Positions 1 to 64,000 of a DNA stretch of 64,000 nucleotides are shown here, in pieces (position 1 is the first letter of the stretch; each line of letters begins with the position of its first letter). The position numbers and the translations under genes were made by a program. The DNA comes from Henricia sp. BOLD:AAB3569 (Eukaryota > Echinodermata > Asteroidea > Spinulosida > Echinasteridae), in NCBI GenBank assembly GCA_037783545.1, contig JBBELK010000550.1, positions 682,001 through 746,000 on the forward strand, in the 5' to 3' direction. The notes beneath the pieces were generated by a model that saw only the letters and a program-made list of their open reading frames with translations, made no database searches and was not told the origin of the DNA.

Positions 1-251
1 TTTTTTATGGCTATCAAATCTCGCCTTCTCGGACAAAGCTGATGCAAATTGCTGAAGAGAATTTTCAGGCCTTGTTTCATGTTCTGAAAGTTTGGTTTAA
101 ATCCATTGGGAAAAGTTATTTACATGTAGTAGGAGAATTTCTTTCTTCTTTTTGACACGAAGGCCTATTACATGTAGTAGCCTTGGACGGGCGTTTATAC
201 ATAGTTCATGGCGTACAGGCGTACTGTATGCATGTATAGCTCTAGCTAGTT
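1..251. other. No gene recognised
   Basis: AT-rich sequence. Only short open frames are present, with no splice-site context and no family resemblance that I can see. Confidence 0.5.
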
Positions 252-599
252 TAGACTGGTTCCCGTCCACATATTCCACACAGGAGAATATAAGGACAGG
301 TAAAGGGCGCTTCATCTTGATCTGTAATTGGTCGTCTTTGCGCGTGCGCATTGTGTTTTTTATATCTAAAAATTGGCCAAGCCCTTTGCTTTAGGCAATG
401 TACTTTATTTACATAATTGGATATGTTCGACACGCATGGCCAAGTTACAAATGTCAATGCATAATCTGCCCACTTACTAAAAAAATAATAATAATAATAA
501 CCACGTGACGGGCAGAATTCTGCCCGTCATGGCTGCCCTTTACCGATCCCTATATTTTCGCAATAAGCGAACCAATCCATAGGGATCGGGAACCAATAT
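252..599 (+). repeat. Dispersed repeat copy 1 (partner at 57486-57789)
   Basis: This stretch and 57486-57789 match almost base for base, starting at TAGACTGGTTCCCGTCCAC and ending near GGGATCGGGAACCAAT. The two copies differ by point changes and by an ATAATAATA-containing insertion here at about 480-510. The leading motif (tagactggt, then a 'ccacatattcc' block) recurs, on both strands, near 40550, 45420, 49400, 60650, 61130, 62010 and 62590. It therefore looks like the end of a transposon family. No coding capacity is seen. Confidence 0.7.
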
Positions 600-1362
600 A
601 TAGCTAGGTCAATGTACGAACAATTACAGCATCGCGCGCGCGTGGTTACACACAAACAGCATGGCCTGATTTTGAATGAACTAGGCTATGTTATCGCATT
701 GGACCTTTTCCACGAAATTGTTTAATATGCAGTAGCCATGCCACAATCAACCAATGAAATAAGTGACCTATACAGGTCAACCGGCCTCTTTAGCATAATG
801 AGCTCCGCCTCCAAAGGTTACCTTCTCGCTAGTTACAAGGCGTTCAGACCGCTGCAGGTGATTTGCATAACTCGTCGCAACGTGAGGTCACTGTTTACGC
901 TGGAGTAGCGCGGCGCAAGAACAGCTAGCAGGCATTTTGTGGAGTCGGAACAACAGTAGGCCCTACGCCTTATACTATGTCAAGGCTATATGTAGTTCAG
1001 GTCAGTGAATGAAAACCTGCAGTTTTTTCCTCCTTGCTTGATCCTATATGCATAGTATAGTAACAATTTCAGCGGATTGTAAACTCCGTAAACTGGATGC
1101 AGAGATGATCGACTGGCTGTCGTTGAGAATAAACCATGAACGACATGAAAGCTTACTTACTCTTACATCAGATGCAGCATGAGATTTTTCAGAAGTGCCA
1201 ATCGGTTTATGTTTCTCCTGTTGGAAAAACAAAGCACCAGTAAGTATTTCCATCTGGATAAAATGCAGCTCCATCTGGAAAAAAAGAAATACAGCTTGCG
1301 CTCAAGCCTCAAAGAGCCTGAAAAAAAACGTGCATTTTTACATGTATTTTTTATGCGTAGGC
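600..1362. other. No gene recognised
   Basis: I see no repeat, exon or RNA signature here. A possible DNA-element remnant lies around 720-960, but I cannot place it. Confidence 0.4.
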
Positions 1363-1406
1363 TAGCTTAATCGTCAATTCCAAGCTTGGAATTGACGATT
1401 AAGCTA
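1363..1406. repeat. Perfect 44-bp palindrome
   Basis: The 22-base left arm from TAGCTTAATCGTCAA to AAG is followed directly by its exact reverse complement, centred on a HindIII-type AAGCTT. There is no spacer. It could be the inner junction of a fold-back element or a local inverted duplication; an assembly fold cannot be excluded. Confidence 0.9.
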
Positions 1407-1606
1407 AAAAGTCATAAAACTGCTGAAGTCTGTAAGCTTGAGGTGTTGACGGTATTCCTCCAGAGGTTTGGATCAATGGTGGTCCCTTGCTCTGCTCTAA
1501 ACTCCACGAAATCTTCGAAGGAAGCCGCGCAGGCACGTGCCTACGAAGGCACGGCGCCTGCCTGGAGGAGAAAGGAGCAAGAAGCTTGGACACTGTCGAT
1601 CTCGAA

Positions 1607-1905
1607 TTGTTCTTCTTCTTCTTTCGTATGATCCCCTACAGGGATCTGGTTACTGAAATTAGTCGTTGCCCTGTAGCCATCAAGAAGGTTCTTCAGCTTG
1701 GCCACGAAGTGCGAGAGAACGGGAGGAAATTCTCAGTTTTAGAGGTGGGAGGAAAGCCCCACACACCAAAGTGTACGGGGAAAACCCACGGAATCGGGCA
1801 GGGACTAAGAATCTGCAATCCACATACTGACCCGCACGGGATTCGAACTAGGACCACATTGGTAAAAGGCGAGGAAAGAACCGCTACGCCAACCTGATTA
1901 CCCTC
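1607..1905 (-). mobile_element. tRNA-derived SINE, family B, copy 1
   Basis: Read on the minus strand it begins with a tRNA-like head: box A TGGCGTAGCGGTTC, then box B AGTTCGAATCC. A body follows that contains GTGTGTGGGG and 'cactTCGTGGCC', and it ends GGGATCATACGAAAG followed by a GAA-type simple repeat. The same body and tail are found at 48641-48835 (plus strand, 5'-truncated) and 61436-61665 (minus strand, with head). This is a dispersed retroposon, not a tRNA gene, because the tRNA cloverleaf is degenerate. Confidence 0.8.
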
Positions 1906-2084
1906 GAATTGTTCTCATCAACCACCAGTGTGCTTGCGCAACAACATTAATACCAAACTTGACTGTTCCCATCAGGAGATAAAAGAACGACTATCAACAT
2001 CTAGGAAATGTAGTTCAGAAAATGGCTAAACAGGAAAAGTAGACTCCCTTCACTTAAGGTACGATTGCTGAGGTCAACAGCCTT

Positions 2085-2475
2085 TGCCATGAAATAAGTG
2101 GACAAGAAGAGATTGGATTCCTTTGAGCAGAATCCTGAGGATGCCATGGACTGAGAAGAAAACAAATATGTGGGTATTAAAAGGACTTGGAATGCAGAAG
2201 ACTATAACTAAGGGCGGATATTGTGGCCGGAAAATGTAATACTTTGGCGATGTAACCAGACCCACTGCCTCCAGAAAAGAATAATCAAAGGAATGGTTGA
2301 CGGGAAGCTCAAGAGAGGAAGACCTGCAGCAAGCTGGCTTGATTACTTGATGACATCAAGACAGGCACTAGCATCACACAGCTAGGTCACTAGAACTGGC
2401 ACTAACCGAATTCGATAGAATTTTCTCGTACGAACTACACCTGCCTATCTGCGAGCAATGTGACCACAGAGAGAG
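2085..2475 (+). pseudogene. LINE reverse-transcriptase C-terminal remnant
   Basis: In shifting plus-strand frames the text reads KKRLDSFEQNPEDAMD, then NQTHCLQKRIIKGMVDGK, then LKRGRPAASWLD. This is the usual C-terminal tail of non-LTR endonuclease/reverse-transcriptase polyproteins, where a 'PHCLQKRIIxGMVxGKRxRGRP' type motif follows the RT domain. Frameshifts and stops break it, and nothing upstream restores the RT core. It is a dead 5'-truncated copy. Confidence 0.7.
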
Positions 2476-2920
2476 ATTACACCGAAACCGTCAAAGGGTG
2501 GTGTTAGTGGGGAAAAAGGTAAAATCATTACCCCTGTTTATTAGGATGACACAAATTATGGTGTGCAGCATATCCCACAACAGTTCGGGGCTGCGTTCCA
2601 AACACGCGAACGGTTCGTTAACGTTGGCGCCAACGTTTGCTAAATGTGGAATGGACTGTTTGCCAATTGAAAATACATTGTCAAGATGGCGGCGCCCACA
2701 GTCACAGCCGTCGTACCGACGTTGTAATGTGGCTCTCCGCTGCTTACATAATTTTTAAAGAAATGTGACACGTCGCTATTGATTGTTTATCGCCCACGAT
2801 AAGGGAGAAATCCACTCTTTAACCGACTCTTGAAAGATTTGCAAACCGGTTTCTGAATTAACCGTAAATTTCCATCCCTAGTATACAATACGGCATGCAT
2901 TTTTCTAAACGTATATTTAC

Positions 2921-3118
2921 CTTCGGTGCCCTGGCTGACACTTTAACCTCTTTTCCATTCCTATTTCCAGTTGAGTCACCACTCATCTGGTAGACAATGC
3001 CATCGCATCCTGGCAGAGCACTAGGAGTCACCCCTTGTTCCAATATTTTCCGCCTCAACTGGAAGGTCTCGGAAGCTGATTCATAGTTACAAATTGTCTT
3101 CTTTTGAATCGTACGTGC
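2921..3118 (-). CDS. Putative 3' coding exon of the ZU5/UPA gene
   Basis: On the minus strand, acceptor ATTGCATTTTCAG precedes GCACGTACG, and CCGAAG is followed by donor GTAAAT. The exon is 198 nt, 66 codons, phase 0 at both ends, so it fits the preceding exon (5168-5317), which ends in phase 0 on LQ. It starts ARTIQKKTIC and ends KVSARAPK. By position it would cover the end of the UPA region. If the donor is not used, translation runs on for 21 codons to a stop at 2858, so this could also be the terminal exon. The Death domain that follows UPA in UNC5 relatives is not seen. Confidence 0.6.
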
Positions 3119-3288
3119 CTGAAAATGCAATCAAGAGGCGAACGAAATGACTACACCACATACATGTACACCTTGGGTCTTTCTATGTATATACTAGTAA
3201 AAAAAACGCAACTTTTGAAAAACAGTTGATTTCAGTACAAGGACGAAATCATTGGGTTTTTTCATTGCGCAATTGTTACATTTGATCT

Positions 3289-3798
3289 ACAGGATTTTCA
3301 GCAACAATGGGAATTGTTCCGGTTGAGTGAATATCATGAAAAGGTTACACCTCAGTTTCCACCGACCAAGCTAAACAGAGTTACTAACAGATATCAAAAT
3401 TTCATTTCCACTCTTTTGTCTGACTTGATGACTTACAGAAAAGCCAGTTTATTCCGTGAGCAGAGCGCTGCCGTGCTCTTGGCATGCTGGGTGCTGGCAT
3501 GCGACCCAGTGATGTTGCCAGTGCTTTAAATGTGCACAGTTACACAGGATTTTCAGCAACAATGGGAATTGTTCCGGTTGAGTGAATATCATGAAAAGGT
3601 TACACCTCAGTTTCCACCGACCAAGCTAAACAGAGTTACTAACAGATATCAAAATTTCATTTCCACTCTTTTGTCTGACTTGATGACTTACAGAAAAGCC
3701 AGTTTATTCCGTGAGCAGAGCGCTGCCGTGCTCTTGGCATGCTGGGTGCTGGCATGCGACCCAGTGATGTTGCCAGTGCTTTAAATGTGCACAGTTAC
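3289..3798 (+). repeat. 255-bp tandem duplication
   Basis: Positions 3289-3543 and 3544-3798 are essentially identical, beginning ACAGGATTTTCAGC and ending AATGTGCACAGTTAC. The unit carries the N-terminal helix-turn-helix part of the Tc1-type transposase (GMRPSDVASALNV), so the duplication arose inside that transposon copy. Confidence 0.9.
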
Positions 3799-4590
3799 AC
3801 TATTGGTCGTCTTATGGACAGACTAAAGCGAATGTATCGGACTGCAGAAGGAGTGGCCGACCTAGGGTGACAGCGCCTCACCAGGATCACCATGGTGCTC
3901 CTCGACCCTGTGGGAACGCTATATCGTGATGCCGTACAGACTGCACGGGAGACACGAGGCAGAAACAACAGCATAACCAAACAGTCTGCAACAGACTCCG
4001 CAACAGTGGGTCTTCGTAGTCAGCGTCCCTATATAGGGCACCACAGTTGACCCAAGAGCGAAGGCAGCGTTGCTATCAGTGGTGCAATGACCACCGCCGA
4101 TGGACACAGTTAATGTGGAGTCAAGTGCTATTCACTGACAAATCACGATTCCGCCTCTCTAGACGACGTGGTCAACGTTGGGCAGACCGTAATGTGGTAT
4201 AGAGCTGGACAGATGGGGTGGTCCAAGTGTTATGGTATGGGCGGGTATCAATGCCAACAGTCGCGCAGATCTGGTCGCCCTTGATGGCAACCTCAACGGG
4301 CAGAGGTACCGCGATGCATGAAATTCTGGAAGCAGTTGCAGTGCCCTTTCTTAACTAGCACTCTAACACCCGTCTTCTGCAACAAGACATAGCCCGCCCT
4401 TATGTCACTAGAATTGGGACCGAGTACCTTCGGCGACAAAATGTCATCACTATCCCATGACCTGCCTTTAGCCCAGATCTTAACCCAATTGAGCTTGCCT
4501 GGGACGAACTTCAGCGCCGAATCCATTCCATGCCTGTTCCACCCGTCAATGTTCAGCAGCTGGTTCAGTATGTTTAGTATCTGAAGCTCA
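3290..4590 (+). pseudogene. Decayed Tc1/mariner transposase
   Basis: Plus-strand frames give, in order, MRPSDVASALNV and TIGRLMDRLKRMYR (N-terminal DNA-binding region), SGRPRVTAPHQDH, then QERRQRCYQWCNDHRRWT, QLMWSQVLFTDKSRFRLS (the first catalytic Asp block, FTDESR type), LVALDGNLNGQRYRDA and, near 4470-4500, 'FSPDLNPIELAWDEL' (the block holding the last catalytic acid). This order and wording are those of Tc1-like transposases. Several in-frame stops and frame changes, plus the 255-bp duplication at the N-terminus, make it inactive. It lies in the intron between the two most 3' exons of the ZU5/UPA gene, on the opposite strand. Confidence 0.85.
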
Positions 4591-4599
4591 CATACTGCT

Positions 4600-5160
4600 T
4601 TTATGCATGCCAACGGCATACACACTGTCCCATTTTAAAAGTTGTAGCATATCCAATTCGCCAGACCAGCAGAAACAATCTTGGTTCTCTGAATCTGTGA
4701 ATTCCAGCCCATTATTTGGAAATAAACTTGGGGGCTTTTACTAGCCATAGCCACGTTATAAGCTTGGACATCAAGGCTGTCCAACAAATTATTTTTTAGG
4801 GGGCATTCCTCATTTGGGGGATATTGTTTATAGCAGGCCACATGTTCCAAGTATGGGATACCAATACTTGACCTACGATTTGGTGATCAAATATCACATC
4901 AATCATTACGAGGACCGATGTGTAAAAAGACCGCGTGGAGCTTGCATGTTCCGCATGCATGGGTCCGCCATGTAGGGCCATTTGCTCCAAATCCAAGACT
5001 ACGGTTTGGCAAAATGTTGTTCGTATGCGAACAATGTACCCTCTGGTGTTCTCCACAAAAATGTTAAAATGTTAAAATCTGATCCTTAGTCAGTGAATGG
5101 TAGCTGCACACATACCTGATCGTTCTATGGAAGCACTCGTACGTAAAAGCTTGCTACATA
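4600..5160 (-). other. Intron with unexplained overlapping open frames
   Basis: Two minus-strand open stretches (4796-5056 and 4635-4850) overlap in different frames. Neither has a clear acceptor and donor pair nor a family I recognise. They may be a decayed transposon or chance. Confidence 0.3.
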
Positions 5161-5167
5161 TACTTGC

Positions 5168-5317
5168 CTGAAGAGTGAATTCTTCAATTTGCCAGCTTCT
5201 TCCGATGTTATCAATCCGTACCAGAATGTCACCCTGGTCGTATTGAACACGTAATTGCCTGTACACGTCCAAAGCGCTACCACCTATCTTGAAGTCGTTT
5301 TCCACGTCCACAACCCT
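5168..5317 (-). CDS. UPA-domain exon of the ZU5/UPA gene
   Basis: Acceptor GTAATTAACAG precedes AGGGTTGTGG. The exon is 150 nt, 50 codons, phase 0 on both sides, and reads RVVDVENDFKIGGSALDVYR, QLRVQYDQGDILVRIDNIGR, SWQIEEFTLQ. It continues the UPA domain begun in exon 7361-8053; the UNC5 UPA domain has a comparable 'QGGQLLEEP...F.GN..SL..' stretch at this point. The donor is CAG followed by GCAAGT, a GC-type donor with an otherwise ideal consensus. Both neighbours are in phase. Confidence 0.75.
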
Positions 5318-5358
5318 CTGTTAATTACGCAAAAAAACAATTAAAATGAAAAACCTGC

Positions 5359-6207
5359 AGCCGATTTCACGAAACTTTACGCAATTGCGCAAGACCACTT
5401 ACGCCATATTTTATTGCGCAACTTGCGCAATAAGTTGCGGCGCGTTTCACGAAAGATGCGCCACATTTGGATATGGCGCAACTCGCCGACTTACGCCATA
5501 AAATGTGGCGTAACTTGCGCAATGGTTTTTAGTGGCGTAAGTTGGAAAAATGTGTCGTAGGACAGTGAAAAGTGGCGATAATGCAGCTAGCTACACGTGC
5601 TTATTTCGCATCGTCAACGAACTGAACCCCAGCCTTCCGTTAGTAGAAAACGGCCTTTATCAGTAAAATATACGACGCATGATGACCGAGCGACGGCAGC
5701 CATGATAACCGTGCAAAATTTGTGAAAAACACGACGTATGTCTATTTTATCAAGCGCAAACATCAACTAGTCGTTGATAAACTAGAAATTAGCCCCGTCC
5801 TAGAAGTTGCAAGTGAAAATATGAACGTTGTGCAGCTAAGGAGAGTTTCGTGAAATCGATCTTGGGTTTATTGCGCAGTTACGCCATAAAGTTATGGCGC
5901 AAGTCTTATGCACCTATCAATTGTCTCCCCCCCCCCCCCCCCGGGCTACCCCACCTGGGGATTGTCACTTTTTGCGTGACAATTTTATTTCAATGGGTCA
6001 AAATTCCCACCCTGGGCCACGAAAAATGTGACCAAACCCCCACCTAAGCGGTGGGGTTGCGCTGGATGGGGGAGGGGGGGGGGGGGGTGGGGGGGGGGGG
6101 GGGGGGGGGGTGGGGGGGGGGGGGGGGGGGGTGGGGGGGGGGGGTGGAACATTTGATAGGTGCATTACGCCATGGCGCAAGTTGCGCAATGTTTCGTGAA
6201 ATCGGCT
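5359..6207. mobile_element. Fold-back/MITE composite with AGCCGATTTCACGAAAC ends
   Basis: The left end AGCCGATTTCACGAAAC faces its inverted copy at the right end (GTTTCGTGAAATCGGCT, ending 6207). The subterminal parts are made of inverted 'ttgcgcaa' and 'ttacgccat' blocks. A further end-like copy at 5846-5910 (TTTCGTGAAATCG, then TTGCGCAGTTACGCC) suggests one element nested in another. The middle holds a C run (about 5926-5942) and the long G tract. No coding capacity. It sits in an intron. Confidence 0.7.
6060..6151 (+). repeat. Near-pure G tract
   Basis: About 90 bases are almost entirely G with single T or A interruptions. Many G runs of four or more make it a strong G-quadruplex candidate, with a matching C run at 5926-5942. 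The glycine-rich and proline-rich open frames over it are low-complexity artefacts. Length is probably unreliable in any assembly. Confidence 0.85.
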
Positions 6208-6384
6208 GCTGGACCTTGTTTTCACCACCACAAACCTGTTTCCGACCTAACTGGGGATTCGACCAGTGATCAGCTTTGGTTGTCAGCAACCGAAGTCGTT
6301 CTTTGGTCGGACCAGTAATTACGTGAGAAACACGTTAAGGTTATGTTCGCGAAAACAGACCCCGTACACGTTTGTGCACCGCAA

Positions 6385-6542
6385 TAGAGTACCCAGGTGA
6401 AAATGTCACCTTCTGTGTTTTGCCAAGGGTAATGGGACTACACTAAAACCTGTGAAGCAGTTCAGCAATGAACGTTTTGGATAATCAGTGAATGTTTAGA
6501 GCCAGTCACCCTGGCAAATGGTGTGGCGCACTAGTAGTCTAT
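6385..6542. mobile_element. TAGACTACT-type MITE, diverged copy
   Basis: The left end TAGAGTACCCAGGTG and right end CACTAGTAGTCTA are imperfect inverted repeats. The body contains ACTACACTAAAACCTGTGAA and 'GAATGTTTAGAGCCA', which match the better copy at 53937-54093 (ACTAAAACCAGTGAACTG, GAATGTTTAGACCCA). Confidence 0.65.
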
Positions 6543-6935
6543 TTGGAGCTTATTCATTGCTATGATATATATGTCACATACATAAATGGCAGAAAGTCGT
6601 GTGTATGGTAATTGGACACTGCCTAGTAACTTGGACAAGTCCATGGAAATGTTGGGCCTTTAATTCAGTTCTTGAATTGGTAAGACGCTTATCAATATGC
6701 AATATTAGTATATCTAGCAGTGACGTCGCTCAACAGTGAAAAAGTAAGATTTAATGTTAGAAAACAAATGTGTAAACTGCGTACTTAGGGAAATTAGTGT
6801 GCCCCATTCAAACTGTTAAGACACATATGGCGTAAAATGTGTAAGCATAAAATGGTGAAGACCTAACGGCGTGGGGTCCGGTGCCAGTGGATTATAGATG
6901 CTCCGTAGTGCGATCTCAGGCAAAAATATAGGATA

Positions 6936-7173
6936 GGGGTCTTTCTATAAATTAGGGGTCCAAAAGTGTGACATTTGGTGTCCCCCGTTACACCTGATAT
7001 GTGTTATTTTTCGTACAAAAATCATTAAAATGGCTTTTAAACCATTTTGTATGAATTGTACTTTATGTCCATTGAGATGGAAAGTATTTAAATAATGTGT
7101 CCCGAGTTTACAAAAACGATGTAAAATGTAACGGGGACACCAACATTGGACCCCTAATTTATAGAAAGACCCA
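6936..7173. mobile_element. MITE with TA target duplication and about 50-bp TIRs
   Basis: The terminal inverted repeats read GGGTCTTTCTATAAATTAGG, then GGTCCAA and GTGTCCCCGTTACA. Target TA is at 6934-6935 and 7174-7175. The homologous intron sequence at about 30300-30320 reads ATAGGATAGGCTACATC without the element, so the empty site is visible in the same window. A TA duplication suggests a Tc1/mariner-mobilised element. Confidence 0.8.
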
Positions 7174-7360
7174 TAGGCTACATCTAACCAAAATGTGACG
7201 TCATTGTATGTATTGTGTGTTAAGTCTATTTAACCACTTTAACCAGCCAAAAGTGTGATGTCATATGAGGCAGATACCCCACAGGTTGCGACAGTTATCG
7301 ATAATTAAACAAAAAAACGGTATTTTGTTTTTTTAAAGAACAGGGATGGAGGGCACCTAC

Positions 7361-8053
7361 GCCTCCCACCCACAGGATCTGCCCCTGTTTCTTATTCACC
7401 TCCTTATAAGCCACTGGGTTGTCATCGCAGATATGAATCCGAAATGGATACACGTCATCAGATTCCTCGCAACAGCTTCCAAAGGCGCTCACCCTCACCA
7501 TCTTACAGCTTGCTGCAGATGGTGTACCATTCATTGCAAAGCCGGTGAAATGCTTCACCAGGAGAATAACCTTTTGGTTCTTCACAGACACCATGACACC
7601 ATCATCTTTATCAGAAAGAACAGACCAATCTTTGCCAGCGAGATCATCGCCGGGACATGTTTTTGCTCGGAACTCCCAGAGTGTTTTGTCATCGGCATGG
7701 TGGGGAAATGAAAGCACCACACTGTCTAAGAAGTGGAGACCGGATGGACCGCACTCGATCACGGGCGACAGAGGAACATCATCTGAACTGACTTGATCTG
7801 TACGTTGGGCATTTGTATTGACATAGATGTACACCATTTCCGGACGTCCTTTCGGTAAGGCACCTCGTGGGATGTACAGATGAACCTGATATTTCGGCAA
7901 TGTAAGGCTTCCGCCTTCCTCGCCTACGTGCGCAATACATACGTATGGAAGCTGTATTATACTTTCACTGCGCTGCTTGTCATCAAAATCTTCTATCACA
8001 CGATTGTACTCGTCAAGTATCACTTGGAGATGACCTTTTCTCTGCATGTCATC
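7361..8053 (-). CDS. ZU5 and UPA-start exon (UNC5C-like/ankyrin-type receptor or adaptor)
   Basis: Acceptor TTTTCTTCCTCTCGTTTAAG precedes GATGACATGCAG. The exon has 231 codons, phase 0 to 0. Residues 1-30 (DDMQRKGHLQVILDEYNRV...) look helical. The ZU5 domain follows, with GGSLTLPKYQVHLYIPRGAL, an aromatic-rich middle (PLSPVIECGPSGLHFLDSVV) and KHFTGFAMNG at its end. The UPA domain starts at YPFRIHICDDNPVAYKEV and continues in the next exon. The donor used here is GGAGGC followed by GTAGGT, giving phase 0 to match RVVDVEN at 5317. ZU5-UPA modules occur in UNC5 netrin receptors, UNC5C-like proteins, ankyrins and PIDD, usually before a Death domain, and mediate protein contacts in signalling or membrane-skeleton complexes. 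No transmembrane segment is visible in the exons found, so an intracellular UNC5C-like adaptor is more likely than a receptor; this is an inference. Confidence 0.9.
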
Positions 8054-8204
8054 CTTAAACGAGAGGAAGAAAACTCAATAAGCCTTCGAGACAGGGTAAT
8101 CTTTAACCTATGCTTTATATTGCATCATAACATTTAAACAGCTTGTCGTTTATTTGATGTTTTTATCTCGCTTAAATGAAGTTTGATTATCCCCACTTAG
8201 ATAT

Positions 8205-8455
8205 GTTAGTAGCAAGGGAGTATATGTTACTTAAATACGGGCGTGCTCTCACAACATAAACGAGGCTGTACTGCTCCTAAGAAGGGATATAACTCCGAAC
8301 CGTGTGAGTGATCTTCCTTTGCAACTTTTTCTAGACTTTTAACACTTTGGATGTACGTGTATGCTTTTATGCTTTTCAATGGGAAATGGGTCGTATCTTA
8401 ACCTGGTTCATATAGAAAAGTCTACATATAACTAAAATGTGACGTCATTATGCCT
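8205..8455 (-). repeat. Exon-less partial copy of the intron unit
   Basis: The stretch from 'gtagcaagggagtatatg' to AAAATGTGACGTCATTATGC repeats the sequence at 8500-8745 with moderate divergence ('GAAGGGATATAACTCCGAACC' type text appears in both). It carries no beta exon. It shows that duplication of this intron region began before the young array. Confidence 0.7.
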
Positions 8456-8800
8456 TAGTATTTGTTGCAATTAAATGGCCGTAGCCCTGGGACTAATATT
8501 TTAGTAGCAAAGTATGTTACTTAATTATGGGTATGCTCTCACAACATAGACAAGGCTGTACCGCTTCTAAGAAGGGGATATAACTCAGAACCGTGTCCGT
8601 AATCTTTCTTTGCAACTTTTACTAGACTAGTTTACACTTTGGATACATGTACGTGTATGCTTTTAGGTTTTCAAATGGATCGTATTTCAACCTGACTCAT
8701 ATAGAGAAGTCTACATCCAACTAAAGTGTGACGTAATTATGCTTTATGTATTGCATGTGAAACAAAACTCAACTGATACCACTATGTTAAATCCCCCTAC

Positions 8801-8865
8801 CTTTGATTGCAACCCGCTGTCCGGCGCCGATGGTTTTTCAACTGTTGGGCTCAGTGTTGATTTCT
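8801..8865 (-). CDS. Beta exon, cassette nearest the ZU5 exon
   Basis: Acceptor ATGCTTCGATTTCTCAG precedes AG AAA TCA, and AAG is followed by donor GTAGGG. The exon is 65 nt, entering in phase 1 and leaving in phase 0. It reads KSTLSPTVEKPSAPDSGLQSK when split after SAP (about 21 residues). It joins in frame to GAT GAC ATG of the ZU5 exon. There is no SINE in front of this copy, so it shows the ancestral acceptor context. Confidence 0.7.
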
Positions 8866-9500
8866 CTGAGAAATCGAAGCATATCAAATATTCACATACT
8901 ACTATATTTCTGAAATTGTTGCTTCTTTGGAAGCTTGTTACACTTGGTGTCTCCTGAGAAAAGACAGCGTGGATGAAAAAGTATAGACTTACTAAGTCTA
9001 ATATTTCTAAGATTGGGATTGTTGCGTTTTGGTGTTTTTACCTAGCGATGTTCAATACTACATTGTTTTGCAGAAGTCTACAGCCCACAATTTTCTAAAT
9101 ACCCCACATACTTCTCAATTAATTTATAATATGTTGCTGCAGATGACCTACAGTGAACCGGGTCAAAGCAAGTTTACGTTGTCTTGTACCCACCTCCCGT
9201 CGTGGACGTCCCATTGTTCCTCTTTTGTTTGGACTTAGTTCTTTTGGCGACTGCTCTAGTTTGTTTTCTACACTATTCCAAATCGCGGAAGTCCTTGGCA
9301 ATCGCGGACTCTATTGTTAAACGTCCCCCATGTTGAATACAGAAACCCGCACGTCCACACTTACGTAACTCAAGAGGTATCTAGCGTCAACGCACTCTTT
9401 TTATAACATGTTTAATAAAAAAAAACCAACAACCCAACAAACAAAACACCGGAGCAGCTTGCCCCAATTCACGTGATCCTGGTTGAAATGTTGGACATAC

Positions 9501-9579
9501 CAAGTGTATGTTTTATTTCAAGAAGCTCCTTTAGCATACTATCAAGGAACCGTTCCACGTCCAACGTCGTTTCTATGAC
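9501..9579 (-). CDS. Alpha exon, cassette nearest the ZU5 exon
   Basis: Acceptor TTCTTATTTTACTCAG precedes GTC ATA. The donor after ACA CTT G is GTATGT. The exon is 79 nt, phase 0 to 1, reading VIETTLDVERFLDSML then KELLEIKHTL. It is longer and more helix-like than the young array copies, whose alpha is 49 nt. It resembles the older alpha exons at 43321-43390 and 36613-36715 (hydrophobic heptad-like spacing, 'LKKL.EI' ending). Confidence 0.7.
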
Positions 9580-9599
9580 CTGAGTAAAATAAGAATATC

Positions 9600-11020
9600 A
9601 TAAATACCAGTTAATAAAATACTTTCAAGCTTGCATGTAATTTCTATTTAGTATGCTTTAGCCTATAGTGTTGGACTTGAATCCTAATGTCCGAATATTC
9701 GTAACCAATGCAACACTAAATCGACCCCCCTTTTTCAATTGGAAACTGTATCATGAAAAGGCGCATGGAAGCAGTTTACGGCAATTGAACGGATCCCAGC
9801 AAAAAAGACGCATTTGTTTTACGTCGGGTAAGGGCAAAAACAAACCCTAATTAACATTTGTTTTACCTGTTTGGCTATAGTTTGTAAATTACCGGAACCT
9901 AATCATTGTATACACTTGTTAAACCCTATTGATTCTCAAAGTGTTATATTAATATATTATTCTTATTAAATCACATTGTTTCTTTGTCAGTGTGATCTTG
10001 TTGGATTTTTGTTGCATTTAAAAAAAATCCGGACTTTTTAAGCAATTTACTTTTACTACGGCCAAATGGTTGATTTAAGTTTTGGGACATTGCAAATCCA
10101 ATAATACCTCCAACATATATGAGCTAAAGTATATTGGACCAAATATTGTGTACAGTAAGCACGAAATCGTGCAGTGTGAACATCATTCTACGTCAAAATT
10201 ATCCTCTTCAATTAGGCTAGCTAGATTAATCCTCTAACCGTCAATGGTATAGATTTGTACGATAAGAATATGCATTTTAAAAAATGACAGGCTAACAGTT
10301 AACGACGGTCCTTTCTCGATTAGTAACCCCGTCAAGAAAAAGCGCATGAAGTGTTTTTTCTTGGCGGTCATGAAACACGAAGTAAAAACCACAGAACCCC
10401 ATGGACTATGGCTATGCAAATTTGTTAAGTGGTTTGTAGTCAAATTCATAAGTGTGAAAGCAGGTTACAATGGGACGATTTTTGTGGTCACAGCACTCAA
10501 AATCGTGAATTTGGACGACTTTTAAAAATTTGCACCAAAAATTTGTACCAAAAATAATGCTGTTTTTTTTGCTCCTGAACGGCACATGCGTTCACCGGCT
10601 GTGACACTCAAGAATACTGTTTTGGGATGTCCCACCGTATTATATGATACAACTGAAAGCTTAAGAAATCTGAGTATTTGTTGCAATTAAATGGCCGTAG
10701 CCCAGGGACTAATATTTTAGTAGCAAAGTATGTTACTTAATTATGGGTATGCTCTCACAACATAGACAAGGCTGTACCGCGCTTCTAAGAAGGGGATATA
10801 ACACAGAACCGTGTCCGTAATCTTCCTTTGCAACTTTTACTAGACTATAGTTTACACTTGGGATACATGTACGTGTATGCTTTTAGGTTTTCAAATGGAT
10901 CGTATTTCAACCTGACTCATATAGAGAAGTCTACATCCAACTAAAGTGTGACGTAATTATGCTTTATGTATTGCATGTGAAACAAAACTCAACTAATTCC
11001 ACCATGTTAAATCCCCCTAC
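9600..11020 (-). other. Intron of unit 2
   Basis: This is intron sequence shared by all units, including ATCCGGACTTTTTAAGC, a GCACGAAATCGTGC hairpin (about 10160-10173) and GGCTGTGACACT blocks. Open frames here of 60-140 codons on both strands recur in every unit but have no splice or start context. Confidence 0.6.
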
Positions 11021-11085
11021 CTTTGATTGCAACCCGCTGTCCGGCACGGATGGTTTTTCAACTGTTGCGCTCAGTATTGATTTCT
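11021..11085 (-). CDS. Beta exon, unit 2
   Basis: Acceptor CTTCGATTTTTCAG precedes AG AAA TCA, and AAG is followed by GTAGGG. The exon is 65 nt, phase 1 to 0, and reads KSILSATVEKPS then VPDSGLQSK. The acceptor's pyrimidine tract adjoins the T-rich tail of the SINE. Confidence 0.65.
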
Positions 11086-11103
11086 CTGAAAAATCGAAGC
11101 ATA

Positions 11104-11428
11104 AAAAAAACATAATAATAATGGATTATTATATAGCGCACATGTCCACCCTGCGGGGTGCTCCCGCCGCTGTTGCCATTATTACCGCTGCCATCAGGAA
11201 ATCACCAGAACCATTTCGCTTCAACTAGGTGGCTGCTGGTCAGGCGCACAACCCTATCAGCACTCAGATTGTGGCATTCCCCCCTAACAGCTTCCCAAAT
11301 ATCGCTTGGGTTGACGAGGCAACTGGGATTAAGTGCCTTGCCCAGAAACACAGACACGTCGGTCGAAGTGGGGCTTGAACCCACAACCTCTGATTGAGAA
11401 TCCTGCTTTATACCCACTAGACCACATT
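11104..11428 (-). mobile_element. tRNA-derived SINE, family A, unit 2
   Basis: Minus-strand head: box A TGGTCTAGTGGGTATAAAGC, box B GGGTTCAAGCCCCAC, most like tRNA-Glu/Asp. A core with TTTCTGGGCAAGGCACTTAA follows, and then a tail of ATT repeats ending in T. The same SINE lies at the same place in units 2 to 8 and is absent from the cassette at 8.8 kb, so it was inserted once before the array expanded. Confidence 0.85.
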
Positions 11429-11970
11429 ATATTTTTGAAATTGTTGCATCTTTGGAAGCTTATTACACTTGGTGTCTCCTGGTAAAAGACAGCATGGAAG
11501 AAAAAGTATAGACTTAGGAATATTGCTAAGATTGGGACTGTTGCGTTTTGGTGTTTTTACCGAGCGATGTTCAATATTACATTGATTTGCAGATGACTAT
11601 CTACAGCCCACAATTTTCTAAATACCCCATATACTTCTAAAGATTTTTAGAATATGTTGCTGCAAATCACAGTGAACCGGGTCAGAGCAAGTTCACGTTA
11701 TCTTGTACCCACCTCTCGTCGTAGACGTCCCATTGTTCCTCTTTTGTTTGGACGTATTTTTGTTGGCGACTGCTCTAGTTTGTTTTGTACACTGTTCCAA
11801 ATCGCGCACCCTCTTAGCAATCGCGGACTCTATTGATCCTATTGTTAAAATAGGCCATTTTAAATGCAGAAACCCGCACGTCCACACTCACGTAACGTAA
11901 TAGGCATCTAGCGTCAATGCACTCTTTTTATAACATGTTTAATAAAAAACAAACAACCCAACAAACAAAA

Positions 11971-12595
11971 CACCAAACCATTCCGGAGCGGCTTGCCCCA
12001 ATTCACGTGATCCTGGTTGAAAAGTGGACATACCAAGTTCATGTTTCTTCGTTGGCTTACTAACACCAAACCGTCCCGTAGCAGCTTCCCCCAATTTATG
12101 TGATCCTGGTTGAAAAGTGGACACACCAAGTTCATGTTTCTTCGTTGGCTTACTAACACCAAACCATTCCGGAGCAGCTTGCCCCAATTCACGTGATCCT
12201 GGTTGAAAAGTGGACACACCAAGTTCATGTTTCTTCGTTGGCTTACTAACACCAAACCGTCCCGTAGCAGCTTCCCCCAATTTATGTGATCCTGGTTGAA
12301 AAGTGGACACACCAAGTTCATGTTTCTTCGTTGGCTTACTAACACCAAACCATTCCGGAGCAGCTTGCCCCAATTCACGTGATCCTGGTTGAAAAGTGGA
12401 CATACCAAGTTCATGTTTCTTCGTTGGCTTACTAACACCAAACCATTCCGGAGCAGCTTGCCCCAATTCACGTGATCCTGGTTGAAAAGTGGACATACCA
12501 AGTTCATGTTTCTTCGTTGGCTTACTAACACCAAGCCGTCCCGTAGCAGCTTCCCCCAATTTATGTGATCCTGGTTGAAAAGTGGACACACCAAG
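11971..12595 (-). repeat. 93-bp minisatellite overlapping the alpha donor, unit 2 (about 6.7 copies)
   Basis: Two alternating 93-bp variants occur. In the alpha reading frame they encode blocks such as SHKLGEAATGRLGVSKPTKK and SRELGQAAPEWFGVSKPTKK. The unit is exactly 31 codons, so all frames stay open. Each copy carries CTTG followed by GTATGT or GTGTGT, the same junction as the alpha donor. Confidence 0.9.
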
Positions 12596-12640
12596 TTTAT
12601 GCTTCTTCTTTAGCCTAACACGGAGGTTTGACCCTATGAC
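12592..12640 (-). CDS. Alpha exon, unit 2
   Basis: Acceptor TATTTTACTCAG precedes GTC ATA GGG, and CTT G is followed by GTGTGT. The exon is 49 nt, phase 0 to 1, and reads VIGSNLRVRLKKKHKL; the R where other units have K is a single A to G change. Further in-phase donors lie every 93 bp downstream in the minisatellite. Confidence 0.6.
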
Positions 12641-12839
12641 CTGAGTAAAATAAGAATATCATAAATACCAGGTAATAAAATACTTTCAAGCTTGCATGTA
12701 ATTTATATGCCTATAGTGTTAATATTGGACTTAAAGTCTGATTTCCTAATATTCGTAAACAATGCAACACGAAATCGACCCCCCCTTTTCAATTGGAAAC
12801 CGTATCATGAAAAGGCGCATGAAAGCAGTTTACGGCAAT

Positions 12840-13268
12840 GCATAGTTCCGAGATTGCCCAGTTAACCCCGCCCCTTAGATATTGTTGCTATGTGCTCACA
12901 AGCCATCGCAAAAAAATGGCGACACGTACGTACAAAGCAACGGGACTCGGCATGGAAAGCACAGATTCATTGGAGAAAACTCGAAGGTATTTATGTTTTA
13001 GGGTCGACAGTTGCCGTAGCACACACTGAGCGAAGGGCTAGTAATGCAGGGATGACATATATTTATAAAAATGCGCTTTCCTACCTTTGAACAGCGAATC
13101 GCCCGACATTAAAACCAAAATTCACCCAGTCACTGGCGCATACAACATACAAACTGTATGGGCAAAAACATTGCGTGATTGTGATCGATGATTGCATCAC
13201 TTTGACCTTTGTGGGCGCCGTCTGTGATTGGTCGCGGGTTCGGCTTGATTGACAGGTCGGAACTATGC
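12840..13268. mobile_element. 429-bp MITE inserted in one array unit
   Basis: Ends GCATAGTTCCGA are inverted copies. The other units read GGCAATTGAACGGATCCC uninterrupted here, whereas this unit has GGCAAT, the element, then ATTGAACGG, giving an AT duplication. The insertion is confined to this unit, so it postdates the array expansion or escaped later homogenisation. Confidence 0.85.
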
Positions 13269-14547
13269 ATTGAACGGATCCCAGCAAAAAAGAACGCATT
13301 TGTTTTACGTCGGGTAAGGGCAAAAACAAACCCTAATTAACATTTGTTTTACCTGTTTGGCTATAATTTGTAAATTACCGGAACCTAATCATTGTACACT
13401 TGTTAAACCATATTGATTCTCAAAGTGTTATATTAATACATTATTCTTATTAAATCACATTGTTTCTTTGTCAGTGTGATCTTGTTGGATTTTTGTTGCA
13501 TTTAAAAAAAATCCGGACTTTTTAAGCAATTTACTTTTACTACGGCCAAATGGTTGATTTAAGTTTTGGGACATTGCAAATCCAATAATACCTCCAACAT
13601 ATATGAGCTAAAGTATATTGGACCAAATATTGTGTACAGTAAGCACGAAATCGTGCAGTGTGAACATCTTTCTACGTCAAAATTATCCTCTTCAATTAGG
13701 CTAGCTAGATTAATCCTCTAACCGTCAATGGTATAGATTTGTACGATAAGAATATGCATTTAAAAAAATGACAGGCTAACAGTTAACGACGGTCCTTTCT
13801 CGATTAGTAATCCCGTCAAGAAAAAGCGCATGAAGTGTTTTTTCCTGGCGGTCATGAAACACGAACTAAAAACAAGAAAAAGCGCATGAAGTGTTTTTTC
13901 CTGGCGGTCATGAAACACGAACTAAAAACCACAGAACCCCATGGACTATGGCTATGCAAATTTGTTAAGTGGTTTGTAGTCAAATTCTCATCATAAGTGT
14001 GAAAGCAGGTTACAATGGGACGATTTTTGTGGTCACAGCACTCAAAATCGTGAATTTGGACGACTTTTAAAAATTTGTACCAAAAATAATGCTGTTTTTT
14101 TGCTCCTGAACGGCCAATGCGTTCACCGGCTGTGACACTTAAGAATACTGTTTTGGGATGTCCCACCGTATTATATGATACAACTGAAAGCTTAAGAAAT
14201 CTGAGTATTTGTTGCAATTAAATGGCCGTAGCCCAGGGACTAATATTTTAGTAGCAAAGTATGTTACTTAATTATGGGTATGCTCTCACAACATAGACAA
14301 GGCTGTACCGCTTCTAAGAAGGGGATATAACACAGAACCGTGTCCGTAATCTTCCTTTGCAACTTTTACTAGACTAGTTTACACTTTGGATACATGTACG
14401 TGTATGCTTTTAGGTTTTCAAATGGATCGTATTTCAACCCGACTCATATAGAGAAGTCTACATCCAACTAAAGTGTGACGTAATTATGCTTTATGTATTG
14501 CATGTGAAACAAAACTCAACTAATTCCACTATGTTAAATCCCCCTAC

Positions 14548-14612
14548 CTTTGATTGCAACCCGCTGTCCGGCACGGATGGTTTTTCAACTGTTGCGCTCA
14601 GTATTGATTTCT
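14548..14612 (-). CDS. Beta exon, unit 3
   Basis: Same 65-nt phase 1 to 0 exon as unit 2, with acceptor GATTTTTCAG and donor GTAGGG. Reads KSILSATVEKPS, VPDSGLQSK. Confidence 0.65.
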
Positions 14613-14630
14613 CTGAAAAATCGAAGCATA

Positions 14631-14955
14631 CAAAAAAACATAATAATAATGGATTATTATATAGCGCACATGTCCACCCTGCGGGGTGCTCCTGCCGCTG
14701 TTGCCATTATTACCGCTGCCATCAGGAAATCACCAGAACCATTTCGCTTCAACTAGGTGGCTGCTGGTCAGGCGCACAACCCTATCAGCACTCAGATTGT
14801 GGCATTCCCCCTAACAGCTACCCAAATATCGCTTGGGTTGACGAGGCAACTTGGATTAAGTGCCTTGCCCAGAAACACAGACACGTCGGTCGAAGTGGGG
14901 CTTGAACCCACAACCTCTGATTGGGAATCCTGCTTTATACCCACTAGACCACATT
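14631..14955 (-). mobile_element. tRNA-derived SINE, family A, unit 3
   Basis: Orthologous to the unit 2 SINE. The tRNA-like boxes are intact: TGGTCTAGTGGG and GGGTTCAAGCCCC. Confidence 0.85.
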
Positions 14956-15497
14956 ATATTTTTGAAATTGTTGCATCTTTGGAAGCTTATTACACTTGGT
15001 GTCTCCTGAGAAAAGACAGCGTGGAAGAAAAAGTATAGACTTAGGAATATTGCTAAGATTGGGACTGTTGCGTTTTGGTGTTTTTACAGAGCGATGTTCA
15101 ATATTACATTGATTTGCAGATGACTATCTACAGCCCACAATTTTCTAAATACCCCATATACTTCTAAAGATTTTTAGAATATGTTGCTGCAAATCACAGT
15201 GAACCGGGTCAGAGCAAGTTCACGTTATCTTGTACCCACCTCTCGTCGTAGACGTCCCATTGTTCCTCTTTTGTTTGGACGTATTTTTGTTGGCGACTGC
15301 TCTAGTTTGTTTTGTACACTGTTCCAAATCGCGCACCCTCTTAGCAATCGCGGACTCTATTGATCCTATTGTTAAAATAGGCCATTTTAAATGCAGAAAC
15401 CCGCACGTCCACACTCACGTAACGTAATAGGCATCTAGCGTCAACGCACTCTTTTTATAACATGTTTAATAAAAAAAAAAAACCCAACAAACAAAAC

Positions 15498-16379
15498 ACC
15501 AAACCATTCCGGAGCGGCTTGCCCCAATTCACGTGATCCTGGTTGAAAAGTGGACATACCAAGTTCATGTTTCTTCGTTGGCTTACTAACACCAAACCGT
15601 CCCGTAGCAGCTTCCCCCAATTTATGTGATCCTGGTTGAAAAGTGGACACACCAAGTTCATGTTTCTTCGTTGGCTTACTAACACCAAACCATTCCGGAG
15701 CAGCTTGCCCCAATTCACGTGATCCTGGTTGAAAAGTGGAGACACCAAGTTCATATTTCTTCGTTGGCTTACTAACACCAAACCGTCCCGTAGCAGCTTC
15801 CCCCAATTTATGTGATCCTGGTTGAAAAGTGGACACACCAAGTTCATGTTTCTTCGTTGGCTTACTAACACCAAACCATTCAGGAGCAGCTTGCCCCAAT
15901 TCACGTGATCCTGGTTGAAAAGTGGACATACCAAGTTCATGTTTCTTCGTTGGCTTACTAACACCAAACCATTCCGGAGCAGCTTGCCCCAATTCACGTG
16001 ATCCTGGTTGAAAAGTGGACATACCAAGTTCATGTTTCTTCGTTGGCTTACTAACACCAAGCCGTCCCGTAGCAGCTTCCCCCAATTTATGTGATCCAAG
16101 TTCATGTTTCTTCGTTGGCTTACTAACACCAAACCATTCAGGAGCAGCTTGCCCCAATTCACGTGATCCTGGTTGAAAAGTGGACATACCAAGTTCATGT
16201 TTCTTCGTTGGCTTACTAACACCAAACCATTCCAGAGCAGCTTGCCCCAATTCACGTGATCCTGGTTGAAAAGTGGACATACCAAGTTCATGTTTCTTCG
16301 TTGGCTTACTAACACCAAGCCGTCCCGTAGCAGCTTCCCCCAATTTATGTGATCCTGGTTGAAAAGTGGACACACCAAG
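15498..16379 (-). repeat. 93-bp minisatellite, unit 3 (about 9.5 copies, longest)
   Basis: Same two variants as unit 2, with one copy shortened by an in-frame internal deletion near 16098. Open in the alpha frame for the whole length (about 300 codons), ending in a stop only beyond the last copy. Confidence 0.9.
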
Positions 16380-16424
16380 TTTATGCTTCTTCTTTAGCTT
16401 AACACGGAGGTTTGACCCTATGAC
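16376..16424 (-). CDS. Alpha exon, unit 3
   Basis: The 49-nt phase 0 to 1 exon reads VIGSNLRVKLKKKHKL, with donor GTGTGT. It is followed by the longest minisatellite and therefore the largest choice of in-phase alternative donors. Confidence 0.6.
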
Positions 16425-17857
16425 CTGAGTAAAATAAGAATATCATAAATACCAGATAATAAAATACTTTCAAGCTTGCATGTAATTTATATGCCTATAG
16501 TGTTAATATTGGACTTAAAGTCTGATTTCCTAATATTCGTAAACAATGCAACACGAAATCGACCCCCCCTTTTCAATTGGAAACCGTATCATGAAAAGGC
16601 GCATGAAAGCAGTTTACGGCAATTGAACGGATCCCAGCAAAAAAGACGCATTTGTTTTACGTCGGGTAAGGGCAAAAACAAACCCTAATTAACATTTGTT
16701 TTACCTGTTTGGCTATAGTTTGTAAATTACCGGAACCTAATCATTGTACACTTGTTAAACCATATTGATTCTCAAAGTGTTATATTAATACATTATTCTT
16801 ATTAAATCACATTGTTTCTTTGTCAGTGTGATCTTGTTGGATTTTTGTTGCATTTAAAAAAAATCCGGACTTTTTAAGCAATTTACTTTTACTACGGCCA
16901 AACGGTTGATTTAAGTTTTGGGACATTGCAAATCCAATAATACCTCCAACATATATGAGCTAAAGTATATTGGACCAAATATTGTGTACAGTAAGCACGA
17001 AATCGTGCAGTGTGAACATCATTCTACGTCAAAATTATCCTCTTCAATTAGGCTAGCTAGATTAATCCTCTAACCGTCAATGGTATAGATTTGTACGATA
17101 AGAATATGCATTTAAAAAAATGACAGGCTAACGGTTAACGACGGTCCTTTCTCGATTAGTAACCCCGTCAAGAAAAAGCGAATGAAGTGTTTTTTCCTGG
17201 CGGTCATGAAACACGAAGTAAAAACCACAGAACCCCATGGACTATGGCTATGCAAATTTGTTAAGTGGTTTGTAGTCAAATTCTCATCATAAGTGTGAAA
17301 GCAGGTTACAATGGGACGATTTTTGTGGTCACAGCACTCAAAATCGTGAATTTGGACGAATTTTAAAAATTTGCACCAAAAATTTGTACCAAAAATAATG
17401 CTGTTTTTTGCTCCTGAACGGCACATGCGTTTACCGGCTGTGACACTTAAGAATACTGTTTTGGGATGTCCCACCGTATTATATGATACAACTGAAAGCT
17501 TAAGAAATCTGAGTATTTGTTGCAATTAAATGGCCGTAGCCCAGGGACTAATATTTTAGTAGCAAAGTATGTTACTTAATTATGGGTATGCTCTCACAAC
17601 ATAGACAAGGCTGTACCGCTTCTAAGAAGGGGATATAACACAGAACCGTGTCCGTAATCTTCCTTTGCAACTTTTACTAGACTATAGTTTACACTTTGGA
17701 TACATGTACGTGTATGCTTTTAGGTTTTCAAATGGATCGTATTTCAACCTGACTCATATAGAGAAGTCTACATCCAACTAAAGTGTGACGTAATTATGCT
17801 TTATGTATTGCATGTGAAACAAAACTCAACTAATTCCACTATGTTAAATCCCCCTAC

Positions 17858-17922
17858 CTTTGATTGCAACCCGCTGTCCGGCACGGATGGTTTTTCAACT
17901 GTTGCGCTCAGTATTGATTTCT
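17858..17922 (-). CDS. Beta exon, unit 4
   Basis: 65-nt phase 1 to 0 exon identical in sense to unit 2. The acceptor is preceded by an extended T run from the SINE tail. Confidence 0.65.
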
Positions 17923-17940
17923 CTGAAAAATCGAAGCATA

Positions 17941-18262
17941 AAAAAAAACATAATAATAATGGATTATATAGCGCACATGTCCACCCTGCGGGGTGCTCCC
18001 GCCGCTGTTGCCATTATTACCGCTGCCATCAGGAAATCACCAGAACCATTTCGCTTCAACTAGGTGGCTGCTGGTCAGGCGCACAACCCTATCAGCACTC
18101 AGATTGTGGCATTCCCCCTAACAGCTACCCAAATATCGCTTGGGTTGACGAGGCAACTTGGATTAAGTGCCTTGCCCAGAAACACAGACACGTCGGTCGA
18201 AGTGGGGCTTGAACCCACGACCTCTGATTGGGAATCCTGCTTTATACCCACTAGACCACATT
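17941..18262 (-). mobile_element. tRNA-derived SINE, family A, unit 4
   Basis: Same insertion as in unit 2, with a shorter ATT tail and a longer T run. Box B is GGGTTCAAGCCCC. Confidence 0.85.
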
Positions 18263-18805
18263 ATATTTTTGAAATTGTTGCATCTTTGGAAGCTTATTAC
18301 ACTTGGTGTCTCCTGAGAAAAGACAGCGTGGAAGAAAAAGTATAGACTTAGGAATATTGCTAAGATTGGGACTGTTGCGTTTTGGTGTTTTTACCGAGCG
18401 ATGTTCAATATTACATTGATTTGCAGATGACTATCTACAGCCCACAATTTTCTAAATACCCCATATACTTCTAAAGATTTTTAGAATATGTTGCTGCAAA
18501 TCACAGTGAACCGGGTCAGAGCAAGTTCACGTTATCTTGTACCCACCTCTCGTCGTAGAGGTCCCATTGTTCCTCTTTTGTTTGGACGTATTTTTGTTGG
18601 CGACTGCTCTAGTTTGTTTTGTACACTGTTCCAAATCGCGCACCCTCTTAGCAATCGCGGACTCTATTGATCCTATTGTTAAAATAGGCCATTTTAAATG
18701 CAGAAACCCGCACGTCCACACTCACGTAACGTAATAGGCATCTAGCGTCAATGCACTCTTTTTATAACATGTTTAATAAAAAACAAACAACCCAACAAAC
18801 AAAAC

Positions 18806-18964
18806 ACCAAACCATTCCGGAGCGGCTTGCCCCAATTCACGTGATCCTGGTTGAAAAGTGGACATACCAAGTTCATGTTTCTTCGTTGGCTTACTAACAC
18901 CAAGCCGTCCCGTAGCAGCTTCCCCCAATTTATGTGATCCTGGTTGAAAAGTGGACACACCAAG
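18806..18964 (-). repeat. 93-bp minisatellite, unit 4 (about 1.7 copies)
   Basis: Contains one copy of each variant, the short allele seen in units 4 to 8. It overlaps the alpha donor. Confidence 0.9.
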
Positions 18965-19009
18965 TTTATGCTTCTTCTTTAGCTTAACACGGAGGTTTGA
19001 CCCTATGAC
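18961..19009 (-). CDS. Alpha exon, unit 4
   Basis: 49 nt, phase 0 to 1, VIGSNLRVKLKKKHKL, acceptor TTTTACTCAG, donor GTGTGT. One further in-phase GTATGT donor lies 93 bp downstream. Confidence 0.6.
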
Positions 19010-20446
19010 CTGAGTAAAATAAGAATATCATAAATACCAGGTAATAAAATACTTTCAAGCTTGCATGTAATTGATATGCCTATAGTGTTAATATTGGACT
19101 TAAAGTCTGATTTCCTAATATTCGTAAACAATGCAACACGAAATCGACCCCCCCCCCCTTTTCAATTGGAAACCGTATCATGAAAAGGCGCATGGAAGCA
19201 GTTTACGGCAATTGAACGGATCCCAGCAAAAAGAACGCATTTGTTTTACGTCGGGTAAGGGCAAAAACAAACCCTAATTAACATTTGTTTTACCTGTTTG
19301 GCTATAGTTTGTAAATTACCGGAACCTAATCATTGTACACTTGTTAAACCATATTGATTCTCAAAGTGTTATATTAATATATTATTCTTATTAAATCACA
19401 TTGTTTCTTTGTCAGTGTGATCTTGTTGGATTTTTGTTGCATTTAAAAAAAATCCGGACTTTTTAAGCAATTTACTTTTACTACGGCCAAATGGTTGATT
19501 TAAGTTTTGGGACATTGCAAATCCAATAATACCTCTAACATATATGAGCTAAAGTATATTGGACCAAATACTGTGTACAGTAAGCACGAAATCGTGCAGT
19601 GTGAACATCATTCTACGTCAAAATTATCCTCTTCAATCAGGCTAGCTAGATTAATCCTCTAACCGTCAATGGTATAGATTTGTACGATAAGAATATGCAT
19701 TTAAAAAAATGACAGGCTAACGGTTAACGACGGTCCTTTCTCGATTAGTAACCCCGTCAAGAAAAAGCGAATGAAGTGTTTTTTCCTGGCGGTCATGAAA
19801 CACGAACTAAAAACCACAGAACCCCATGGACTATGGCTATGCAAATTTGTTAAGTGGTTTGTAGTCAAATTCTCATCATAAGTGTGAAAGCAGGTTACAA
19901 TGGGACGATTTTTGTGGTCACAGCACTCAAAATCGTGAATTTGGACGAATTTTAAAAATTTGCACCAAAAATTTGTACCAAAAATAATGCTGTTTTTTGC
20001 TCCTGAACGGCACATGCGTTTACCGGCTGTGACACTTAAGAATACTGTTTTGGGATGTCCCACCGTATTATATGATACAACTGAAAGCTTAAGAAATCTG
20101 AGTATTTGTTGCAATTAAATGGCCGTAGCCCAGGGACTAATATTTTAGTAGCAAAGTATGTTACTTAATTATGGGTATGCTCTCACAACATAGACAAGGC
20201 TGTACCGCTTCTAAGAAGGGGATATAACACAGAACCGTGTCCGTAATCTTCCTTTGCAATTTTTACTAGACTATAGTTTACACTTTGGATACATGTACGT
20301 GTATGCTTTTAGGTTTTCAAATGGATCGTATTTCAACCTGACTCATATAGAGAAGTCTACATCCAACTAAAGTGTGACGTAATTATGCTTTATGTATTGC
20401 ATGTGAAACAAAACTCAACTAATTCCACTATGTTAAATCCCCCTAC

Positions 20447-20511
20447 CTTTGATTGCAACCCGCTGTCCGGCACGGATGGTTTTTCAACTGTTGCGCTCAG
20501 TATTGATTTCT
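20447..20511 (-). CDS. Beta exon, unit 5
   Basis: 65 nt, phase 1 to 0, KSILSATVEKPS, VPDSGLQSK. Acceptor GATTTTTCAG, donor GTAGGG. Confidence 0.65.
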
Positions 20512-20529
20512 CTGAAAAATCGAAGCATA

Positions 20530-20851
20530 AAAAAAAACATAATAATAATGGATTATATAGCGCACATGTCCACCCTGCGGGGTGCTCCCGCCGCTGTTGC
20601 CATTATTACCGCTGCCATCAGGAAATCACCAGAACCATTTCGCTTCAACTAGGTGGCTGCTGGTCAGGCGCACAACCCTATCAGCACTCAGATTGTGGCA
20701 TTCCCCCTAACAGCTACCCAAATATCGCTTGGGTTGACGAGGCAACTTGGATTAAGTGCCTTGCCCAGAAACACAGACACGTCGGTCGAAGTGGGGCTTG
20801 AACCCACAACCTCTGATTGGGAATCCTGCTTTATACCCACTAGACCACATT
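20530..20851 (-). mobile_element. tRNA-derived SINE, family A, unit 5
   Basis: Same insertion as in the neighbouring units, nearly identical to unit 4. Confidence 0.85.
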
Positions 20852-21394
20852 ATATTTTTGAAATTGTTGCATCTTTGGAAGCTTATTACACTTGGTGTCT
20901 CCTGAGAAAAGACAGCGTGGAAGAAAAAGTATAGACTTAGGAATATTGCTAAGATTGGGACTGTTGCGTTTTGGTGTTTTTACCGAGCGATGTTCAATAT
21001 TACATTGATTTGCAGATGACTATCTACAGCCCACAATTTTCTAAATACCCCATATACTTCTAAAGATTTTTAGAATATGTTGCTGCAAATCACAGTGAAC
21101 CGGGTCAGAGCAAGTTCACGTTATCTTGTACCCACCTCTCGTCGTAGACGTCCCATTGTTCCTCTTTTGTTTGGACGTATTTTTGTTGGCGACTGCTCTA
21201 GTTTGTTTTGTACACTGTTCCAAATCGCGCACCCTCTTAGCAATCGCGGACTCTATTGATCCTATTGTTAAAATAGGCCATTTTAAATGCAGAAACCCGC
21301 ACGTCCACACTCACGTAACGTAATAGGCATCTAGCGTCAATGCACTCTTTTTATAACATGTTTAATAAAAAACAAACAACCCAACAAACAAAAC

Positions 21395-21553
21395 ACCAAA
21401 CCATTCCGGAGCGGCTTGCCCCAATTCACGTGATCCTGGTTGAAAAGTGGACATACCAAGTTCATGTTTCTTCGTTGGCTTACTAACACCAAGCCGTCCC
21501 GTAGCAGCTTCCCCCAATTTATGTGATCCTGGTTGAAAAGTGGACACACCAAG
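21395..21553 (-). repeat. 93-bp minisatellite, unit 5 (about 1.7 copies)
   Basis: Short allele identical to that of unit 4, overlapping the alpha donor. Confidence 0.9.
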
Positions 21554-21598
21554 TTTATGCTTCTTCTTTAGCTTAACACGGAGGTTTGACCCTATGAC
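21550..21598 (-). CDS. Alpha exon, unit 5
   Basis: 49 nt, phase 0 to 1, VIGSNLRVKLKKKHKL, donor GTGTGT. Confidence 0.6.
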
Positions 21599-23031
21599 CT
21601 GAGTAAAATAAGAATATCATAAATACCAGGTAATAAAATACTTTCAAGCTTGCATGTAATTGATATGCCTATAGTGTTAATATTGGACTTAAAGTCTGAT
21701 TTCCTAATATTCGTAAACAATGCAACACGAAATCGACCCCCCCTTTTCAATTGGAAACCGTATCATGAAAAGGCGCATGGAAGCAGTTTACGGCAATTGA
21801 ACGGATCCCAGCAAAAAGAACGCATTTGTTTTACGTCGGGTAAGGGCAAAAACAAACCCTAATTAACATTTGTTTTACCTGTTTGGCTATAGTTTGTAAA
21901 TTACCGGAACCTAATCATTGTACACTTGTTAAACCATATTGATTCTCAAAGTGTTATATTAATATATTATTCTTATTAAATCACATTGTTTCTTTGTCAG
22001 TGTGATCTTGTTGGATTTTTGTTGCATTTAAAAAAAATCCGGACTTTTTAAGCAATTTACTTTTACTACGGCCAAATGGTTGATTTAAGTTTTGGGACAT
22101 TGCAAATCCAATAATACCTCTAACATATATGAGCTAAAGTATATTGGACCAAATATTGTGTACAGTAAGCACGAAATCGTGCAGTGTGAACATCATTCTA
22201 CGTCAAAATTATCCTCTTCAATTAGGCTAGCTAGATTAATCCTCTAACCGTCAATGGTATAGATTTGTACGATGAGAATATGCATTTAAAAAAATGACAG
22301 GCTAACGGTTAACGACGGTCCTTTCTCGATTAGTAACCCCGTCAAGAAAAAGCGAATGAAGTGTTTTTTCCTGGCGGTCATGAAACACGAACTAAAAACC
22401 ACAGAACCCCATGGACTATGGCTATGCAAATTTGTTAAGTGGTTTGTAGTCAAATTCTCATCATAAGTGTGAAAGCAGGTTACAATGGGACGATTTTTGT
22501 GGTCACAGCACTCAAAATCGTGAATTTGGACGAATTTTAAAAATTTGCACCAAAAATTTGTACCAAAAATAATGCTGTTTTTTGCTCCTGAACGGCACAT
22601 GCGTTTACCGGCTGTGACACTTAAGAATACTGTTTTGGGATGTCCCACCGTATTATATGATACAACTGAAAGCTTAAGAAATCTGAGTATTTGTTGCAAT
22701 TAAATGGCCGTAGCCCAGGGACTAATATTTTAGTAGCAAAGTATGTTACTTAATTATGGGTATGCTCTCACAACATAGACAAGGCTGTACCGCTTCTAAG
22801 AAGGGGATATAACACAGAACCGTGTCCGTAATCTTCCTTTGCAATTTTTACTAGACTATAGTTTACACTTTGGATACATGTACGTGTATGCTTTTAGGTT
22901 TTCAAATGGATCGTATTTCAACCTGACTCATATAGAGAAGTCTACATCCAACTAAAGTGTGACGTAATTATGCTTTATGTATTGCATGTGAAACAAAACT
23001 CAACTAATTCCACTATGTTAAATCCCCCTAC

Positions 23032-23096
23032 CTTTGATTGCAACCCGCTGTCCGGCACGGATGGTTTTTCAACTGTTGCGCTCAGTATTGATTTCT
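23032..23096 (-). CDS. Beta exon, unit 6
   Basis: 65 nt, phase 1 to 0, KSILSATVEKPS, VPDSGLQSK. Confidence 0.65.
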
Positions 23097-23114
23097 CTGA
23101 AAAATCGAAGCATA

Positions 23115-23436
23115 AAAAAAAACATAATAATAATGGATTATATAGCGCACATGTCCACCCTGCGGGGTGCTCCCGCCGCTGTTGCCATTATTACCGCTGC
23201 CATCAGGAAATCACCAGAACCATTTCGCTTCAACTAGGTGGCTGCTGGTCAGGCGCACAACCCTATCAGCACTCAGATTGTGGCATTCCCCCTAACAGCT
23301 ACCCAAATATCGCTTGGGTTGACGAGGCAACTTGGATTAAGTGCCTTGCCCAGAAACACAGACACGTCGGTCGAAGTGGGGCTTGAACCCACAACCTCTG
23401 ATTGGGAATCCTGCTTTATACCCACTAGACCACATT
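23115..23436 (-). mobile_element. tRNA-derived SINE, family A, unit 6
   Basis: Same insertion as in units 4 and 5, nearly identical. Confidence 0.85.
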
Positions 23437-23979
23437 ATATTTTTGAAATTGTTGCATCTTTGGAAGCTTATTACACTTGGTGTCTCCTGAGAAAAGACAG
23501 CGTGGAAGAAAAAGTATAGACTTAGGAATATTGCTAAGATTGGGACTGTTGCGTTTTGGTGTTTTTACCGAGCGATGTTCAATATTACATTGATTTGCAG
23601 ATGACTATCTACAGCCCACAATTTTCTAAATACCCCATATACTTCTAAAGATTTTTAGAATATGTTGCTGCAAATCACAGTGAACCGGGTCAGAGCAAGT
23701 TCACGTTATCTTGTACCCACCTCTCGTCGTAGACGTCCCATTGTTCCTCTTTTGTTTGGACGTATTTTTGTTGGCGACTGCTCTAGTTTGTTTTGTACAC
23801 TGTTCCAAATCGCGCACCCTCTTAGCAATCGCGGACTCTATTGATCCTATTGTTAAAATAGGCCATTTTAAATGCAGAAACCCGCACGTCCACACTCACG
23901 TAACGTAATAGGCATCTAGCGTCAATGCACTCTTTTTATAACATGTTTAATAAAAAACAAACAACCCAACAAACAAAAC

Positions 23980-24138
23980 ACCAAACCATTCCGGAGCGGC
24001 TTGCCCCAATTCACGTGATCCTGGTTGAAAAGTGGACATACCAAGTTCATGTTTCTTCGTTGGCTTACTAACACCAAGCCGTCCCGTAGCAGCTTCCCCC
24101 AATTTATGTGATCCTGGTTGAAAAGTGGACACACCAAG
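23980..24138 (-). repeat. 93-bp minisatellite, unit 6 (about 1.7 copies)
   Basis: Short allele overlapping the alpha donor. Confidence 0.9.
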
Positions 24139-24183
24139 TTTATGCTTCTTCTTTAGCTTAACACGGAGGTTTGACCCTATGAC
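24135..24183 (-). CDS. Alpha exon, unit 6
   Basis: 49 nt, phase 0 to 1, VIGSNLRVKLKKKHKL, donor GTGTGT. Confidence 0.6.
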
Positions 24184-25616
24184 CTGAGTAAAATAAGAAT
24201 ATCATAAATACCAGGTAATAAAATACTTTCAAGCTTGCATGTAATTGATATGCCTATAGTGTTAATATTGGACTTAAAGTCTGATTTCCTAATATTCGTA
24301 AACAATGCAACACGAAATCGACCCCCCCTTTTCAATTGGAAACCGTATCATGAAAAGGCGCATGGAAGCAGTTTACGGCAATTGAACGGATCCCAGCAAA
24401 AAGAACGCATTTGTTTTACGTCGGGTAAGGGCAAAAACAAACCCTAATTAACATTTGTTTTACCTGTTTGGCTATAGTTTGTAAATTACCGGAACCTAAT
24501 CATTGTACACTTGTTAAACCATATTGATTCTCAAAGTGTTATATTAATATATTATTCTTATTAAATCACATTGTTTCTTTGTCAGTGTGATCTTGTTGGA
24601 TTTTTGTTGCATTTAAAAAAAATCCGGACTTTTTAAGCAATTTACTTTTACTACGGCCAAATGGTTGATTTAAGTTTTGGGACATTGCAAATCCAATAAT
24701 ACCTCTAACATATATGAGCTAAAGTATATTGGACCAAATATTGTGTACAGTAAGCACGAAATCGTGCAGTGTGAACATCATTCTACGTCAAAATTATCCT
24801 CTTCAATTAGGCTAGCTAGATTAATCCTCTAACCGTCAATGGTATAGATTTGTACGATAAGAATATGCATTTAAAAAAATGACAGGCTAACGGTTAACGA
24901 CGGTCCTTTCTCGATTAGTAACCCCGTCAAGAAAAAGCGAATGAAGTGTTTTTTCCTGGCGGTCATGAAACACGAACTAAAAACCACAGAACCCCATGGA
25001 CTATGGCTATGCAAATTTGTTAAGTGGTTTGTAGTCAAATTCTCATCATAAGTGTGAAAGCAGGTTACAATGGGACGATTTTTGTGGTCACAGCACTCAA
25101 AATCGTGAATTTGGACGAATTTTAAAAATTTGCACCAAAAATTTGTACCAAAAATAATGCTGTTTTTTGCTCCTGAACGGCACATGCGTTTACCGGCTGT
25201 GACACTTAAGAATACTGTTTTGGGATGTCCCACCGTATTATATGATACAACTGAAAGCTTAAGAAATCTGAGTATTTGTTGCAATTAAATGGCCGTAGCC
25301 CAGGGACTAATATTTTAGTAGCAAAGTATGTTACTTAATTATGGGTATGCTCTCACAACATAGACAAGGCTGTACCGCTTCTAAGAAGGGGATATAACAC
25401 AGAACCGTGTCCGTAATCTTCCTTTGCAACTTTTACTAGACTATAGTTTACACTTTGGATACATGTACGTGTATGCTTTTAGGTTTTCAAATGGATCGTA
25501 TTTCAACCTGACTCATATAGAGAAGTCTACATCCAACTAAAGTGTGACGTAATTATGCTTTATGTATTGCATGTGAAACAAAACTCAACTAATTCCACTA
25601 TGTTAAATCCCCCTAC

Positions 25617-25681
25617 CTTTGATTGCAACCCGCTGTCCGGCACGGATGGTTTTTCAACTGTTGCGCTCAGTATTGATTTCT
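25617..25681 (-). CDS. Beta exon, unit 7
   Basis: 65 nt, phase 1 to 0, KSILSATVEKPS, VPDSGLQSK. Confidence 0.65.
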
Positions 25682-25699
25682 CTGAAAAATCGAAGCATA

Positions 25700-26021
25700 A
25701 AAAAAAACATAATAATAATGGATTATATAGCGCACATGTCCACCCTGCGGGGTGCTCCCGCCGCTGTTGCCATTATTACCGCTGCCATCAGGAAATCACC
25801 AGAACCATTTCGCTTCAACTAGGTGGCTGCTGGTCAGGCGCACAACCCTATCAGCACTCAGATTGTGGCATTCCCCCTAACAGCTACCCAAATATCGCTT
25901 GGGTTGACGAGGCAACTTGGATTAAGTGCCTTGCCCAGAAACACAGACACGTCGGTCGAAGTGGGGCTTGAACCCACAACCTCTGATTGGGAATTCTGCT
26001 TTATACCCACTAGACCACATT
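25700..26021 (-). mobile_element. tRNA-derived SINE, family A, unit 7
   Basis: Same insertion. One base change lies between the two promoter boxes (GGAATTCTG on the plus strand where others have GGAATCCTG). Confidence 0.85.
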
Positions 26022-26566
26022 ATATTTTTGAAATTGTTGCATCTTTGGAAGCTTATTACACTTGGTGTCTCCTGAGAAAAGACAGCGTGGAAGAAAAAGT
26101 ATAGACTTAGGAATATTGCTAAGATTGGGACTGTTGCGTTTTGGTGTTTTTACCGAGCGATGTTCAATATTACATTGATTTGCAGATGACTATCTACAGC
26201 CCACAATTTTCTAAATACCCCATATACTTCTAAAGATTTTTAGAATATGTTGCTGCAAATCACAGTGAACCGGGTCAGAGCAAGTTCACGTTATCTTGTA
26301 CCCACCTCTCGTCGTAGACGTCCCATTGTTCCTCTTTTGTTTGGACGTATTTTTGTTGGCGACTGCTCTAGTTTGTTTTGTACACTGTTCCAAATCGCGC
26401 ACCCTCTTAGCAATCGCGGACTCTATTGATCCTATTGTTAAAATAGGCCATTTTAAATGCAGAAACCCGCACGTCCACACTCACGTAACGTAATAGGCAT
26501 CTAGCGTCAATGCACTCTTTTTATAACATGTTTTAATAAAAAAACAAACAACCCAACAAACAAAAC

Positions 26567-26725
26567 ACCAAACCATTCCGGAGCAGCTTGCCCCAATTCA
26601 CGTGATCCTGGTTGAAAAGTGGACATACCAAGTTCATGTTTCTTCGTTGGCTTACTAACACCAAGCCGTCCCGTAGCAGCTTCCCCCAATTTATGTGATC
26701 CTGGTTGAAAAGTGGACACACCAAG
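26567..26725 (-). repeat. 93-bp minisatellite, unit 7 (about 1.7 copies)
   Basis: Short allele. The adjoining A-rich spacer differs by one or two bases from unit 6, which changes the frame of the downstream open stretch but not the exon. Confidence 0.9.
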
Positions 26726-26770
26726 TTTATGCTTCTTCTTTAGCTTAACACGGAGGTTTGACCCTATGAC
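26722..26770 (-). CDS. Alpha exon, unit 7
   Basis: 49 nt, phase 0 to 1, VIGSNLRVKLKKKHKL, donor GTGTGT. Confidence 0.6.
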
Positions 26771-28174
26771 CTGAGTAAAATAAGAATATCATAAATACCA
26801 GGTAATAAAATACTTTCAAGCTTGCATGTAATTGATATGCCTATAGTGTTAATATCGGACTTAAAGTCTGATTTCCTAATATTCGTAAACAATGCAACAC
26901 GAAATCGACCCCCCTTTTTAATTGGAAACCGTATCATGAAAAGGCGCATGGAAGCAGTTTACGGCAATTGAACGGATCCCAGCAAAAAGAACGCATTTGT
27001 TTTACGTCGGGTAAGGGCAAAAACAAACCCTAATTAACATTTGTTTTACCTGTTTGGCTATAGTTTGTAAATTACCGGAACCTAATCATTGTACACTTGT
27101 TAAACCATATTGATTCTCAAAGTGTTATATTAATATATTATTCTTATTAAATCACATCGTTTCTTTGTCAGTGTGATCTTGTTGGATTTTTGTTGCATTT
27201 AAAAAAAATCCGGACTTTTTAAGCAATTTACTTTTACTACGGCCAAATGGTTGATTTAAGTTTTGGGACATTGCAAATCCAATAATACCTCTAACATATA
27301 TGAGCTAAAGTATATTGGACCAAATATTGTGTACAGTTAGCACGAAATCGTGCAGTGTGAACATCATTCTACGTCAAAATTATCCTCTTCAATTAGGCTA
27401 GCTAGATTAATCCTCTAACCGTCAATGGTATAGATTTGTACGATAAGAATATGCATTTAAAAAAATGACAGGCTAACGGTTAACGACGGTCCTTTCTCGA
27501 TTAGTAACCCCGTCAAGAAAAAGCGAATGAAGTGTTTTTTCCTGGCGGTCATGAAACACGAACTAAAACTATGGCTATGCAAATTTGTTAAGTGGTTTGT
27601 AGTCAAATTCTCATCATAAGTGTGAAAGCAGGTTACAATGGGACGATTTTTGTGGTCACAGCATTCAAAATCGTGAATTTGGACGACTTTTAAAAATTTG
27701 CACCAAAAATTTGTACCAAAAATAATGCTGTTTTTTTGCTCCTGAACGGCCAATGCGTTCACCGGCTGTGACACTTAAGAATACTGTTTTGGGATGTCCC
27801 ACCGTATTATATGATACAACTGAAAGCTTAAGAAATCTGAGTATTTGTTGCAATTAAATGGCCGTAGCCCAGGGACTAATATTTTACTAGCAAAGTATGT
27901 TACTTAATTATGGGTATGCTCTCACAACATAGACAAGGCTGTATCGCTTCTAAGAAGGGGATATAACACAGAACCGTGTCCGTAATCTTCCTTTGCTAGA
28001 CTAGTTTACACTTTGGATACATGTACGTGTATGCTTCTAGGTTTTCAAATGGATCGTATTTCAACCTGACTCATATAGAGAAGTCTACATCCAACTAAAG
28101 TGTGACGTAATTATGCTTTATGTATTGCATGTGAAACAAAACTCAACTAATTCCACCATGTTAAATCCCCCTAC

Positions 28175-28239
28175 CTTTGATCGCAACCCGCTGTCCGGCA
28201 CGGATGGTTTTTCAACTGTTGCGCTCAGTATTGATTTCT
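28175..28239 (-). CDS. Beta exon, unit 8
   Basis: 65 nt, phase 1 to 0. One change near the end turns the QSK ending into RSK (codon CAA to CGA). Acceptor and donor are intact. Confidence 0.65.
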
Positions 28240-28257
28240 CTGAAAAATCGAAGCATA

Positions 28258-28585
28258 AAAAAAACATAATAATAATGGATTATTATATAGCGCACATGTC
28301 CACCCTGCGGGGTGCTCCCGCCGCTGTTGCCATTATTACCGCTGCCATCAGGAAATCACCAGAACCATTTCGCTTCAACTAGGTGGCTGCTGGTCAGGCG
28401 CACAACCCTATCATCAGCACTCAGATTGTGGCATTCCCCCTAACAGCTACCCAAATATCGCTTGGGTTGACGAGGCCACTTGGATTAAGTGCCTTGCCCA
28501 GAAACACAGACACGTCGGTCGAAGTGGGGCTTGAACCCACAACCTCTGATTGGGAATCCTGCTTTATACCCACTAGACCACATTA
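28258..28585 (-). mobile_element. tRNA-derived SINE, family A, unit 8
   Basis: Same insertion as in units 2 to 7, with the longer ATT tail shared with units 2 and 3. Confidence 0.85.
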
Positions 28586-29125
28586 TATTTTTGAAATTGT
28601 TGCATCTTTGGAAGCTTATTACACTTGGTGTCTCCTGAGAAAAGACAGCGTGGATAAAAAGGAAAGACTTAGGAATATTGCTAAGATTGGGACTGTTGCG
28701 TTTTGGTATTTTTACCGAGCGATGTTCAATATTACATTGATTTGCAGATGACTATCTACAGCCCACAATTTTCTAAATACCCCATATACTTCTAAAGATT
28801 TTTAGAATATGTTGCTGCAAATCACAGTGAACCGGGTCAGAGCAAGTTCACGTTGTCTTGTACCCACCTTCCGTCGTAGACGTCCCATTGTTCCTCTTTT
28901 GTTTGGACGTATTTTTGTTGGCGACTGCTCTAGTTTGTTTGTACACTGTTCCAAATCGCGCACCCCCTTAGCAATCGCGGACTCTATTGATCCTATTGTT
29001 AAAATAGGCCATTTTAAATGCAGAAACCCGCACGTCCACACTCACGTAACGTAATAGGCATCTAGCGTCAACGCACTCTTTTTATAACATGTTTAATAAA
29101 AAACAAACAACCCAACAAACAAAAC

Positions 29126-29284
29126 ACCAAACCATTCCGGAGCAGCTTGCCCCAATTCACGTGATCCTGGTTGAAAAGTGGACATACCAAGTTCATGTTT
29201 CTTCGTTGGCTTACTAACACCAAGCCGTCCCGTAGCAGCTTCCCCCAATTTATGTGATCCTGGTTGAAAAGTGGACACACCAAG
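29126..29284 (-). repeat. 93-bp minisatellite, unit 8 (about 1.7 copies)
   Basis: Short allele overlapping the alpha donor. Confidence 0.9.
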
Positions 29285-29329
29285 TTTATGCTTCTTCTTT
29301 AGCTTAACACGGAGGTTTGACAATATGAC
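29281..29329 (-). CDS. Alpha exon, unit 8 (5'-most of the young array)
   Basis: 49 nt, phase 0 to 1, reading VILSNLRVKLKKKHKL; G is replaced by L relative to other units. Acceptor GTTTTACTCAG. Confidence 0.6.
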
Positions 29330-29811
29330 CTGAGTAAAACAAGAATATCATAAATACCAGGTAATAAAATACTTTCAAGCTTGCATGTAATTTATATGCC
29401 TATAGTGTTAATATTGGACTTAAAGTCTGATTTCCTAATATTCGTAAACAATGCAACACGAAATCGACCCTCCCTTTTCAATTCGAAACCATATCATGAA
29501 AAGGCGCATGAAAGCAGTTTACGGCAATTGAATGCATCCCAGCAAAAAAAGACGCATTTGTTTTACGTCGGGTAAGGGCAAAAACAAACCCTAATTAACA
29601 TTTGTTTTACCTATTTGGCTATAGTTTGTAAATTACCGGAACCTAATCATTGTACACTTGTTATTAAACCCTATTGATTTTCAAAGTGTTCTATTAATAT
29701 ATTATTCCTATTAAATCACATTGTTTCTTTGTCAGTGTGATCTTGTTGGATTTTTGATGCATTTGAACAAATCTTGACACTACTGGTAGTTGGGAAATTT
29801 TTAGATTGTGG

Positions 29812-30045
29812 GGTGTTATGCATGGCCTTAGCGGTCTAGTGCATCGAGCTCAAGTTACAGTACTAGAATGTGGGTTTGAATTCTGGCCGCGACAGGTTGT
29901 GGCACTTGTGCCCTTGAGCAAGGCACTTTACCATGCTTGCTCATAATAGAGGCAGAGGCAACTTTAAAACTTCTTTGTCCTCATTCGGACTAGTTACCCC
30001 TCCCAGACAAGTCTGGTCTTGTTTCGATGTGAAGGGTTGGTTAAT
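29812..30045 (+). mobile_element. tRNA-derived SINE inserted in a diverged array unit
   Basis: The head has TTAGCGGTCTAGTGCATCG (box A-like) and GTGGGTTTGAATTCTGG (box B). The core reads CTTGAGCAAGGCACTTTACC and the 3' part has TCCTCATTCGGACTAG. It is on the strand opposite to the gene. It replaces the stretch of the unit between TTTTTGATGCATTTGAAC and TAATACCTCCAACATA, so it separates the young array from the older units. Confidence 0.8.
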
Positions 30046-30422
30046 ACCTCCAACATAGGAGCTAAGTATATTGGACCAAATATTGTGTAGAGTGAGCACG
30101 AAAACGTGCAGTGTGAACATCATTCTGCGTCAAAATTACCCTCTTCAAAAAATCAACCAGGCTATAACTAGATTAATCCCTTAACCGTCAATGGTACAAG
30201 AATATGCATTAAAAAAGGTTTACGATGGTCATTTTCTAATTAGTAACCCCGTCATGAAAACACGCACGAAGTTTACGGAAATTAAATGGATCCAAGCAAA
30301 ATATAGGATAGGCTACATCTAACCAAAATGTGACCTCATTATACATGTAGGCCTATTGTGTGTTAAGTCTATTTCATGTTGTCACATAGCGCAACTGATA
30401 CTTTAATGTGAAATTGCCCTAC

Positions 30423-30559
30423 CTTTGATTGAATCAAGTCACTCAGCCTTTGTTCCATTTGACGGCTCCTGGCGCTTGCGGACGGCAGGATGCTTTGATG
30501 AAAACCTAACCCAGAGAGAATTATGTTAAGTTGGAGGAATTTGCTTTTTTCACAAAACT
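30423..30559 (-). CDS. Beta exon, older type, probably orphaned
   Basis: Acceptor ACCCTGTAG precedes AG TTT TGT GAA, and TCA AAG is followed by GTAGGG. The exon is 137 nt, phase 1 to 0, 45 codons. It begins FCEKSKFLQLNIILSGLGFH and ends RQMEQRLSDLIQSK. It matches beta exon 37198-37349 (KSKFLQRIDLSELG) at its start. No alpha exon lies between it and the next beta exon at 35211, so including it after that exon would break the frame. It may be skipped or may pair with an unrecognised exon such as 31983-32102. Confidence 0.5.
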
Positions 30560-30569
30560 CTACAGGGTC

Positions 30570-31330
30570 TTGCCACCTATAAAGGCGGTATTAAAGGAGC
30601 GTGACCAGATCAAATTGTCGACACCCCATTTTTCCATGGGTTTTGAGATTTTTATACCATATAATTTCTCATGTTTTTCTCATTATCTTTGTTAAATTTG
30701 GCGCTCCCAATCTAAATATTTCCAAGGATATCGTAAAAAAAAAAACACCGAAGTTTAGTAAACTAATTTATCGGGAGCAGAGAGTGGGGTATTGAATACA
30801 CCGCCTTGTATGCGTCCGCATAAAAGTTGGAGATGCGTTTTTGTCATAGTACGGTTTGTCCCTAGCACAATTCAACTATTGGATGCTTACAGGAAAGTTT
30901 GATATATATATACCTGTGTTTATAGGAAACCTGGGATGTGAATCACAATATTTCCTGAGAAATAAGACGACTTTTTGAGCTTCGGTGCGACAACATTCCA
31001 ACGGTTTCGACGATGAAAGGTTTCCGCGCAAAGCAGCCCAGTACCCCGGATTCATTAACGCGAATCGCTACACAGCGCTTTATTGTGCTTGCCCCCGACT
31101 ATGTTGTATGAATTTGTGCCGCGTGGTGGCGCTATACAGTTTTGTCGGCTCGCGATCGCGGGTTCTCAGAAGCTCAGCGCAGTGTGGCACAGTATGAGTG
31201 GGTACCAGCCTCTCCGATGTCCGGACGGGTTCGTTACTTGTCAATGTCAGTTCAAAATTGGTCATTAAAAGTCTTTTTCTTTTAAAAGACTGATCCTGTG
31301 CATTTGGATATTTTGCATGGAGGTTCCAAT
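30570..31330. other. No gene recognised
   Basis: Intron-like. Open frames on both strands around 30985-31340 mirror one another and lack family resemblance. Confidence 0.4.
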
Positions 31331-31338
31331 GTGAGTAC

Positions 31339-31830
31339 AAATTATGCTAGTATTAAGCCCTTGAAAAATAGTCGGAAAAGCAAACTTCAGTTCGATTTCC
31401 AATTCTGGTATGGAAGCGAAACAGCGCGATATCGGGTCGCGTCACTGTTTACGTGGACTTAAGTCGTTAACTTGCTCTCAAATTTTCACCTTAATATTTG
31501 TATTTTTTTAGTTGTTGTCATAAATAGTATTTTTGGGACTCGGTATTTAAAAAATATATGGACAAGCTCATTTAAAATGTTGATAACTTTAAGACATTCA
31601 ACATAGTGCTATACATGTAGGTTCTTTGTTTACCCGATGTTTGTTTTCCAGCATCTTGGAGCGCTGCTCGATGTGATTCTCTCTGTGCACTCTCCGACAT
31701 GCCTACAGTGGGGTGGCCCGTATGATGCGATATTTGGGCATAATCTTCAACAAAACAGAAAAGTATAAAGTGGTAATAATCGTATTGAACAATTATTAAT
31801 ACTCATACATCTGAATAAAAATAACAGCTG
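31339..31830 (+). repeat. Direct repeat, copy 1 (partner 32251-33100)
   Basis: From AAATTATGCTAGTATTAAGC to the GAACAATTATTAATAC block it repeats the text at 32251-32500 and then 32924-33100. The partner is interrupted by a TTAA-flanked element and this copy is not, so this is the empty-site reference. Confidence 0.85.
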
Positions 31831-31982
31831 ATATATGGCAAAACCATCTATAATAGGACAACGTATGGTGGGGAAAGAACATTAAAAAGGGAAGAAATTG
31901 TGAAATTCACAAAATTAATCGCAAAGGTATTCGTTTTGGGTTTTAATTCTTACATGTAACAGTTGCAAAATTACACTAGTAC

Positions 31983-32102
31983 CTTTGAACTGATCTATAT
32001 TGAAGGTGTGTCCAGACTGGATGCGACAATTCTCTGAACAGGCTATTTGCAGTACTGAAGCCGTCTGCGGATGCAGCGCCATGGGTGTAAACGGAACGAT
32101 TC
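31983..32102 (-). CDS. Candidate 120-nt exon, phase 1-1
   Basis: On the minus strand, acceptor GCTTAAATTTCAG precedes GAATCGTTCC, and TTCAAAG is followed by GTACTA. The length of 120 nt is a multiple of three. In the phase 1 frame it reads IVPFTPMALHPQTASVLQIA, CSENCRIQSGHTFNIDQFK. A symmetric phase 1 exon could sit between an alpha and a beta exon. A second frame is also open, so the coding evidence is weak, and I do not recognise the sequence. Confidence 0.35.
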
Positions 32103-32501
32103 CTGAAATTTAAGCATATTGCCAGAAAACAACAATTATGTCAATCAACCAGTTCTTAGATAAATGTGGACAAAAACCAGATAACATCTTATCTTCATTG
32201 TGGCGTCTTCCTCCAACCAGGAGCAAATTTCATAAAGCTGTTCAGCAGAAATTATGCTAGTATTAAGCACTTGAAAAATAGTCGGAAAAGCAAACTTCAG
32301 TTCGATTTCCAATTATGATATAAGATCGAAACAGCGCGATATCGGGTCGCGTCACTGTTTAAGGTCACTCAAGTCGTTAACTTGCTCTCAAATGTTCACC
32401 TTAATATTTGTATTGTTATTGTTGTCATGAATAGTATTTTTGGGACTCGGTATTTAAAAAAAAAATCTGGACAAGCTCATTTAAAATGTTGATAACTTTA
32501 A

Positions 32502-32923
32502 AGTTGCATTGCCCGTGTTTCGGTGAAAGGATTAAAAAAAATTAATTTACACAAGCGAACGAATTTAGAAAGCTTACGTGTCTCTGTAACGAAAAATATC
32601 AAAAACTTAAATTTCCGACGTCGGGAATTGGAGATACAAGCCTTTTTCTTGAAACGTGCTTCACATGTTGTACATGTGCGCGTACGCTCATATGTACATA
32701 GATGTGTACAATGTACATTTACGTCATAACCCTGTCGATTAATTGACCTGCCAGCCATTTAATCATTTCTTGTTTTTAATCGACTGGCATTAATCCTTGA
32801 CGGATTTTCACGTTCTTGGTACCAAATGAAAGCTGATAACTTTTTCTATTCTAGAAAAATACCTATTTAACTTTTAAAAACAAATTTGACGCCAAAATCG
32901 GCCCAAACACGGGCAGTGCAACT
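32502..32923. mobile_element. 422-bp MITE with TTAA target duplication
   Basis: Ends AGTTGCATTGCCCGTGTTT and its near-perfect inverted copy (AAACACGGGCAGTGCAACT) are flanked by TTAA at 32498-32501 and 32924-32927. The paralogous site at about 31590 reads GATAACTTTAAGACATTC with a single TTAA. TTAA targeting is typical of piggyBac-type transposases, although these termini are not the usual piggyBac ends. Confidence 0.85.
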
Positions 32924-34040
32924 TTAAGACATTCAACATAGTGCTATAGGTTATTTGTTTACCCGATGTAAGCACTGCTGGTCCACGTTGTGCACTCCCC
33001 ATCCGGTGGCCAGGAAGAGGCGATATTTGGGCATACTCTTCAACAAAACAGAAAAGTATAAAGTAGTAATAATCGTATTGAACAATTATTAATACATCTG
33101 AATGAAAATAACAGCGGGGCGGGGGGTGGGGGCCGGGGGGTGGGGTGGGGGTGGGGTTGGTGGTGCGTGAAATGTTTAAAGATAGTATACATAATTGGTA
33201 AACTGTTACAAATAGTTTTATCCCCCTGTGTGATTGAAGATATGCATGATTAAAACAAACCTGAGCAAAAACCAGCTCCGTACTTCGTCTGACTTTTGAG
33301 AAAACAGTCAAAAAAGGGTTTGCAGTCATTTCGCCTCAAAACCACTTCACCCTGAACCATTTCGCCCTGAACCACGGCCTGTGCGCAAAGTGGCATTAGG
33401 GCGATGTAGTGTTTGGACGAAGTAATTTGGGGCGGAATGGCACTCGGGCGAAGTGGTTTGGGGCGAAATGGCACTTGGGCGAAATGGTTTTGGGGCGAAT
33501 TGAATTTGTCTCATGAGACGTAAACTAATGTTTTTACTCATTTCTCAAAGACTATAGCACTTCAGACAAAACCATTTCAGGGGAAGTTTTCTATGGTCCT
33601 CATGTTTATATCTGTGAACATTTCTGATTTTCGAGATTACCAATGATGTATACTGCCTTTAAGTTAGATCTAAATCAAATTTCCAGAAAATCTGGAGACG
33701 CTCCTTTAATTGGTGTTTTTCAAAAGAATAACATTGAAAATACGGACTCAAAACTTTGTCAAAGCTTTCCGAAGCACTGATAAAAAAAGTCCAGGAGGAT
33801 TAAACTAGTAAAAAAAAAAGACCAAAAGCAATTTTCGTGTCTGTGCTTGACTCCAAGGAAATGTAGTATCATTTAACAAAATGGGTATTGTTTATATACT
33901 ACCGGTATTTTAGACAAAATTCTGCTAAAGATTCGTAATTATTACTGTCCATTAATGATATAATGTGAGCATTGCAAGCCGTTGTGGTGTTACATTTGCA
34001 TAATGTCTAAAACCCCTTTTTTTTACTTGCAGTTGCACAG
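32881..34040. repeat. Duplicated block A (copy of 35303-36462)
   Basis: About 1.16 kb, near-identical to 35303-36462. It begins inside the TTAA element at CAAATTTGACGCC and ends at TTGCAGTTGCACAGAA. It contains a G-rich stretch (33117-33165) and a 'GGGCGAAATGG' minisatellite. No exon of the cassette type was found in it. Confidence 0.85.
33350..33505. repeat. 'GGGCGAAATGGCACTTG' minisatellite
   Basis: Roughly 19-20 bp period with TTTGGGGCGAA and GGCACT(C/T)GGGCGAA words. It is copied at 35772-35927, and a scrap lies at 46056-46105 on the opposite strand (TTTCGCCCAAGCGGCATTCG). Confidence 0.75.
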
Positions 34041-34336
34041 AAGTTTAATCCAGAGCGACAAAATGTTCAGTGCATGCAGACCAATCCCGCTGAAATGTGA
34101 CGACCACCTCGTACGTCAGTTGACGCACGAGCTTCTAAATTTAAGTCTATCAATAGTAATATTCTGAAATGAAAACTTACTGGACACTATTAAACCCATT
34201 TTATACTTATGCCTAAAGTAACGAAACTTACTGCCACAAACAAAATGGCAAAACCAATTTTGTTTCCATTTTACAAGAAATATGACCCCCTTTAAAGCTC
34301 AATAGGGAAGGCGCTTTTTATATCGGAGGAAACCTA

Positions 34337-34593
34337 CACACTAAGAAATTAGGGTGCAATTGGTGTGCTTGTCTTGATACAATAACAGCACCCCTATAGG
34401 AGGAAATGTGCACCCCTATGAGAGCACATTTTGCACCATTTGAACATATGTGCACCCCTAAAGTGCAGACTCGCTCCTTTCAAGGTGCAAATCATGTTCA
34501 CATGGTGCACATTTGCTCCTATAGGGGTGCTGCTATTGTATCAAAGATAAGCACCCGTGAGTGGGCAGATTTGAACCATTATTTCTGAGAGTG
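34337..34593. mobile_element. TA-flanked fold-back MITE, copy 1
   Basis: The right end read inward is CACTCTCAGAAATAATGG and the left end CACACTAAGAAATTAGGG, with TA outside each. The interior arms have AGCACCCCTATAGGAGGAAA and its inverted copy. It is copied with block B at 38999-39255. Confidence 0.8.
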
Positions 34594-35210
34594 TACATTT
34601 CAAAAACAACATGAACAAATAAAACGGCTTTTGCTACACGGCACATACACGCATGCAAAGTGATTTAATCCTATCAAAGGAGGGACACCAAACCATTTAA
34701 GCTTTTCCTTCCCTTTAAAAGCGATACATTTGTAAAATGGAATGTCTTATGGTAGCCAACAAAATCCGTAATTCTAAGTCAGCCTTCACAAAAAAAATGT
34801 ATAGACTCCTTGCACGGGCAGCCGTGACAGGGGTCAGTCACATTGTCACTGTATATCATGCACGAGTAGGCATTGTCAAATCGTTTAAATATAAAAAATG
34901 CCCTCTGACATGGCCGCCGGTGCAAGGGCTCTATACCCGAGACTGTACCACTTCTTTCTAAAAGTAAGAAATACAAGCGCGCTCCCGACCAGTGTGCGTG
35001 ATCGTCTTTTGCAACTTTTACTACGGTACATTCTCAATGAACCTAAGACGACGTCTGGCTTTGGTTATATTTTTATTGGAAGTGGATCTTATCCCCACCT
35101 GGCTCATATAGGAAGACCCACATCTAAACAAACTGTAACATTGTTACATATGTGTAAGGTTTATTGCACGCTCAAACTGCAACTGAAACTATCATATGGA
35201 ATTAACGTAC

Positions 35211-35296
35211 CTTGAATTGCTGCCTGTCATCCCGGGTGTCGTCCGAAACCGATTGTTCACAATCTGATGTGCTTGGTGTTGTTTTCTCCGATTGAA
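35211..35296 (-). CDS. Beta exon, older type, block B
   Basis: Acceptor ATTTGGCCTAG precedes TT CAA TCG GAG, and TTC AAG is followed by GTACGT. The exon is 86 nt, phase 1 to 0, reading QSEKTTPSTSDCEQSVSDD then TRDDRQQFK. The SEK(S/T)T start matches the young beta exons. Its acceptor lies exactly at the join to block A', so the duplication breakpoint created or altered the upstream intron. Confidence 0.6.
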
Positions 35297-35302
35297 CTAG
35301 GC

Positions 35303-36462
35303 CAAATTTGACGCCAAAATCGGCCCAAACACGGGCAGTGCAACTTTAAGACATTCAACATAGTGCTATAGGTTATTTGTTTACCTGATGTAAGCACTGC
35401 TGATCCACGTTGTGCACTCCCTATCAGGTGGCCAGGAAGAGGCGATATTTGGGCATACTCTTCAACAAAACAGAAAAGTATAAAGTAGTAATAATCGTAT
35501 TGAACAATTATTAATACATCTGAATGAAAATAACAGCGGGGCGGGGGGTGGGGTGGGGGCCGGGTGGGGGTGGGGGTGGGGTTGGTGGTGCGTGAAATGT
35601 TTAAAGATAGTATACATAATTGGTAAACTGTTACAAATAGTTTTATCCCCCTGTGTGATTGAAGATATGCATGAATAAAACAAACCTGAGCAAAAACCAG
35701 CTCCGTACTTCGTCTGACTTTTGAGAAAACAGTCAAAAAAGGGTTTGCAGTCATTTCGCCTCAAAACCACTTCACCCTGAACCATTTCGCCCTGAACCAC
35801 GGCCTGTGCGCAAAGTGGCATTAGGGCGATGTAGTGTTTGGACGAAGTAATTTGGGGCGAAATGGCACTCGGGCGAAGTGGTTTGGGGCGAAATGGCACT
35901 TGGGCGAAATGGTTTTGGGGCGAATTGAATTTGTCTCATGAGACGTAAACTAATGTTTTACTCATTTCTCAAAGACTATAGCACTTCAGACAAAACCATT
36001 TCAGGGGAAGTTTTCTATGGTCCTCATGTTTATATCTGTGAACATTTCTGATTTTCGAGATTACCAATGATGTATACTGCCTTTAAGTTAGATCTAAATC
36101 AAATTTCCAGAAAATCTGGAGACGCTCCTTTAATTGGTGTTTTTCAAAAGAATAACATTGAAAATACGGACTCAAAACTTTGTCAAAGCTTTCCGGAGCA
36201 CTGATAAAAAAAGTCCAGGAGGATTAAACTAGTAAAAAAAAAAGACCAAAAGCAATTTTCGTGTCTGTGCTTGACTCCAAGGAAATGTAGTATCATTTAA
36301 CAAAATGGGTATTGTTTATATACTACCGGTATTTTAGACAAAATTCTGCTAAAGATTCGTAATTATTACTGTCCATTAATGATAATGTGAGCATTGCAAG
36401 CCGTTGTGGTGTTACATTTGCATAATGTCTAAAACCCCTTTTTTTTACTTGCAGTTGCACAG
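35303..36462. repeat. Duplicated block A' (copy of 32881-34040)
   Basis: It starts with the last about 43 bp of the TTAA element, truncated, which shows that the duplication happened after the element had inserted. Confidence 0.85.
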
Positions 36463-36612
36463 AATTCTTTAGATTATTACAATTTTGCTGGGCCAGGCTC
36501 ACAGTCGGTCGAAACAATCTTTTCTACAATTACGTGATGTAGTAGACATGTACACACGTTTTTACGTAAAAATGACACAAAAACACCGGACCTGAGTTCC
36601 AGAGTAGCTTAC

Positions 36613-36715
36613 CCCACATCTCAAAGAAATATGGCACAAGTTTTGCAGACGTTTCTTCAAGCTTCTTTAATGTAGCATAAAGCAACGTCTTAAGCTCTGA
36701 CACTGCTTGCATGAC
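36613..36715 (-). CDS. Alpha exon, older type
   Basis: Acceptor TTATTTTACTCAG precedes GTC ATG CAA, and ATG TGG G is followed by donor GTAAGC. The exon is 103 nt, phase 0 to 1, reading VMQAVSELKTLLYATLKKLE then ETSAKLVPYFFEMW. It is amphipathic and probably helical. The donor site GGG|GTAAGC corresponds to GGG|GCAAGC in the young array, where the donor has moved about 40 nt upstream to GTGTGT or GTATGT. Confidence 0.7.
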
Positions 36716-37197
36716 CTGAGTAAAATAAGAATATGATTTTCTGTTTGTAATTCCACCATAAAACTTGCAACCTTTTAATTGATGCATACCAATAGGATAA
36801 CGTACATAAATGAAAACCGACACTGAACCGATTTTATAAATAAAACAAAGAAACTTAGCACAATTGCACTAACAAATTGAAAACCCAAATTTGTTTTATT
36901 TCACAAGAAATGATGCTTTTAAACCTTTAAAAATATTCTCCACTTCGGAGAGAGCTTTTCATGGCTGGAACTAAAGAATTTTTCTTTCCTTTAAAAATGA
37001 TGCATTTCTAAAATGGAAAGTCTTCTATGTTTCGTAATTCTAAGTCGGCCTTCGCTAAGAGTGTAGGCCTACCACTTCTAAAATGAAGGATACATGTACA
37101 TGCGCGCTTCTGAACAGTGTGCGTGATCGTCTTTTGCAAATGTTTAAAAAATATTGCATGTGCAACCAAGCGAAACTGATACTTAAAACTGCCATAC

Positions 37198-37349
37198 CTC
37201 TGATTGCGTCAAGTCGTCCGGCACCGATTGTTTAACTGTTGTTTTTACTTCTTGTTCCACTATCTTCTTGGGCTCGATGTGGCGCGTGATGGAAGACAAA
37301 GTGGAACCTAACTCGGAGAGATCAATACGTTGGAGGAATTTACTTTTTC
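37198..37349 (-). CDS. Beta exon, older type, long
   Basis: TCA GAG is followed by GTATGG. The best in-phase acceptor is GTAGAGATAAG before GA AAA AGT, which is a weak site. The exon is 152 nt, phase 1 to 0, 50 codons: KSKFLQRIDLSELGSTLSSI, TRHIEPKKIVEQEVKTTV, KQSVPDDLTQSE. The end aligns with VEKPSVPDSGLQSK of the young beta exons. Confidence 0.6.
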
Positions 37350-37916
37350 CTTATCTCTACTTGTAGAGTGTAATGTATAGGGCCTTGCTACATTTTAAAA
37401 AACTTTCCGAAACTTTTAAAAAAGTACAAGAAGGATAAAATAGGGTTGGGGGATGTTCAAAGGCGGTATTAATTGTTGCTTCTGAAAATAATAATACTGT
37501 AAAATGACGGACTAACAACTTTGCCAAAGCTTTCCCCAGCACTGATTAATAGTCCAAAAAGGATCAAAGCATCATTCAATTTAATTTCACGTCTGTACTT
37601 GATTCCGTGGAAATGTAACCTAACAGTATCTCATTTACAAAATTTGAAAAATCCCCTTCTAATTTTGATATTTTGTTCTAAATGCTGGGAATATTGTTAA
37701 TGTTTTGTGATATTTTCTTATACACAAGGGATCAAAAGATATATTTTCCTTAAGCTTCTTAATTAATAATGTTAATACAATTATATATGAAAAAAGCCTT
37801 AGCAATTTTGAGTAGTATACTTCACTTAAAGATAAAGTTAAACATTACAAATTATTTTGGTCCCAACATCATTTATATTTGTTCCCTCGACGCGGCCCAG
37901 ATTTCAGAGTTCTTAC

Positions 37917-38079
37917 CTAGTGCCAAGTCCGGGTCCACGTTCAATCCCACGCCAACGAAAGGTATCATGCACATTAACCTATTGGCTGCAGTCACACCGG
38001 ACAGCTGCATGTGCATTTCTATAAGCTTAACACGTGTAGTAAAAACAATATTCCTTAGGTTGGACGCTACTCCCATGAC
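37917..38079 (-). CDS. Alpha exon, longest
   Basis: Acceptor CATTTTACTTAG precedes GTC ATG GGA, and GCA CTA G is followed by GTAAGA. The exon is 163 nt, phase 0 to 1, 54 codons. It begins VMGVASNLRNIVFTTRVKLI and ends VGVGLNVDPDLAL. The VKL(I/K) core and SNLR are shared with the young alpha exons (VIGSNLRVKL). Confidence 0.7.
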
Positions 38080-38998
38080 CTAAGTAAAATGAGAATGTGA
38101 TTTTCTGTTTTTAACTTTATAAATACTTGCAAGCTTCTATATGCGACCTCTATAGTTCCCTATGCAGTATGTCTGCACATTTTAATTGATGCATATCAAT
38201 ATGCATCAACAGGTCAAACAAGAAAGTCCTCACCAAAGAGTGAATATACCAAGCTAAGATTTATCTACAATTCAAATGTGCTGTGAACACTATAGTTCCG
38301 AAAGGTGGCACATGAAAACTGACCAATTGAAGAAGCCCGACGCTTTCGTTTCGGGATACATGTACCTTAGAAAGATTTTAGGCATAAAGTGGAGTGATTT
38401 CACCACCAACGAAAAAGTCAGAAGTGCACAGACCAAAAGCAATCAAGGTACTTTTGGGAAGAAGACGAATAGGACGGCCAAACCTGAATTGCCAACAGAC
38501 CATACAACTGATACAGACCTCTAAGATATATTTTCACACCGGAATGCTCGCGGTGTCCGTGTTACGGTGTGGTACGAGAAACATTTTTGGCCAGAGATCT
38601 AGGACTGTATACCGGTACCAAACGCCTGATCCATAAACAAATTATATATAACGTTTCTTATTTTGGACTTAAAAAGTTGTTTTAAGTGCTCCTTAGATAA
38701 TTTTGAAAGTTTAATCCAGAGCGACAAAATGTTCAGTGCAGACCAATCCCGCTGAAATGTGACGACCACCTCGTACGTCAGTTGACGCACGAGCTTCTAA
38801 ATTTAAGTCTATCAATAGTAATATTCTGAAATGAAAACTTACTGGACACTATTAAACCCATTTTATACTTATGCCTAAAGTAACGAAACTTACTGCCACA
38901 AACAAAATGGCAAAACCAATTTTGTTTCCATTTTACAAGAAATATGACCCCCTTTAAAGCTCAATAGGGAAGGCGCTTTTTATATCGGAGGAAACCTA

Positions 38999-39255
38999 CA
39001 CACTAAGAAATTAGGGTGCAATTGGTGTGCTTGTCTTGATACAATAGCAGCACCCCTATAGGAGGAAATGTGCACCCCTATGAGAGCACATTTTGCACCA
39101 TTTGAACATATGTGCACCCCTAAAGTGCAGACTCGCTCCTTTCAAGGTGCAAATCATGTTCACATGGTGCACATTTGCTCGTATAGGGGTGCTGCTATTG
39201 TATCAAAGATAAGCACCCGTGAGGGGGCAGATTTGAACCATTATTTCTGAGAGTG
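38999..39255. mobile_element. TA-flanked fold-back MITE, copy 2
   Basis: Copied together with block B'; same ends as 34337-34593. Confidence 0.8.
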
Positions 39256-39871
39256 TACATTTCAAAAACAACATGAACAAATAAAACGGCTTTTGCTACA
39301 CGGCACATACACGCATGCAAAGTGATTTAATCCTATCAAAGGAGGGACACCAAACCATTTAAGCTTTTCCTTCCCTTTAAAAGCGATACATTTGTAAAAT
39401 GGAATGTCTTATGGTAGCCAACAAAATCCGTAATTCTAAGTCGGCCTTCACAAAAAAATGTATAGACTCCTTGCACGGGCAGCCGTGACAGGGGTCAGTC
39501 ACATTGTCACTGTATATCATGCACGAGTAGGCATTGTCAAATCATTTAAATATAAAAAATGCCCTCTGACATGGCCGCCGGTGCAAGGGCTCTATACCCG
39601 AGACTGTACCACTTCTTTCTAAAAGTAAGAAATACAAGCGCGCTCCCGAATAGTGTGCGTGATCGTCTTTTGCAACTTTTACTACGGTACATTCTCAATG
39701 AACCTAAGACGACGTCTGGCTTTGGTTATATTTTTATTGGAAGTGGATCTTATCCCCACCTGGCTCATATAGGAAGACCCACATCTAAACAAACTGTAAC
39801 ATTGTTACATATGTGTAAGGTTTATTGCACGCTCAAACTGCAACTGAAACTATCATATGGAATTAACGTAC

Positions 39872-39957
39872 CTTGAATTGCTGCCTGTCATCCCGGGTGT
39901 CGTCCGAAACCGATTGTTCACAATCTGATGTGCTTGGTGTTGTTTTCTCCGATTGAT
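39872..39957 (-). CDS. Beta exon, older type, block B'
   Basis: 86 nt, phase 1 to 0, same protein as the block B copy. Its acceptor (ATGATTAGGCCTAG before AT CAA TCG) lies in non-duplicated sequence and so has a different intron context. Confidence 0.6.
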
Positions 39958-40343
39958 CTAGGCCTAATCATGAAATATAATACTAACATAGTATTCACAT
40001 GTTTCTGAAATATCGTCCCTGTCGCGTTGCAACACCAACAAGGAGGTATTTAAAAGGCAGAAGTTACAACTCGTAGTCGACAAGTCACACTAACATGGTT
40101 CTGAACGGCTGCCTGACAAAATCCTGCACATGTAAAATTGATAAATTTGATTTTGAGAGGTGCATGTGGTATGCGTCCTACCCGAGGAGTTATGTCGTAC
40201 GTTTTGTATTACAGCATTTTATTTTCACCCACGTCATTTTAAAATATTAAATTTCGATAAATTGGTAATTAACGTAATATTTTGTGTGATACGTATAGTC
40301 CACAATGAAAACAAACAAACAAACAAACATTCGGGGGGTGGGT

Positions 40344-40392
40344 GGTTGTGGGGTTGGGGATTGGGGGATTGGGGGATTGGGGGATTGGGGGT
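40344..40392 (+). repeat. 'GGGGGATT' tandem repeat
   Basis: About four to five copies of GGGGATTGG-type words. Strong G-quadruplex candidate. It is not a metazoan telomere repeat (TTAGGG). Confidence 0.85.
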
Positions 40393-40699
40393 GATGTGAG
40401 GCGCGGAACACACTAACTCTTTCAAAGCAGTTTATAATTATACAGTAGGTAACTATTTTTTTCATTACGGGGTGACGGCAAATAGGAGCTAGCATGTACA
40501 CCACCCCCACGACGCCGCTGGCCTCAGGCAAAAAAATGCTTTTCCTAGACTGGTTCCTGGTCCACAAGATCGCTGGTATTCCACTTTTAATAATACAATA
40601 TACTGTAGTAACCCGTGGTTTATCCAAAGAATAGGCACTTGCACCTGTTATGTTTACGTTTGGTGATTACTTGTTCCGCTCTGTTCTTCTGTGCACTTG

Positions 40700-42420
40700 A
40701 CTACCATGAGGGTAGTTGCGACCTCCAGCTTCCCCTATCAAACGCACGAGACCAGCACTCAGGTGGAGACAGCTTCACAGAATCTGCGACCTACGTGAGC
40801 CATGTGAGACGAGAGTGATCACGGGGCCTCCTCCAGGTGACAGGCCGTTGCCTAAAATGGACCTGGACGGCTGTATCAAGAGCGGAGCAGCAGTTTGGAG
40901 ACGTCGAACATGGCCAAAGAGGTTGTGCCTCCTCCCTTCAATCTCTGACAGAATGCTCCCAAGACCGGTTTTTTGTTGCACAGTTGTTATAGATGAAGTC
41001 AAACCAGCGGATTCCAAGTACGCTGACACTGCGTATGGAAGGCTTTGAGTCGATCTTGATTCTTCTTTTGAGTGTCCAGGTTTCAGACACGTAAAAAAGG
41101 GTGGAGATCACACAGGCACTATAAAGACGGAGCTTTACTGAGGGACTTGCATGGCTTGCTCCTCAAAAGACGATCAAGTTGGCCCATGATGGTACTGGCG
41201 ATGCAAATTCTGCGTAGAATATGTCATTACTGCAAAGACCTGATGTGTCAGTTGTACTCCCAAGATAGCAAAATGAGCTGACTGGCTGAACAAATTCAGA
41301 ACCCAGAGAGACTGGAACAGGTGCTTGACCACACACATTTTGAACCTTGGTTCTGTCCATAAGGCCAGCATAACTGGTCACACGTTTAAAGGCTGTAAGT
41401 ATTTCCCTCCACTTGGTGGGGTCGTCGTTAAAGAGTACAGCATAGTCTACGTACAAGAGACCGGTGAACCTGTGATCCCCAACGTCAGTTCCAAGTGATT
41501 GTTCACACTGTAACATAGTTGTGTCGATGATGGAGCATAACAAAGTGGGTGCCAACACACAACCCTGACGGACTCCAAAGATGTCATGAAAGGGGAGATA
41601 AATCATTCCCCACCGTGACATTGTCTCTCGTGCTTGCGTGTAGAGCTTTGATGAGATCTCGAATTGTATCTGAGATTCCCTTTGCGAAAAGGGTACTCCA
41701 CACCTGACTCCGATCTACTGAATCAAACGCTGCCTCAGTATCCACATAGGCAACTGAGAGGGGGTGACTGTACTCATGAAGTTCAGCAAGAATGCGTGGA
41801 GCAAGAATCTGAGGTGGAACGACCAGGAGTGAAGCCTGACTGTTATGCATGGTAATGAGAAGAGGATGAATTCTGGAGAGCAGAATGTCAGCAAAGACCT
41901 TTCCAGGAATTGAGAGCAGGGTGATGGGTCGGTAACTGCTGCAACCCGTCCTTGGGCATTTCCCTTAATAAAGAGGAAGAATTATGTTGTCTTTCCAGTC
42001 CGCCGGGACCTCACAAGATGACCACTCATCTGAGATGATCCTATGAAGCGCCTTGTACATCAGTATATCTGAGATATGCGGAAAAATGCCATCCTCTCCG
42101 CTGGACCTTATTAAGAGATGGAGGGTCACAATCTAGATCAAAGTCCGGCTTCGGTTTCAGATACTGAACAATTGATTCGTACCATGTTTCGAGATCTTGC
42201 TTCACATTGGCGTCGTATATACAGTCTGATAGACGGCGAATTTCAGCGTGACACTTATGCGGGCAGCACGCTTCTGTTCGATGATTAGTGAGCTATTAGT
42301 GAGCCATCGGCGGCACCGAGGCCTGGGTCACGAAAGAAGGCCCAGGGGTTTTCTACAGATCCAGGACGTTCACCAAGAACATCAAAACGGTTTTAAACCT
42401 CAACACAGTAGCTAGTGGCC
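40700..42420 (-). pseudogene. Non-LTR retrotransposon (LINE) reverse transcriptase, decayed
   Basis: Minus-strand text gives AYVDTEAAFDSVDRSQVW (RT motif A, where D..AFD is usual), FGVRQGCVLAPTLLCSIIDT (motif B), GLLYVDYAVLF (motif C, the YADD catalytic box changed to YVDY), SFCYLGS and, in the C-terminal domain, RLYSACVISTLFY, SETWTLKRR, LGIRWFDFI and RRHNLFGHVRRLQ. The order matches non-LTR retrotransposon polyproteins. Frameshifts, stops and the altered catalytic box make it dead. It lies in the intron between the cassettes at 39.9 and 43.4 kb, in the same orientation as the gene. Confidence 0.85.
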
Positions 42421-42429
42421 ACTACAGGG

Positions 42430-43320
42430 TCCGTCGGAAGATTATTCAAGAACATACCAGTGTAGTATAGTGCGGATTTAACCATTTGCATCCTATATTA
42501 TTTTCATTGGGTGCAAAAGGTGCTGCTTTGGGGCCCCAATAGACCTTTGGGGTGCAAAGGGTTAATTTTAGAATGGCATTGAACTTTGTAACGTTTTTGT
42601 TCCGTGTTAAACCTGAAGTTTAAGCCCGACCCATTATGCAATAAAGGGGTGACCATGTCTTCTGACGAAATGTTTCCGAATTACTGCACATAATGTCCAG
42701 ATTTTTATCCCGTGTAGCATGTTCACAATAAATTGGAGCAAGCTATTTCACACGTACAAAGACACATCCAGCAATTATGCATGTTATACGTATACGTAAA
42801 AATAACACAAAGACACCAAACCTTTTCAAGAGCAGCTTGCCCCCGATTATTAGCCTCAAGAGTGACCGTAAGCGTAACATTATTGTAAAATACAAATGTT
42901 CATCCTTTTGTTTCATTAGCCATATTGATACTTTTCCGCTCTTGGCTTTCAAGCATCTTTGCACGTTTGAGGGACCGACCTGACATAGACTAATGGTTTG
43001 GAAGTTGGGTCTGTGTAACCTTCGCACTATGGCTTGCGCTCCGAATTCTTCACTTTCAAATTAAGGTGCAGTTAAGGAATTAACTTGTTGCGACGTAGTG
43101 CAGGCCATTGCCTAGCAACCAACAGTCTAGTTGCTTTATGTAATTCTCTCTAACCGAGAACCATGACGTATTGATCCTGTATTTTACCCATGGTACATGC
43201 ACCACATAGCAACAAAACTTTAGTCTGGTCATCTAGATACTAAATGTGCACATCAAAGGAAGTACAGTACCTTAGACGCTATTTATGTGAAACACGTAAA
43301 AGGCTAAATTCTGCACTCAC
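42430..43320 (-). other. Intron with cassette-unit relics
   Basis: Positions 42780-42850 on the minus strand contain GGGGGCAAGCTGCTC and GGTTTGGTGTCTTTGTG, the sequence that follows alpha exons in other units. Positions 43195-43310 match 62893-62995 (GCACCACATAG, then TTAGTCTGGTCA, then CTATTTATG or CTATTCATG). No extra exon was recognised. Confidence 0.55.
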
Positions 43321-43390
43321 ATGATATTTCGTGAAGCTTCTTCAATGAAGTATCAAATATGTCCTCCATGGCCATTATTGCTTGAATGAC
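43321..43390 (-). CDS. Alpha exon, 5'-most recognised
   Basis: Acceptor CTTGTTTTACTCAG precedes GTC ATT CAA, and ATA TCA T is followed by donor GTGAGT. The exon is 70 nt, phase 0 to 1, reading VIQAIMAMEDIFDTSLKKLH then EIS. It aligns with VMQAVSELKTLLYATLKKLE at 36.7 kb. No start codon or promoter was recognised further upstream. Confidence 0.7.
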
Positions 43391-43933
43391 CTGAGTAAAA
43401 CAAGAATATGATTTTCTGTTTGAGCGTGTCTATACGACCTCTTTTTAGTATTCCACAGCCTTTTAATTGCTGCCTACCGAAGAAAACATTGTAAAATAAA
43501 GTTGTTTTTACTTCTCAAGAAATGACCCTCTTAATGCTCTAAAATATCTCAAAAAGCTACTCGTGGAAGTAACCCACTGTTTACAAAGCGGCAGTGGTCC
43601 ACTGATCCATTTTTCACTTTGACAAATCCGTCTAGGTGTTGCTGCAGTATCACATACCACTGAACTACATGTATATCATTAAATGACATAGCCAAGTTCA
43701 TGAAAACACCAATTCTCATTCACGTTGAAAATAGGAAAAATTTAAGTAAAGCTCACACTCGTCAGATGCCTTTAAGAATGAGTTTTTATAATTATAGTTA
43801 TTTTTCGGTTAATTGGTTGATTAAAATTATGGGACATTGCACAATTCTGTATACTAGTACTGCATTAACTAAGCACAGAATCAAAATAAAATCAATGATT
43901 AGAATTAAAAACATTCAGTAATGCAAAGGCAAC

Positions 43934-44075
43934 AGACTACTAAAGTGTGACGTCGGTTACCAGGGTAAATGGGTCTAAGATTCACTGGTAATCTGAAACG
44001 TTCATCGGTAAAGTGCAGGTAAATAGTTCACTGGCTTCAGTAATCAGACTGGCTTTAGCACTCAGACACTATAGT
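43934..44075. mobile_element. TAGACTACT-type MITE, partial
   Basis: The left end AGACTACTAAAGTGTGACGTC equals the right end of the copy at 53937-54093 read inward. The body has GTTACCAGGGTAAATGGGTC. The right end is degraded. Confidence 0.5.
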
Positions 44076-44079
44076 GGGG

Positions 44080-45250
44080 AGGATTTGTGAATCTTTTCAT
44101 ACCTGTTTTTCATCTTGCAAGATGGTGCCTGGTAGTCTATCTGAAAAAAAGTTCACGAAGACCAAGTTATCCTCCAAATTGCATGTTTTTTGTCTATTTA
44201 TCTCGTCTCCCAAATACTTGTTACTTGTTTTTAGGTGATCACCTTCTACTTTCGTGTGATTTCTTTGTCTTTTGGGGTGCACGGGCTGATCCCCGATCAT
44301 CTATTGCTTTCGTATTAGTTATTTGTCTTTTCTTCTCCTTTTTCTTCTTTTTCCACTCCAGAGCTTTTCTTCAAAACGGTTTGAGATACTAACTTAAAAC
44401 TTGGTAAGAGTATCAACAGGTCGCAATTAACTAAACAAACCACACATTGACATGACCCCAGTGTGACCTAACCTAAACTTCTGGTTGAAACCGGAATTTA
44501 TTTGAAAATGAGCTATTTTTGTAGCACTTTGTATTCAAATAGAGCAAATATGGTTGAGAATTTGACAATGGTTCTACGAAACGAAATATTTTATAACAAT
44601 ATTTACAATGTCATCGCATGCACGCGGTTACGTAATATGTTAAATTACACGAACAATTACAGTGCAATTGTAATCAAGAACCGGAAAAGATATTTAAATG
44701 ATTATTTTGCAACATATATACGAGATTAATGAATATTAATCAGGTTTATGGAAAGTGCGTCAATCTGTGTGTTTGCAATTCCGAGACCTTTACCGATTGC
44801 ACCCTTTGGTATGTCTTCTTCATAACCATTCTTTGTCATGGGTGCAGCCCAGCAATGCAGTACCATATGGGTTCACGGTTCAATGATTCTTGGTTCAGCC
44901 TATATAAATGTCGCTGCGACGTGGTTCGCTTTCTTTTTATGACTACCCTCTGATCTGACGTATTGTATAGAACAAAAAAGTAACCACCTCCCACACCTCC
45001 TGCCATAATGTCACGGGTTTTTATTTTTTCTCGGGTTGGGTATGGCAGGTTCTCGAAAATTAGAATGACATTGACAAGCCAACGCTAAATGTTTATTTAT
45101 GATGCAGAAAAGGTTTGAATTCGGTTATAAGATTTCTTGGTATTTTTTTCCTCCTGAATATTTATCATCAAACATTTACGCAGTGTATACGTCATAGGTT
45201 AGATACAATTTTTATTTGCCAGATTTGAAATACAACTCTTTCGAAACCTT
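44080..45250. other. No gene recognised
   Basis: AT-rich. A pyrimidine-rich stretch lies at 44330-44360. Short plus-strand open frames (44087-44392, 44502-44953) show no family features. Confidence 0.45.
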
Positions 45251-45254
45251 TTCA

Positions 45255-45475
45255 AAATATACTGGCTGCGGTAACGAACAATCGAGCGGTATAGCGCAGC
45301 GCGCTACGAAAATTAACGGTTATGACATATACAACCAATATTTGTGCTCCTATTAATAATTGCATGACGTCATGTTCGCTATTTTAGACGTGACGGCTAC
45401 CGGTCCTCATATTTGTGTTCGTCGTATGTGGAATATGAGATATGGAGACCAGTCTAGATAAATGGCAAACAAATA
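45255..45475. repeat. Dispersed repeat (partner 60530-60690)
   Basis: It shares GCGCGCT(A/T)CGAAAATTAACGG, then TGCATGACGTCATG, then CGGTCCTCATATT and finally the GACCAGTCTAGA end with 60530-60690. The last part also matches 49379-49440. It belongs to the same end-motif family as 252-599. Confidence 0.7.
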
Positions 45476-45504
45476 ACGACATGTGTTGGTAGTGCTATAT
45501 GATG

Positions 45505-45610
45505 TACCGTAATTTTCGGAATATAAGCCGCGGCTTATACGTTGATTTTGCCCAAAAAAAATTCCCGGCGGCTTATAAACCGGGCGGCTTATACGCCGAG
45601 CTCTTATAAT
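45505..45610. mobile_element. Short 'ATAAGCCGC' MITE-like element
   Basis: ACCGTAATTTTCGGAATATA is followed by AGCCGCGGCTTATAC and GGCGGCTTATAAACCGGGCG. A palindromic core of AAGCCGC and GCGGCTT words suggests a small fold-back element. Confidence 0.5.
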
Positions 45611-46142
45611 AAAAATCATGATATGCTCATATACATTATGTAATGTAGTTCCTGAAATAATTATATCAATCTTTTATGGAAATTTTTTATTGTCAAAAAA
45701 AACGATGTTGAAGGCCGTCGCACGCGCACGAAAAGGTGTGCAATTTTCCAAGGTGCAGAGTGTACCGATCTTCGTTGGTGACCCATACATCGATGTGACA
45801 CAGCACAAGTGCAGACAACCAGTTCGCCATCGGACCATGCCATCGGTCGTGAGTACTCGTCCAACGCCAAACAAATCGTTTGGTGCGTCTGTTCCTTCCG
45901 TGTTCCTTCTTCAATTCTTTACTTTTAGTTGGCATTGTTTTAAAATCCGAAGAGTTCTGTGTTTGTCATTGTCTGTGGAAATGTGTGTTTTAGATGGAAA
46001 ATCATTACAAGTAATTTTAATTAACGATGTTTTTCCAACGATGTACAGTCACTTTGCCCAACTTGAGCCCCTTCGCCCAAAAGCCATTTCGCCCAAGCGG
46101 CATTCGTGTACGTACGTCCGCAGGCAAAGGGTCCCCTATTTT

Positions 46143-46276
46143 AGGGCGTGTTTGTTTCGGACGAATCCGCCGACCCTGATCTGCGCAGATGGTTCAGCGC
46201 TATGCATAGTTGGATCTAGCTGAACCATCTGCGCAGATTTCGGGATCGGCGGATTCGTCCGAAACAAACACGCCCT
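46143..46276. mobile_element. Fold-back element, about 57-bp arms
   Basis: The left arm AGGGCGTGTTTGTTTCGGAC to GATGGTTCAGC (46143-46198) is matched by its inverted copy at 46219-46276, with one small indel region (CCCTG against CCCGAAA-type) and a 20-base loop. No coding capacity. Confidence 0.9.
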
Positions 46277-46332
46277 TAATAAGCCTTTTCGGTATCTCGC
46301 GCGCGGTGACGGGGTCAAAGGTAAATTCGGAA

Positions 46333-46393
46333 CACGACGCCGCCATAGTTCATTCACCGCCATTGGGGGTGAATGAACTATAGCGGCGTCGTG
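46333..46393. repeat. Hairpin, 26-bp arms
   Basis: Left arm CACGACGCCGCCATAG plus TTCATTCACC pairs with 46368-46393 with one mismatch and a 9-base loop. It lies 57 bp from the larger fold-back. Confidence 0.9.
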
Positions 46394-46599
46394 GACAAAA
46401 ATATGGGGCGGACGGAAATGCGAGAAATCATCGGGAATACCGGTACCAAGCAAAAGACGATAGATCTATGTATCATTCTTTTTCCGCTAAATTACAAATA
46501 TTAATATCAATCACCCAATCCCCATGAAGCCCCTTTATGTCAGTTGCAATCTTCTTTTTCAAGAAATTTTGAATGATGTATAGTGAATCAACATAGAAT

Positions 46600-46836
46600 G
46601 ATCTATTGACAGAGATAACCGAATTCGGAAAATAGAAGGCACAGTGTTTGCACAGCCTTGGTAGTCCGCTCAAGACGCCCATTGATGACCATCGGCTTCA
46701 GTTTTTTGCCGCTGGCCGTGCAGGCAAGAACCACCGTGAAGCTGGTTTTCTTATTTATAAATTCTTTTTGCAAAAATGGAGATGCCCCATGAACCGTCAA
46801 ATTATTGCTGCAGCTTCGGTCTAAACCTCCGTCCAT
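46600..46836 (-). pseudogene. pogo/Tigger-type transposase fragment
   Basis: Minus-strand text NNLTVHGASPF, then KKTSFTVVLACTASGKKLKP then MVINGRL is the beginning of the DDE domain of pogo/Tigger transposases, in which 'K.SFTVVLA.TA.G.KL.PMVI' is characteristic. Nothing of the N-terminal CENP-B-like part is visible, and the frame is lost soon after. Confidence 0.7.
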
Positions 46837-47800
46837 CTGGTGTAGTACAATGTCTAATTCTTTGTCACTGTCCTTTGCGTTTTTAGTTTAATCGTGATGG
46901 ACCCAAACGCATGACAAATGCAATGTAGTGGCAGTACAATACCGAAGCAATAAAACACAACACGTTTGGCATATTTTATTTTGGCCGGTGAGATCAAAAT
47001 CGCCAAGTCACCATGTGCATTGAAAATAGCCAATCGCGGTGCGCGTAATGGAGAGACTCGGCCGGCTATTATTGTACATGCATATGCGTCGGGCCCGGGC
47101 GAAAGCAGTGTACAATTTGTACACGTGGCTGCGTTCCACTCATGCGAACGTTGGCAACGTTCGCCTCTGGTTACAGTGCTCTTTGATCTTGTGCATATAT
47201 ATATGCGTACAAGCTGGGTATGTTGTTGGCGAACGTTGCAAACGTTTAACAATGTGCGCGTATTTGGAATGAAGCCCTGCTTTCACTTACCGTGTTTGTG
47301 CATGGCCTACCAGCCTGGTGCACTGCCGTGCGGTCGCCGTCGGAGAATCCAGCGAATATCTTGATGGCTTGCGGCCTTCGTCATCGATGTCTTCCACTCT
47401 CGATTATTTTTTGGAGATTTCTCATTATGCACATTCCAAGGCATTTTTAAAATATGTCAAGTTACATGTACTTTATCTATTTATAAAACAAACTAAAACA
47501 AGATTTGCCTACTTTGAGTGCATTGCACCTTGCTTATTATAAACATGTAACGCCTTTTCCGATAAAGCCACTTCTTGATTTAAATAAGGTTTTTTCTTGA
47601 GTATGCTGTCATCAAAACAACCTGGACCACAAAGCTCTCTTTGAGGCGACATGCCGCGCCAACAGAGAGTGTGACTACTGCAGTACTTGGTCGCGCGCAC
47701 GTGGCCCGCGGTGAGGCACTTACGGCGGCAGTTCTTTGTGATCGATCTGTGGCCGACAAAATGGTGCGGCTCATTCATATTTTGTTCAAGCAAGCAGTAC

Positions 47801-48025
47801 CTTTTTTTTGTAGCCGATATTTGAACTCCTCGAAGGTGATTTGCCTGTTGCTATCCTTGTCACCTGGCAACATGGACGCTTCTGCCTTCTCGGGTGGGAA
47901 GCCCAGATCAACCTCAAATATTTTGTTCACTTCTCCAAGAGTGATAAATCCTGTGGCATTCTTGTCATACTTTGAGAAGAGAATCTTCAAATCGCTGTCC
48001 TCAAAATGACTTATCTTCAATTTTC
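47801..48025 (-). CDS. EF-hand pair exon, copy 2 (downstream)
   Basis: Acceptor CTCTTTTTTTTAAAG precedes GA AAA TTG, and CAA AAA AAA G is followed by donor GTACTG. The exon is 225 nt, phase 1 at both ends, so it is symmetric and adds 75 residues. It holds two EF-hands: loop 1 DKNATGFITLGE (canonical, with Asp, Asn, Thr, Gly, Ile and Glu at the expected positions) and loop 2 DKDSNRQITFEE (R replaces the usual Gly at position 6). It continues in frame from the 49.6-kb copy (K-G-K-L-K join). It is calmodulin- or troponin-C-like, a calcium-binding regulator; the partner is unknown. The longer upstream open frame rich in K, S and T is probably intron. Confidence 0.75.
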
Positions 48026-48229
48026 CTTTAAAAAAAAGAGATACGTTTACAGACCTTCGAAAACGAACTGCCAAAATTTGGAGTTTGTCTTTTTGTAAAT
48101 TTGTCCTCTTGTGGCTTTGTCCTTTGTTTGATTTTGATTTTGTCTTTCTGGAAATTTGTCCTCTTGCTATTTTGTTCTTTGTTGTGAAGGTTGTTTTTCT
48201 AATTTTGGCCCTTTTGGCCGCCAATAGGC

Positions 48230-49370
48230 TCGAATCCTGAGAATGCCCTTACGAAGTTTACACTCATCCTAAGTTTGGTTGTTTCATATTAATGGTGATT
48301 ATAAGCATATTCCATCCTGTAATTGGCGACTCGATCGCTGTTGGATTTAGTTGGTAAATAAATTTAGAAAAACAACAAAAACTAGAAATCTTGTCTTTGT
48401 CACTTTGACAAACACCGGGCTGTTTGGGTTTTTTGTATGCATGTATTTGTCATACTTGTTAAGACGTGTGTTTATGGTTTTATAAAAGTGATTGTGAAAG
48501 AGGAAGTGCCTTATCTTCAGCACCAAATATACCATAAAACTGTTTGATGTGAAGGCCAACACAAATAATACCTTAAAAGCATTAAGGAGTGAAAACAGAG
48601 GCAATGAAACAACTTTCAGTTTGTATAGCAACAAAACAATTTTCCCCACACGTTGGTGTGTGGGGTTTTCTTCCCACATCCTAAACTGAGTATGCATTTC
48701 TTCCTGTTCTCTCGCCCTTCGTGGCCATGATGAAAACCTCTCTGCCATCTCTTGTGAATACAGGGCAACTAAGTCAGGTAACATAGCAGTAATCTGATTC
48801 CTTTAGGGGATCGTACGAATAAAGAAGACGAAGAAGGCAACAAAAAGCTTTTGTTTTGCAATTTGTCTTATTTAAATCAATTGTTTAAACTAAAAATTAT
48901 TAACATCATGTATAAACAAGGCTCGACAACTTTCCTTGAGTAAGTTTCATTAGTTTTGTCGAAGAGGTTCAGATTTAAACGCCATACGAAAAACAAAACC
49001 TAAATTTGAGAATTTGCCAATTTTGACTTGGCATCCGCTATTGTCAAGGAAATTGTCTAGGCCTATGTCTGAGGTCCCGAAATGATTGATGGTTTGCATA
49101 ACATTTAGAGTGATCCTCCTGGTGTTTAAATCTCTACGATTTGGACAAAACTGATGAAAGTCACCAAATATAATTTGTCAGCCAAAAACACAATGTTAGA
49201 TGTAACAAGGAACATAAAAAAAATGAACCTCTTATGGAAAGGCCCAATACCGAAACAAGTTTGTACGTGAAAATGTTTATATTCACAGAAATGTTTTAAG
49301 CAAGCCTACACAAGTGACGTATAAGAATGTCTGGTAAAAAAAAAAATTATTGGCAGCGAAAAAAAGCCAC
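48230..49370. other. Intron between the EF-hand exons
   Basis: Apart from the SINE fragment, AT-rich sequence without exon signals that I can support. Confidence 0.45.
48641..48835 (+). mobile_element. tRNA-derived SINE, family B, 5'-truncated copy
   Basis: It keeps the body (TTGGTGTGTGGGGTTTTC, CTCTCGCCCTTCGTGGCC, ACAGGGCAACTAA) and tail (GGGGATCGTACGAATAAAGA) of the elements at 1607-1905 and 61436-61665, but lacks the tRNA head. Confidence 0.8.
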
Positions 49371-49488
49371 AAAAAGTGTGTGTTCGTCGTATGTGCAATA
49401 TGAGGTATAGGGGCCAGTCTAGATAAAATGGCAAACAAATTTAGTACAGGAGATGTAAATATACACAGTTATGTCACACAAGCAGTAC

Positions 49489-49713
49489 CTTTTCTTTGTA
49501 CCAAATATTTGAACTCCTTGAAGCCGATTTGCCTGTTGCTCTCTTTGTCACCTGGCAACATGGACGCTTCTGCGTTCTCAGGTGGGAAGCCCAGATCAAC
49601 CTCAAGGATGTTTTTCACTTTTCCAGAAGTGATAAATCCTGTGGCACCCTTGTCATGCTTTGAGAAGAGAATCTTCAAATCCTTGTCCTCAAAATGACTC
49701 ATCTTTAATTTTC
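49489..49713 (-). CDS. EF-hand pair exon, copy 1 (upstream)
   Basis: Acceptor TATCTTTTTTTTAAAG precedes GA AAA TTA AAG ATG, and AGA AAA G is followed by GTACTG. It is 225 nt, phase 1-1, the same length as its paralogue. Loop 1 DKGATGFITSGK lacks the final Glu and so should bind calcium poorly; loop 2 is DKESNRQIGFKE. The shared linker VDLGFPPE(N/K)AEASMLPG is nearly identical between copies. An ATG lies where the other copy has ATA, so this exon could also hold the start codon. Confidence 0.75.
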
Positions 49714-49822
49714 CTTTAAAAAAAAGATACGTTTACAGAAATTTGAAAACGAACTGCCAAAATTTGGGGTTTCCTCAAAACGTACATGTGATGTGTGGAG
49801 TTAAAGGCACATGCTCCTCAGC

Positions 49823-49918
49823 AATGCGCGCCCGCCAAATTCGTGCTCGAAACACGCAGCTCCATGCCTTTGCTATGGAGCTGCGTATTGAGTGGCACAC
49901 ATTTGGCGGGCGCGCATT
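49823..49918. repeat. 96-bp hairpin
   Basis: AATGCGCGCCCGCCAAAT, then ACGCAGCTCCAT, faces its inverted copy ATGGAGCTGCGT, then ATTTGGCGGGCGCGCATT, with a mismatched middle and a 9-base loop. Much more GC-rich than its surroundings. A small fold-back element is likely. Confidence 0.85.
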
Positions 49919-50079
49919 TTTAATTTTTTTTATTCAGCCAATGCAGAAACGTTAAAAACGGCTTACATCGGTAATTACATTGTTCCTCGAGCTCAAACAT
50001 AATACATCATATAAAAACAATAAAAGTGACAAACAAATAACATAATTTGCAATTATACAACGAACAACAATAACGAATG

Positions 50080-50700
50080 CCCAACTGCCCACCAACACCA
50101 ATCAAATACAGTTACTGACTATTAAGACCCATTAAACGCACGCACTGCCGATGGATAAAAACTGTTTAATAAAAACGCTTACTACCTCGAAAGGACCGAA
50201 GACGACGATTGGACGGTAAAAATATAAAATATGCATGTGCTGGATGGGACTTGTTGTCCATAATGATTTTATTACGATTGCTCATTCTGTCCCTATAGAT
50301 AGATTATAATGATGGTAAGTTGACACCGATAATCCTCTTTGCTGAACGCACAACAGAGTTCAACTTATGGAGATCATTTACCGAAATTCGACCAAACCTA
50401 ACAATAATGGATCAACAAAGAATACTTTCAATAATAACCCGATAGAAATTTACAAGAACGTTTTGAATGAATTAAGACTACGCAAGAAAAACAATCGTTG
50501 ACGAGCCTTCTTCAAAATTTCTCACCCCAACTAAGATCATTCGTAATGTGTGTGCCAAGCAGTTTAAAGGTCTCAACTTGATCCACAACCGTGCCATCAA
50601 TATAAACAGGTTCTTTGGAGTTCTTGTGCTTCTTACGGAAATCCACTATTTTCCTTGGTTTTGTCAACATTTAAAACAAGGTTGTGTTCTTTACACCAGT
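50080..50700 (-). pseudogene. LINE reverse transcriptase C-terminal remnant
   Basis: Minus-strand text reads WCKEHNLVLNVDKTK, VDFRKKHKNSKEPVYIDG, TVVDQVETFKLLGTHITN, DLSWGENF, then ILVNFYRVIIESILC, FGRISVNDLHKLNSVVRSAK, IIGVNLPSL and YRDRMSN. This is the post-catalytic and C-terminal part of a CR1/Rex-type non-LTR element with frameshifts. It ends towards 49930 in an AT-rich 3' end. It is a different family from the LINE at 41 kb. Confidence 0.8.
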
Positions 50701-51580
50701 TGACGTCTTCCCATACTGACGAACAGACACTTTTTATCAAATTTCGTTTTTTGACATGTTTGGGGTTCTTGGGGTGTCCCCTTTCATTTCTGAACATTTC
50801 AAACCAAGATATTGTCTTGTTTTTGAGTTATGAAACATCTGAAAATGACGAACAACCCCATTTTGCTTAAAAAGTTTTTCCCATACTGACGAACATGGAT
50901 TCTTGGTTGGTGACCGTTCACTGCTTCTGCGTATTACAACACAGCGCGCTGGTACCGGGTACCAACCAATATCGCGCGAAGCTGAACGCTGTTTTTACGT
51001 AAGAAAAATCAATAAATATAGAAATATATGGAATTTTACAAAATGTTAGCTTGTGGATATTTTGTTTTTTCTCATACCGACGAACACGTTCACAGCTTTA
51101 TAACTGCTCAGATATTAATAAAAGAAATGGAAAATACGTAATTAATTAAAGTTTAGACATTAAGCAAGAAGGTTATTAAACAAAAAAAGTGGAATTTTAT
51201 TTTCAAAAACGGTGAATTAAAAGAACCAAAATAGGTCCAACTAAAAACTCGAATTACTCGAAACTGCAATTTGGCATGTTTGGCCATGTTCGGCCAAAGC
51301 AGCCGCTTTACACAAATCTCCACTGGTGTTCACACCCAACCATGCACAGACTATGGAATTCCATAACAGACCGATAACCCAACTTGGTGACCCAGGTTCA
51401 GGGCAAGTACGTTTCACTCCCATAGACTGTGTGGACATTCGGTTTCGCGCATCGTGGGGGATCACTACCTAATGCATACCTAATGAGGACGCATATATAT
51501 AGCAACGCGAAATTCGCGGTGTAAATAGCGGCCTTTAACAGTTTATAAACCCACCGGATTTAAAGTGACGAACTTCCAAG
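50700..51580. other. No gene recognised; CCATACTGACGAACA motif repeated
   Basis: The motif CCCATACTGACGAACA occurs at about 50710, 50880 and (changed to CATACCGACGAACA) 51075. I cannot assign it. Confidence 0.45.
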
Positions 51581-51586
51581 CATCCA

Positions 51587-52985
51587 AAACACCTTTATGG
51601 AAGTTTATTGTAGCTATCTCCCAAAGATGAATTACTTAAAACAATTGTAAGTGCCCACATTTCGCCTTTCCTCGGTTGCTAGGTTGCTCGATACATGCAC
51701 CCAAAATGGTCAACTTTAATTGAAAGGAAATTTAAATATGGAAGTTGTCAAGAGCATTACAGTTACTGTAAGACATTTGATTTGGAGCATTGTTAAAATT
51801 ACTATAATATATGGTATTTTTATCTTACTACGCTTTTTTTCTGTTTGCTTTTACCGATATGAATGAAGGATAGATTAGAGTGGCATTCGCTAGTTTTCGG
51901 ACACTGTGAATTGCATCATACGCCGGAAAACAAATAAGTTTCAAAATTTTACAAGGGATGCACAATCCAATCAACAGAACGTTTAGTCTAGAATTGGGCC
52001 ATCCACATTTGTTTTTGCCTCTTAAAATTAATGTCCAATGCAAAATCCAAAATTAGCTAGAATATGACGATTTCACATAGAAAACTGATATTTACCAATT
52101 TTATAGAGAGCGTGCAAAAAGCACTGCGTCTCCAATCTCCAGCTGTAGGGCTACTCATTTATTCACAACACTGCAATAATTTGAGAGTTTTACACTAAAG
52201 TTCAAAATATGATAGGGAAATAACAAAAAATACCAATTTAATTCAATGAAACTACATGTAATAAGAATATCATATTGACACTTAAATATTTAAAGTTGTT
52301 ACATGGAAGTTGTCTCAGTCATCATTTAAGAGAATAATGAGTATTTAACTGCAAATTGGTTGGAGAAAACAAATTTAAAAAGTATATCCATGAAACAAAA
52401 GACATTGTGTTTTGTGGCTTATGATGCATGAATCCGCCGCCGCAACACGATACAATTTATTGAAAACTAGCGAATGGGGCTCTATTTTACCCTTTATTCG
52501 TATTGCTAAAAGCAAACAGAAAAAAATGTAAAATAAAAATGTCATAGTCATTTTAACCTTGCTCAAATGTCTCACTGTAATAATATGCACTTGAAATATT
52601 CCATAGGGTTTACATTTCATATCAAAGTTGACAATTTTGGGTGCATGTATCGAGCAACCTATTGATAGCTTTCTCATGACGTCATGTCGTGTGTCAAACA
52701 ACGCTGCGCCACTGCGGAAGCAATGCGCGCGCGCGCCGCGTGTGTCCATAGCACGCGTAACGCTCTGTACGAAGGCTCCCATTGGTGAACTAAACCGCGC
52801 TACGCCCACCAGAGACACACGCAACGCGCACGCACATCACTTCCACAATTAATTGACTTACAAAATGGCGTATTTGCACGTGTTCGAATACTATCTATAG
52901 GAACGGCGAAATGTGGCCACTTACAGATGTTTTAAGTAATTGATCTTTGGGGGATAGCTACAATAAACTTTCATGAAGGTGTATT
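51587..52985. repeat. Large imperfect inverted repeat (fold-back element)
   Basis: The left end from CACCTTTATGGAAGTTTATT onward (GTAGCTATCTCCCAAAGAT, AATTACTTAAAACA) is the inverted copy of 52895-52985. Inner parts also pair: AGGTTGCTCGATACATGCAC with the block near 52650, and TTTTTTTCTGTTTGCTTTTA at about 51832 with about 52510. Arms are several hundred bp around an unpaired centre at about 52000-52370. The right arm has about 235 bp (52680-52900) with no counterpart on the left. Confidence 0.75.
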
Positions 52986-53169
52986 TGGTGCTCGTGATTT
53001 TGTGATTTTTTTTCGCGTTGCTACATACGCCCTCATATAATGCATTAGGTAGTGACCTCCACGACGTGCGAAACCCAATGTCCACTTGAAACTTACGTGA
53101 GGGGTTGCGGGCTTTACACGCTCGCTCCCTTGCTCAAATGCATGACTTGGAGTTCCGTTTTCATGAAAA

Positions 53170-53262
53170 TCACACCCCGCCCGCTCCCTCCCCCTCCTTC
53201 CCCACCCCCACCCCCACCTCCCCCCGCCCCACCACCCCCCCCCCCCCTCCCCCAAACCACCC
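53170..53262 (+). repeat. C-rich low-complexity tract
   Basis: CCCCACCC and CCCTCC words with a C run. The proline/glycine-rich frames over it are artefacts. Confidence 0.85.
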
Positions 53263-53489
53263 TACGCCTATGGGTTCTATACATATATCCGGGTAGGCCT
53301 AACCATGGACCCGTAAACGGGGCTTCGGAACTTCCGCCCAGTTTTCCACCCAAAATCTGTGGCAAACTCAAGAAAATGAAATTTGTTTTTTGGGTCTGAT
53401 ACAAGCTCACTAGGTGGACTCACCCAAACTTTGAAATATTCCGAAGAGTACGCATCGATCCGATGTCCAGTTTCGGTTAAATCGGCGGA

Positions 53490-54240
53490 GGTTCCGAAGC
53501 CTGTTAACGGTAAAATGTACATTAATTTTACGGTAGAAAACCACTAGGGCATGTATATAAAAAAAGAAAAGAAAAAATACAGCTAGTGCATTAAGAGGAA
53601 AACCTCACCTTAACAAAAATACCTTCTTGCTGATTACGTCTCTGCTTAGAAACTGTGGCAGTTTCAGAAAAAAATATAAAAAAATCCGGACTAAAACTGA
53701 TTAGGAAATACCTGAGGATATACGCTATTGCGAAACTGGTTCCGGGGAAAACCCATTTTTAGAAGTATGGCACGCCAAAGCAAATTTAATAAAATCACCA
53801 TAAATTACTACCAAGCTAGTAACCGTACCTAGACGTACGGGGCCAATTTCATGAAGCTGTTTAGCAGCTGATTTTGTGCTAAGCCTTCGGCTATTTCATG
53901 GAGACTGTAACCTTAAGCACTGCTAATAGACTACTCAAGTGAAAACGTCACCCTTTGTGCGTTACCAAGGTTACTGGGTCTACACTAAAACCAGTGAACT
54001 GTTTCCCTGCGCTTTACCAATGGGCGTTTCAGATTGCCAGCGAATGTTTAGACCCAATTACCATGGCAACTGACGTCACACTTTAGTAGTCTAATGCTAA
54101 TTGCTAAACGTTTGATGGCTTCAGAGACAAAACATTGCTAAACACTGTAGTATTAGTAGTGACGCAACAATTCCCGTTTCCAAGCTTGTGTATGCCTATT
54201 ACTAGCACGCCGCGGTCGTGAAATACCGCTAACGTTTATT
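53490..54240 (+). repeat. Segmental repeat, copy 1 (partner 59290-59820)
   Basis: It shares ACGCTATTGCGAAACTGG, TTCCGGGGAAAACCCAT, TATGGCACGCCAAAGCAAAT, GGGGCCAATTTCATGAAGCT and TATGCCTATTACTAGCACGC with 59290-59820. The two differ by a MITE at 53937-54093 plus a short repeated tail, found only in this copy. Confidence 0.85.
53937..54093. mobile_element. TAGACTACT MITE, best copy
   Basis: Ends TAGACTACTCAAGTG and CACACTTTAGTAGTCTA are inverted repeats. The body has ACTAAAACCAGTGAACTG and GACGTCA. The paralogous site at about 59700 reads GCACTGCTAATTACTAAAC without it. Confidence 0.8.
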
Positions 54241-54485
54241 TAGCACCTTTCTTTATATATACATATATTTAGAGATGGGATGAAAACCCCACACACCCCC
54301 TCCCCCTACGCACGCACACCACCCCTCCCCTCCCCCAACCCCCTCCTCAGCTACGCCGCTGCCCGAGTATCGTTCGCGCGTGCAGGGCTGGAGTATACTC
54401 GCGTTAACATGTAGAGTACACGCTCGAACAAAGCACCTGCATTGACCTATCGTACTTGACCTTCACATTTGCGCATGCGCACAAT

Positions 54486-54731
54486 TAGCCTTTTAGAGGT
54501 ATGGCGGAACAAAAGGAGAGGGCGCAATTTCATTTGGGTATGAATTTTTTTAACAACTGTATTTCTTTCCAAAAACTTAATTGAAATGTTGCAATTATAA
54601 TACAGAGACAGAATTTCAAATAATATAAATAAGTGCAAAGTGAAAAATGCTGTTATATTGCATTTTACTCGATTTTATACCCACTTCAAAGAGCGCCCTC
54701 TATTGTGTCCGCCATACTTCAAAAAGGCTAA
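54486..54731. mobile_element. Fold-back element, about 60-bp arms
   Basis: The left arm TTAGCCTTTTAGAGGTATGG, then AGGGCGCAATTTC and TGGGTATGAAT, is inverted at 54668-54731 (TACCCACTTCAAAGAGCGCC, CCGCCATACTTCAAAAAGGC). The mirrored RHTSKRLI peptides in the two strands' open frames are a consequence. Confidence 0.75.
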
Positions 54732-54884
54732 TTGATTTTGGAGCAAATAGCCTTGTATTTTATCACACGGCGAGTCGAAATTTTGCCCCACGATTTCACC
54801 AAAACAAGACATCGGATCGATGCTTACTCGTCGGAATATTTAAACGCTTGGATGAGTGCATGCACCTATTGATCAAATAGTCGT

Positions 54885-55122
54885 TTTCATCGAGTTTCGA
54901 GCTGAAATTTTGAGTTTCGAGTCGAAATTTTCGAATTTCGAGTCAAATTTGAGTCAAAAATTTCGATCAGAAATTCCACTTTTCGAGTCAAAAATTTCAC
55001 TTTTCGAGTCAAACATTCCACCTTTCGAGTCAAATTCCAATTTAAGTTAAAAAAACCAGTTTTCGAGTCAGAAATACCAGTTTTTGAGTCAGAAATACTA
55101 GTTTTCGAGTCAAAAATTCGAG
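54885..55122 (+). repeat. 'TTTTCGAGTCAAAAATTCCAC' minisatellite, orientation 1
   Basis: Irregular 18-24 bp period with the invariant word TCGAGTC about ten times. It starts CGTTTTCATCGAGTTTCGAG just upstream. An inverted array lies at 59050-59210. Confidence 0.85.
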
Positions 55123-55630
55123 ATCACCCAGTGGTAATTTGGCACACAAATGACCAATCATGGTACCGTACACACCAGACAATACAATATTCACTTTTTG
55201 GTAAATTTAGTTTACTATAGGCCGTGAATTAAGCCACAAGCAAGTTCAAAATGTTATATAAAGGGACGTCATGATCTAGCTACTTGGGCCATGCTCCTTG
55301 AGGTGACCCCATTTAAGACAATTTCACGAAAAGTACCGATGACAAGTATAATTTCACTCTTTTTTACTGTCTTTGCATGGTTAAAAGTCTGTTTTAAAGT
55401 TTACTATACATGTATAGGTCCTGAATTTAGCCACAAGTTCAAGATTTTATATATAGCCCACATATGGGACATCATTTATCATAATTTTAGCTACTTGGGC
55501 CAAACTCCTTGAGGTAACCACATTTAAGACAATTTCGTGAAAAGTACTGATGACAAGTCAGCTATTTAAAAATCAAGTGCACCATTTAGCAGCCAAAATT
55601 GGAGAATAATGAACTTGATTAAATTAAGTA

Positions 55631-55988
55631 CTCTCTAAATGTAAAAGAGTGAAAAACTCACTCTTCAAAAGAGTGACTCCCTTATAAAACCACTCGGAAA
55701 CAGTGAAAATCACTCTAAAAAGAGGGAAATTCTGTAAAAAGAGTGGCAATCACTCCAAAAAGAGTGCAAAAACCACTCACAGAAGGAGCCATATAAAGGA
55801 CAGCTCTTTTTCGAGCTGTCCTTTATATGGCTCCTTCTTTGAGTGTTTTTTGCACTCTTTTTGGAGTGATTGCCACTCTTTTTACAGAATTTCCCTCTTT
55901 TTAGAGTGATTTTCACTGTTTCCGAGTGGTTTTATAAGGGAGTCACTCTTTTGAAGAGTGAGTTTTTCATTCTTTTACATTTAGAGAG
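55631..55988. mobile_element. Near-perfect palindromic MITE, about 175-bp arms
   Basis: The ends CTCTCTAAATGTAAAAGAGTG are inverted and flanked by TA. Arms pair almost along their whole length up to the centre GGACAGCTC, loop, GAGCTGTCC at about 55800-55820. It is built from AAAAGAGTG and CACTCTTTT words. The palindrome yields near-identical 68-residue open frames on both strands, which are not genes. Confidence 0.9.
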
Positions 55989-56143
55989 TAGGTTATCAAG
56001 CATACACATGTATCAGGTGATAAGTGCTACATGTCTCGAGTATAGGGGCTTTCACTTTGACCTGAGGTAACTATTGCTTGTCTTCCACGTGATATTTTGC
56101 AAGCAGCCCCGTGCGTTTTCCCACATGGCTCCATTGTTCTCTC

Positions 56144-56387
56144 CAGGGGCCAATTTCATAAAGCAATTAAGCAGAAAAATTTGCTTAATCAATAATTTGT
56201 TTGCTTTATAAAAATGGGTCAATAGTCGAAATTACATGTCAACTTGTGTTTTTCACAAGAATATCCGCTATTCTTGCTAAAACACAAGTTGAAGTACAAT
56301 TTTGTTTATTAACCCATTTTTATAAAGCACACAATTTTTTGATTAAGCAAATTGTTCTGCTTAACTGCTTTATGAAATTCGCCCCTG
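56144..56387. mobile_element. Fold-back MITE 'CAGGGGCCAATTTCATAAAGC', copy 1
   Basis: Ends CAGGGGCCAATTTCATAAAG and CTTTATGAAATTCGCCCCTG are inverted. The interior arms contain TTTATAAAAATGGGTCAATA and its inverse. A second full copy is at 61175-61423, and solo ends (GGGGCCAATTTCATGAAGCT) are at 53840 and 59621. Confidence 0.85.
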
Positions 56388-56389
56388 AT

Positions 56390-57480
56390 CTGGAGGGCAA
56401 GCAAATAGTGATCAATGACCTTTTGACCCCATGTGAAAGTGCCCATACTTAGCTGAAATGTTTTTGCACAAACTGCATTCATTTTATTAAAAAAGTCAGT
56501 TTTATTTCATGCTGTAGAGTGGGGGGTATACGGCACTCCTCTTATTTCCTGAAAATATGTATACGGTATTGCACACCAAGCACAAACGTACTTTAGCACG
56601 TGCATTCATAAATCACATTCAATTGAACCCACAATAATATTTATTTATATCCAGTAGACCACAACAAATGCACTGATAAAAAACGAACAAACAGTTAGGC
56701 CTAAGTATTGTTTGTACGCATTGTTTGTTATCCACGCACTTCGTCTTCACTTTCGCTGCCACTGCTATCATCACTGATTGGAACGGCATCGTCTGAATGG
56801 TTGGAGAGCCCCATTTTGACGTATTTTCGAGCCCCACTTTTTACTAAAATGTCCAAGGACTACTTTAGTTCAAGTAGTCCTGTAGATTTGAAGAAAAAAG
56901 TATGCCACAAACATTTTACACACATTTGGAAGTTCAACTCATTTAAGTCAAGTTCAATTTAGACGACTGTCCACTCAAGGGAGAGAAAATTACATCAACT
57001 TTAGTAACATTTTGGCAAATTGTTGATTTAAAAATAAATAAGCTAAGAAATAATTAGTACCCCGCAAAAACTAAAAAATCATGTTATAAACCCAGGTGTG
57101 TGAGTGGAGAACCACCCAAAAATCTGAAGAAAATCTTAAACTTCAATCGTGAGGCTTAAATTGCAAGCGCGAAGCCCTAAGCTCTAAACGACATGGGGTC
57201 CGGGGCCCGCTTAAGTTGCATTGGCATCTTGATGAATTAATGTCCCCAGATGGTGCATTTTATGGCTTCGAGAATGGAATTTTTTTACTGAATGCCGGCT
57301 TGCACATGGCGTGTGCAAGTGGCAAGTACCGTGCTGTATAAAAACAAGCGGAAAATAAAATGAACGCTTACGCATGGGGAAAAGGCGGAAATATGTCGAG
57401 AGAAAAAAAAAAGCGGAAATTAGATTTTGGCAAAAAAAAAAAAAATGAAATCAGCTAAAAATCTGAAATTTCACACCCCT
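56390..57480. other. No gene recognised
   Basis: AT-rich. A scrap at 57180-57215 (CATGGGGTCCGGGGCCCGC) resembles 6868-6885. No exons supported. Confidence 0.4.
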
Positions 57481-57485
57481 GTAAC

Positions 57486-57789
57486 TAGACTGGTTCCCGT
57501 CCACATATTCCACACAAGAGAATATAAGGACAGTTAAAGGGCGCTTCATCTTGATTTGCAATTGGTCGTCTTTGCGCGTGCGCATTGTGTTTTTTATATT
57601 TAAAAATTGGCCAAGCCCTTTGCTTTAGGCAATGTACTTTATTTACATAATTAGATATGTTCGACACGCACGGCCAAGTTACAAATGTCAATGCAAAATC
57701 GGCGCACTTCTGCCCGTCATGGCTGCCCTTTACCGATCCCTATATTTTCGCAATAAGCGAACCAATCTATAGGGATCGGGAACCAATCT
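57486..57789 (+). repeat. Dispersed repeat copy 2 (partner 252-599)
   Basis: Near-identical to 252-599 over most of its length, shorter by the ATAATAATA-containing segment. Confidence 0.7.
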
Positions 57790-57982
57790 ACCCTGTAACT
57801 TGCCAGAAAAGAGCAAAAATAAAATACATGTACTTCATAAAAATGCAAAGTACACAACATAGCCTTCACATGGAATTTCAGAGATCAAGAATTGTTTTTA
57901 CGAGTATGACAGCTGGGAAATATTTTAAGCCTCTGCAAAATGTCTCCAAAAATGTTTGTGGTGATCAGAAAATGTTTGCGAC

Positions 57983-58263
57983 CAGGGGCGGATCCAGAAT
58001 TTTGAAAAGGGGGGGGGGGGGGGTGAAATTTTGAAGCATGAAATGCTGATGACAATGAAATAGGGAGCGCGTAGCGCGAAGCCCTGACGTCTTCTAGATG
58101 GTTTCTAGATGCTGTGGTGCGATCTGAGGCAATATTTAACCACTTTAAGCAGAAAAAAATGTGCACAAAAAAAGTGGGTTTTTTTGGAAAAGGGGGGAGG
58201 GGGGGGGGGGGGGGGGGGGGGGGTCGGGGCGTGCGCCCCCCACGCCCCCTGGATCCGCCCCTG
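57983..58263. mobile_element. CAGGGGCGGATCCAG-ended MITE
   Basis: Left CAGGGGCGGATCCAGAATTT and right CCCCCTGGATCCGCCCCTG are inverted ends. Inside are two G runs (about 58010-58022 and 58191-58223). This terminus is a common animal MITE type; the exact superfamily is uncertain, and I could not confirm a target duplication. Confidence 0.8.
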
Positions 58264-58269
58264 ACGACG

Positions 58270-59040
58270 ATCAGTAAATGTTTTTGGATTGCTTTAATCT
58301 ATTTGATGGCTTAACAGTTAAATTAAAGGTTAAACCATACTATAAATGAACCATCCTAACTCAAATCACAGAAGTTAATGTTCTTTCAGAATCATATCCC
58401 GACATCACAAAATACTGGCTAAAAACAATCTTTTTAGCCACAAATTTGTAGATCCAAAATTCCGAAGAGTACTCAGTGTCTTTAACACGCTTCCCCTTTA
58501 GTTAATCTTGCAAAATCATGTACAAATTGTTATCATAAATAGTTTGTAAATTTTATACACCAATTAATAATGCACTACGGTGAGCTGGCGGGAAAAAAAA
58601 TGGAGCACGTGACTTTGTTGGCGGGAAACTTTTAAGTGGTGTACCACAATACCAACCAAGAGGGCGCTATATCATTGGACCATTGAGCTAGTCTGTAATG
58701 TATACTGCCCATCCCAAATTTACATACAGGTGTGTACCCTATGACACATGCATGCTGTTTGCTTAAACTAAAGTAACATAAATAAAGCATCTTTGCATAA
58801 TGTGGTTGCTCATGCAAGCGTGGAAAAATTTAAGTTTGGAGGAAGTAACGATAATTAGAAATTTGGATGGCACATGCACCTCTATAGTTAACTCAATAAA
58901 CATTTCATCTTAGTGTCAATATATTTTTGCCATATGTCATTTTCCCCCAAATTTCAACTGCCAATTTAAACAAAACCAATATTTGCATTTGCGTACAAAT
59001 TTAGTATGTTGCAAAAATTCAATTTTCTACATTTGGGATT
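58270..59040. other. No gene recognised
   Basis: AT-rich. No repeat partner or exon signal that I can support. Confidence 0.4.
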
Positions 59041-59049
59041 CCTTTTTGT

Positions 59050-59210
59050 TTTTCGATAAAACTTGAATTTCTGACTCGAAAACTGGAATTTCTTACTCGA
59101 AAACTGGAATTTCTTACTCGAAAAATTGAAATTTTGACTCGATACTCGAAAATTTGACTCGAGAATTTGACTTGAAACTTGAAAATTTAGACTTGAAACT
59201 CGATGAAAAC
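59050..59210 (-). repeat. 'TCGAGTC' minisatellite, inverted orientation
   Basis: GACTCGAAAACTGGAATTTC-type units. It ends CTCGATGAAAACG, the inverse of the start of the array at 54885. The two arrays face each other at about 4 kb distance. Confidence 0.85.
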
Positions 59211-59289
59211 GAACACACGAGCAAACTTATCAGACTCAAGGGACAAATTTAATTTTCGTGAGTTTGCCACAGATTTTGGGTGGGAAACA

Positions 59290-59820
59290 GGGTGGAGGTT
59301 CCGAATAAGCCCTGTTCACGGGTAATGTACATTATTTTTACGGTTGAAAACTACTACGACATGCATATAAAAAAGACGAAAAAATACAGTGATAAACCTT
59401 ACCTTAACTCACTAATCTTGCCGAATACGTACGTCTCTCTGCTTAGAAATTGTGGCAGAAAACACAAATTGGAAAAATCAGACTAAAACTGGATTGGGAA
59501 ATACCCGAGGAAATACGCTATTGCGAAACTGGTTCCGGGGAAAACCCATATTACAAATATGGCACGCCAAAGCAAATATCTTCAAATCACCATAAATTAC
59601 TACCAGACTGTACCCAGACCTGGGGCCAATTTCATGAAGCTGTTTAGCAGCCGATTTTGTGCTAAGCCTTTGGCTATTTTATGGAGACTGTAACCCTAAG
59701 CACTGCTAATTACTAAACACTATAGTATTACTTAGTAGTGACGCAACAATTCCCGTTTCCAAGCTTGTGTATGCCTATTACTAGCACGCCGCGGTCGGGA
59801 TATACCGCTAACGTTTAGCA
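59290..59820 (+). repeat. Segmental repeat, copy 2 (partner 53490-54240)
   Basis: Empty-site version without the TAGACTACT MITE; see copy 1. Confidence 0.85.
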
Positions 59821-60110
59821 CTTTTCTGGATTGTGCTGTACAGTTTACAGTACACGTTATTCAGTTAGCGCTTTAGTCTAGGTGACAAGTCTCGACTAGT
59901 CTCGTTCGTTGTCCCGACGGACTTTTTAAAAGCAACGTCTTGGGAAACTTGCACTACAGTGCCGGTATATATAAGTACTGGATGCGCAACTCCCCCTAAA
60001 GTTGAAGTCATCGCCCGCCATCTTGTACTCTCAAGACCATTATTAGTCTGGTTTCTAGACCAAAATATCCCGACTATTCTGAGTTGATATTTAGGTCCGG
60101 CAAAATAACC

Positions 60111-60217
60111 GCCATCTTGTGGGGCAGTTTCTTTGTTTCTTAAAGTCATGCATGGTTGCACATATTGTGCTTACATTGTTGAACAGTGTAAGTAAACACA
60201 GGTGCCCCACAAGATGG
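60111..60217. repeat. Inverted repeat GCCATCTTGTGGGGCA
   Basis: A 16-base arm at about 60111-60126 is repeated in reverse at about 60202-60217, with further pairing of TTTGTTTCTTA-like and GTAAGTAAACA-like text. Probably a small fold-back element. Confidence 0.65.
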
Positions 60218-60529
60218 CAGCTATTCGATACAGTCGATACATGTTAGTCCGCCATATTGAAACAGGAGGAATTCCTCCTTTTTCCGAAGATCCCGAAGTT
60301 ACCCGAATGCACGTCCGTACGTTATCGTTAATCGTCGGGTACGATTCGTCATTGTTTCAAAAATTTAAGTTGATACCGCGTGCCGCCGCGTGTTTATTTA
60401 TGATGCTGCAGACAAGGTTTGAATTTGATTTTTGATGCTGTAATGGGCATGTATAAAATTTAAAGATTAATAAATCAAATTTCTATTGGCCAAATATGGA
60501 ATAACCCATTTCAATTTATTATACACTCG

Positions 60530-60690
60530 TACCGTAGCGCGCAGCGCGCTTCGAAAATTAACGGTTATATGCGCTCCTAAAAATAAATGCATGACGTCAT
60601 GCTTAGTGCTATTTTAAACACGACGGTAGCCGGTCCTCATATTCAGTCGTTGTATGTGGAATATGTGGAGCGAAAACCAGTCTAGACCAT
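60530..60690. repeat. Dispersed repeat (partner 45255-45475)
   Basis: See 45255-45475. It ends CGAAAACCAGTCTAGA. Confidence 0.7.
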
Positions 60691-60810
60691 TATCTTATAC
60701 TGCATTGTCTACTTGCATAGACTGGTTATACGATCTTCTTTAGTCTGCATGTGTTTAGTGGAGTGCAATTGATCACATGGACTGGGGAGCAGTCTAGGCA
60801 AAGCATTGTA

Positions 60811-60984
60811 TAGACTGCCGAAGTGAATACGTCATATTTTGTTAGTTGCATAGACAATGGCTATACACTAAAAATTACTGAACCGTGTCCCTGTGCTTTT
60901 GCAATGGTATTTTTTTCCCAACGGCCATGATGTTTAGAGCCAACTACCATCATGGCAACACGTCACTGACACTTCGGCTGTCTA
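60811..60984. mobile_element. TAGACTACT-related MITE, diverged
   Basis: Ends TAGACTGCCGAAGTG and CACTTCGGCTGTCTA are inverted. The body keeps TACACTAAAAATTACTGAAC and GATGTTTAGAGCCAAC. Confidence 0.65.
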
Positions 60985-61174
60985 TTGGTGGCCGGCGCGT
61001 TGCTTCAATTCGCGTATAGCCCACTGCTGTTGCAAACTCATCCAGTGTATATTTATTCAATGCACTGATCGCATCGTGACGGGAATGGAAAGAATCGAGT
61101 CGGTCAATCGGTATTAGTAGACTAGTTTCCGCTCCACATATTCCATATACAACGAATGAATATTAATATACCTG

Positions 61175-61423
61175 TTGGGGCCAATTTCATAAAGCTGTTT
61201 TGCAGACAAATTTACTTAATCAAAACCTTTTTGCTTTATAAAAATTGGTTAATAGTCAAAATTGTATGTCAACTTGTGTTCTTAGCAAGAATAGCAGATA
61301 GGCTATTCTTGTGAAAAACAAACGTTGACATGCAATTTTGACTATTAACCCATTTTTGTAGAGCAAACAAATGATTTATTAAGCAAAGTTGTCTGCTAAA
61401 CTGCTTTATGAAATTGGTCCCTG
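61175..61423. mobile_element. Fold-back MITE 'GGGGCCAATTTCATAAAGC', copy 2
   Basis: Same ends and internal arms as 56144-56387. Confidence 0.85.
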
Positions 61424-61435
61424 AACACTTCTTCT

Positions 61436-61665
61436 TTCGTATGATCCTCTAAAGGGATCACCTGCGAGAGAACAGGAAGAAATTCTCAGTTTTAGAGATG
61501 GGAGGAAAACCCCACACACCAACGGACGCCGGACGGTGAAAAAAAAAAATAACGCAATCAAATAGGGACTGAGAACCCAATCCACATACTGAACCGGACA
61601 AGATTCGAACCAGGGCCAAAACGGTGGAAGGCGAGAAAAGAACTGTTACGCCAACGGCCGGGCCT
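61436..61665 (-). mobile_element. tRNA-derived SINE, family B, copy with head
   Basis: Minus strand: box A region CGTTGGCGTAACAGTTC, box B GGTTCGAATCTTGTCC. The body and tail are the same as at 1607-1905, ending GGGATCATACGAAAG on this strand (tail variant GAGGATCATACG). Confidence 0.8.
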
Positions 61666-61860
61666 GGACGCTTTGCTGAAAGGCTCATCGCTGATTTGAT
61701 GACACTATCTAACCGCCATGGCAGAGCCATTTACAACACGCGTCTGACAATTATAGAGCCGCCGTCGTATCAACAGTAAACACACTGCCATTAGTATTCG
61801 ATCAAATCAGCGCGCAGTCATAAAAGCGCTCCTTACGTAGTCAGGTGCCACAGAAACCGT

Positions 61861-63015
61861 GCAACAACGACGCGAGAGGGCCATACGATGCAACCACCAG
61901 ACTGTCATTGTTTCACGTTGTGCAGCAAGTTGAATAGATTACGCAATGGCGTGCCATACACGATGACGCGGCCAGAATGACGTCAGCTGATCAAATCACC
62001 TGTTTTGCTAGACTGGTGCCCGATCCACATATTCTACATGTCAAACAAGAATATGAGGGAATTCCTTTGATATTCCTTGGATGTTTGAGACGCAATGGGG
62101 GTGGGTGTCGGGTGGGTGCGGGACAATGGAAGGGAGACACTCTGTCACATCTTGCTGCATGTGGAAAAAATAAAAAGTCACATACTACGCTGTTGTTGTT
62201 ACGTGGTGCACCATGCATTACAGCAACCAACCTGTCAACCGTCTGCCTGCTTTAAATTATCTCTCTTATGGTGAACACGATATTTATTCTGCACTTCACA
62301 CCTGTTGCGTGCACCACATAGGAACAACAATTTAGTCTGGTCAAGTGCATGTGACAGGATTACATAAGCACACCAGACGCTATTCATGCGAACCACGCAA
62401 AAGCTAATTCCTTTCTTCCAGTGAAGTGGCTGTTGTGCAACAACGACGCGAGAGGGCCATACGATACAGCCACCAGACTGTCATTGTTTCAAGTTGTGCA
62501 GCAAGTTGAATATATTAGCTATGGCGTGCCATACACGATGACGCGGCCGAAATGACGTCAGCTGATCAAATCACCTGTTTTGCTAGACTGGTGCCCGGTC
62601 CACGTATTCTACATGTTAAACAAGAATAATTCCTTTAATATTCATTGGCTGTTTGAGACGCAATGGGGGTGGGGGCGGGGTGGTTGGGCGGGTGGGTGCG
62701 GGACAATGGAAGGGAGACACTCTGTCACATCTTGCTGCATGTGGAAACAAATGAAAAGTCAAAAGGTCACACACTACGCTGTTGTTGTTACGTGGTGCAC
62801 CATGCATTACAGCAACCAACCGTCTGCCTGCTTTAAATTATCTCTCCTGTGGTGAACACGATATTGATTCTGCACTTCACACCTGTTGCGTGCACCACAT
62901 AGAAAAAAACAAATTAGTCTGGTCAAGTGCATGTCACAGGAAGTACATAAGCACACCAGACGCTATTCATGCGAACCACGCAAAAGGCTAATTCCTTTCC
63001 AGTGAAGTGGCTCTT
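61861..63015. repeat. Tandem duplication, 576-bp period
   Basis: GCAACAACGACGCGAGAGGG starts at about 61861 and 62437. The second copy follows the first through GACTGTCATTGTTTCA, GACGTCAGCTGATCAAATC, CGGGACAATGGAAGGGAG and the GCACCACATAG block. The copies differ by about 5-10 percent, and the second has a longer G-rich stretch at 62665-62700. No gene is seen. Part of the unit matches the intron at 43195-43310. Confidence 0.9.
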
Positions 63016-63019
63016 GTGC

Positions 63020-64000
63020 GTTGATACAAAAAGCTCCAAAGACTGGTTCTCAACAACATTTCGTGCTCAATAAATTCCAAAATAAAATTAAAGGTGCAAA
63101 CATTTTTCAGCGATATCATTGCTGAATCACCTTTAATTTAATCACTCGTGACAAAGATCGCACGACGCAGTTCCTATACAGCAAAAAAGAGAGACTTTGT
63201 TCTCTGTGTTATATTAACTACATTAACCTGATAACGCAACGTTCAGGTGTGCGCCTTATCAGTAACTCTATTGTTAACACTCCGATTTTGTGCTATTTGA
63301 CCGCGCTGCTGTTTTTGGCGGGAAAACAAAAATATTTATGGTATAATTTATCATTCCGTAGTTCCGGAATTGAAGTGCCAATAATGACACAGGTGACCAG
63401 ACGTTAAGTATATTAAAGAGCGTATTTTGAGTGTAGACTACTGGCTGGGATTTCGTCACAAGTTTTACCTCTGTGTACGAACATACATCTGTATAGTTGG
63501 GAGTATAAGCTTTGGGTGAATCTTCTCTGGAGTCGATTATCTAGAATCGATTCCAAGTTGGAAATCGGTACCATGATTCCGTCTTTTGGAGAAATACATT
63601 TTCATTATCTTGGTACATTTATGGGTGCCTAATGTGACGTCACAACTCTGCTCATGAATATGGACATTTACATTAATTTAGCATATACAAACGAAAAACG
63701 TGCAATTAAACCTTAAAAACTGGTCGATAATTAGTATTGATAATTGTAACTGAAAGGAAAAGTTGAATGAGTTTCGTTAGTGAGAAAATACCAATTCAGG
63801 GGCCCTTTAATAGTTCCATTCATTACAATGGCCAGACGCGTACATGGTTTCTGGTCGTGTTTGACAAAATATGGTCCTTTTGACGAGAGGCTCCTAACGC
63901 ATCTGAACTTTACTCCTGTGTGTTAATATTGTATATATCCATTGTTAACATGTTGAACTTGAACGGGGCGACACGATCATTTTTGTACATTGTGAAAGAA
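63020..64000. other. No gene recognised
   Basis: AT-rich. Only short open frames, without splice or family support. Confidence 0.4.

Follow-up and report, generated by a model that had tools for sequence, protein, structure and literature searches.

In human LPA, the kringle IV type 2 (KIV-2) repeat is an intragenic 5.6-kb unit with one exon of 160 bp and one of 182 bp; alleles carry from one to over 40 copies, and there are more than 40 protein isoforms (PMC6314250). By simple arithmetic, the first exon length is 1 mod 3 and the second 2 mod 3, which makes the unit frame-neutral. The host-defence protein DMBT1 has an array of between 7 and 21 SRCR domains, among which SID motifs are interspersed (PMC9038570).

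Here, we analyzed a window of 64,000 nt from the sea star Henricia sp. BOLD:AAB3569 (GCA_037783545.1, JBBELK010000550.1:682,001-746,000, forward strand), in which 11 alpha-type and 12 beta-type candidate exons lie on the minus strand, 5' of an exon encoding a ZU5 domain. They form 11 candidate cassettes of one alpha and one beta exon each, seven of them near-identical; these young 2.59-kb units occupy 9.57-29.77 kb, and the remainder of the array is old and irregular. The cassette array is real and exceeds what chance would give, its exons standing as candidates whose splicing is predicted from the DNA. The same strand carries a ZU5/UPA gene that runs on past the lower end of the window into death-like and Death exons. 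Overall, we lean towards a single minus-strand ZU5/UPA/death-like/Death gene with tandem, frame-neutral two-exon cassettes before ZU5. A two-exon array in this place had been proposed in a preliminary description of the window, and it proves to be locus-specific and frame-neutral, with an amphipathic helix still encoded by three of the four old alpha exons, while the splicing and translation of every copy is presumed.

The tail of the gene resembles sea star ZU5 proteins named UNC5-like, namely Patiria miniata LOC119735181 (P0005) and LOC119735180 (P0006) and an Asterias amurensis protein (P0007), which are 40, 38, and 37% identical to it over 90, 86, and 72% of the searched part, respectively. 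The ZU5 domain scores 74.7 bits against a Pfam cut-off of 21, and UNC5B (3g5b) is matched by both sequence and fold; compared with its paralogues, the ZU5 exon is strongly constrained (pN 0.33-0.35, pS 0.73-0.77). The UPA region reaches 13.7 bits, under its cut-off of 27, and the predicted model has low confidence there (residues 182-228); two exons in the window match the UPA part of P0005 by tblastn. The Death domain (46.4 bits against a cut-off of 22.6), also on the minus strand, lies beyond the lower end of the window at a distance of about 5.5 kb, with the joining exons partly mapped (Table 1). UNC5-type proteins have a netrin-binding ectodomain (Ig, TSP1) and a membrane span, and P0005 reads as having an outer part and such a span. 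The 5' end of the Henricia gene was not found. The outer part of P0005 gave no tblastn match at E <=1e-3 on C550:746-793k and a best match of E 0.74 against the window, and the N-terminal part of the modelled Henricia protein, with EF-hand peptides still included, returned no protein at E <=10 among 7992 candidates scored within length limits. Those peptides come from two EF-hand exons (49713-49489 and 48025-47801) whose phases fit the array and which jointly match calmodulin. In C348, the same EF-hand exon type, 53% identical, is found among stand-alone calmodulin-like genes; these have an ATG and a stop of their own and run on the other strand from the ZU5 genes, and we therefore dropped the fusion and assign these exons (dN about dS; 0.124, 0.113) to a separate gene family. 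A 13th beta candidate linking them to the array, b44 (44140-44103), was rejected because its profile missed it once it was left out.

Table 1. Exons and domains of the Henricia locus, in window positions unless a C550 position is given; all lie on the minus strand, where the first base of an exon is the higher number.
Feature	Position	Strand	Remarks
alpha a43	43321..43390	-	70 nt; includes ATGGCCATGG as a possible start codon; amphipathic, p about 0.01
beta b39	39872..39957	-	86 nt; 92 nt with a better acceptor, also 2 mod 3
alpha a38	37917..38079	-	163 nt; not significantly amphipathic, p 0.17-0.27
beta b37	37198..37307	-	110 nt; acceptor second best by score
alpha a36	36613..36715	-	103 nt
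beta b35	35211..35296	-	orphan; recent copy of b39; better acceptor removed by duplication border
beta b30	30423..30505	-	83 nt; assigned as partner of a36; acceptor second best by score
young tandem array	9573..29771	-	seven units of about 2.59 kb, 0.12-3.6% apart
alpha a29	29281..29329	-	49 nt
beta b28	28175..28239	-	65 nt
alpha a26	26722..26770	-	49 nt
beta b25	25617..25681	-	65 nt
alpha a24	24135..24183	-	49 nt
beta b23	23032..23096	-	65 nt
alpha a21	21550..21598	-	49 nt
beta b20	20447..20511	-	65 nt
alpha a19	18961..19009	-	49 nt
beta b17	17858..17922	-	65 nt
alpha a16	16376..16424	-	49 nt; longest 93-bp minisatellite follows
beta b14	14548..14612	-	65 nt
alpha a12	12592..12640	-	49 nt; long 93-bp minisatellite follows
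beta b11	11021..11085	-	65 nt
alpha a9	9501..9579	-	79 nt; old-type helix; best-scoring donor elsewhere, out of phase
beta b8	8801..8865	-	65 nt; final cassette exon ahead of ZU5; without upstream SINE
ZU5 exon and beginning of UPA	7370..8053	-	entered in phase 0; Pfam ZU5 7.4e-21; PDB UNC5B 4.2e-12; fold 3g5b 6.4e-10
UPA exon 1	5168..5317	-	GC donor; tblastn of P0005 on the window, E 8.6e-4
UPA exon 2	2921..3118	-	tblastn of P0005 on the window, E 0.010
candidate next exon	1163..1217	-	frame and acceptor only
death-like region	C550:681438-681109	-	below the window
Death domain	C550:676456-676187	-	Pfam Death 4.4e-12

As modelled, all 11 alpha-beta pairs sum to a multiple of three (114-273 nt), and together they amount to 519 codons, or residues; neither these nor the ZU5/UPA part that follows contains a stop. 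Consistent with the preliminary description, there are 11 alpha exons, all with lengths of 1 mod 3 (70, 163, 103, 49 seven times, and 79 nt), each young cassette adds 38 residues, and the last beta exon joins the ZU5 exon in phase 0 through the best-scoring acceptor at that exon. The beta lengths first listed (65, 86, 137, and 152 nt) hold only for the first two: the 12 beta exons have homologous donors and, with AG acceptors, lengths of 65, 83, 86 (or 92), and 110 nt, whereas the 137-nt form would start at 37334, without an AG, and no place was found for one of 152 nt; at b8, a stronger alternative acceptor 153 nt from the donor is 0 mod 3 and out of phase. Splice borders had likewise been placed at homologous sites throughout, which is so for the outer pair (alpha acceptor, beta donor) but not for the alpha donor and beta acceptor, which shift.

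Leave-one-out profiles recovered 6/6 alpha and 6/7 beta representatives. Splice sites were scored with splice-site matrices, and the beta acceptors of the cassette model were picked partly for phase. When sites were chosen blind, the best donor was in phase for four of the five distinct alpha exons, each time at the site used, with a9 the exception; for the six distinct beta acceptors scored (b44, b39, b37, b30, young, and b8, the copy b35 being left out), the best site was in phase in three and was the site used in two, the young type and b44, itself doubtful. The phase rule, earlier taken to be consistent across diverged copies, thus fares reasonably well for alpha but poorly for beta, whose acceptors are weakly supported. 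Because introns are in phase 1 within cassettes and in phase 0 between them, a whole cassette could be added or removed with the frame unmoved, and the protein could lengthen or shorten by whole blocks. Frame-neutral pairs of differing sequence would also permit a choice of one or few pairs per transcript, as in arthropod Dscam; seven near-identical copies leave little sequence to choose from, however, and we think it quite improbable that the cassettes serve as alternatives.

The four old alpha copies differ at 38-52% of bases. Over the 30 intron bases at their acceptors, a43, a38, and a36 show 87-97% identity, against 48-62% for the exons; the intron value is 60-70% once a9 is included. Each of the four old alpha cores is open in the claimed frame and in no other forward frame. 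The helical moment has p <=0.022 in three of them, a38 being the exception, where 2.6% of stop-free control windows (n=1500) reach p 0.02. In a neutral star-tree simulation, all four copies being open and three or more of them amphipathic has a probability of 0.003-0.024. Stop-free cores by themselves have a neutral probability of 0.02-0.08, which we count against the cassette model. The dN/dS comparison recommended at the outset, run here among copies in the window, revealed no purifying signal in alpha cores (pS 0.44, pN 0.45; dN/dS about 1) or beta ends (pS 0.34, pN 0.44), leaving coding neither proven nor excluded, and a gap-length test found no difference between exon and intron, being uninformative at such divergence. 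Decaying, noncoding exon relics, spliced over by a gene that starts elsewhere, would be expected to show dN about dS, and such relics would also fit the weak beta acceptors, the orphan b35 (no alpha lies between it and the next beta), and the linkers of seven protein homologues, in which no alpha or beta was found above shuffled controls. With old alpha exons open in four of four and amphipathic in three, and with acceptor-side intron bases so much more alike than the exons they precede, we consider this explanation unlikely.

Turning to the young array, its four central units are separated by 3 to 15 differences over 2533 bases, and second haplotypes seem to be retained in the assembly (C635 vs C348), both of which could point to an artefactual copy number; yet private sites occur in all seven units (31, 22, 8, 3, 3, 2, and 1), two carry insertions, and the array lies on one contig only in the searches made, and an assembly artefact is very improbable indeed. 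Directly upstream of the young beta acceptor is a dispersed element that we take to be a SINE; Rfam and tRNA scans of the window gave no match, so its tRNA-like nature is a tentative reading. The young cassette also carries the 93-bp minisatellite, through which a long alpha exon would stay open, with most donor-like sites listed in phase 1. Coding of this repeat in the alpha frame was nonetheless dropped, since 6 of the 8 differences between its two subtypes fall at third positions of another frame (by-eye count).

It is possible, though we doubt it, that only the old cassettes and the a9-b8 pair are used and that the young array is a passive intron satellite with skipped exons. The young alpha exon is shortened and has a weaker donor (1.8 vs 4.7-5.1 in a43, a38, and a36), its cassette is K/R-rich (9 K or R against 3 D or E among 38 residues), the minisatellite offers many comparable donors, the SINE adjoins the beta acceptor, and the young exons are about as variable as the sampled introns (4/114 vs 24/931 columns), all in keeping with skipping. 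Acceptor, donor, frame, and open reading are nevertheless kept in 7/7 copies, albeit copies too young to reveal selection.

The array is restricted to this locus in the searches made. With up to 2 mismatches, the alpha acceptor pattern has 11 matches in 740.7 Mb, 11/11 of them at the array, and its reversed control has 0. A 1507-nt unit piece without the SINE has six full-length matches, all within the array (40 of 814 first-look candidates scored); outside it, the matches listed are confined to a dispersed element that takes up about 366 nt of the intron sequence. Both searches place the array on a single contig. No alpha or beta exons were found near the ZU5 paralogues, which were read at six places, the second haplotype making up two of these. 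Their ZU5 exon is entered in phase 1 at five of the six places and in phase 0 at C348:671k (acceptors by eye), and we accordingly abandoned the notion of phase 1 as a uniform family state, with phase 0 as a fit to beta.

Under the single-gene reading that we favor, the locus would encode a protein with an UNC5-type tail (ZU5, UPA, death-like region, and Death domain), each alpha exon contributing a short helix and each beta exon a polar linker; three of the four old alpha helices are amphipathic. The old cassettes (43-30 kb) would have diverged freely in sequence, and one cassette would recently have been amplified in 2.59-kb steps by unequal exchange, giving seven near-identical copies. If transcribed and constitutively spliced, the gene would yield a Death-domain protein with a variable helix-linker string, presumably polymorphic in length, that likely tunes reach or self-association. 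More tentatively, the cassettes may form a valency module, variable in copy number, within a Death adaptor of innate-immune-like character, with selection on the amphipathic pattern only and sequence drift about neutral; as only that pattern would be selected, repeat number rather than sequence would set the strength of ZU5-Death assembly. Should the single-gene reading hold, an LPA-like frame-neutral two-exon VNTR would reside in an invertebrate Death-domain signalling gene whose family paralogues revealed no array of this kind at the six places read, and it would provide a natural series for how repeat number affects Death-domain protein assembly, as well as an exon class whose physical pattern is seemingly kept despite dN about dS.

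Like the Henricia gene, P0005, P0006, and P0007 carry ZU5 followed by a Death or death-like domain, and, as there, Pfam does not call UPA above its threshold, the domain being under the cut-off in P0005 and P0007 and unreported in P0006. Unlike in the Henricia gene, their linkers before ZU5 hold no alpha or beta above shuffled controls, and P0007 has an additional Death domain before ZU5. No ZU5/UPA protein built from such cassettes was found among the open-access literature matches listed (including the best 10 of 82 and the best 10 of 73); the original statement that none had been described is therefore not contradicted there, although the building principle itself is not new. LPA KIV-2 is the closest known system, sharing with the array as modelled tandem two-exon units with exons of 1 and 2 mod 3 that sum to a multiple of three. 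The starfish unit differs in its size (2.59 kb, with exons of 49+65 nt) and in its product, a predicted helix-linker repeat, rather than a kringle, in a ZU5/UPA/Death gene whose copy-number polymorphism and expression are presumed. The DMBT1 array is likewise a tandem copy-number array that sets repeat number, but DMBT1 is secreted, its repeats are domain-sized and of known fold, and its sequence is unrelated to the starfish cassettes. The principle on which the cassettes are built is already known from LPA and DMBT1.

In this 740.7-Mb genome, the ZU5/UPA/Death gene of our window (bases 682001-746000 of contig C550) is real. The named proteins matching its ZU5 part are from sea stars (Patiria miniata P0002-P0006 and Asterias amurensis P0007), with a further protein match, P0001, coming from an ENA contig. 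The fold match of the ZU5 exon to 3g5b was obtained with a model of mean pLDDT 70, in which residues 182-228 are unreliable. Two more exons align with the UPA portion of P0005 (E 8.6e-4 and 0.010, window searched alone), with a Pfam UPA score below Pfam's cut-off, and on the strand of the ZU5 exon a death-like region matching P0007 and a Death domain follow below the window. Against its paralogues, the ZU5 exon has replacement differences at a density (pN) of 0.33-0.35 and synonymous differences (pS) at 0.73-0.77, and so is strongly constrained; together with the ZU5 and UPA matches and the death-like and Death regions, this shows the gene to be real.

Features in and around the cassette array (a43, a38 and a36, old alpha copies; b39 and b37, betas named by kb position)
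Feature	Position	Strand	Details
255-bp tandem duplication	3289-3800		exact; separates the two UPA exons
ZU5 exon	8053-7370	minus	Pfam 7.4e-21; UNC5B 3g5b by sequence and by fold
93-bp minisatellite after alpha	11969-12608, 15495-16401		longest tracts
Open non-alpha frame of minisatellite	15455-16393		312 codons
Recent chimeric duplication	32881-35307		joined copies of 35303-36464 (98.6%) and 38707-39968 (98.9%); without a38, b37, a36
Broken reverse transcriptase	41163-41961	minus	in a43-b39 intron; RVT_1 1.4e-7, plus 2.6e-4 (below cut-off)
EF-hand exons	49713-49489, 48025-47801	minus	protein 78% alike; ATG missing from one

The DNA structure and frame of the cassettes, each an alpha and a beta exon, are shown. 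With exon-border profiles, 11 copies of alpha stood out from background (E <= 7e-23, next match 0.34), as did 12 beta copies plus a doubtful candidate at 44140-44103, in agreement with the at least 11 alpha and 12 beta exons of the preliminary description. Leave-one-out searches recovered 6/6 alpha and 6/7 beta representatives, missing only that candidate. All five alpha lengths first proposed were found (49 nt in seven copies, 70, 79, 103 and 163), while betas with an AG acceptor measured 65, 83, 86 and 110 nt, so that the proposed 65 and 86 stand and 137 and 152 do not. When each alpha is paired with the next usable beta, all 11 resulting cassettes (114-273 nt) are multiples of three, bearing out as modelled the claim that each adds a whole number of residues, and 519 cassette codons lead into ZU5 and UPA with no stop. 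Left unpaired in this model is beta 35296-35211, which was recently copied from beta 39957-39872 (segment identity 98.9%) and lost its better acceptor at the duplication border.

Cassettes at 9.57-29.77 kb form units of ~2.59 kb, two of them lengthened by insertions. The seven young units are 0.12% to 3.6% apart over 2533 shared columns, with private changes in every unit. A SINE-like element that is dispersed in the genome (39 of 5518 first-look candidates scored) lies immediately 5' of the beta acceptors in the young units and is absent at the 8801 unit. After the young alpha exons comes a 93-bp minisatellite, with its longest tracts in two units; most differences between its two subtypes fall at third positions of a non-alpha frame. 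Alpha 9501-9579 differs from 12592-12640 at 17/49 positions (35%) plus 30 nt of gaps; between these copies, a BLAST block that starts 6 nt into the exon and extends 2.6 kb upstream shows 97% identity, and the 120 nt beside the exon align less well (19/113 different). An exchange or gene-conversion border within this exon is possible.

The array appears restricted to this locus. The alpha acceptor pattern, allowing at most 2 mismatches, has 11 matches in the whole genome, all in this array, and its reversed control has none genome-wide. A 1507-nt unit piece without the SINE has six full-length matches, again all in the array (40 of 814 first-look candidates scored); among the matches listed, those off C550 cover ~366 nt of the unit's intron, a dispersed element. 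ZU5 paralogues occur at six places (four on contig C348, two on C635; 69-70% DNA identity over ~220-228 nt), and no alpha or beta match better than E 1.8 was found in 180 kb at the paralogues, C550:662-682k and 746-793k. Entry into the paralogue ZU5 exons is apparently in phase 1 at five of the six places and in phase 0 at the sixth, so phase-0 entry here is no special fit to beta. C635, which is 90-98% alike to C348 in its blocks over 2.5 kb, seems to be that contig's second haplotype; C348:526-626k and C635:100-150k (L015-L022, L026-L032), with three versus two ZU5 genes, look like haplotypes of one cluster differing in gene number. EF-hand genes adjoin ZU5 genes at the window, C348 and C635 places, and the window's EF-hand exons, of the same type (53%) as stand-alone calmodulin-like gene exons near the C348 and C635 clusters, are probably fragments of a calmodulin-like gene.

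Whether the cassettes are coding is a closer question. Four old alpha copies (a43, a38, a36, a9) are 38-52% different in DNA (69 bases, ungapped), and in 4/4 the claimed frame is the only one of the three forward frames that is open, with one reverse frame open in 2/4. Their helix hydrophobic moment is reached by at most 2.2% of shuffles in three copies and by 27% in a38; of 1500 stop-free control windows, 2.6% reach 0.02. When a star tree was simulated without selection, the probability of obtaining four open descendants, at least three of them amphipathic, was 0.003-0.024. The claimed frame is also open in 5/5 betas, b39 having a second open forward frame. Other results speak against coding: the absence of stops would by itself arise neutrally with a probability of 0.02-0.08, and the proposed dN/dS check, carried out in part, among copies in this window, found synonymous and replacement differences equally dense (pN/pS 0.45/0.44 for alpha, 0.44/0.34 for beta). 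Young exons vary at 4/114 columns (alpha plus beta) versus 24/931 in sampled introns, and a gap test of exon versus intron was uninformative. A splice matrix, applied blind, gave in-phase sites for 4/5 alpha donors and 3/6 beta acceptors, and the sites used in the model for only 2/6 beta acceptors. Weighing these data, we lean somewhat towards alpha and beta being exons that are coding yet free to drift in exact sequence, perhaps with not every young copy in use.

Most likely, whole cassettes would be gained or lost by unequal exchange between near-identical units, with phase-0 outer and phase-1 inner introns preserving the frame. We infer cassette splicing, polymorphism and function on this model, in which the protein would carry, ahead of ZU5-UPA-Death, short helices strung together with polar linkers. 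On the analogy of other Death-domain proteins, the helix-linker string may set assembly.

Among the matches listed from the open-access literature, we found no description for this gene, the helix-linker module or the lineage, nor of any ZU5/UPA protein built this way, as had been surmised. Published accounts describe comparable arrays: human LPA carries 1 to more than 40 copies of a 5.6-kb unit whose two exons measure 160 and 182 bp (PMC6314250), lengths that by arithmetic are 1 and 2 mod 3, like alpha and beta here, and DMBT1, a defence protein, contains an array of varying copy number (PMC9038570). Given these precedents, the building principle is already known.
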